IMG/VR virus record: IMGVR_UViG_3300034095_001493
Span: 1 to 28,475 of that record
Strand: one strand, 5' to 3'
Length of the DNA stretch: 28,475 nt
From: a virus
Shown here: positions 1-28,475 of the stretch, one piece after another
Numbering within the stretch: position 1 is the stretch's first letter
Layout: each line of letters opens with the position of its first letter
The notes under the pieces: generated by a model
The model's database searches: none
What the model was told of the DNA's origin: nothing
The model's input: the letters and a program-made list of their open reading frames with translations, nothing else
Translations under genes and position numbers: made by a program

Positions 1-355
1 CCATATCATTATTTTCGGTAATTTTATTTCTACCCTGACAATGTGCTTTTTGTGAAAAACCTTTTGGGTTTTTACAATCTATACTCTTTTTATATTTTTT
101 AGACCATTTCTCTTCAATAGGTTTTTCTTCTCTACCACCAAAATCCCATGCGTCAGTTTCAGATATTAAATTTAATTGACTGATTTTTTCCCCAACATTA
201 TCTTTATCACCGTCATCCCAAACAACTGAATAATCGTCAGAACCAAAAACATTATATACCGATTTAACTGTACCCCAAGTATTTGGTGTAAGAGATTCAC
301 CATCCATATATAATAATCTAACTCTATCTCCTGGTTTTAATTTTGGGTTTAACAT
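1..355 (-). CDS. Partial unknown phage protein (C-terminus beyond left edge)
   Basis: An ATG at 355 on the minus strand opens a frame of 118 codons with no stop before the window ends, so the C-terminus is missing. Residues 1-60 resemble a small SH3-like beta domain: a LKPGDRVRLLYMDGE start followed by WGTV and a DDYSVVWDDGD strand, as in DUF4314-type proteins. After an acidic linker comes a basic segment containing DCKNPKGFSQKAHCQGR; I recall similar Cys/His-containing segments at the ends of other marine phage proteins, with no known function. It is transcribed divergently from the gene at 407, and the late-type element ATATTTAT lies 21 nt upstream of its ATG. Function unknown; the reading frame itself is well supported. 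Confidence 0.7.
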   Translation of the reverse strand, partial: MLNPKLKPGDRVRLLYMDGESLTPNTWGTVKSVYNVFGSDDYSVVWDDGDKDNVGEKISQLNLISETDAWDFGGREEKPIEEKWSKKYKKSIDCKNPKGFSQKAHCQGRNKITENNDM

Positions 356-364
356 AATTTCAAA

Positions 365-384
365 ATATTTATAACAATAAATAT
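365..384. promoter_or_regulatory. Divergent pair of late-type ATATTTAT elements
   Basis: ATATTTAT (365-372, plus) and its inverse ATAAATAT (377-384) are separated by 4 nt, forming an almost perfect palindrome. The minus copy ends 21 nt before the ATG at 355. A second plus copy at 392-399 lies 7 nt before the ATG at 407. Either arm could fire in its own direction. Confidence 0.5.
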
Positions 385-406
385 GCGTGATATATTTATA
401 TTGTAT

Positions 407-1033
407 ATGAAGACTACGATTTTAATCACTGAACAACAAAAAAGACGACTTATCATTGAATCATTGAATGATGAGGTAAATGATAATGTAACAGAAAATG
501 TGTCGTTATTTAAAAAAATAGCACAATTTTCGTCTGATGAATTTTCTAATAATCTTGGTTTCCTAATAACTTGGGGAGCGGGTATTGGTGGTTTCATGGG
601 ACCTGTTAATAGTTTCTTATCTGGTCAGTATCCTAATTTAAGTGAAACCGATACAAGTCTAATTTTATTAGGTGTTCTTGGTACTATTTTTATGAATGGT
701 AAAGATTTAATTTTTGACGTTATTAATAAGATTAAGGAGAATGGTTTAACTAAAGAATTTAAAACTACGTTGGGAAAAGCTAAAGACTTAAAAACAACAT
801 TTACATCATTCTTAAAATCAATTGACGTTAATGTTGGTAGTATTATGACTATGTTATCATACGCGTTTATGATACCTTCATTAGGACCAATTATTCACTT
901 TATACAATCGGGTAGTGTTAGTCATGATGACATTAAATTATTTATCGCGTCGTTAGGGATGTCAAAGTTTATTACGTTGTCTACTAAAACTTTAAGTGTT
1001 TTTATTAAAAAATTAATGGATAAATTGAAATAG
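407..1033 (+). CDS. Leader-bearing membrane protein, candidate internal head protein
   Basis: 208 residues from the ATG at 407; an upstream ATG at 383 is rejected because it would displace the shared leader and lies upstream of the promoter element at 392-399. Residues 1-18 (MKTTILITEQQKRRLIIE) match the leader found on four other proteins here and end in I-I-E, which fits T4-type prohead protease cleavage before S19. Hydrophobic segments at about 50-72, 83-97 and 144-167 are rich in Gly and suggest membrane insertion; residues 100-140 form a basic helical stretch, and the C-terminus is basic and amphipathic. No family recognised. It could be a head protein ejected into the host envelope, but that is inference from the leader and composition. 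Ends one base before the convergent gene. Confidence 0.8.
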   Translation: MKTTILITEQQKRRLIIESLNDEVNDNVTENVSLFKKIAQFSSDEFSNNLGFLITWGAGIGGFMGPVNSFLSGQYPNLSETDTSLILLGVLGTIFMNGKDLIFDVINKIKENGLTKEFKTTLGKAKDLKTTFTSFLKSIDVNVGSIMTMLSYAFMIPSLGPIIHFIQSGSVSHDDIKLFIASLGMSKFITLSTKTLSVFIKKLMDKLK

Positions 1034-2035
1034 TTACACGTTTTGTAATAATGTGTTGATTACTGTTTCTTGGTCTCTTTGATTTAGTGTGTGAATATCA
1101 GGATGGGTTTCGAACCAATTTCTAATTACAGATTCCAACGGAATTCGTCTTACTTTAGATAATCTTTTAAAACCTTTAACTTGGGCCTTTATTTCATATG
1201 GTTTTGTATAATAATGTAATGATTCCTCACTTTTTTCATCATCTTCAAAATCATATTCACCTGTAGTATATTGATTGTAATGTTCTAATTCATGGGCAAT
1301 TAAATCATTTAACTCACCAATAATATCATACATCATTTTTTTAATGTCCCCATTAGGGTTATACACAATAAGAACTTCAATGGTGTCTTCGTGTTTAACA
1401 TAATTACCATTAACTAAAAATGTTTTCACATCTTCATTAGGTCTAATCACAAGTTCAACTGTAATATTTTTAGGACCATTAATGAATTCATATGTCATAT
1501 CATCACTAATGTCTTCAGGTAAGGCATATTCCCCATCACCTTTGGTTTTTAATACTTTAACAATATCTTTTACAATTGTTCTAATTGCGTGTCTATTCAT
1601 TTTACCTTCTAATAAATTATTAACTTCATCAGTAACCACATCAATGTTTTCAATATTAACAATTCCATCAAATCCAATTCTACTTTTTAAAACTCCTTCA
1701 ATATCATGTTTGATAACATTAATCATTTGTCTTGAAAAAAGTCGTATAATGTTGTTAAATTGGTCATAATCCAATATAGTTTTAATTTGTTTTAACCGAC
1801 TTAAATAATCAACATCACCACCAACAATTGAAATATTCAGATAGATTACGGGCATCCAATCACCAACAACTATCTTGTTTTTAATGTCAATAATCTCATC
1901 AACAACATAATTAATGTGTCCCTCCATTTTTTTAGTGGAATATGAATCATCAAAAGTAAGTCCGTCATATCCAAAGGTATTATTCTTTAATATTCGACTT
2001 ATAAAACTTATATTGTATTGGTCTTCTTGTGACAT
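1034..2035 (-). CDS. Predicted zinc metallopeptidase (HExxH)
   Basis: 333 residues. The only recognisable feature is a gluzincin/zincin-type site: HELEH at 248-252 inside a hydrophobic helix (ELNDLIAHELEHYNQY), followed about 29 residues later by TKPYEIKAQVKG, where E281 could be the third zinc ligand. Residues 1-200 match nothing I know. Many phage genomes carry such single-domain zincins of unknown target; a role in virion maturation or entry is possible. An ATATTTAT element at 2055-2062 lies 19 nt upstream of the ATG, the same spacing as at the gene starting at 4770, so it is likely expressed late. No signal peptide and no leader of the (L/I)-x-E type. Confidence 0.72.
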   Translation of the reverse strand: MSQEDQYNISFISRILKNNTFGYDGLTFDDSYSTKKMEGHINYVVDEIIDIKNKIVVGDWMPVIYLNISIVGGDVDYLSRLKQIKTILDYDQFNNIIRLFSRQMINVIKHDIEGVLKSRIGFDGIVNIENIDVVTDEVNNLLEGKMNRHAIRTIVKDIVKVLKTKGDGEYALPEDISDDMTYEFINGPKNITVELVIRPNEDVKTFLVNGNYVKHEDTIEVLIVYNPNGDIKKMMYDIIGELNDLIAHELEHYNQYTTGEYDFEDDEKSEESLHYYTKPYEIKAQVKGFKRLSKVRRIPLESVIRNWFETHPDIHTLNQRDQETVINTLLQNV

Positions 2036-2054
2036 TTTAACTCTTTATATACTT

Positions 2055-2062
2055 ATAAATAT
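2055..2062 (-). promoter_or_regulatory. Late-type ATATTTAT element of the HExxH peptidase gene
   Basis: On the minus strand the context is AAATATATTTATAAG, 19 nt before the ATG at 2035. Confidence 0.45.
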
Positions 2063-2140
2063 ATTTTATTTTTCATTTGTGAACTTAATAAATATTTTGA
2101 AAAATAAAATTATAGATAAAGGTACAAAAAAATACATTAA

Positions 2141-2584
2141 ATGTTTAAAAATATTGACATGGAATTACTAAATACTCACCCAATAAAAAAGTCAGACCTA
2201 GGTTTTCACGGAAATCTATTCGGGGGGAAATTACTTGCTTGGTTAGACGCATCAGCCGTTGCTTACGCAATGCAATTGTGTGATACACCAAGAATGGTTA
2301 CAGTGTCGATTGATAAATGTGTTTTTGAAAAACCCTCAAAGGAGGGTCAATTATTAAAGATTTTTGGGTGGCCGTCAGCTATCGGAACAACCTCAGTAAC
2401 ATTATATATTGAAGCTCGAGCTCACAATGTTAGGACTGGTAAACAATTTATAGTCTTAAAAACACATACTAAATTTGTTTATATTGATGAAGATGGTGCT
2501 CCGTTACCGTTGAAGGATAAGTCAATCAAACGAATTAATGATATGATTGAATTAAATAAATTAGAAACTGAAGATTCTATATAA
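2141..2584 (+). CDS. Hotdog-fold acyl-CoA thioesterase
   Basis: 147 residues from 2141; an internal ATG at 2159 (MELLNTHPIKKSDLG) is an equally plausible start because known YciA-type proteins begin near this point. The HGNLFGGKLLAWLDASA segment is the classic helix-loop of hotdog acyl-CoA hydrolases (YciA/BACH type), followed by strands with VTVSIDKCVFEKP and the IEARAHNVRTGK strand. The family hydrolyses acyl-CoA to free acid and CoA as an oligomer in the cytoplasm. A single-domain thioesterase is a metabolic gene unusual for phage, possibly adjusting host lipid or CoA pools during infection. Its 3' end overlaps the convergent gene by 8 nt. Strong family call; substrate unknown. Confidence 0.85.
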   Translation: MFKNIDMELLNTHPIKKSDLGFHGNLFGGKLLAWLDASAVAYAMQLCDTPRMVTVSIDKCVFEKPSKEGQLLKIFGWPSAIGTTSVTLYIEARAHNVRTGKQFIVLKTHTKFVYIDEDGAPLPLKDKSIKRINDMIELNKLETEDSI

Positions 2585-3776
2585 ATTGAATAGAAACTTT
2601 TAGATTCCCATCACCTTTAATTACTCTGTGGTATACACCTTCAGGGATGATGTATTGTTTACCAACTTCAAGTTGTTTAGGTAATTCATTATCTATTTGG
2701 ATTCCCCAACCATTACCTTCAATAATTGTAATTAATCGGTCTTCTCTATCTCTATGCCATTTAAACTCGTCTGAGTTAGTTTGTTCACTAAAAACTCGTA
2801 CTTTATTATCACCCTCTTTAATTTCGTCAAACGGTAATTCCTCGGTTTTAGATTTTTTGTTTTTAAATAACTTTAAAAGAAATAAAAACACAGTTCCTCC
2901 AGGTAATAAGAATATTCCAGCCATACCAACTTTTACCATGGTTCTTTTAAAAACACCTTTAAGTTCGTTACCAATTTTTTCACGTTCTTCTTTACTAATT
3001 GGTTCATCACTATTAACTAATTTCGTTAAATTAGAATACGCACTTTTAGCATCATCACCTGAATTTTTCAATTCTTCTAAGAATGTTTTTTTAATTGATG
3101 AACTATGTTTGGTAAAAAAATTTTTTACTTTGTTCTCAGATAACTCAGTAGATATTTGAGCAATTTCATTAATGTTATTATCCATTTCCTCAACATCAGT
3201 GTATAATGAATACGCAACAAAATCACTATTTTGAATCATACGAGTTAACACTCTATTAAGTGTTTTTTCTGCGGCATCTCTTAAATCATCGTCGTTAGGG
3301 TCTTTAATATATAGAGTAATAATTACTCTTACTGAAATATCCTCACCCCTACTCCAATTTGTGTTTTCGGGTTTAACGTATTCAACCACAAATTTAGATT
3401 CTTCCGAATCATAACCCGACAAATATTCTTGCAACTCAGTTTTAAATTTTTCAGCGGATGATACTAAAGAATCAAATATTTCAGGAACAATGGTATTAAA
3501 AAATAATTGAGTATTATACTCGTTGAACAATTGTACAAATCTACAGGTTTCACGTAATATTGAGCCAAATTTTTCATTTAGACCACCTTCACTATTAAAT
3601 GTGTTAATATATACCTCAAAAGTATCTTTACTATTGTAGATATTGTATTTTAATGAAACTAACTCAACTTCAGGAGTTTTCTCAAAAGTTATATCATACT
3701 GTTTTTTTAACCGTATTAGTGTTACTTGAATAAACTTTTCAAAATTTGTTTTAACTTTTAATTCTCTTTCGTTCAT
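2577..3776 (-). CDS. Unknown membrane protein with C-terminal cupin domain
   Basis: 399 residues with at least three regions. Residues 1-215 are a soluble alpha/beta region of no known family. Residues about 225-305 form a helical segment ending in KVGMAGIFLLPGGTVFLFLLKLFKN, a hydrophobic hairpin with a central PGG that resembles the membrane segment of LETM1-like proteins. Residues 330-399 look like a cupin barrel: WHRDREDRLITIIEGNGW, then LEVGKQYIIPEGVYHRVI, with H and E residues placed as metal ligands. Fusion of an envelope segment and a sugar- or ligand-binding cupin is unusual. The stop codon of the following gene's leader region is 1 base away, so it is co-transcribed downstream of or with the gene at 3778-4770. 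Role unknown. Confidence 0.65.
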   Translation of the reverse strand: MNERELKVKTNFEKFIQVTLIRLKKQYDITFEKTPEVELVSLKYNIYNSKDTFEVYINTFNSEGGLNEKFGSILRETCRFVQLFNEYNTQLFFNTIVPEIFDSLVSSAEKFKTELQEYLSGYDSEESKFVVEYVKPENTNWSRGEDISVRVIITLYIKDPNDDDLRDAAEKTLNRVLTRMIQNSDFVAYSLYTDVEEMDNNINEIAQISTELSENKVKNFFTKHSSSIKKTFLEELKNSGDDAKSAYSNLTKLVNSDEPISKEEREKIGNELKGVFKRTMVKVGMAGIFLLPGGTVFLFLLKLFKNKKSKTEELPFDEIKEGDNKVRVFSEQTNSDEFKWHRDREDRLITIIEGNGWGIQIDNELPKQLEVGKQYIIPEGVYHRVIKGDGNLKVSIQFI

Positions 3777-3777
3777 A

Positions 3778-4770
3778 TTACCAATTTCTTGATGATTTTA
3801 GTCCCAATTTTTTTGCGTATCTCCCGACATTACAACTCCAATATCCTGCCATAGTTCTATCTTTCTTTTGGTCACAATTATGTCTCGCTCTAAATGATTT
3901 GGCTCTATCTTTATTACCATTTTTAACTCTTAAATTGGGGTCACCAAATGTAACCTTTTTTACGGTACCTTTAGGAGTTTTAACATAAACTGCGAATTTT
4001 TTTGGTCCACCTGGTGTTCTAAATGGACTACCTAATTTAACATTTTTACCACGGTGTAATGCCTCACTAATTAATTCCTCCAAATCCTCTTCATACATTG
4101 GAGCGTCCAAATAAATTTCTTCACCACTTTCAAGGATTACTTTTTTTCCTAAGTCAGATTCAACAATCCAACTGTCTTCATCATTTAATGATATTAAATT
4201 TTCATTATATAGTCTTCTAACTTCATTAATTATTCTAAAATAATTTTCAGAATAAACTCTAAATACATTATCAGATAATGATATGTTATTATCTAAATGA
4301 TATTTTAATTCGTTTGATATTTTAATATTTTCAGTTAACTTCATTGGTGTCTTTTTACCCCATTTTTTACCTTTACCTTTTGTCCCACATGCGGATGGTG
4401 TTGGTCTACAAGCAGGATATTTTGCTCTATCCTCACCGTCACTTCTACCACATGATTTACACGTTTTTTTACCGTTAGAGTCGGTACGACAGGTATTACA
4501 ATCAACCCATCCTTGTGATTTGCCTTTACCTCCTTGTCTTGAAAACCATCCGTGTAATCCTGATTTATTTTCTTTTGAGTAATCAGTTTTAGTTCCTTCA
4601 TCAATTTCGGTTTCCTCTTTCCAAATTTTACCTTGTCGACATTTAACTACCGCACCTGAGGCGTATGCCGATGGCCAAACATCGTACTTTTGTTTTGCCA
4701 ATCTTGTACATCTATCATCCTTTTTTTTAGCTTCTAATAGTATCTCATGAATTATTGTTTTAATATTCAT
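3778..4770 (-). CDS. Leader-bearing Cys-rich basic protein (DUF5872-like), candidate internal head protein
   Basis: 330 residues from the ATG at 4770; a GTG at 4800 in the same frame is rejected because it falls inside the promoter region. Residues 1-13 (MNIKTIIHEILLE) form the shared leader ending L-L-E before A14. Residues 18-50 contain C21 and C44; residues 70-130 contain C91xxC94, C104xxC107, C121 and C128, a possible zinc ribbon, with GLHGWFSRQGGKGKSQGW and YPACRP segments I associate with DUF5872-type proteins of giant viruses and marine phages. The C-terminal 90 residues (FRTPGGPKKFAVYVKT, then FRARHNC and YWSC) form a second basic Cys/His module common in marine phages. High Lys/Arg content fits a DNA-associated head protein. 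A frame-shifted ORF at 4341-4604 is a shadow of it. Confidence 0.78.
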   Translation of the reverse strand: MNIKTIIHEILLEAKKKDDRCTRLAKQKYDVWPSAYASGAVVKCRQGKIWKEETEIDEGTKTDYSKENKSGLHGWFSRQGGKGKSQGWVDCNTCRTDSNGKKTCKSCGRSDGEDRAKYPACRPTPSACGTKGKGKKWGKKTPMKLTENIKISNELKYHLDNNISLSDNVFRVYSENYFRIINEVRRLYNENLISLNDEDSWIVESDLGKKVILESGEEIYLDAPMYEEDLEELISEALHRGKNVKLGSPFRTPGGPKKFAVYVKTPKGTVKKVTFGDPNLRVKNGNKDRAKSFRARHNCDQKKDRTMAGYWSCNVGRYAKKLGLKSSRNW

Positions 4771-4789
4771 AAATATCTTTTTTATTTTA

Positions 4790-4797
4790 ATAAATAT
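4790..4797 (-). promoter_or_regulatory. Late-type ATATTTAT element of the Cys-rich leader protein gene
   Basis: Minus-strand context GTGATATTTATTAAAA, 19 nt before the ATG at 4770. It lies back to back with the host-type TATATTTG at 4801-4808, so the two promoter classes meet in one 20-bp intergenic region. Confidence 0.5.
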
Positions 4798-4800
4798 CAC

Positions 4801-4808
4801 TATATTTG
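4801..4808 (+). promoter_or_regulatory. Bacteroidetes-type -7 element TATATTTG
   Basis: Matches TAnnTTTG and lies exactly 4 nt before the ATG at 4813, which would place the transcript start at or next to the start codon. No clear -33 TTTG is visible. Confidence 0.55.
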
Positions 4809-4812
4809 AGAT

Positions 4813-5217
4813 ATGAAAGAAAAAACGTTATATATTCTTAGGGGTATACCAGGTGCGGGTAAAACCACATTGGCAAAGTCTATTGGTGCGGTTCATTTTG
4901 AAGCTGATATGTACTTTATGGTTGGTAAGGAATATAAATTTGATGTTACCAAATTAAAACAAGCACACGCTTGGTGTCAAGACCAAGTTAGAATCTCAAT
5001 GAAGAACTCTGATAACAAAATTGGGGATTTAAGAATTGCAGTGTCCAACACATTCACACAAGAGTGGGAAATGGAACCGTATGTCGAAATGGCGAAAGAA
5101 TACGGATTTAAAGTTTTCACACTTATTGTTGAAAATCGTCACGGGGGTGTTAATCAACACGAAGTACCTGAAGACAAAATTGAATTAATGAAAAACCGTT
5201 TTGAAGTAAAATTATGA
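4813..5217 (+). CDS. P-loop kinase, polynucleotide-kinase / N4BP2L-like
   Basis: 134 residues. Walker A is GIPGAGKTT at 11-19, directly after the first strand (LYILR), followed by HFEADMYF with D32 in the position used by polynucleotide-kinase-like enzymes to activate the phosphate acceptor. Further on, RIAVSNTFTQEWEMEPYVEMAKEYG matches the pattern of the Walker B/substrate region of the AAA_33/NEDD4-binding-protein-2-like family, and the tail has VPEDKIELMKNRFE. The family phosphorylates 5'-OH ends or small substrates. In a phage, RNA or DNA end repair is the natural guess. There is no phosphatase domain as in T4 Pnkp. The host-type promoter and the 4-nt overlap with the next gene suggest early co-expression. 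Confidence 0.85.
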   Translation: MKEKTLYILRGIPGAGKTTLAKSIGAVHFEADMYFMVGKEYKFDVTKLKQAHAWCQDQVRISMKNSDNKIGDLRIAVSNTFTQEWEMEPYVEMAKEYGFKVFTLIVENRHGGVNQHEVPEDKIELMKNRFEVKL

Positions 5218-5432
5218 AAATGTTCCGAAGATTGTTAAGTTCAGTACTACTTGTTGCAAGAATAATAGTAATGTTTAAATTTATAATGTTATCGTGGTTA
5301 ACTATCTTTTATCCCACAGATTACCCATCGTCAGTATTAACTTGGTGGGTTTACTATATGATATTCGATATGTGGATGATATTAATGTTACCGTCTGATG
5401 AAATTATCCCTGACGATGAAGATGAAGACTAA
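5214..5432 (+). CDS. Small membrane protein with acidic tail
   Basis: 72 residues; its ATG overlaps the stop of the P-loop kinase gene as ATGA, so translation is probably coupled. Two hydrophobic segments at about 7-30 and 42-60, then a strongly acidic tail (DDEDED). No family recognised. The basic N-terminus (MKMFRR) suggests the N-terminus faces the cytoplasm. It ends one base before a convergent membrane protein gene. Could be an anchor for the kinase or an envelope modifier; nothing in the sequence decides this. Confidence 0.6.
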   Translation: MKMFRRLLSSVLLVARIIVMFKFIMLSWLTIFYPTDYPSSVLTWWVYYMIFDMWMILMLPSDEIIPDDEDED

Positions 5433-5433
5433 T

Positions 5434-5655
5434 TTATTTAGAAAATTTTCGAAAGTAGAAATACAATCCAAAAAATAGTCCCGATATACAATACAAAACG
5501 AAGTTTGCGTAGAATAAACTTCCTGTTAAGACTATCAGATAGTATTGTACAATGTCGAAACCAAATGGATTGAAGAACATTGCCAACATAAGGAACTTTA
5601 TTGAAAGGTTTCCTAAAAATATTTGTTTCCATGTTTTGATTCTGCTCATAATCAT
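5434..5655 (-). CDS. Small two-helix membrane protein
   Basis: 73 residues from 5655, or 71 from the internal ATG at 5649 (MSRIKTWKQIFLG). Hydrophobic stretches at about 18-45 and 47-68 separated by a short loop, with basic residues at both ends (FRKFSK). A competing frame at 5438-5659 covers almost the same bases but yields a less coherent protein with scattered charges, so I prefer this one. A TTATTTAT box at 5684-5691 on the minus strand, 28 nt upstream, may be a weak version of the late-type element. Function unknown. Confidence 0.5.
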   Translation of the reverse strand: MIMSRIKTWKQIFLGNLSIKFLMLAMFFNPFGFDIVQYYLIVLTGSLFYANFVLYCISGLFFGLYFYFRKFSK

Positions 5656-5740
5656 CCATATGTGTTAATTTAACTTTTATGTAATAAATAATTACGAAAT
5701 TTAATATAAATTAATTGTTGAGTTATTTTGATTTATACTA

Positions 5741-5748
5741 ATATTTAT
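5741..5748 (+). promoter_or_regulatory. Late-type ATATTTAT element of leader protein gene at 5769
   Basis: Context TAATATTTATTATTATAAATA; the element ends 20 nt before the ATG. A T4-orientation TATAAATA also occurs at 5752-5759, 9 nt before the ATG, so either could be the real box. Confidence 0.5.
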
Positions 5749-5768
5749 TATTATAAATAAGCAAAAGT

Positions 5769-6275
5769 ATGAAAAAATATATAATTAACGAAAATAAACT
5801 TCGTACCGCGATACGTCAACATCTTCTTGAGCAAGAGTCAACACAAGAACCTAAAGAAGAACAAAAAAGATGTTTAACAACTAATACGGTTAACTTGGAT
5901 GAAATCGTTGGATTAAATGATGGATTTAAAAATTACACTTCAAAACTTTATAAAAGAAGTGGTGGAATTAGTGGTATGGTTGATGCCTTGGACATATTAA
6001 GAACTTTAAGGTTACATCCTGATGTTAGTGATTCAGGTGAACACTTATCTTATGATTTAATGAATCACTTAAACACATTCCGTGGTAAAAACTATATGGA
6101 TGAAACAACTAGTAATTGTCACAGTGCTATGGATAAAGTTATCGAACTTTATAAAGAAAACCAACATGGTGAAGAATTAGTTAAAGATATTGAGAAAGTA
6201 TTAGCACACGCAGACCCGTCGTCAAGAGCTAAAGAATATTTAAAGAGATGTTTACAATTAGTAAAAGAAAAATAA
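5769..6275 (+). CDS. Leader-bearing helical protein, candidate internal head protein
   Basis: 168 residues. Residues 1-21 (MKKYIINENKLRTAIRQHLLE) form the shared leader ending L-L-E before Q22. A short polar linker (residues 22-35) leads to a predicted all-helical domain with C36, C117 and C161; DALDILRTLRLHPDVSDSGEHLSYDLMNHL is its most regular part. The Cys residues could form a disulphide or bind metal. No family recognised. If the leader is removed by a prohead protease, the mature product is about 147 residues. It is followed by a structured RNA region and a strong terminator, and the late-type element is at 5741-5748, so it is probably a single-gene late transcript. Confidence 0.78.
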   Translation: MKKYIINENKLRTAIRQHLLEQESTQEPKEEQKRCLTTNTVNLDEIVGLNDGFKNYTSKLYKRSGGISGMVDALDILRTLRLHPDVSDSGEHLSYDLMNHLNTFRGKNYMDETTSNCHSAMDKVIELYKENQHGEELVKDIEKVLAHADPSSRAKEYLKRCLQLVKEK

Positions 6276-6319
6276 CCCTCTTTACTGAGGACGTTTAGGA
6301 CCGTTACTGTTATGGTAAC
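6274..6319 (+). ncRNA. Two hairpins in the 3' region before the terminator (possible structured 3' UTR)
   Basis: Immediately after the stop codon, CCTC-tttact-GAGG can pair, followed by a longer hairpin with stem GTTAC (6303-6307) and GTAAC (6315-6319) extended by TTAG/CTAA across an internal loop. With the terminator at 6325 this makes three stems in 80 bases between two genes. It could protect the upstream mRNA or be a small processed RNA. No known family recognised. Confidence 0.35.
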
Positions 6320-6324
6320 AAACT

Positions 6325-6356
6325 AAGGGGAGGTTTCGCTACCATCCCCTTTTTTT
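6325..6356 (+). terminator. Rho-independent terminator
   Basis: AAGGGGA pairs with TCCCCTT, with an inner GGT/ACC pairing around TTCGCT, followed by seven T residues. It separates the leader protein gene from the holin-like gene. Confidence 0.85.
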
Positions 6357-6363
6357 ATGCGAG

Positions 6364-6371
6364 ATATTTAT
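6364..6371 (+). promoter_or_regulatory. Late-type ATATTTAT element of the holin-like gene
   Basis: Context GAGATATTTATCAATAAA, 13 nt before the ATG at 6385 and directly after the upstream terminator, which supports it as a genuine promoter. Confidence 0.55.
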
Positions 6372-6384
6372 CAATAAAAACGTT

Positions 6385-6639
6385 ATGGAAAAAATTAAAT
6401 GGTTCTTTACAGAAATCATAAACATCTATTCAACAAAAAAATCATACTTTTCAAAAAAAAGGATTGAGTCAGGAATAGCGTTTGTGATTGCACAATGGGG
6501 TATGATTTTCTTTTTATTAGAAAAACATATAAATTTGTCAATGGGTGAATTCTTATTATGGGCGGCGGCTGAGTTTGCGGTTGCTGGTTGGATGATTCAC
6601 AAAATCCAAAAAGAAAAGAGTGATAACACACCTTCTTAA
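6385..6639 (+). CDS. Small membrane protein, holin-like
   Basis: 84 residues. A basic amphipathic N-terminus (residues 1-27, rich in Lys with YSTKKSYFSKK) is followed by two hydrophobic segments at about 29-46 and 52-70, then a polar tail (KIQKEKSDN). Size and two-helix layout are compatible with a holin, the protein that permeabilises the membrane so the endolysin can act, but no sequence family is recognised. It stands alone between two terminators with its own late-type element, not adjacent to the endolysin at 15114, so the holin assignment rests on topology only. Confidence 0.5.
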   Translation: MEKIKWFFTEIINIYSTKKSYFSKKRIESGIAFVIAQWGMIFFLLEKHINLSMGEFLLWAAAEFAVAGWMIHKIQKEKSDNTPS

Positions 6640-6642
6640 ACT

Positions 6643-6671
6643 AAAACCCCCCAAGTGATTGGGGGTTTTTA
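6643..6671. terminator. Bidirectional terminator between convergent genes
   Basis: AAAACCCCCC, loop AAGTGATT, then GGGGGTTTTT. The symmetric A and T runs serve both the holin-like gene and the gene ending at 6672. Confidence 0.85.
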
Positions 6672-7688
6672 CTATGTTTTACCAAATCCAGCATTTAATC
6701 CAGTATTTACCACCCTACTTTGAATATCTCCTTTGACGTATTCTTTGGCAACTTTTACAACAGGTTTAACCATAGGTTTAAGCACTTTAGCAACTGTCGT
6801 AACAGGTTTAACCATAGGTTTAACCACTTTAGCAACTTTCATAACAGGTTTAATTTTACTAAATTCCACAAAAGTTTGTTCAATTCTGGTTAAAACACCA
6901 CCAACACGATTAATTATCCCCAATAATGGGTTTAACAGACTTTTTAATGTAGGAACTTTATTTATTATCGCACTTATCGCTTGTCTAATTTGCAATATTA
7001 CTTTAGAACCGTAACTACTAATTTTGGTTAAAAACAGTTTAAGATGACTCCACCAAGTTGTTTTAGACGCTTTTGTGAAGATGTTTATTAATTTAGTTTC
7101 ACCTTTCAATATAGGTTTAAGAGCCCCCATTATTTTACCACCAACACCTGCCAACAATAACCAAATTAAATCGTTAAGAAGGTTAAACCAATTAACGACC
7201 CCTTTTTGTACCCAAGAATAAATATCATAAGCAACTAATAATCCCCAAGCAACCATATTTATTACGTGACCACCAAAGAGTGATATAACAATTTGTGCAA
7301 TGCTTCCACCAACACCACTCATAGCATCTCTAAATCCATTCGCAACTTGTTCCAATGTTAAACCTTGAAAGGGATTTGGAAGCTTTTTAGCTTCACCTTT
7401 AGGTGCTGTACTTTTACATATAGTATTCGCGTTTTTATATATATAGTCACCCGTCCCGTCAGTTGTATTAGACCAAGGTTTAACCAATTTTTTAGAGTAA
7501 GAACTTATTTCTTGTTGTGTCATTTGTCTAAACCCTATGGGACATACACTTTGATTTTTACCAGAATTTTTCAAATTGGTCATCCAATCATTACTAATTT
7601 TGGGATTACTAATTTTGGGTTGTTCGGATATAACTTTTTTAACTAGTCTAACCAAATCGGACTCGGTTAATCTTATTACTTTGCTCAT
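6672..7688 (-). CDS. Leader-bearing membrane protein with KP repeats, candidate internal head protein
   Basis: 338 residues. Residues 1-22 (start MSKVIRLTESDLVRLVKKV, then ISE) are the shared leader ending I-S-E before Q23. Residues 23-110 are soluble with C49 and C91. Residues 125-190 form a long Gly-rich hydrophobic region of about three helices (GGSIAQIVISLFGG, VAWGLLVAYDIY, LIWLLLAGVGG). Residues 200-280 are basic amphipathic helices. Near the C-terminus the motif KVAKVxKPMVKPV is repeated, encoded by 42-bp DNA repeats. The hydrophobic core plus cationic repeats suggests a protein that enters or crosses a membrane, perhaps ejected from the head, which is inference. The late-type element (GTATTTAT) is 14 nt upstream. 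Confidence 0.8.
   Translation of the reverse strand: MSKVIRLTESDLVRLVKKVISEQPKISNPKISNDWMTNLKNSGKNQSVCPIGFRQMTQQEISSYSKKLVKPWSNTTDGTGDYIYKNANTICKSTAPKGEAKKLPNPFQGLTLEQVANGFRDAMSGVGGSIAQIVISLFGGHVINMVAWGLLVAYDIYSWVQKGVVNWFNLLNDLIWLLLAGVGGKIMGALKPILKGETKLINIFTKASKTTWWSHLKLFLTKISSYGSKVILQIRQAISAIINKVPTLKSLLNPLLGIINRVGGVLTRIEQTFVEFSKIKPVMKVAKVVKPMVKPVTTVAKVLKPMVKPVVKVAKEYVKGDIQSRVVNTGLNAGFGKT
6759..6852 (-). repeat. 42-bp tandem repeat inside the KP-repeat protein gene
   Basis: Two units (6759-6800 and 6801-6842) begin AACAGGTTTAACCATAGG on the plus strand and differ at a few positions; a third partial unit starts at 6843. The period is 14 codons, encoding the repeated KVAKVxKPMVKPV segment. Confidence 0.85.
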
Positions 7689-7702
7689 AAAATGTTTTTA
7701 CT

Positions 7703-7710
7703 ATAAATAC
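7703..7710 (-). promoter_or_regulatory. Late-type element (GTATTTAT) of the KP-repeat protein gene
   Basis: Minus-strand context AATGTATTTATAGTAAAA, 14 nt before the ATG at 7688; one mismatch to ATATTTAT. Confidence 0.4.
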
Positions 7711-7721
7711 ATTAAAATGTG

Positions 7722-8246
7722 TTATAGTAAAAATTTAAGTATTTTTTCTTTGATACCTGATTGTTTAATCCCTTCTTTCATTTTTTTAGTATGAACGAAG
7801 TTAGGTAATTTACTTAAATCCAAATCATCAATAGCTACCCAATGTGTTACTTCAGGGTGGTTATTTAACCAAGTATTGATTTCTGACACTCTGTTACCTT
7901 CTAAATCAGACATGCGTTTAAGTACGGTGTCAGGTGTAACATCAATAGGTGACTTAATCACACCGTATTCTTTAAACATATGTTGTAAGTCTACCAAGGT
8001 ACAATGTAGTTTCCAATCTGAGGATACAACAATCTCAGCATCAGTTAATTCCAATATTTCATTTAGAACTTTAACCGCTTTGGAGTTGAAGTTATCCATC
8101 TTGATATGTGCGGGAATTTTTGGGTCGTTAACATAACCCTGACTTTCAGGATTGTTTAACTTCCATTTTTTAATCTTTTTCATGCGTCCACCCCACTCGG
8201 TAGATAAACACATAACACCATCGTTATCTAAAAATATTACTTTCAT
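7722..8246 (-). CDS. HAD-like phosphatase, RNA-repair-associated HAD type
   Basis: 174 residues. Motif I is FLDNDGVM with D7 and D9; motif II is IVVSSDWK; motif IV is WVAIDDLDL near residue 140. The short length, the DxDGV form and the pattern SSDWK are those of the small HAD domain found alone or fused in RNA-repair proteins (Swiss-Army-Knife HAD family). The predicted activity is phosphoryl hydrolysis with Mg2+, possibly on nucleic acid ends. It follows the cysteine-protease-like gene by 3 nt, so the two share a transcript driven from the TATCTTTG element at 8737. There is no cap domain insertion. Confidence 0.75.
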   Translation of the reverse strand: MKVIFLDNDGVMCLSTEWGGRMKKIKKWKLNNPESQGYVNDPKIPAHIKMDNFNSKAVKVLNEILELTDAEIVVSSDWKLHCTLVDLQHMFKEYGVIKSPIDVTPDTVLKRMSDLEGNRVSEINTWLNNHPEVTHWVAIDDLDLSKLPNFVHTKKMKEGIKQSGIKEKILKFLL

Positions 8247-8249
8247 AAG

Positions 8250-8732
8250 TTATATAATTTGGTATGCGAAATAAATTTCTTTTTTCAATTTTATTGAGTC
8301 TTCGTAATTACCTATAACCACACCATTCTTAATTGTGAACGCGTGACCTCTAACTAAGATGAAGAATGTTCCTTCAGGGTTTTTCTTAATGAATGTCCCA
8401 ACAGTCATTTTTCTTTTAACTACCTCACCCTTCACTTTAACATCGTAACGTAAGTCTCCGCGAGTTTTACCAATTGGTTTAATTTTCTTGTAATTACAAG
8501 TATAACGAACCTCAGACAATTTATTTAATGTTGAGTACGTACTATAAGTCCCTTGTCTTGGTTTTCTATCAAATTTCTCAGAGATTATCCCCCAAGCCTT
8601 GTCATAAGGTATGTCAAACGCTGATGCGAATGCTCTTACAACACAATCATTTCTCTCCGCTTTAGCGATTGTTGATTCATCATAACCTTTAATCGCGTTA
8701 GATGTCATTTCGTATGGTACAGTTGTTTTCAT
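8250..8732 (-). CDS. Papain-like cysteine protease candidate
   Basis: 160 residues. The segment AERNDCVVRAFASAFDIPYDKAW places C30 at the start of a helix, as in papain-fold enzymes; the second half has GTFFILVRGHAFTIKNGVVIGN with H130 on a strand and N142 after the next turn, giving a Cys-His-Asn triad in the right order. C39-like and related small proteases share this pattern. Residues 75-115 are a basic insertion. The target is unknown: it could act as a protease, deamidase or deconjugase. A host-type TATCTTTG lies exactly 4 nt before the ATG, so the message is probably leaderless and early. First gene of a two-gene operon. Confidence 0.65.
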   Translation of the reverse strand: MKTTVPYEMTSNAIKGYDESTIAKAERNDCVVRAFASAFDIPYDKAWGIISEKFDRKPRQGTYSTYSTLNKLSEVRYTCNYKKIKPIGKTRGDLRYDVKVKGEVVKRKMTVGTFIKKNPEGTFFILVRGHAFTIKNGVVIGNYEDSIKLKKEIYFAYQII

Positions 8733-8736
8733 ATAT

Positions 8737-8744
8737 CAAAGATA
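8737..8744 (-). promoter_or_regulatory. Bacteroidetes-type -7 element TATCTTTG
   Basis: On the minus strand TATCTTTG is followed by ATAT and the ATG at 8732, a 4-nt gap that predicts a leaderless transcript. Confidence 0.55.
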
Positions 8745-8799
8745 CAAAAAAATCTTAAATTACCATAACCACGGAGATAACGTTTTCTAAAATTATCAA

Positions 8800-9003
8800 C
8801 TATTCAAAATCTTTATCTTTGATTTTTCTTTCTAATTCAACAATTTGGGCAAAACCGCTCAATGCGAACAAAGCAGCACAAGCCCAAGCAACCATTTCCC
8901 ACGTACTTTTAGTACTGAAATACGAGTTATAAAACGATGATATACCACCAACTAATAATGAGTATTTATTAATCACTGACATTACTTTTTCAAACTTTTT
9001 CAT
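8800..9003 (-). CDS. Small membrane protein
   Basis: 67 residues. A basic N-terminus (MKKFEKVMSVINKYSLL), a weak hydrophobic segment at about 15-28 and a stronger one at 37-53 (VAWACAALFALSGFAQIV), then a charged tail. The first residues resemble those of the membrane protein at 19562 (MKEKFEKVMSLTKQF), suggesting a shared ancestry or targeting function, though the rest differs. No promoter recognised in the AT-rich stretch upstream. Function unknown; the reading frame is plausible from its hydropathy. Confidence 0.55.
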   Translation of the reverse strand: MKKFEKVMSVINKYSLLVGGISSFYNSYFSTKSTWEMVAWACAALFALSGFAQIVELERKIKDKDFE

Positions 9004-9057
9004 AATTTTAAATTTTAGGTTTTGTGTGTTTTATACTTTGTATTAATTTATCATATT

Positions 9058-9444
9058 TTATTTATTTAAAACTTCTAAACAATTTTTTTGCCAATCAAAA
9101 TGGCCAACGTTTAATGGTTGACAACTATCTTTAGATTCCATAATTGATATTAATTCGTGTAAGTCATCATCCAAGTGGAATACGAACCCCATACCTTCTA
9201 AAAACGTAATCTTATCTTTATGTGCGGTAAACTTAACTCTACTATTTGGAATACCAATCCTTTCACAACTTTCCCACAAATCTTTATTCCAATCAGGTTT
9301 TGTCCAAGGATGGAGTATAGACTCATCTTCACTTACTCTTGAAGTAACAACCCATACCTCATACCCTTGTTCGACTAGTTCTTTTGCGAATTCCTCGACA
9401 TGAGGTAACGATAAGGTACCGTCGTAATCAAAACTAACTTTCAT
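9058..9444 (-). CDS. HAD-superfamily phosphatase / nucleotidase-like
   Basis: 128 residues. Motif I is SFDYDGTL (D6, D8); motif II is WVVTSR near residue 35; motif III contains TAHKDK with the conserved Lys; motif IV is HLDDDLHE. All four HAD motifs are present in a compact domain with no sizeable cap. Such small HAD proteins are common in phages and may dephosphorylate nucleotides, but substrate cannot be read from sequence. A TATATTTG element lies 23 nt upstream (9468-9475), overlapping the far side of the dnaK terminator region, so it is transcribed independently of dnaK. Confidence 0.78.
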   Translation of the reverse strand: MKVSFDYDGTLSLPHVEEFAKELVEQGYEVWVVTSRVSEDESILHPWTKPDWNKDLWESCERIGIPNSRVKFTAHKDKITFLEGMGFVFHLDDDLHELISIMESKDSCQPLNVGHFDWQKNCLEVLNK

Positions 9445-9467
9445 AATGTGTGATTTAACTTGTCCTA

Positions 9468-9475
9468 CAAATATA
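9468..9475 (-). promoter_or_regulatory. Bacteroidetes-type -7 element TATATTTG
   Basis: Matches TAnnTTTG on the minus strand, 23 nt before the ATG at 9444 and directly after the dnaK terminator. Confidence 0.5.
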
Positions 9476-9477
9476 AT

Positions 9478-9511
9478 AAAAAAATCCCAAACTTAAAAGA
9501 ATGGGATTTTA
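9478..9511 (-). terminator. Terminator of dnaK
   Basis: Minus strand: AAAATCCCA, 12-nt loop, TGGGATTTT followed by further T residues (plus-strand A run at 9478-9485). Lies 24 nt after the dnaK stop codon. Confidence 0.75.
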
Positions 9512-9534
9512 ATTTTATATTAAATTAAGGTTAT

Positions 9535-11406
9535 CTATTTCACTTCTTCAAATTCTACATCAGAAACATCGTTTGTGTCATATGATTCATTAGTAGGTTC
9601 TTGATTAGATTTATTATAAAGGTTCTCACTGATTGATTGGAACTTAGTATTAATAGATTCAATCTTAGAATCTAAAATAGTTATTTCTTTTTTCTCAACT
9701 GACTCCTTCAAACTAGTAATAAGTTCATTAATATCTTTTTTATCGTCTTCAGAAATTTTATCATCTAAATCTTTTAATGACTTTTCTGATTGGAAGATTG
9801 TCGTGTCAGCCTTATTGATTAATTCAACCTCTTCTCTTGCTTTTTGGTCAGACTCGGCGTTTAATTCAGCGTCGGCCTTCATTCTTTCAATTTCTTCTTT
9901 AGATAAACCTGAAGACGCTTCAATTTTAATTGATTGTACTTTGTTAGTTCCTTTATCCAATGCTGATACGTTAATGATACCGTTAGCATCTATGTCAAAG
10001 GTCACTTCTATCTGTGGGACCCCTCTTTGTGATGGTGGGACATCAGTTAATTGGAATTTACCAATGGTTTTATTGTCGCTAGCCATGGCTCTCTCACCTT
10101 GTAGTACATGGATATCAACACTTGGTTGATTATCAACTGCCGTTGAGAATACTTGTGACTTTTTAGTTGGAATTGTTGTGTTTGACTCTATTAATTTAGT
10201 GAATATACCACCCATAGTTTCAATACCTAATGATAATGGGGTAACATCTAATAAAAGTACGTCTTTAACGTCACCAGCTAACACACCACCTTGGATAGCG
10301 GCACCTAACGCAACTACCTCATCAGGATTTACCCCTTTTGAAGGTTCTTTACCGAAGAAACTCTTAACTGCATCCTGAATAGCGGGAATTCTTGTTGTAC
10401 CACCAACTAAAATAATTTCATCAATGTCAGTTATTTTAATACCAGCGTTTTTTAACGCATTTTTACACGGTTCAATTGTTCTCTTAACTAAATTATCAAC
10501 AAGTTGTTCAAATTTAGATTTTGTTAAAGAAACCACTAAATGTTTTGGAATTCCATCAACAGGGATTAAGTATGGTAAGTTAATTTCAGTTGATGATGAT
10601 GATGACAACTCAATTTTCGCTTTCTCAGCCGCCTCTTTTAATCTCTGAAGAGCCATTGGGTCTTTACTTGGGTCAACACCGTTCTCTTTCTTAAACTCAT
10701 CAATTAAAAAGTTGATAATTGTTTGGTCAAAGTCATCCCCACCTAAATGTGTGTCACCATCTGTAGATAATACTTCAAATACACCATCACCTAACTCAAG
10801 AATTGAAACATCATGGGTTCCACCACCGCAATCGAATACTACAACTAACATATCTTGGTTTTTCTTATCAAGACCGTAAGCCAATGCTGCCGCGGTTGGT
10901 TCGTTGATGATACGTCTTACAGTTAAACCCGCAATTTCGCCAGCTTCTTTGGTTGCCTGACGTTGAGCGTCGTTAAAATGAGCGGGAACTGTAATAACCG
11001 CTTCAGTAACTGTTGTTCCCAAGTAATCTTCGGCAGTTTTTTTCATTTTTTGTAGAATAGTTGCGGAAATCTCCTGTGGAGAATAATCTTTACTCTCAAT
11101 TTTCACTCTAGGTGAGTTATTCTTACCTTTTATCACTTCATATGGTACTTTCCCTATTTCTGACTTAGATTCGTCAAATGTAGTACCCATAAATCGTTTA
11201 ATAGAATATACCGTTTTAGTGGGGTTAGTTACAGATTGTCTTTTTGCGGGGTCACCTACCTTTCTTTCAGATTCGTTAATATATCCAACAACTGAAGGTG
11301 TTGTTCTTTTACCTTCACTGTTAGGGATTACCACAGGTTCCCCATTTTCCATAACCGCCACACATGAATTTGTGGTTCCTAAATCAATACCAATAATTTT
11401 ACTCAT
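9535..11406 (-). CDS. dnaK: Molecular chaperone DnaK (Hsp70), complete
   Basis: 623 residues, close to the bacterial 610-640. The ATPase domain begins [17 protein letters not shown] and contains [14 protein letters not shown] and the second phosphate loop [13 protein letters not shown], where Cys and His replace the usual Leu and Phe of DLGGGTFD. The linker is [18 protein letters not shown], the substrate-binding domain has [23 protein letters not shown], and the helical lid ends in the canonical acidic tail with EEVK. Nothing suggests decay. It refolds proteins through ATP cycles with DnaJ and GrpE, neither of which is in this window, so it must use host or distant partners. The single-gene transcript has its own terminator. 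Probably acquired from a bacterial host; the likely use is folding of virion proteins. Confidence 0.97.
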
Positions 11407-11460
11407 AATTTTTTTAATTTTTATTTTAATTTACAAAAACACTATTAAAATCATACCATC

Positions 11461-11504
11461 TGTCAAAGTATGACAAAATGTCAGGTTATTTTTTTTTTGT
11501 GTCA
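11461..11504. promoter_or_regulatory. TGTCA/TGACA repeats in the dnaK divergent region
   Basis: TGTCA at 11461 and TGACA at 11471 form an inverted repeat with a 5-nt centre; TGTCA recurs at 11479 and 11500. They sit between dnaK and the divergent small gene, where an operator would be expected. They do not match CIRCE (TTAGCACTC-N9-GAGTGCTAA). Possibly a stress-response operator kept from the host; unproven. Confidence 0.35.
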
Positions 11505-11530
11505 GTATATAATTATATTAAAAATATTTG

Positions 11531-11538
11531 TAAATTTG
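11531..11538 (+). promoter_or_regulatory. Bacteroidetes-type -7 element TAAATTTG
   Basis: TAAATTTG followed by TAGT and the ATG at 11543: the same 4-nt spacing as at 4813, 8732 and 17688. Confidence 0.55.
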
Positions 11539-11542
11539 TAGT

Positions 11543-11710
11543 ATGATAAAGAAAAAAGTAGAAATAGAACATAAAAAGTGGGAAAGAGTGTTTGAAGACG
11601 ACGATTCAATCACAATCTTTAAATATGATAGTAAACGAAGTATGGTTAATCCATATGAAGTTGAAATCAAATATAAGAATGAGAAGAGAGCACCTAAACG
11701 TAAAGTTTAA
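11543..11710 (+). CDS. Small charged protein of unknown function (55 aa)
   Basis: MIKKKVEIEHKKWERVFEDD begins a 55-residue protein that continues with a beta-rich stretch (SITIFKYDSKRSMVN) and ends very basic (EKRAPKRKV). No family recognised. The 4-nt TAnnTTTG spacing, a sensible start and the stop codon that overlaps the convergent gene's stop by a few bases argue that it is real despite its size. Amino-acid composition (many Lys and Glu) is like other small early phage proteins that bind host targets, but no function can be assigned. Confidence 0.65.
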   Translation: MIKKKVEIEHKKWERVFEDDDSITIFKYDSKRSMVNPYEVEIKYKNEKRAPKRKV

Positions 11711-12384
11711 CCGTTGTCTTTTGACGCATACTTAATACCCATAATGGTTCCAACAATTGAGAACGCGTTTGTAAGTAAGATTCCAAACATATTTGCCCAA
11801 GCGGCACTAATAACTTGTGTGTCTTTACCCATAGTAAGGGTTATGATATAAACTAAGGTTGTTACTAAACCAACACCAATTATCATCCATAAAGCAACCT
11901 TAACAATAATTGAGATTAATTCCGTTTGATTTCTTTTTTGGATAAAATCTAAGTCATTTTCAGCATTTTCTTTAGCGGTTTCTGCGGTCAGTCTGGCCTG
12001 TTCAGATTTAACCATTTCATGTTTTAATTCCTCAGTTAAACGGATATTTTCTAATTTCCACTCATTAAGTTCTCGATTTTGAACTTCGTAGGTTAATTTA
12101 TCTTGACCAACTTCATCTAATGTTTGATTTAATTCGCTTAAAATTCGACTATTCTCATCATTTAAATCACTTAATTCTTTATTTTGAGATTGAATTTTTT
12201 TGGTGATTTCAAGACGTTTTTTTCTTTTATCACTGTCTTTGGTTTCACATTCCTTTAGATAATTTTTAAAGTCATCGTCATCTTCACTATCAATAAGTTT
12301 AGTAATGTTACCTTCAAGACCCACACGTTTGGTAACGTATAGGTCCATCAATAATTTTTTAGTATTACTATCTATTTTAATCAT
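11707..12384 (-). CDS. Coiled-coil membrane protein of the signalling cassette
   Basis: 225 residues. Residues 1-50 are soluble and acidic (SEDDDDF); 52-150 form a long coiled coil rich in Glu, Lys, Leu and Asn (LSDLNDENSRILSELNQTL is typical); two hydrophobic helices follow at about 157-182 (VALWMIIGVGLVTTLVYIIT) and 195-217. The N-terminal coiled coil would project into the cytoplasm. Its ATG overlaps the receiver gene's stop as ATGA, so it is translationally coupled to it. It may be the output of the receiver or a membrane effector, which is inference from gene order. No known family recognised. Confidence 0.75.
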   Translation of the reverse strand: MIKIDSNTKKLLMDLYVTKRVGLEGNITKLIDSEDDDDFKNYLKECETKDSDKRKKRLEITKKIQSQNKELSDLNDENSRILSELNQTLDEVGQDKLTYEVQNRELNEWKLENIRLTEELKHEMVKSEQARLTAETAKENAENDLDFIQKRNQTELISIIVKVALWMIIGVGLVTTLVYIITLTMGKDTQVISAAWANMFGILLTNAFSIVGTIMGIKYASKDNG

Positions 12385-12818
12385 TTGTAAACTTTAAATG
12401 GTAATGTTCTGTTTTTATAACCTTCATAATCTTTTCTGAACTCTTCTAAACGAGGTTCAATGTCATCAGATTTAATAATCCAAAATTGTGCACCCGCTTG
12501 AACCGCTTTTGCTTGTTCTTCGGCTTCGTTTGAAGATGATATAATCCCAATTACAACGTGATTACCAAACTCAAAATTTATTTTTCTGATTAACTCAATA
12601 CCATCAAAAGAACTACCAATAATGTTTAAATCAACAAATACACATTCTGGTTTATCATAATTGTCCCCTTCTTGGAACCATTTTTCAAATAGTTTTGCGG
12701 CTTCATCAGAACTATTTAATGCGTTTAAAGATAAACTTATGTCAAGTAATGAACACGCATCTTCAAATACTAAATGGAATAAATCCTCATCATCCACTAA
12801 TAAAATTGAATCAATCAT
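12381..12818 (-). CDS. Stand-alone response regulator receiver protein
   Basis: 145 residues forming one receiver domain and no output domain. The acidic pocket is D9-D10-E11 after strand 1 (ILLVDDED), the phosphoacceptor is D63 (CVFVDLNI), the conserved Ser/Thr lies in IGIISSS (S94-S96) and the conserved Lys is K116 (WIIKSDD; Ser follows where Pro is common). All catalytic residues are therefore present. It lies 19 nt after the histidine kinase and overlaps the coiled-coil membrane gene by 4 nt, so the three form an operon. Without a DNA-binding domain, it should act by protein contact, like CheY or Spo0F. Confidence 0.92.
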   Translation of the reverse strand: MIDSILLVDDEDLFHLVFEDACSLLDISLSLNALNSSDEAAKLFEKWFQEGDNYDKPECVFVDLNIIGSSFDGIELIRKINFEFGNHVVIGIISSSNEAEEQAKAVQAGAQFWIIKSDDIEPRLEEFRKDYEGYKNRTLPFKVYK

Positions 12819-12837
12819 TTTTTTTTCGTTTTTTATA

Positions 12838-14961
12838 TTATTTTATTTTTATTTTCATTTTTGTACCTGTTTCATTTTTCTCACAGGTAATACTAAATCC
12901 ATGTTCTTCCAAAATCGCCACACAAATATTTAGACCCAAACCAGTTCCTGATTCTTTTTGACCTTCTTTTCTAGTGTAAGGTTTTGATAACTCATCAAAA
13001 TCTTTTTGGTTAATCCCTCGACCATTATCTTGTATATTCAGAGTATCACCTTCAAAATAAATTTTAACAAATTTAGTGTCCGAATCATTATACTTTAAAC
13101 CATTTCTAATCAAGTTGTCAACTGCGGTACAGAATAGAGGTTCGTTTACCTCAATAGTTGGTAATTCGTCAATAATAACTTGACTAATATATGCCGTTGA
13201 TAATAAGTAGTCAGTTAGAATCATTTTTAAATCACATTCGGTTTTGTTTAATACAACATCTTTCTTTACAAGATTGGTAAATTCGTAAACTCCTTTATAA
13301 ACTTTTTGTGAGTGTTTAAGACCTTCCTTAATCATTTTAAGTGGGGCTTCGATTTTAAGATTAGTAATATCTTCTTGAGTTAATCTTCTTTCTAATGAGT
13401 TAACACCTCTTGGGATGTAAGTATTAATCCCTGAGTGCATATCGTGTCTTAATATCTTTGCCGCGTGTTCTAAATACGTGTTTTTCTTTTCAATTTCTTT
13501 CTTTTGTTCGTGAGAGTTGGTAATATCTGTGGCTATTTTCATAACACGATAAATTTTACCATCTATACCAACAATTGGATTATAAGTCGCCTGCAAATAC
13601 ACTAAGGTCCCATCTTTTTTAGTTCTATTAATTTCCCCTGAGAATAATATACCTTCTTTTAATTTTTCCCAAAAAACACGATACTCATCACTATTTAAGT
13701 CATCATCTGAGATAAACATACTATGGTGTTTTCCGACTATTTCATCCTGTGATGAATAACCCATAGTATTTAAAAACAATTCATTAGCAAAAAGAATATT
13801 TCCATCTAAATCAAACTCAATCACTGCATTAGATTTATTAATTGCGTTCATTCTATTACGAATTTCAAGTTCCTTTTTTTTCAGTTCGGTAACATCTTGT
13901 CTAATTGATGAAAAACCTTCTAATTTTTGTTCTTTGTCAAATAATGCTTTGATGTATGTGTCAACATAATACAGTTCACCTGTTTTTGTTTTATTAGTAA
14001 CAACATCATTCCATATTTTACCTTTTAATACTTTGTCATACATCTTACCCCAATATCCGTCAGGTTGTGAATCGGAATTAACGATACTATGGTCTTTACC
14101 CTTCACATCTTTTAATTTCCAACCCGATACCTCTTCAAATTTAGAGTTTACGTGAGTTATTTTTCCTTTGTTGTCAGTAATTGAAACAATCGCCGCTTCA
14201 TTTATGAATTTTTCAGTTTCTATATTTCTTCTCGTTAAATCATTACTTTCTTTAACCCAACATGAGAATGAGTAAGTAGACGATAATAATTGAGAAAACT
14301 CTAGTTCAGATTTTTTCCACTCACGAGGAGTTAAACTTTCAATACATATAACACCAATGACTTCCCCCTTAAAAATAATTGGAACATCCAACATAGATTT
14401 TATACCAAGAGGTTTTAGATATGTTTCAGTAAAACAAGAAGTTGCGGTATGTGTTTTGGCATCATTGGCAACAATTACAGGGTTAATTAAAAGAGCTAAA
14501 AAATATGGTTTGAAATCTTTCTTGTTTAGTTTAATGTCTTGGTACCAAGTGTCTTCTGATTTAACATATAGTTGTTCACATATAATTGAAGTTTTATCGT
14601 GATTATATAACCATATAGAACATCTATCCGTATTCATTGTTTCAGATACTTCTTTAGTTAAAACTTTAGCACCTTCAGAAGTGTTACCTTCATAAAACAA
14701 AGTATTATGTGATTGAGAAATTAATACTTCAGTTAATTTTACACTATATTTTGATTCAGTATCAATTTGTTTGTTTTTTTTCAAATATTCATTAATGAAG
14801 ACCATTAAACTTAATACGATTAAACCTTTTGTGTAAAAACTAAAATGGATTATATTCTCAGTGACTAAGATTAATTCTGTGTAAATTAATACGTGCATTA
14901 AGAAAAAAGATAATAACCCAACTACACCAATGGTTAACGAAATTCTAGATAATTTATTCAT
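12838..14961 (-). CDS. Membrane sensor histidine kinase (GAF-PAS-PAS)
   Basis: 707 residues. Two transmembrane helices at about 8-28 and 44-58 are joined by a very short loop, so sensing is probably cytoplasmic. A GAF domain spans about 85-235 (RCSIWLYNHDKTSIICEQ; VPIIFKGEVIGVICIES), then PAS at 247-362 and 372-485, each ending in the usual DVT/DIT motif. The H box is LRHDMHSGIN with H506, an unusual non-HisKA-like form with RHDM as in some PAS kinases. The ATPase domain has N box DNLIRNGLKYN, G1 DNGRGI and G2 GTGLGL (672-677), all intact. It leads an operon with a receiver and a coiled-coil membrane protein. A late-type ATATTTAT element lies 5 nt before the ATG. Full-length two-component kinases are rare in phages. 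Confidence 0.95.
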   Translation of the reverse strand: MNKLSRISLTIGVVGLLSFFLMHVLIYTELILVTENIIHFSFYTKGLIVLSLMVFINEYLKKNKQIDTESKYSVKLTEVLISQSHNTLFYEGNTSEGAKVLTKEVSETMNTDRCSIWLYNHDKTSIICEQLYVKSEDTWYQDIKLNKKDFKPYFLALLINPVIVANDAKTHTATSCFTETYLKPLGIKSMLDVPIIFKGEVIGVICIESLTPREWKKSELEFSQLLSSTYSFSCWVKESNDLTRRNIETEKFINEAAIVSITDNKGKITHVNSKFEEVSGWKLKDVKGKDHSIVNSDSQPDGYWGKMYDKVLKGKIWNDVVTNKTKTGELYYVDTYIKALFDKEQKLEGFSSIRQDVTELKKKELEIRNRMNAINKSNAVIEFDLDGNILFANELFLNTMGYSSQDEIVGKHHSMFISDDDLNSDEYRVFWEKLKEGILFSGEINRTKKDGTLVYLQATYNPIVGIDGKIYRVMKIATDITNSHEQKKEIEKKNTYLEHAAKILRHDMHSGINTYIPRGVNSLERRLTQEDITNLKIEAPLKMIKEGLKHSQKVYKGVYEFTNLVKKDVVLNKTECDLKMILTDYLLSTAYISQVIIDELPTIEVNEPLFCTAVDNLIRNGLKYNDSDTKFVKIYFEGDTLNIQDNGRGINQKDFDELSKPYTRKEGQKESGTGLGLNICVAILEEHGFSITCEKNETGTKMKIKIK

Positions 14962-14966
14962 GCTTA

Positions 14967-14974
14967 ATAAATAT
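14967..14974 (-). promoter_or_regulatory. Late-type ATATTTAT element of the histidine kinase operon
   Basis: Minus-strand context AGAATATTTATTAAGC then ATG; the 5-nt gap is the shortest of its class and would give a near-leaderless message. Confidence 0.45.
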
Positions 14975-14985
14975 TCTAATAAACC

Positions 14986-15014
14986 AAAAAACCCCCAAGT
15001 TTTAACAAGGGGGT
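14986..15014 (-). terminator. Minus-strand terminator upstream of the histidine kinase gene
   Basis: Minus strand: ACCCCC, 12-nt loop, GGGGGT followed by a T run (plus-strand A run 14986-14991). No minus-strand gene lies between it and the divergent endolysin at 15114, so it seems to insulate the kinase promoter from antisense transcription or to end a small RNA. Confidence 0.6.
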
Positions 15015-15085
15015 CTTAAACGAAAAAAACTAAATTATTTATTTTCGGAATGTCGTTATTTATTCAAATTATAAACCAATGTCTA

Positions 15086-15093
15086 ATATTTAT
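15086..15093 (+). promoter_or_regulatory. Late-type ATATTTAT element of the endolysin gene
   Basis: Context CTAATATTTATCAATATAA, 20 nt before the ATG at 15114. Two weaker TTATTTAT boxes lie within the preceding 60 bases. Confidence 0.55.
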
Positions 15094-15113
15094 CAATATA
15101 AAATTTGAATATT

Positions 15114-15944
15114 ATGTTAAAAATTGGTTCAACAGGGGAAGATGTAAAAACGTTACAATCTAAATTGGGATTAACACCTGATGGTGTATTTGGTCCTGGC
15201 ACTGAAAAAGCGGTTAAATCATGGCAAACTAATAATGGTTTGACTTCCGATGGTATTATCGGTCAACAATCGTGGAGTAAATTATTTGGTGATACAAAAT
15301 CTATAGTTAAAGAAGATGTTGTTATTACCCCAACAACAAGTGGGTTAAACATTGATAAATTACGTGGTCATATACCTGACACTGTTTTATCTCAAATTGA
15401 TGAAACCGCAAAAAAGTTTCGTATTACAACAAATTTAAGATTAGCTCATTTCTTATCACAATGTTCACATGAAAGTGGTGGTTTTAGAGTAACAGTTGAA
15501 AATTTACATTACTCGTCAGATGGTCTTAAAAAAGTGTTCGGAAAGTATTTTCCAGGAAATCTTTCAGAATCGTACGCAAAACAACCTGAAAAGATAGCTT
15601 CAAGAGTTTATGGTGGAAGAATGGGTAATGGTGATGAAACGACCAAGGAAGGGTTTAAATTCCGTGGACGAGGGTTCATCCAATTAACAGGTAAATCTAA
15701 CTATGTAAACTTCACTAAGTTCATTGGTGAGGATTGTGTTTCTAATCCTGATTTGGTTTCAACTAAATACCCATTAGCATCTGCAGCTTATTTCTTTGAT
15801 GCTAACACTTTATGGAGTGTTTGTGATAAAGGTGCTGACGATAAAACAGTTGCTTTAGTAACAAAAAGAGTTAACGGTGGAACTAACGGTCTTGAGGATA
15901 GATTAAAACACTTTAAAGAATATTACAAATTATTAACCCAATAA
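15114..15944 (+). CDS. Modular endolysin: peptidoglycan-binding domain plus GH19 lysozyme/chitinase
   Basis: 276 residues from the ATG at 15114; a TTG at 15105 is rejected. Residues 1-58 are a PG_binding_1 domain (IGSTGEDVKTLQSKLGLTPD; VFGPGTEKAVKSWQ; DGIIGQQSW). Residues 84-276 are a GH19-type domain with HFLSQCSHESGGF, where E120 is the likely acid, then RGRGFIQLTGKSNY and a C-terminal helix (RLKHFKEYYKLL). It hydrolyses peptidoglycan glycan strands at lysis. There is no signal peptide, so it needs a holin, and the candidate at 6385 has the same promoter class. Cys residues at 117, 208 and 237 are not in an obvious disulphide pattern. A bidirectional terminator follows. Confidence 0.93.
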   Translation: MLKIGSTGEDVKTLQSKLGLTPDGVFGPGTEKAVKSWQTNNGLTSDGIIGQQSWSKLFGDTKSIVKEDVVITPTTSGLNIDKLRGHIPDTVLSQIDETAKKFRITTNLRLAHFLSQCSHESGGFRVTVENLHYSSDGLKKVFGKYFPGNLSESYAKQPEKIASRVYGGRMGNGDETTKEGFKFRGRGFIQLTGKSNYVNFTKFIGEDCVSNPDLVSTKYPLASAAYFFDANTLWSVCDKGADDKTVALVTKRVNGGTNGLEDRLKHFKEYYKLLTQ

Positions 15945-15977
15945 AACAAAACCCCTCGTTTGAGGGGTTTTTTGTTT
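15945..15977. terminator. Bidirectional terminator
   Basis: AACAAAACCCCTC, loop GTTT, GAGGGGTTTTTTG; serves the endolysin and the convergent metallophosphatase gene. Confidence 0.88.
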
Positions 15978-16688
15978 TTATAAGAATGTGATTTCATTTG
16001 TTACAGAATCCCATTCGAATTTCCATGGTGTTTGAGAGTATAAGTATTGTTCATTCAATAATGACGCATTGAAGAAGTGAGTGTGTCCATCGAAGTAGTG
16101 ACCGTGTCCTGTGTGGATGTGACCACATACGTGAATCTTTGGTTTGATTTGTTTGATTTTCTCAGCAAGTAATTCACAACCTAAGTGGTCTCCTCGGCGA
16201 CCATCAACATCATCTAAGAATCCCCATGCTGGCCCGTGAGTGATTAAGATATCAATATCTTCAGGAATCATATCCCATTTCGCTTTTAACTCATCACCAT
16301 TTTTTGGTAAGTTGAACGCCCAATTGTAGAATTCAGGTTGCCAAGGAGAACCCCATATTTTAACTTCAGGTTTGTCACCATCTTGGATAGTTAACAATTC
16401 ATCTTGGATGTAATCAATACTTTTGTATCCTGTTAAGTTACCTTTAACTTTTTCAGCGTTATTTTGGAATCCCCAATCGTGATTACCCGCGATGAATATT
16501 TTGTGGTCATAGTTAAGACCATCGTACCATTTAGCGAATTCATTTATTTCGTGTTCGTAACCCATAGATGATATGTCACCTGCGTGGATTAAGATATTTC
16601 CCCCAGGTAAGTCACCCAAAGAGTTGTTGTGAACATGTTTATGTTTGTTGTGTGTATCACTGATTAATGTTACTGTGTATTTTCCCAT
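15978..16688 (-). CDS. Calcineurin-like metallophosphoesterase
   Basis: 236 residues with the full metal-binding set: D11 and H13 (LISDTHNKH), D38 (HAGDIS), N69 and H70 (IAGNHDWG), H151 (ITHGPAWG), H190 and H192 (CGHIHTGHG). This is the compact MPPED/239FB-like subgroup, with a DTHxKH start and GNHD. The enzyme hydrolyses phosphomono- or diesters using two metal ions; in phages it could act on nucleotides or RNA ends. Substrate is not visible. A TATATTTG element lies 15 nt upstream, so it belongs to the host-type promoter class. Confident family call. Confidence 0.93.
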   Translation of the reverse strand: MGKYTVTLISDTHNKHKHVHNNSLGDLPGGNILIHAGDISSMGYEHEINEFAKWYDGLNYDHKIFIAGNHDWGFQNNAEKVKGNLTGYKSIDYIQDELLTIQDGDKPEVKIWGSPWQPEFYNWAFNLPKNGDELKAKWDMIPEDIDILITHGPAWGFLDDVDGRRGDHLGCELLAEKIKQIKPKIHVCGHIHTGHGHYFDGHTHFFNASLLNEQYLYSQTPWKFEWDSVTNEITFL

Positions 16689-16703
16689 TTTAAAAGTTTT
16701 TTA

Positions 16704-16711
16704 CAAATATA
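16704..16711 (-). promoter_or_regulatory. Bacteroidetes-type -7 element TATATTTG
   Basis: On the minus strand, 15 nt before the ATG of the metallophosphoesterase gene. Confidence 0.5.
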
Positions 16712-16712
16712 A

Positions 16713-16907
16713 TTAAAATTTATTATTTTGGGTTAAATGTTTTATTAAATCATCAATTGATAATTCATCTTTTGGTTTACCAAGATTATATGAGGTAAAA
16801 GTTTTATCTCCGTTTTTTAATTTAACCATCAGATAACCTAGTTCACTTAAATATATTTTTTCTAATTCACCCACACCATTGGGGGTGTTAATCGTCAATC
16901 CCACCAT
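16713..16907 (-). CDS. Small unknown protein, SH3-like
   Basis: 64 residues; its start lies inside the end of the gene at 16895, a 13-nt overlap that suggests coupled translation. The N-terminal half (INTPNGVGELEKIYL; YLMVKLKNGDKTFTSYN) has the strand pattern of a small beta-barrel, and the C-terminus is one helix (SIDDLIKHLTQNN). Similar small barrels are common in phages and bind nucleic acid or protein, but no family is recognised. It is the last gene of a three-gene run starting at 17688. Confidence 0.6.
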   Translation of the reverse strand: MVGLTINTPNGVGELEKIYLSELGYLMVKLKNGDKTFTSYNLGKPKDELSIDDLIKHLTQNNKF

Positions 16908-17509
16908 CCCTCGACACGATTTGACATTATTTTGAATACTAATTTACGACATCTATCTTGATTTTCGTGAGCAATTTCCATTGCAATTAGGTTTTTATCT
17001 TTTTCTTCTACAGGTCGACTGAATCGGTTAACCTCACCTGACATCACACGTTTGTATTGACGTGGGTATTTTTTGAAGTATTCATCAAAATTCTCACTAA
17101 TTTCTTCAATCTCCAATCTTTTGGAATCTTTATATTTTTCAGGGATATTATCTACATCTGTAACATCCAACCAAAGAATGTTAGATTCGTGATAATCCAT
17201 ATATTCCATATTGTAGTGGTCATCTTGACAACGTTGGATTAAACGTGAAGTTAATCTCATTAATTCGGCATCACGTTTAGCATTAGTGTGTCTATTTTTC
17301 CCACCGATATATTCAGCTTGGTTGTTCAATTTAACTCTAATAACTTCATAAATGAAAAATGAATCCCAATCACGGTCTTTCCATATTACAGGAAACCATT
17401 TCCATAGGTTTTTAACACCTTCAATAAAGTTTTTGTGGCAATATTTACCATCAAATCTCCACCATAAACGGATTTTTTCAAATATGGTTATTTTTTCATC
17501 TCTTACCAT
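16895..17509 (-). CDS. Conserved-looking phage protein of unknown function (204 aa)
   Basis: 204 residues, aromatic-rich and highly charged. An N-terminal helix-rich part (EKIRLWWRFDGKYCHKNF; LWKWFPVIWKDRDWD) is followed by a basic helical region with RDAELMRLTSRLIQRCQDDHY and an acidic stretch before a C-terminal helix (AHENQDRCRKLVFKIM). I have a sense of similar proteins with this Trp-rich start in large phages but cannot name a family. No membrane segment, signal or catalytic motif. It is the middle gene of an operon, overlapping both neighbours. Confidence 0.7.
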   Translation of the reverse strand: MVRDEKITIFEKIRLWWRFDGKYCHKNFIEGVKNLWKWFPVIWKDRDWDSFFIYEVIRVKLNNQAEYIGGKNRHTNAKRDAELMRLTSRLIQRCQDDHYNMEYMDYHESNILWLDVTDVDNIPEKYKDSKRLEIEEISENFDEYFKKYPRQYKRVMSGEVNRFSRPVEEKDKNLIAMEIAHENQDRCRKLVFKIMSNRVEGWWD

Positions 17510-17688
17510 CCTTCAAAAGTTTTTTTAGATTCTTCATATAATTCATAAAATACTTCAGGTTTTACCCAATCGTATCTATTTTCTTCATGACCTTTAAGTT
17601 TAAAAAACATTTCACCTTCAAGTTCAATGTATTTTTTAACTTTACCCGTAATCGGGTTTAATATCAAATATTCGTTTATTATCTTCAT
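17503..17688 (-). CDS. Small unknown protein (61 aa), first gene of a three-gene operon
   Basis: 61 residues from the ATG at 17688 (MKIINEYLILNPITGKVKKY). An in-frame ATG at 17715 is rejected because the TATATTTG element lies between the two, only 4 nt before the second. The sequence has two strands followed by a helical C-terminus (WVKPEVFYELYEESKKTFEGW). It overlaps the next gene by 7 nt. No family recognised. Confidence 0.62.
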   Translation of the reverse strand: MKIINEYLILNPITGKVKKYIELEGEMFFKLKGHEENRYDWVKPEVFYELYEESKKTFEGW

Positions 17689-17692
17689 AGAA

Positions 17693-17700
17693 CAAATATA
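17693..17700 (-). promoter_or_regulatory. Bacteroidetes-type -7 element TATATTTG
   Basis: TATATTTG, then TTCT, then the ATG at 17688: a 4-nt gap predicting a leaderless transcript, and the reason for rejecting the longer start at 17715. Confidence 0.6.
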
Positions 17701-17716
17701 GTAATTATCTATCAAT

Positions 17717-17751
17717 AAAAAAAGGGGTTAGTAAATAAATTACAAACCCCC
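17717..17751 (-). terminator. Minus-strand terminator
   Basis: Minus strand: GGGG, imperfect TTTGTAA/TTACTAA arms, CCCC, then seven T residues. It ends either the gene at 17832 or the candidate small RNA that precedes it. Confidence 0.75.
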
Positions 17752-17783
17752 ATTATATATAGGCACTCTGATGAGTGTGATAG
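17717..17783 (-). ncRNA. Candidate small RNA: late-type element, hairpin, terminator, no ORF
   Basis: Minus strand: the late-type element at 17789-17796 is followed not by an ORF but by a hairpin (CACTC/GAGTG with a 4-nt loop, 17764-17777) and the terminator at 17717-17751. The product would be about 65 nt. No known RNA family recognised; alternatively this is only the 3' trailer of the gene at 17832. Confidence 0.35.
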
Positions 17784-17788
17784 TATTA

Positions 17789-17796
17789 ATAAATAT
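17789..17796 (-). promoter_or_regulatory. Orphan late-type ATATTTAT element
   Basis: Minus-strand context GATATATTTATTAATAC matches the late-type consensus as well as the gene-linked copies do, but no start codon with a reading frame follows before the terminator. Confidence 0.4.
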
Positions 17797-17831
17797 ATCT
17801 ATTTTTTTAAAAAATTAACGTTTTAATAACA

Positions 17832-18050
17832 TTAGTTAATATTTTTTTGGATTTCAATAGTTCTCAACGATTTTTGTCGTTCATATGTTGAATTAATAGT
17901 CATTAATTTAATGTCAGATAACTCATCGGACCATTTAGTTAAATACGATTCAAATAATCTATCACTCACATTAATGTGGTCAAGTGTTAATGATGAATTT
18001 AAAGTTTTTAATACCCATTGGTATTCAGTTTCAATTGAAATTATGTTCAT
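17832..18050 (-). CDS. Small unknown helical protein (72 aa)
   Basis: 72 residues, predicted mostly helical: ETEYQWVLKTLNSSLTLDHI, then FESYLTKWSDELSDI, and a basic tail. No family recognised, although the pattern of a short helical protein ending in a charged tail is common in phages. It begins 2 nt after the stop of the membrane protein gene at 18053, so the two are co-transcribed. Its codon choice and composition are like its neighbours. Confidence 0.6.
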   Translation of the reverse strand: MNIISIETEYQWVLKTLNSSLTLDHINVSDRLFESYLTKWSDELSDIKLMTINSTYERQKSLRTIEIQKNIN

Positions 18051-18052
18051 AG

Positions 18053-18247
18053 TTATTTATTTTGTTTTGACATGTGAGATAATAATGATTTTAAATTAAC
18101 ACTCGGATTATCGGTTTTACCTTTAACTTTCTTGGTAGTTGTGAACTTAATATGTATGAATTTCTTAAAATGGTTATACAATAATACCATAAAATAAATT
18201 GGGAATCCAATTACGATTAATAAGATAATGAATAAGAATATTTTCAT
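18053..18247 (-). CDS. Small single-pass membrane protein
   Basis: 64 residues: a hydrophobic N-terminal helix at residues 3-26 (LFIILLIVIGFPIYFMVLLY) followed by a basic cytoplasmic-type tail (KKFIHIKFTTTKKVKGK). No cleavage site is evident, so it is an anchor rather than a secretion signal. It is the upstream member of a two-gene unit. Function unknown. Confidence 0.6.
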   Translation of the reverse strand: MKIFLFIILLIVIGFPIYFMVLLYNHFKKFIHIKFTTTKKVKGKTDNPSVNLKSLLSHMSKQNK

Positions 18248-18321
18248 TGTTACAGTTATTTATATTAATTATTGACCAAACCTGAATTTGACCTTATACT
18301 GAATTATAGTATATTTTTATT

Positions 18322-18600
18322 ATGAAAAAAGCTTTAGAAGTTTTATTGAACAAAGTTTTCAAAAAAGATTTAGAACTTCTATATGGGGACGGGTGTTATA
18401 TTATAGTTAATCGAGTACATTTTTCTCAGTATCAAAAGTGTTATATGGTTGATTGTAAATTAATGATTCCCAAAGATAATAAACTTGAGGACTTTGAGAT
18501 AATTTATCCTGATGGATTAAATTATTTAATGAATGAATCGTGGAAATATATGGTGGTATCAGAAAGTACACAATTTATGTCCACTGTAGACTTTTTTTAG
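18322..18600 (+). CDS. Small unknown protein (92 aa)
   Basis: 92 residues: an N-terminal helix (KKALEVLLNKVFKKDLELLY) followed by an alternating strand pattern (CYIIVNRVHF; KCYMVDCKLMIP; DFEIIYPDGLNYLMN). Three Cys residues, no recognised motif. No transmembrane segment. The TATATTTT stretch just before the ATG is a weak match to the host-type element. The next gene begins 23 nt downstream with its own strong TATATTTG element, which in fact overlaps this gene's stop codon region. Confidence 0.58.
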   Translation: MKKALEVLLNKVFKKDLELLYGDGCYIIVNRVHFSQYQKCYMVDCKLMIPKDNKLEDFEIIYPDGLNYLMNESWKYMVVSESTQFMSTVDFF

Positions 18601-18608
18601 TATATTTG
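18601..18608 (+). promoter_or_regulatory. Bacteroidetes-type -7 element TATATTTG
   Basis: Directly after the stop codon of the preceding gene, 15 nt before the ATG at 18624. Confidence 0.5.
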
Positions 18609-18623
18609 TGAAAAAAACGAACT

Positions 18624-18953
18624 ATGGGAACTTTAGCACTTGTAAATGTATATAACGAAAACGGGGATAGATTATTCAGTCTACACGTACAACACGATGG
18701 TGGTTCATTACTAAAAAAACGATTAGAAAACATTATAGATAATGGTCGATTAATCGGTAATTTAGGACTAACAACACCAAAATTAGGTGAGGCGTTTTTA
18801 AGTATGGGGTGCTTTGGAGCGTCTTTGGTTGCATTACTCAAAAATGAGTGTGGGGAGATATATATAACTAATAATACTAATACATTGGGGTTGTACAGTT
18901 ACACCTACGATATTCGTTTTGACTACGAAACCAATAAAATTGTATTGAATTAA
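18624..18953 (+). CDS. Unknown protein (109 aa)
   Basis: 109 residues with a strand-rich start (LALVNVYNENGDRLFSLHVQ), a central Gly-rich part (GNLGLTTPKLGEAFLSMG), a short hydrophobic helix (FGASLVALLKN) and a C-terminal strand pair (YTYDIRFDYETNKIVLN). The predicted fold is alpha/beta with no catalytic signature. I recall similar short proteins in phages but cannot name a family. It has its own host-type promoter element and is followed by the FKBP gene 47 nt later. Confidence 0.62.
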   Translation: MGTLALVNVYNENGDRLFSLHVQHDGGSLLKKRLENIIDNGRLIGNLGLTTPKLGEAFLSMGCFGASLVALLKNECGEIYITNNTNTLGLYSYTYDIRFDYETNKIVLN

Positions 18954-19000
18954 ACTTGATTATTAACAATAATAGACTATAATTACTAAAAAACTAAATT

Positions 19001-19426
19001 ATGAAAAAAGTACAAAATGGTGACACTGTTGTAGTTAATTACACAGGAAGACTAGAAGATGGGACTGTTTTTGATTCATCTTTAACTGAAGGAAGAGAAC
19101 CTTTAAAAGCTCAATTAGGACAAGGTCTTTTAATTAAAGGATTTGAAGATGGTATTATTGAAATGACTATCGGTGATAAAAAAACAATTGAAATTGACCC
19201 ATCAAACGCATATGGTGACGTTAACTCAGAAATGATTGTTGAAGTCCCAAGAGAACAAATACCTGAAGGTGTTTCAGTTGGTGATATGTTACAAGCTGAA
19301 GGACCAATGGGACCTGTTAATGTTAAAGTTGCCGAAATTAAAGAAGGAACTATCGTAGTTGACGCTAATCATCCTTTGGCAGGACAAAAATTAATCTTTG
19401 ATTTAGAACTTGTTTCCATTGATTAA
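19001..19426 (+). CDS. FKBP-type peptidyl-prolyl isomerase, SlyD-like
   Basis: 141 residues. The FKBP core is at 1-69 and 123-141 (DTVVVNYTGRLEDGTVFDSS; GFEDGIIEMTIGDKKTIEI) with the insert-in-flap domain at about 70-122, and the canonical end DANHPLAGQKLIFDLELV. SlyD-type enzymes speed prolyl cis-trans isomerisation and bind unfolded chains through the flap domain. The His-rich metal-binding tail of E. coli SlyD is absent. Together with DnaK it gives this phage two folding factors, plausible for large virion assembly. A terminator follows. Confidence 0.93.
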   Translation: MKKVQNGDTVVVNYTGRLEDGTVFDSSLTEGREPLKAQLGQGLLIKGFEDGIIEMTIGDKKTIEIDPSNAYGDVNSEMIVEVPREQIPEGVSVGDMLQAEGPMGPVNVKVAEIKEGTIVVDANHPLAGQKLIFDLELVSID

Positions 19427-19450
19427 GACTAAAAAATAGAAAATCACGAG

Positions 19451-19484
19451 ACCACCAATTAAACACTGGTGGTTCTTTTTTTTT
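19451..19484 (+). terminator. Terminator after the FKBP gene
   Basis: ACCACCA, 9-nt loop, TGGTGGT, then a C and nine T residues. A second hairpin with TGGGG/CCCCA arms follows at 19486-19511 without a good T run. Confidence 0.82.
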
Positions 19485-19561
19485 ATGGGGGTTTGATTGA
19501 ATAATCCCCAAAATTTTATTAACTTTAACTAAAAGTTATTAACAATCTAAACTAAACGATT

Positions 19562-19897
19562 ATGAAAGAAAAATTTGAAAAAGTAATGTCATTAACAAAA
19601 CAATTTTTTAAAAACGTCATGGTATATGGTATTGTTATCATATCAGTAATTGCGTCATTCATTGTAGGGTATACGTACCGCAAATTGACAACTAAAACCA
19701 TTGTACCTAAAACCGAAATGGAAAGGGTTAGAAAGAAAGATGTAACATTGGCAATTGATGAAAGTCATCATCTAATCATCATTAACAACAACACAGGGGA
19801 CTACACTGTCTACCAAGATTCAATAGGTAAAACTATTTTTAAACTTTACGCAGCGAATGTTTGGGGACAACACAATTCTACTAACACTTTAAAATAA
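19562..19897 (+). CDS. Membrane-anchored small protein upstream of lytic transglycosylase
   Basis: 111 residues. One transmembrane helix at about 19-40 (MVYGIVIISVIASFIVGYTY), then an extracytoplasmic-type strand-rich domain (KDVTLAIDESHHLIIINNNT; YTVYQDSIGKTIFKLYAANVWG). Positive charges before the helix fit N-in topology. It lies 7 nt before the anchored transglycosylase, so the two are probably expressed together and could cooperate in the periplasm, for example as a spanin-like or regulatory partner; no motif proves this. Its first residues resemble those of the protein at 8800-9003. Confidence 0.65.
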   Translation: MKEKFEKVMSLTKQFFKNVMVYGIVIISVIASFIVGYTYRKLTTKTIVPKTEMERVRKKDVTLAIDESHHLIIINNNTGDYTVYQDSIGKTIFKLYAANVWGQHNSTNTLK

Positions 19898-19904
19898 AAA
19901 ACCT

Positions 19905-20462
19905 ATGAAAATTAAAGATTTAACACTAGTCTCATTATTTACAGTTTCAATGTTGATTTTATTCACGTCTTTACAATCATTCTACCAAAAATCTGATTTT
20001 GAAAAAGAGATTGTGTTGGTAAAGAATCATTCAGATATAATAACCCCAACACCAATGTTTATGTATGAAAACATTGAGAAATATTCAAAAAAATATAAAA
20101 TACCTAAACATATTGCTTACAATATCTCGTTTTTGGAAACTCGTTATCAAGGACCATTTCATTGGAAATATAACCCACATCAAACATCATGTGTGGGGGC
20201 GTTAGGACCAATGCAAATCATGCCAGGAACGGCTCGACTAATTCAGAAACATAGTGTACCTAATAATAAGTTGAAAACCGATGTTAGATTAAACATTGAG
20301 ATTAGTATGAAGTTGTTACGAAAATTACACGACAAATATGGTGATTGGGAAATTGTTTGTGGTTGTTACAACACAGGAAAACCATTAGTAAATGATTACG
20401 CTAGATTTTGTGCTAACACATATGATTACCAAGATAATTGGGTACGACCAAATAATATTTAA
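19905..20462 (+). CDS. Membrane-anchored lytic transglycosylase (SLT)
   Basis: 185 residues. Residues 6-26 form a signal anchor (LTLVSLFTVSMLILFTSL). The SLT domain begins near 55: IAYNISFLETRYQG with catalytic E78, then GALGPMQIMPGTA (98-110), the GxMQIMPxT signature, and GCYNTGK near 153 in the position of the AYNAG motif. It cleaves peptidoglycan glycan strands to form 1,6-anhydro sugars in the periplasm. Unlike the leader-bearing transglycosylase at 20917, this one is built for export through the host membrane, suggesting a role in lysis or in remodelling of the infected cell wall. Confidence 0.9.
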   Translation: MKIKDLTLVSLFTVSMLILFTSLQSFYQKSDFEKEIVLVKNHSDIITPTPMFMYENIEKYSKKYKIPKHIAYNISFLETRYQGPFHWKYNPHQTSCVGALGPMQIMPGTARLIQKHSVPNNKLKTDVRLNIEISMKLLRKLHDKYGDWEIVCGCYNTGKPLVNDYARFCANTYDYQDNWVRPNNI

Positions 20463-20849
20463 TTACTTATAAAGTATTGATTCAGAATCGGGAAAGTCAC
20501 GTTCAAATTTTTTCATCATGGCTCCTGATTCTGAATTTGCTTCATCTTCATTCTCACCACCGATATCAGGACCCATATCTCGTTTCTTAACGTCCATCTG
20601 ATGTTCATGAACCCATTCGTGAGCCAAGGTTCTTAAAATGTCACGATTCATCCTATTTTTAGATAATATTCGAATGTCATGAGGTAGTCTACTACCTGTG
20701 GTCATTTTACCAACTCTTTCACCAAGGAAAGTGATTGTTAAATCGTGTTTTAATGGGAATTCCTTCTGAAGGTATTTTATAAATTTATTATAAACTTCTA
20801 CCTCATCTTTTTTAATTCCTGATTTTTTATGTATAATAGTTACTTTCAT
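20463..20849 (-). CDS. Small zinc metallopeptidase (HExxH)
   Basis: 128 residues. HEWVH at 77-81 lies in the helix LRTLAHEWVHEHQ, and the downstream ENEDEANS (100-106) supplies a third acidic ligand, the arrangement of minimal gluzincins. The N-terminal 70 residues form a strand-helix scaffold (EVYNKFIKYLQKEF). No signal peptide. It is a second, unrelated-looking zincin in this window besides the one at 1034-2035. The late-type element lies 7 nt upstream (20857-20864). It could process virion proteins or act on the envelope; unknown. Its stop abuts the stop of the transglycosylase gene. Confidence 0.78.
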   Translation of the reverse strand: MKVTIIHKKSGIKKDEVEVYNKFIKYLQKEFPLKHDLTITFLGERVGKMTTGSRLPHDIRILSKNRMNRDILRTLAHEWVHEHQMDVKKRDMGPDIGGENEDEANSESGAMMKKFERDFPDSESILYK

Positions 20850-20856
20850 TCTGTTT

Positions 20857-20864
20857 ATAAATAT
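20857..20864 (-). promoter_or_regulatory. Late-type ATATTTAT element of the small HExxH peptidase gene
   Basis: Minus-strand context AAGATATTTATAAACAGA then ATG; 7-nt gap. Confidence 0.45.
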
Positions 20865-20891
20865 CTTATAATAAACTTTAAGAATAGTAAA

Positions 20892-20899
20892 CTATTTAT
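20892..20899 (+). promoter_or_regulatory. Late-type element (CTATTTAT) of the leader-bearing transglycosylase gene
   Basis: Context AAACTATTTATATATTAAAA, 17 nt before the ATG at 20917; one mismatch to ATATTTAT. Confidence 0.4.
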
Positions 20900-20916
20900 A
20901 TATTAAAAGATTAATT

Positions 20917-21678
20917 ATGAAATTTATAATCACAGAATCGCAAAAAAACAAAATGGTTAAGAAATATTTGAAGGAACAAGATAGTAGTTCTGATGGTGGA
21001 CTTAGTCTTGGTGACATTGGTAGACAAGCTATTGAATACGCTAAAAAATTAATTAGAGATAAAGATTCAGGTTCTTCATCATCATCAAATAATGGTAGTT
21101 CACATGATGGTGCGTCAAGTACCTCAAGTACTCCAAGTGGACCTGTTAGTATTGGTAATGTATCGGCTAAAGGTCAAGAACTATTGAATAATCCAAATTT
21201 TAAATCTAAACTTAGTGAAATATCAAGTGCGATTGGTATTGATGAGAATTCAATTATTAAGTTGATGCAACACGAATCAGGTTTAAATCCTTCGGTTAAA
21301 AATAGTATCGGATGTGTTGGTTTAATTCAATTTTGTCCAGATGGTAAGAATGGAACAACTAAAACAATAAGTGGTAAGAAATACTCATTAGAAGATATTA
21401 GAACTAATTTAGATACTCAGATGGAGGCCATAAAAGAATTTTGGATGGCGGGACATAAAAGTGGTAAAATTAAAACACCTACTGATTTGTACATATTCAA
21501 CTTTTGGCCTGTAGCCGCAGGTAAACCAAATGACTATGTATTACAAACAAATGGTATGTCCGCACAAACAGTTGCAAAAGCGAACCCTGTATTTAACAAA
21601 AAATTAGGTAAACCTGTTGACACACCATTAACTGTTGGTGATTTAAATCAGTACTACCGAACTACAGGAATGGTATAA
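20917..21678 (+). CDS. Leader-bearing lytic transglycosylase, candidate ejected virion enzyme
   Basis: 253 residues. Residues 1-20 (MKFIITESQKNKMVKKYLKE) are the shared leader ending L-K-E before Q21. A helix (32-48) and a Ser/Gly-rich linker (51-77) precede a lysozyme-fold domain from about 82: IIKLMQHESGLNPSVKNSIG with catalytic E120, then CVGLIQFCP, the counterpart of the GLMQIxP signature with Gln kept, and YIFNFWPVAAGKP in place of AYN. There is no signal peptide or membrane anchor, in contrast to the enzyme at 19905. The leader suggests loading into the head; T7 and other phages eject transglycosylases to breach the wall during DNA entry. That role is inference. Confidence 0.83.
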   Translation: MKFIITESQKNKMVKKYLKEQDSSSDGGLSLGDIGRQAIEYAKKLIRDKDSGSSSSSNNGSSHDGASSTSSTPSGPVSIGNVSAKGQELLNNPNFKSKLSEISSAIGIDENSIIKLMQHESGLNPSVKNSIGCVGLIQFCPDGKNGTTKTISGKKYSLEDIRTNLDTQMEAIKEFWMAGHKSGKIKTPTDLYIFNFWPVAAGKPNDYVLQTNGMSAQTVAKANPVFNKKLGKPVDTPLTVGDLNQYYRTTGMV

Positions 21679-21697
21679 ACATTAAAAAATATTAGTC

Positions 21698-21865
21698 ATG
21701 AAAGATAAAGAAATTGATTTTGTAATATTCGACCCAGCGGTGAGCCCAACTCAGGATTGGGAATTATATAAACGATTGTATATTGACCCATATCCTGAGA
21801 AACAAATAATCTCACATGACACAATTATTGAGTATTCATATATTAAAAAAACCCCTAAACAATAG
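21698..21865 (+). CDS. Small unknown protein (55 aa)
   Basis: Starts MKDKEIDFVIFDPAVSPTQD 19 nt after the transglycosylase stop and ends in the stem of the terminator. Acidic-to-neutral, with aromatic residues in WELYKRLYIDPYPEK. No family recognised. A clean start, matching codon use and close spacing to the upstream late gene support it; its short length limits confidence. Likely co-transcribed with the leader-bearing transglycosylase. Confidence 0.55.
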   Translation: MKDKEIDFVIFDPAVSPTQDWELYKRLYIDPYPEKQIISHDTIIEYSYIKKTPKQ

Positions 21866-21875
21866 GGGTTTTTTA
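21845..21875. terminator. Bidirectional terminator between convergent genes
   Basis: AAAAAAACCCCT, loop, AGGGGTTTTTT. The plus-strand stop codon (TAG, 21863-21865) lies within the hairpin. Confidence 0.85.
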
Positions 21876-21876
21876 T

Positions 21877-22116
21877 TTAAAAGTACCATTTTCCTGTGTG
21901 ACCGTTTACTTTAGTCATTCGAATAAAAGGTATTTTTTTCACTAACGACTTTGGCATTACCAAAGAATCGTATGATACCCATCCAACTGTTTTAAGGATT
22001 CTTTTGTCGCCAGCAACAAACATATGATTAACACCGTTATACGTAATAAAATCACCACTTTTTACTTCATAAGTAACTCTACCAATCTTAATCGTTTCTA
22101 CTGTTATTACCGCCAT
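21877..22116 (-). CDS. Small beta-rich unknown protein (79 aa)
   Basis: 79 residues, strand-rich: MAVITVETIKIGRVTYEVKS, then GDFITYNGVNHMFVAGDKRIL and SYDSLVMPKSLVKKIPFI. The pattern is that of a small barrel with a KSGDFI turn. No family or catalytic motif recognised. It is the last gene of the long minus-strand run and overlaps the preceding small gene by 29 nt; the terminator at 21845 lies immediately downstream. Confidence 0.6.
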   Translation of the reverse strand: MAVITVETIKIGRVTYEVKSGDFITYNGVNHMFVAGDKRILKTVGWVSYDSLVMPKSLVKKIPFIRMTKVNGHTGKWYF

Positions 22117-22246
22117 CTGTTTTATCTTTAATTGGTTGAAAAATAATTTGATACCCTTTGAATATATCTTTAATACTTTTCAGGTCTTTGGTAAAACCCT
22201 CAATTATTATAATCTGTTTATCTTTTGTGTTTACGATATATTTCAT
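22088..22246 (-). CDS. Small unknown protein (52 aa), overlapping both neighbours
   Basis: 52 residues: two strands (KYIVNTKDKQIIIIEGFTKD), a short helix and strand (SIKDIFKGYQIIFQP), then a polar tail. Start overlaps the upstream stop as ATGA and the 3' end overlaps the next gene by 29 nt, which is strong positional evidence in a tiled operon. A TATCTTTA sequence lies exactly 4 nt before the ATG, a near match to the host-type element, although it is inside the upstream coding region. Too short to assign. Confidence 0.5.
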   Translation of the reverse strand: MKYIVNTKDKQIIIIEGFTKDLKSIKDIFKGYQIIFQPIKDKTDGGNNSRND

Positions 22247-22416
22247 AGTCTAAAGATACAAATAATTATCATTTCACAAAGAAGTAAGACAAATAATTTA
22301 TCTCTTAACTTATAATTATTGTTACCCAAGTCAGGTTTTTTAACCACACTATGAACTAACAAACAATATGTTACTAACATAATTCCAATTCCAATACTAA
22401 ACATAATATCTTTCAT
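22243..22416 (-). CDS. Small two-helix membrane protein (57 aa)
   Basis: 57 residues: a hydrophobic segment at 5-22 (MFSIGIGIMLVTYCLLVH), a polar loop (KKPDLGNNNYKLRDK) and a second hydrophobic segment at 41-55 (FVLLLCEMIIICIF). Begins 11 nt after the stop of the gene at 22428 and shares ATGA with the next gene. No family recognised. The hydropathy and tight tiling support it. Confidence 0.5.
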   Translation of the reverse strand: MKDIMFSIGIGIMLVTYCLLVHSVVKKPDLGNNNYKLRDKLFVLLLCEMIIICIFRL

Positions 22417-22427
22417 TTTAAATTAAT

Positions 22428-22769
22428 TTATCGTCTTCTTTTATGTAATCCATGTCTAATTGATTCCTCAACTAAAACTACCACACCTGTTATAACTAAT
22501 GTTACACCAATTCTTTGTAAGTTATAAATCTGTGGTTGTGTCGGTTGTTGTTGATTATACATAACAGGATAAAGTTGGTTAGCGTATAGGTATGTTACAC
22601 CGCCCCCAATCATAAGAATTGAACCTGTAAAGGTCAAGTCCACGTCATTACCACAACCAAATCTCAAACCATAATAACCTAATGGTGAGAATTGTGCTCT
22701 ACTGAATGATGACATCAGTGTGAATAAGAACACTACCGTAATTTGTTTAATCCAAGTTTTCATAGTCAT
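22428..22769 (-). CDS. Exported or membrane protein with signal peptide
   Basis: 113 residues. The N-terminus (MTMKTWIKQITVVFLFTLMS) is a classic signal peptide with a likely cleavage after SSFSRA, residues 20-25. The mature part has Gly-rich hydrophobic segments at about 48-63 (GSILMIGGGVTYLYA) and 87-102 (GVTLVITGVVVLV), separated by a Gln/Pro-rich loop, and a basic tail (HGLHKRRR). ATGA overlap with the upstream gene. It may be inserted in the host envelope; no family recognised. Confidence 0.62.
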   Translation of the reverse strand: MTMKTWIKQITVVFLFTLMSSFSRAQFSPLGYYGLRFGCGNDVDLTFTGSILMIGGGVTYLYANQLYPVMYNQQQPTQPQIYNLQRIGVTLVITGVVVLVEESIRHGLHKRRR

Positions 22770-23302
22770 TTCAATTTAATTAGTACACTTAATCTATGGT
22801 ATTTTTTCCAACTGTTTCTAATAATATCAACTTTGAATTCTAACTCATTCATGGGGATAAATGTATCAATCACTTGTACACCCTCAATTCCTTCATTCAT
22901 CTTTTTTATTACTCGGTCAAATAAACCACTGTTCTTGTGGTATTCATAATAATCTTCGACAAATTTATTGTAAACGTCAACACTTATTTGTTTAACGGCA
23001 TTCTCACTAGCAATCTTAAAAAACGCTTCGGAATATAATGACCACCCTTTTAAACTATCTTTTGGGTATTTCTTAACTTCACGTTTACCACCTGTGATTG
23101 TGTTATAGATGTCATACTTTGACATATTAGAATTCTCATCCAAAATGAACAACTCAGGGTTATAATTAATTGATTTAATCTTATCAATTATTGTTCTCCC
23201 GTTACCACCCCATTTTAATCTTGGGGATGTTGCCTTTCTAACCCAACCATCACCAATAAATGAATTCTCAAACACAACACCACTTACCGCTCTTTTTTGC
23301 AT
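22766..23302 (-). CDS. PD-(D/E)XK nuclease-like protein (candidate)
   Basis: 178 residues. E12 sits in GVVFENSF, D64 in MSKYDIYNTITGG and E75-x-K77 in KREVKKY: the order E...D...ExK with strand-turn-strand spacing is that of PD-(D/E)XK endonucleases. The following helix (SLYSEAFFKIASENAVKQI) fits the fold's next element. No signal peptide. If true, it may be a recombination, repair or host-DNA-degrading enzyme. I base this on motif geometry only, with no family match that I can name, so other folds remain possible. Followed by ATGA-coupled signal-peptide gene. Confidence 0.5.
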   Translation of the reverse strand: MQKRAVSGVVFENSFIGDGWVRKATSPRLKWGGNGRTIIDKIKSINYNPELFILDENSNMSKYDIYNTITGGKREVKKYPKDSLKGWSLYSEAFFKIASENAVKQISVDVYNKFVEDYYEYHKNSGLFDRVIKKMNEGIEGVQVIDTFIPMNELEFKVDIIRNSWKKYHRLSVLIKLK

Positions 23303-23305
23303 ACC

Positions 23306-23611
23306 TTATTTGATATATAATGTTTTTAAATACTCAATGTCTTGGTCACTTATTAAATCATTAGACGCTTCATTCACCATTGATTGAAACTCAATACCAA
23401 CATTTTCCAAGGTCTCTCTTAATGTTGTATATCCAATACTTATACCTAAGAAAACAACGTTATCAAAATCTATTAATTCAACATCAACATCAATCTCATC
23501 ACCTAATTCATATACGTGCACTTGATGTACTACAGTCATTGTAATTGACCCATTATGTAATGTGATATCATTCTCGATATTCACCATTAATGTTTTACTT
23601 ACTATATTCAT
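23306..23611 (-). CDS. Unknown beta-rich protein (101 aa)
   Basis: 101 residues, strongly acidic and strand-rich: ITMTVVHQVHVYELGDEIDV, DVELIDFDNVVFLGIS, then helices (TLRETLENVGIEFQSM; DQDIEYLKTLYI). No family or motif recognised. It lies 3 nt before the nuclease-like gene and 5 nt after the small gene at 23617, so it is embedded in the operon. Codon use is like its neighbours. Confidence 0.6.
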   Translation of the reverse strand: MNIVSKTLMVNIENDITLHNGSITMTVVHQVHVYELGDEIDVDVELIDFDNVVFLGISIGYTTLRETLENVGIEFQSMVNEASNDLISDQDIEYLKTLYIK

Positions 23612-23616
23612 ATCTT

Positions 23617-23775
23617 TTATTTTAAAACCATGTATTTAACACCATCAACAATTTTAGTAACGTACTTACCACCATCTTTCTTCTCAACCTTTTTAGTTGA
23701 CTTAGCGGTTTTAGTGTTTTTCTCAGGTTCACCGTATTTCTCCTTTAACACTTCTCTCATTGAAAATCTTTCCAT
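23617..23775 (-). CDS. Small basic unknown protein (52 aa)
   Basis: 52 residues from the ATG at 23775; a TTG at 23805 is rejected because the TATATTTG promoter element lies between. Lys-rich middle (TKTAKSTKKVEKKDGGK) and a strand-like end (YVTKIVDGVKYMVLK), so it could bind nucleic acid. It starts a new transcript, driven by TATATTTG at 23793-23800 right after a terminator, and leads the run down to 21877. No family recognised. Confidence 0.58.
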   Translation of the reverse strand: MERFSMREVLKEKYGEPEKNTKTAKSTKKVEKKDGGKYVTKIVDGVKYMVLK

Positions 23776-23792
23776 AACTCTTATCGTTTTTA

Positions 23793-23800
23793 CAAATATA
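23793..23800 (-). promoter_or_regulatory. Bacteroidetes-type -7 element TATATTTG
   Basis: Lies directly after the terminator at 23802-23830 and 17 nt before the ATG at 23775, restarting transcription for the downstream operon. Confidence 0.55.
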
Positions 23801-23801
23801 A

Positions 23802-23830
23802 ACAAAAAACCCCAACTTTTACATTGGGGT
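23802..23830 (-). terminator. Minus-strand terminator after the ABC membrane-domain gene
   Basis: Minus strand: ACCCCAA, 8-nt loop, TTGGGGT, then a T run (plus-strand A run at 23804-23809). Confidence 0.78.
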
Positions 23831-23841
23831 GTTAATTTTTT

Positions 23842-24672
23842 TTAATTTATTCTGTTTAATACGTCTTTAATTCTTGTGAATGTTTCAACCCCAACAGGTA
23901 TTGACATTAAGGAAAATAAGAATTGATTAATGTACGCATACATTGCAATTGAATCCCCTTGAGATAAATTTGTGTTATTATGTGTAAACACGATTAATGC
24001 CAACACTAAAAAACTAACTCTTGTTCCAATCAATGAAACCCAATTTTTACCTTGTAATGTTGAACCATAAATCATTATCTTTCTTCGTCTGTTAAAGAAA
24101 GATTCAATCTTATCATCATCCCCTTCGGTAATTATACTTATTTTATCCTCGTAGTGTGTATGGTTAACACGAGTACTTTGTGATATTTTTTTATAAAAAT
24201 GGTACACAATAAATGATATTGGTATTACACAAGCCATTGACACAAAACCTGTCATTGGGTGTTCTAAAAATATAAAGATTAATGACCCCACCAATGTTAT
24301 TATCGCCATTATATAGTAATGAATATCATTCTCTAAAAAATTAATCAAATTATTGGTCAACTCAGTTCTGGCAATTTTTGTTGAATTATCGGAATCCTTT
24401 GAGTTTTTCAAAAATTTAAGAACAACACTATTATAAATTGTTGTATACACCTTAGTATCGTAAACCATTCTTCGGTAAATAAAGTAATTTTCAAATACCA
24501 TAATACCTAAGAAACAATATAACCAATTATAATCATTTTTTAACAGACCATCAATCATTTTACCCAACACAAAAGGCTCAAGTAAAAATAAAAGTTGTGC
24601 GATAAACATATACGTATAAATCAATAGTAACGGATACTTAAATTCTTTCGCTATTATGTAAATCTGTTTCAT
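23842..24672 (-). CDS. ABC exporter transmembrane domain without ATPase domain
   Basis: 276 residues. Hydrophobic helices at about 14-36, 49-64, 118-138, 142-160 and 217-262 fit the six-helix ABC_membrane (type IV exporter) domain, and the intracellular loop region KFLKNSKDSDNSTKIARTEL matches the coupling-helix area of such half-transporters. There is no Walker A or signature motif, and the protein ends where an exporter's nucleotide-binding domain would begin. It may interact with a host ATPase, act as a dominant inhibitor of a host exporter, or have another role. Separated by 3 nt from thyA and terminated at 23802. Family call from overall pattern, moderate certainty. Confidence 0.62.
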   Translation of the reverse strand: MKQIYIIAKEFKYPLLLIYTYMFIAQLLFLLEPFVLGKMIDGLLKNDYNWLYCFLGIMVFENYFIYRRMVYDTKVYTTIYNSVVLKFLKNSKDSDNSTKIARTELTNNLINFLENDIHYYIMAIITLVGSLIFIFLEHPMTGFVSMACVIPISFIVYHFYKKISQSTRVNHTHYEDKISIITEGDDDKIESFFNRRRKIMIYGSTLQGKNWVSLIGTRVSFLVLALIVFTHNNTNLSQGDSIAMYAYINQFLFSLMSIPVGVETFTRIKDVLNRIN

Positions 24673-24675
24673 TTT

Positions 24676-25890
24676 TTAATTTGATAATGGAGCTTTGATA
24701 GTTCCGTGTGATTGGTAATTCTTAATAACAAAATCAGTGATTAAACAACTATTTAAAAACTCATCAATCCCTTCATTAAAATTAACTTGATTAGATATTA
24801 CTAATGTCGGTAATTCAAATGGTGTTCTCGTTCTTGTCGGAATATTAAATTCATCACAAACTTTTGTGAATTCTTCATCACTCATTCCTTCCTGTATCTT
24901 AGACAAATCTAATTTGGGGTTTTCATAACACATACAAACTCTTTCATCAACTCGTAATTCTCTACCAATTTGTTCTTTTGCTTGTTCAATATGATTTGAA
25001 TATAGATGAGTATCACCCAAGTTTCCAATCAATTCATCAGGAACCATATTAACTGTTTTAGCAATGATTTCCAATAACAATCCATAAGATGCGATGTTAA
25101 ATGGTAAACCTAAAAATGTATCTACTGAACGTTGATTCCACATTAATGAGATTGCTCGTTTAGGGATATTAATAGAATCATAGTATTCCATAACATTTCC
25201 TATACCATCATAACATAATAACCCTTTGTATTTTTTTAAAAGATTATGCCTTTCTTTCTCACTCAACTCTCTTGTATAAACTTGAAATCCATAATGACAA
25301 GGTGGAAGTACCATTGAATCCAATTCTCCAACATTCCACGCATTAACCATTAATCGTCTTGAGTCTGGATTTGTTTTAAGGTCGTTGATTAAGATAGCGA
25401 TTTGGTCAATAACTGTTTGGTCCATTTCATCAAAGATTTTTTCATATGAACCATCCGTAGATAAATACATTTTCTTTTTAGTCCATCTTCTCCATTGCTT
25501 ACCATAAATTGGACCTAACTCACCCCACTTGTTAGCAAACTCATCATCTGTTTTTATTCTTTCAATAAACCATTCTTTATTTGGCACATCTTCATATCCG
25601 ATAAAATGGTTTGAATATTTTTTATACGCATCACCATCCCAAATATGACAATCATTATCAACCAGGAATTTAATGTTTGTATCACCACGAAGGAACCAAA
25701 TTAACTCTGTTGCTATGAGACGGAACGGCATTCGTTTTGTCGTGAGCAAAGGAAATCCGTCCTTCATATTATGACGAATGGTATAACCAAAGATAGATTT
25801 AGTTCCCGTACCTGTTCTATCTTTCTTTCCAACCCCATAATCTAATATGGTTTGAAGTAAATCTGTGTATTGTTTATCTAATGAGTTCAT
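24676..25890 (-). CDS. thyA: Thymidylate synthase ThyA with large insertions
   Basis: 404 residues against about 264 in E. coli. Core motifs are intact: RTGTGTKSIFG at the start, WGELGPIYGKQWR, SRRLMVNAWNVGELDSM, the nucleophile C198 in LPPCHYGFQVY, QRSVDTFLGLPFN, GDTHLYSNH and the end TIKAPLSN. It methylates dUMP to dTMP with methylene-tetrahydrofolate. Inserts of uncertain function lie near residues 90-120, 137-158, 208-248 and 318-365. Phage-borne ThyA secures dTMP for replication. No intron is visible, and the inserts keep the frame. It overlaps the 3' end of the upstream small gene by 17 nt. Confidence 0.96.
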   Translation of the reverse strand: MNSLDKQYTDLLQTILDYGVGKKDRTGTGTKSIFGYTIRHNMKDGFPLLTTKRMPFRLIATELIWFLRGDTNIKFLVDNDCHIWDGDAYKKYSNHFIGYEDVPNKEWFIERIKTDDEFANKWGELGPIYGKQWRRWTKKKMYLSTDGSYEKIFDEMDQTVIDQIAILINDLKTNPDSRRLMVNAWNVGELDSMVLPPCHYGFQVYTRELSEKERHNLLKKYKGLLCYDGIGNVMEYYDSINIPKRAISLMWNQRSVDTFLGLPFNIASYGLLLEIIAKTVNMVPDELIGNLGDTHLYSNHIEQAKEQIGRELRVDERVCMCYENPKLDLSKIQEGMSDEEFTKVCDEFNIPTRTRTPFELPTLVISNQVNFNEGIDEFLNSCLITDFVIKNYQSHGTIKAPLSN

Positions 25891-26071
25891 ATTTTTTATT
25901 TCTTAATTCGTCATATCTTTTGGAATCACTTGGTTCGTTATATCCCCAAGTAAGAACGTATTCAAGGGTTATTAATTCTTTGTATTCATCTGAGGTTAGA
26001 TTACCTTTTAAATCATTAACAATTTCATCATAGATATCATTAAACGTTCTTTCATTTTCAGGTATATTCAT
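25874..26071 (-). CDS. Small acidic helical protein (65 aa)
   Basis: 65 residues from the ATG at 26071; an in-frame GTG at 26080 is rejected. Sequence starts MNIPENERTFNDIYDEIVND and is helical and charged throughout (LTSDEYKELITLEYVL; SKRYDELRNKKYELIR). It overlaps thyA by 17 nt and the 27-codon ORF upstream by ATGA. No family recognised. Confidence 0.58.
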   Translation of the reverse strand: MNIPENERTFNDIYDEIVNDLKGNLTSDEYKELITLEYVLTWGYNEPSDSKRYDELRNKKYELIR

Positions 26072-26151
26072 AAATCCCACACACTTTTTCTTTTACGTTT
26101 AGGTAATTTATAATATAACCATAACGAAAACTTTAATATTAATTTCTTCAT
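26068..26151 (-). CDS. Tiny basic peptide (27 aa)
   Basis: Starts MKKLILKFSLWLYYKLPKRK and ends SVWDL: a short hydrophobic-aromatic helix followed by a strongly basic segment. Its ATG abuts the upstream stop at 26152 and its stop shares ATGA with the gene at 26071, closing what would otherwise be an 80-nt gap in a tiled operon. That positional fit is the main support; it is otherwise too short to judge. Confidence 0.4.
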   Translation of the reverse strand: MKKLILKFSLWLYYKLPKRKRKSVWDL

Positions 26152-26310
26152 TCATTTTAAATGTATGCAAACATGCCACCAAATAAACATAAATCTAACA
26201 CCCCAACTATGAATTTGAACACCTAAATCATAGTGTTTAAAACCAACGTGAAGTATGAAAACATCATTATGTTTTTCAACCTTTTTCGATTTAATTATCG
26301 CAACACTCAT
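26152..26310 (-). CDS. Small unknown protein (52 aa)
   Basis: 52 residues beginning MSVAIIKSKKVEKHNDVFIL and continuing with a strand pattern (HVGFKHYDLGVQIHSWGVRF) and a Trp/His-rich end (FIWWHVCIH). One base separates its start from the stop of the gene at 26312. The density of His and Trp is striking, but no motif is recognised. Likely real from the tiling. Confidence 0.5.
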   Translation of the reverse strand: MSVAIIKSKKVEKHNDVFILHVGFKHYDLGVQIHSWGVRFMFIWWHVCIHLK

Positions 26311-26311
26311 T

Positions 26312-26719
26312 TTAATGAATATAATAGTTGAAGTAGTAATTTACTTTACCCATCGGGAATGAATCTTCAACCTCAGCAAAGATATAAAATCTAACTTTAT
26401 AAACATTCAGGTCAACCATTTTATGTAGTACCGCACGATATAATTTAATTGATTCGAACGCACCATTCAAATACGATTCACCATGTTGTGTCGTTTTAAT
26501 TTGGTCCTGAAATGGTAATGAATATCTGTCAGACTTAACACTAGCATTAACCCCCATTTTAGATAAAACCCCAATCATATCCTTCTCAATCTTCTTCTCA
26601 AGATTAATCATAGTTTCCTCATACTTTTCAGGAGTTCGGTCAGACTTGTTTCCTTTTTCACCCCACTTATCCATATAGAACAACAATTGGTTGCTCATAT
26701 CAGGTATGTTTCTTTTCAT
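26312..26719 (-). CDS. Unknown protein (135 aa)
   Basis: 135 residues. Helical N-terminal part (PEKYEETMINLEKKIEKDMI) and a C-terminal part with alternating strands (LNVYKVRFYIFAEVED; GKVNYYFNYYIH). No family, membrane segment or catalytic motif recognised. An internal ATG at residue 8 (MSNQLLFYMDKW) is a possible alternative start. Eight nt separate it from the DUF2452 gene, so it belongs to the same transcript. Confidence 0.6.
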   Translation of the reverse strand: MKRNIPDMSNQLLFYMDKWGEKGNKSDRTPEKYEETMINLEKKIEKDMIGVLSKMGVNASVKSDRYSLPFQDQIKTTQHGESYLNGAFESIKLYRAVLHKMVDLNVYKVRFYIFAEVEDSFPMGKVNYYFNYYIH

Positions 26720-26727
26720 ATTTCAAA

Positions 26728-27111
26728 TTATTTAATTTCTAACCATCTACCATCTGACTGTAAGACATACTTCCCAATGAATCCAAATTTATTACCCCAC
26801 TCATCAGGTGTGATAATTGAAAGGAATTCTTTATCACCATCAATATAAAGATAATAATGATAACCGACAACAGGTATGAAGTTATATTTTGATTTATAAA
26901 CCCGTTCATTTACCTGAATCTCATTCATTAATTTTTCATATTCAGATTTAATTTCTTCAAACTTCGTAACATAATGATGTTTTAAGTTTTGAGTTTTATC
27001 TAACTTAAATAATTCAATATTATCAGGTTCAAATGATTGTGAACCAATTTCAGTCGGATATGTTTTTAGACTTCTATCAGGAACATAACTATCAGGTAAC
27101 TTTTCTCCCAT
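26728..27111 (-). CDS. DUF2452 family protein
   Basis: 127 residues. The C-terminal half carries the family signature: NFIPVVGYHYYLYIDGDKEF, then SIITPDEWG and FIGKYVLQSDGRWLEI, matching the HLY...YFSMLSPEEWG...FLGxYRL pattern of DUF2452 (human C1orf50 type). The middle is a helix (KFEEIKSEYEKLMNEI). No enzymatic role is established for the family. Its ATG overlaps the sirtuin's stop codon by one base (TAATG), indicating coupled translation and perhaps a joint function. Confidence 0.75.
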   Translation of the reverse strand: MGEKLPDSYVPDRSLKTYPTEIGSQSFEPDNIELFKLDKTQNLKHHYVTKFEEIKSEYEKLMNEIQVNERVYKSKYNFIPVVGYHYYLYIDGDKEFLSIITPDEWGNKFGFIGKYVLQSDGRWLEIK

Positions 27112-27815
27112 TATTCATTCATTAATTCATTAACAACTGACATCACCCCCTCTGTTGCTGGTTTCTCAATGTAAGTAACATTTTTACCATACTTGTCTAA
27201 GTATCTACTTGGTTGGGGGTCAATGTAATATATTTTACAATCATCACTAACACTTGATAATAAATTCAAAGTATAACCAATCATCAAACTAGTTCCGATT
27301 ATAATTAAGACATCCGTATCAATAATTGCGTCGTAACTTTCCTCAACGTTGAACGGCATTTCTTCAAACCAAACAATGTGGGGTCTTACTTGTGAACCGT
27401 ATTTACACTTATCCCCAATATTAATATCACCATATCCAATATCACGAATGGTATCTTGATTAGTAGATAAAGACCCACGAGCCTTAGTCAACTCACCGTG
27501 TAAATGTAATATCTTTGATGAACCCGCTCTTTCATGTAGGTCGTCAACATTTTGGGTAACGATTGTTACGTCATATTTGTCCTCTAATTTAACCAAATCA
27601 GTATGTGCTGAGTTTGGTTCAACTGTTGGTAATTGTCTACGTCTATCGTTATAAAAGTTCAATACTTTCTCACGGTCTTTCTTCCAACCTGAAGGAGTAC
27701 AAACATCGTCAATATTATGATTTTCCCACAATCCATCAACACTATCTCGGAATGTTAGGACACCACTCTCCCTTGAGACACCAGCACCTGTGAATACCAC
27801 AATCTTTTTCTTCAT
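27111..27815 (-). CDS. Sir2-family NAD-dependent protein deacylase, CobB/SIRT5-like
   Basis: 234 residues. NAD-binding motifs VFTGAGVSRESGVLTFRD (7-24) and TQNVDDLHERAG (87-98); catalytic H106 in LHLHGEL. FYNDRRRQL (54-62), with Y55 and R58, matches the Y-x-x-R pair that lets SIRT5 and CobB accept succinyl and malonyl lysine. RPHIVWFEEMP (144-154) is also CobB-like. The zinc-binding Cys of CobB are largely missing: only C137 remains in the region and the C-x-x-C pairs are gone, so the zinc module is degenerate or absent. It may remove acyl groups from host or phage proteins, or deplete NAD. Coupled to DUF2452. Confidence 0.92.
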   Translation of the reverse strand: MKKKIVVFTGAGVSRESGVLTFRDSVDGLWENHNIDDVCTPSGWKKDREKVLNFYNDRRRQLPTVEPNSAHTDLVKLEDKYDVTIVTQNVDDLHERAGSSKILHLHGELTKARGSLSTNQDTIRDIGYGDINIGDKCKYGSQVRPHIVWFEEMPFNVEESYDAIIDTDVLIIIGTSLMIGYTLNLLSSVSDDCKIYYIDPQPSRYLDKYGKNVTYIEKPATEGVMSVVNELMNE

Positions 27816-28015
27816 ATTCCGTAATTCGCTTTTAAAATTTTACCATCACTGTCAGTTTCTTTAACCGTTATAATATAAGTGATATTTAAATCACCCGTGT
27901 TATCTTCTGGTAAATATAATCTATAACCTTCAGATAAACAATAAACTTTAGCGTTGTTAAATGACATTCCGATTATTTTTTCAGGGATATCAATCTTAAA
28001 TCTTTTTTTCTTCAT
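27812..28015 (-). CDS. Small unknown protein (67 aa)
   Basis: 67 residues: a basic start (MKKKRFKIDIPEKIIGMSF), a helix with one Cys (NNAKVYCLSEGY), then strands (RLYLPEDN; NITYIITVKETDSDG). The arrangement of helix then strand-turn-strand recalls small serine-protease-inhibitor-like folds, a weak resemblance only. It shares ATGA with the sirtuin gene, so expression is coupled. Confidence 0.58.
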   Translation of the reverse strand: MKKKRFKIDIPEKIIGMSFNNAKVYCLSEGYRLYLPEDNTGDLNITYIITVKETDSDGKILKANYGI

Positions 28016-28016
28016 A

Positions 28017-28475
28017 CTAATTACCTATGAAATAACTTAAAGTGAATAATCTTTTTACTTGGATGTATATGTTAAACTCATTTGTTTTTTTATCTAAAAG
28101 AACACAAACATTTAACACTTTATTTCGTTTAGATAATACTCGTTTCATAATATCTTTATGTGATGTTATTTCGGCAATAATGTCATTAACACAAGTACAT
28201 TCACCCGTATCATAATAGATGTCGGTTACCATCAAAGGTGTTTGTCTTCTACCGTAAAAATCAAAGATACTTTCTTCAGCATAACCGTATTCATCTTCGG
28301 CAAACTCATCATCATTAGTAATCACGGATAATCCTTCACTAACTCTAAGTTTGTTTAATGAATCAATAACTTGTCTCCCCATATACGATAACACACCAAT
28401 AGTGTCCCACTTAGTGATGTTTTCTTTTTTAAAATATTCAGGACTTGGGTCGCCCTGAATTAGCCTAACTTTTTC
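28017..28475 (-). CDS. Partial unknown protein (N-terminus beyond right edge)
   Basis: The frame stays open from the stop at 28017 to the window edge, giving at least 152 residues. Internal GTG and ATG codons near 28394 and 28382 are not needed as starts, because the upstream part (QGDPSPEYFKKENITKWD) reads as normal protein. The visible sequence has an acidic centre (NDDEFAEDEYGYAEES), an alternating part with CTCVNDIIAEITSH, and a strand-rich C-terminus (VLNVCVLLDKKTNEFNIYIQ). No family recognised. It is followed by the small gene at 27812 after one base. Confidence 0.7.
   Translation of the reverse strand, partial: EKVRLIQGDPSPEYFKKENITKWDTIGVLSYMGRQVIDSLNKLRVSEGLSVITNDDEFAEDEYGYAEESIFDFYGRRQTPLMVTDIYYDTGECTCVNDIIAEITSHKDIMKRVLSKRNKVLNVCVLLDKKTNEFNIYIQVKRLFTLSYFIGN

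Follow-up and report, generated by a model that had tools for sequence, protein, structure and literature searches.

Five proteins with unrelated bodies, encoded in a 28,475-nucleotide stretch of viral DNA (the window), begin with short leaders that are probably protease-cut capsid-targeting sequences of a T4-type head-assembly pathway, borne by a large head-packaged set of proteins. That these leaders would be head-targeting tags of a T4-like phage had been the original prediction, and at the level of sequence it is supported by an S77 prohead protease, by an excess of leaders over shuffled controls and by their L/I-X-E ends. In T4, gp21 cuts after L/I-X-E, the internal proteins carry propeptides of 10-19 residues, and the function of the capsid-targeting sequence was established by fusions, according to the relevant passages of PMC9026906. 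All five window leaders, of 13-22 residues, agree with what marks a T4-type propeptide, namely about 7-20 residues ending in L/I-x-E.

On re-reading, every one of the five N-termini was present where it had been placed, each with an (L/I)-x-E end (Table 1), and Gln does follow the leader Glu in three of them. The bodies are indeed unrelated, the best cross match having an E value of 0.18. The proposed formula, M-K-x-I-I-(T/N)-E, holds strictly in two (5769 and 20917), with ILITE, RLTE and IIHE in the other three. The expected excess over shuffled controls was seen with patterns and with a leader profile alike. A two-part pattern ending in xEQ occurs in 4 of 40 window ORFs against 0.08 expected from shuffled N-termini; one of these (9058-9444, minus strand, HAD-like by eye) is not among the five, and its match looks accidental. 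A Gln-free pattern picked out three of the five leader proteins and no other window ORF (0.15 expected; equalled in 1 of 2000 shuffles), and the leader profile matched 4 of 46 ORFs, every one among the five, where 0.1 was expected. The leader at 4770 is of a shorter type, scoring 0.2 bits on that profile; a strict pattern for the short type gave one match in the window and none in 100 shuffles.

Table 1. Leaders, upstream boxes and cargo genes of the window, and the prohead protease of the identical contig G058
Feature	Position	Strand	Remarks
Leader MKTTILITEQQKRRLIIE	407-460	+	18 residues; predicted cut after E18; first (I-T-E) motif ends at E9
Short leader MNIKTIIHEILLE	4770-4732	-	13 residues; predicted cut after E13
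Leader MKKYIINENKLRTAIRQHLLE	5769-5831	+	21 residues; predicted cut after E21
Leader MSKVIRLTESDLVRLVKKVISE	7688-7623	-	22 residues; class B; predicted cut after E22
Leader MKFIITESQKNKMVKKYLKE	20917-20976	+	20 residues; predicted cut after E20
TATTTAT box	366-372	+	41 nt upstream of 407 ATG; further copy at 393-399
TATTTAT box	4790-4796	-	26 nt upstream of 4770 ATG
TATTTAT box	5742-5748	+	27 nt upstream of 5769 ATG
TATTTAT box	7703-7709	-	21 nt upstream of 7688 ATG
TATTTAT box	20893-20899	+	24 nt upstream of 20917 ATG
Cargo gene	407-1033	+	208 aa; one hydrophobic stretch
Cargo gene	3778-4770	-	330 aa; Cys-pair motifs by eye
Cargo gene	5769-6275	+	168 aa; conserved domain of unknown function; 145 related stretches in viral contigs
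Cargo gene	6672-7688	-	338 aa; one hydrophobic stretch near residue 133
Cargo gene	20917-21678	+	253 aa; Ser-rich linker, then SLT transglycosylase domain
S77 prohead protease, gp21 relative	G058 30152-30880		PF03420, 84.2 bits; phrog_207, 7.5e-43

The transglycosylase assignment of the 20917 product rests on matches to PF01464 (1.5e-7) and phrog_4067 (transglycosylase, 3.9e-8). The product of 3778-4770 matches phrog_7595 (8.1e-13, at residues 236-315) and phrog_727 (9.4e-7); its C-terminal region is common to other marine phages, and tblastn gave matches in Flavobacterium phage immuto and in Pelagibacter and Roseobacter phages. The 5769 product was modelled at a pLDDT of 78.3, with a predicted helix at residues 8-24 and pLDDT below 50 at 25-30; comparing this model with PDB and viral folds gave nothing at E 0.001. 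Neither the 407 nor the 6672-7688 product had a Pfam or PHROG match. Homologues of the former are located in contigs G001, G004, G006, G038, G064 and G083, with I7, E9 and E18 invariant across 11 aligned homologues (three near-identical); the structure model of this family is poor (mean pLDDT 40.5). The two had been described as membrane proteins, a weak claim, each having one stretch above a simple hydropathy cut.

The window is identical over its whole length to part of a 73-kb contig, and its bases 1-25241 are 100% identical to the 96.5-kb contig G058; about 35 leader ORFs are spread over the 136 kb that the two contigs cover. A search for a gp21-type prohead protease had been set beforehand as a refuting test, and the enzyme was found on G058, which encodes a T4-type head module of terminase (PF03237), portal (PF07230), gp23 (PF07068) and S77 protease. 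The ELNHP and SSRGxGS blocks of the protease, whose His and Ser we take to be catalytic, align with those of T4 gp21. G058 also encodes, at 27236-28777, a scaffold-like protein, assigned from position and composition only and with no family match of known function. Putative cut motifs occur in the protease (LIE-Y), the scaffold-like protein (LTE-Q) and gp23 (INE-A), those of the protease and gp23 being placed as in T4 gp21 and gp23; the gp23 proteins of contigs G014 and G027 and of immuto have V-x-E rather than L/I-x-E. As homologues of the leaders themselves, the scaffold-like protein and protease were ruled out, scoring at most 4.5 bits on the leader profile. Co-occurrence of leader and protease was dropped as a discriminating test: among contigs of at least 90 kb, the protease was found in 24 of 34 new leader contigs, chosen from among the matches listed, and in 9 of 17 random ones, those of this size among the stretches listed (80 of 120 in one case), which is no clear difference, because large phage contigs are often T4-like. 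One large contig among the random stretches was left out of the 17, being itself a leader contig, and G001, G004 and G038, tested earlier and left out of the 34, all have the protease (3/3).

Across 18 records the leader profile (at least 8 bits) matched 238 of 3475 ORFs, against 2.1 per shuffle, and these fall into 158 body families. Leader-bearing phage contigs are many, some exceeding 300 kb, and leader ORFs make up 10-23% of the ORFs on some of them (29 of 127 on a sister contig). There are at least three kinds of leader (MKxIITE, IRLTESDL and MKxLIKxLLRE), and many carry two (L/I)-x-E motifs. The cultured relative immuto has 2 profile matches in 217 ORFs. A simple count gives it only three xEQ leaders against 3.8 expected, and this form of the leader is therefore not general. 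When a 25-residue leader was compared directly with named phages by tblastn, no match was found.

A distal motif is lacking in a third of the leader families: of 155 body families selected on the leader, 53 show no [ILV]xE with its start at residues 13-28. Of the 238 profile matches, 64 have no [LI]xE starting at residues 10-28. Such leaders would either be cut at the proximal I/L-T-E or stay uncut. It is possible, though we lean against it, that ORFs of MKIIITEN type without a distal site form a separate small-protein family whose first strand is merely leader-like; a family of 15 paralogues is an example. That reading is compatible with capsid targeting as the best explanation, and would tentatively bring the true cargo nearer to 15-20 per genome. 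Against it, a homologue of the 15-member family (G083 54642) bears a short leader ending in (I/L)-x-E instead, and the proximal I-T-E also conforms to (I/L)-x-E.

Among the class B leaders, 82 share one register; P1 is Glu in all 82 of these and P3 is I or L in 79. Information is 4.3 bits at P1, 1.5 at P1' and 0.2-0.8 beyond, with P2 variable, so that conservation ends at the Glu, and [ILVMF]xE is found in 116 of 117 distinct cases. In proteins selected on their first residues only, the frequency of [ILV]xE per 1000 is 50.7 at residues 13-26; further along these proteins, at residues 40-120, it is 15.5, and other ORFs have 20.0. The corresponding figures for xEQ are 9.7, 0.09 and 0.73. The control [ILV]xD is little changed (18.9 at residues 13-26 vs. 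15.9) and [ILV]xK is also higher (41.0 vs. 22.2); part of the [ILV]xE signal is therefore the basic amphipathic stretch. In four body families, homologous bodies bear unlike leaders ending in (I/L/V/M)-x-E. An edge of this sort could also mark just the end of a helix, if the leader were a docking helix for the tail, the baseplate or a replication compartment; the model of the 5769 leader shows a helix and then a flexible linker, and about half of the cargo Pfam matches are to cell-wall enzymes or binders, proteins that often belong to tails. We nevertheless regard this as unlikely, since the mere end of a helix gives no reason for a Glu that has I/L two positions ahead and Gln behind, the edge falls at the cutting motif known for the protease family encoded in the same genome, and the unlike leaders on homologous bodies have much the same end motif.

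A TATTTAT box precedes all five leader genes of the window; since it was at these genes that the box first came to notice, the 5/5 is not independent. The genes of the protease, the scaffold-like protein and a gp68-like protein have it too. Immuto has it upstream of nine named virion or packaging genes, tail genes included, and four immuto genes, at 24569, 25061, 60009 and 117631, are candidate cargo genes that by eye combine the box with an N-terminal (L/I)-x-E. On other contigs it lies within -38 to -14 at 25-42% of leader ORFs; within that range it was not found at the gp23, portal and terminase genes of G058, and one copy lies at -12 of a window histidine kinase gene. The late promoter box of T4 appears to be a different one. 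Start-codon DNA is common to genes with unrelated bodies in 667 of 724 matching pairs, one example being 93% identical over 121 bp, from -61 to +59; in 66 pairs, involving 41 of 175 genes and counted on the shared DNA alone, that DNA spans -30 to +45 and ends by +90. Such sharing would fit a mobile cassette made up of promoter, start region and the first codons of a gene, spread by recombination with no targeting role, but this is very improbable, as the protein sequence of a neutral cassette would be expected to decay, whereas the leader protein is conserved, with a P1 Glu beside a variable P2, and leaders of quite different sequence share their end-motif type near one junction.

The cargo had been pictured as an entry kit, which proves too narrow. 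Of 148 family representatives the longest 78 were scanned; no more than 20 of them have a Pfam match, and about half of these matches are cell-wall related; PhoH and exonuclease matches may be false leader calls, and PADLOC gave four matches on the 78 proteins, all weak. In a search of 257 Gb of cellular genomes the class B DNA pattern turned up in 21 stretches, vs. at least 120 in viral contigs, and the idea of the leader as a host signal was rejected; in shortened form the pattern was absent from the 17 random large viral contigs. By title, 17 of the 21 cellular stretches are of Prevotella or Bacteroidales type. Of three loci inspected by eye, a single-cell contig of Prochlorococcus, which accounts for two of the 21 stretches, looks phage-like, and one class B copy stands among host-like genes of Segatella baroniae.

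T4 IPI, IPII, IPIII and Alt likewise carry a short N-terminal propeptide ending in (L/I)-x-E on differing mature parts, and the protease family and the portal, gp23 and terminase types are the same. The leader sequences themselves are different, being of several kinds here and often with two (L/I)-x-E motifs: T4 ipII and ipIII both start MKTYQEFIAE-A, with which the present leaders share by eye only the initial M-K and the final I-x-E, and ipI has TITE-A. The scale differs too, T4 having few tagged proteins. Bacterial microcompartment encapsulation peptides, in which a short N-terminal amphipathic helix and linker bring enzymes inside a protein shell, have no proteins in common with the phage leader system and offer an analogy only; to our knowledge they are not removed by cutting. 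Salmonella phage SPN3US and phiKZ-like phages package a large set of ejection proteins in the head, with propeptides cut after Glu (PMC5694885, PMC7411985, PMC10052503; logos are mentioned in PMC9026906), in a highly diverged capsid lineage; the passages of these papers drawn on here describe no single leader family common to unrelated cargo. Literature searches listed no virion study of the present phage, known only from metagenomes, or of immuto.

Under the capsid-targeting reading, the leader (a short hydrophobic start, then an amphipathic helix) would dock unrelated late-expressed proteins into the prohead core. The phage's own S77 protease would then cut after the (L/I)-x-E at the leader end, as we infer from the motif, the conservation edge and leader exchange, freeing the cargo inside the head, from which, by analogy with T4, it may be delivered with the DNA into the next bacterium. 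Leader and upstream region, judging by the shared DNA, often move together as a cassette, and many proteins would therefore have been recruited, to reach some 35 ORFs in 136 kb. Whether this phage lineage and related huge phages have in this way a mobile promoter-plus-leader cassette to which almost any gene is open, and through which 10-23% of the ORFs of some contigs have their products packaged, cut at either of two (L/I)-x-E sites and then injected, dozens of proteins in a changing arsenal, seems to us an evenly balanced question.

If the reading is true, a leader legible in sequence marks which uncharacterised phage proteins are head-carried and injected, so that candidates for host takeover and anti-defence could be listed from metagenomes, in lineages almost without cultures. 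It would also provide new tags with which foreign proteins could be loaded into phage heads, and would put the head cargo of these phages far beyond the scale of T4's few internal proteins.

The five leader proteins of the window end their N-terminal tags in (L/I)-x-E at the residues originally described (see table), with Gln directly following in three of the five, and their bodies bear no resemblance to one another. The proposed formula M-K-x-I-I-(T/N)-E holds strictly for two leaders but not for the other three, and an earlier (I/L)-x-E also lies within all five (ITE, IHE, INE, LTE and ITE). The leaders exceed shuffled controls: a two-part pattern ending in xEQ was found in 4 of 40 window ORFs vs. 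0.08 from shuffles, and a second pattern picks out three of the five and no other window ORF, a count that 1 of 2000 shuffles reached. Three of the xEQ matches belong to the five leaders; the fourth is probably accidental. The predicted structure of the 5769 protein has a leader helix (residues 8-24), then a disordered stretch and a compact domain, an architecture that would fit a removable tag.

Positions of leader genes, upstream boxes and other features
Sequence	Position (strand)	Feature	Residue of final Glu	TATTTAT box
Window	start 407 (+)	leader gene	18	366-372
Window	start 4770 (-)	leader gene, short type	13	4790-4796
Window	start 5769 (+)	leader gene	21	5742-5748
Window	start 7688 (-)	leader gene	22	7703-7709
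Window	start 20917 (+)	leader gene	20	20893-20899
Window	9058-9444	fourth xEQ match		
Window	2141-2584	hotdog thioesterase (4HBT)		
Window	9535-14961	DnaK near response-regulator-like ORF and PAS/GAF histidine kinase		
Window	19001-19426	FKBP-like protein, by eye		
Window	27111-27815	Sir2-family protein (PF02146, 2.7e-37)		
G005	9099-32579	leader island (L128-L129)		
Segatella baroniae B14 chromosome 2 (L695)	1107-1367	lone 87-aa gene with IRLTESDLHRIVKESV leader, among host-like genes		

The original prediction of head-targeting leaders in a T4-like phage is supported, and it understated their scale: the species union holds 34 profile matches plus the 4770 short leader in about 136 kb. Over ORFs of at least 60 aa from 18 records, a leader profile at a threshold of 8 bits matched 238 of 3475 ORFs, compared with 2.1 per shuffled set; the shuffles are the control to use because targets and training set overlap and four ORFs are counted twice where window and G005 overlap, and the ORF totals are approximate since gene calls were mechanical. 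Matches are frequent in the sister contig G005 (29/127), in G001 (31/185), G004 (31/143), G083 (43/369), G064 (36/344), G038 (22/313) and G040 (16/156); the other sister, G058, has 9/123, four of them inside the window, and the low counts are those of G014 (0/187), G037 (0/175), G007 (2/306) and the cultured Flavobacterium phage vB_FspM_immuto (immuto; 2/217). The 238 matches comprise 158 body families, of which 117 have a single member; [LI]xE starts at residues 10-28 in 174 and, partly by construction, at residues 3-28 in 234. MKxLIKxLLRE, the short leader, is also common in its own right (strict pattern seven times in G083, five in G040 and four in G046; shuffles 0-0.01). The dense island on G005, with 25 leader ORFs of at least 8 bits running nearly all in the same direction, resembles an internal-protein locus.

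No S77 (gp21-type prohead) protease matched within the 28,475-base window, itself an IMG/VR virus record. The whole window is 100% identical to the 72,977-base G005, and its bases 1-25241 are 100% identical to the 96,511-base G058, where the search for a protease succeeded: terminase, T4-type portal, gp68-like protein, S77 protease, scaffold-like acidic protein and gp23 are encoded in T4 order with other genes interspersed, the gp68-like and scaffold assignments being by position only. The protease keeps ELNHP and SSRG blocks, which align with T4 gp21. For gp23 of the relative G001, the best named isolates were immuto, in which a prohead core serine protease is annotated, and Microcystis phage Mel-JY01.

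The expected substrates carry the same motif. In G058, ...KGILIE-YDAG stands at the start of the protease, ...VKESLTE-QDEE in the scaffold-like protein and ...ASHLINE-ATSE in gp23; the T4 counterparts are LLIE-T (start of gp21) and SFLTE-A (gp23). LIE or LVE occupies the protease position in the nine closest protease-encoding relatives, and INE, LTE or LNE that of gp23 in the eight of these with gp23; L-x-E lies near residue 48 in most of their scaffolds and is absent from that of G038. In more distant contigs the motif is looser, with V-x-E in gp23 of G014, G027 and immuto, and the proteases of immuto and G014 have no Glu at the corresponding place. Published work gives the specificity of gp21 as L/I-X-E (PMC9026906).

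Conservation ends at this Glu. Class B leaders (IRLTESDL type), gathered by a DNA pattern ending at residue 13 of the motif, have [ILVMF]xE soon afterward in 116 of 117 distinct N-terminal cases, and in 108 of 108 under stricter start rules (shuffled mean 64.7), among the matches listed. The main register (n=82) has Glu at P1 in 82/82, P3 being I 72, L 7, V 2 or M 1 and P2 free, followed by Gln 31, Ser 12 or Asn 12 at P1', after which conservation is gone; this register was selected by the motif, so that the 82/82 is partly by construction, while the later drop and the positional agreement are not. A second register (n=26) has the same edge without the Gln. Class A (MKxxIITE type), collected in the same way, is weaker: among the matches listed, 61 distinct cases include xEQ 8 times vs. 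2.8 (largest shuffle 7) and xxE 49 times vs. 36 expected. In an unbiased test on 155 body families, with ORFs picked solely on their first residues, [ILV]xE was enriched 3.3-fold at residues 13-26 relative to positions 40-120 within the same proteins, and xEQ about a hundredfold (13-fold vs. other ORFs), compared with 1.2-fold for [ILV]xD and 1.8-fold for [ILV]xK; 102 of the 155 families bear the motif vs. 44.7 shuffled (s.d. 5.0, largest 59 in 500 shuffles).

Homologous bodies with unlike leaders were found among the matches listed, in alignments read by eye, though many of the listed pairs show no exchange of this kind. Examples are ...MMGIVTE-SKMSLPMKISG vs. MKDLIRQILRE-DISTSLPIKLSG; ...NLLLNE-AVGVPEGI vs. 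MRKLIERVIQE-EVGVPKNI and MRKYVMKE-EVGVPKDI; ...VKRVLSE-QEVEQSNYMFFSNL vs. ...VKRVLRE-THEESNRYMFFSNL and ...IKKILKE-ESERYMFFSNL, with a G037 homologue lacking a leader; and, where a gap separates leader from body, ...RKSLLE-N vs. MKRQLKE-G and ...YILE-G. Of 724 pairs of leader genes that match in the DNA around the start codon, 667 have unrelated bodies, many of the matches being short; the sharing spans -30 to +45 and ends by +90 in 66 pairs (41 of 175 genes).

All five window leader genes have a TATTTAT box 14-41 nt upstream, although the heptamer occurs in the window about as often as expected (28 vs. 25.4). Within -38 to -14, it precedes 10/29 leader ORFs vs. 14/104 others in G005, 13/31 vs. 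26/170 in G001 and 12/31 vs. 18/130 in G004, the genome rate predicting about 0.013. In G058 it stands upstream of the genes for the protease, the scaffold-like protein and the gp68-like protein, but is not listed for those of gp23, portal and terminase. In the window it also precedes the endolysin at 15105, and a total of 11 ORFs, including a histidine kinase gene, have it within -45 to -10. In immuto (NC_055915.1), 29 called genes have the box upstream. Nine of them are annotated with a virion or packaging product (terminase, portal, sheath, tube, hub, tape measure, tail spike, tail fibre and virion protein), the rest comprising hypothetical genes, PhoH, a protein of lectin type and two genes with doubtful names; no named replication or nucleotide gene has it. 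Situated about 20-30 nt ahead of many of their structural genes and leader genes, TATTTAT(A), reverse-complementary to the late box of T4, is probably the late promoter of these phages and immuto. No earlier report of the box or of these leaders was found among the open-access papers searched.

The window DnaK shares 61-64% identity with the DnaK proteins of four metagenomic phage records (630-740 kb), and the Sir2-family protein is possibly concerned with NAD-related host interference. The leader pattern also occurs in 21 stretches of cellular assemblies, mostly Prevotella-type. The Prochlorococcus single-cell contig QCKH01000009.1 (L690) looks phage-like and carries several genes with leaders of the two types, so a marine relative may have been co-sorted with the cell.

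Against a capsid-targeting role stand the absence of the distal (I/L)-x-E site from a third of leader families, a protease co-occurrence that does not discriminate leader contigs, the weak profile signal in immuto and the H-type leader copies in Prevotella-type genomes; part of the motif signal is shared by the [ILV]xK control, which, with the probably accidental fourth match, slightly lowers our confidence. As to cargo, Pfam matches were found in at most 20 of the 78 longest of 148 family representatives, and about half of the matches concern the cell wall: three to PG_binding_1, two to Phage_lysozyme2 and single ones to SLT, phage lysozyme, GH19 and, counted here by their function, TseH and OmpA. 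The others are DUF6576, PPK2, 5'-3' exonuclease, PhoH and Ig-like domains. By eye, the likeness to the T4 ipII and ipIII leaders themselves is limited to M-K at the start and I-x-E at the end. The leaders show four defining features of a T4-type capsid-targeting sequence, and these sequence comparisons make it likely that they would work as such sequences do in T4.
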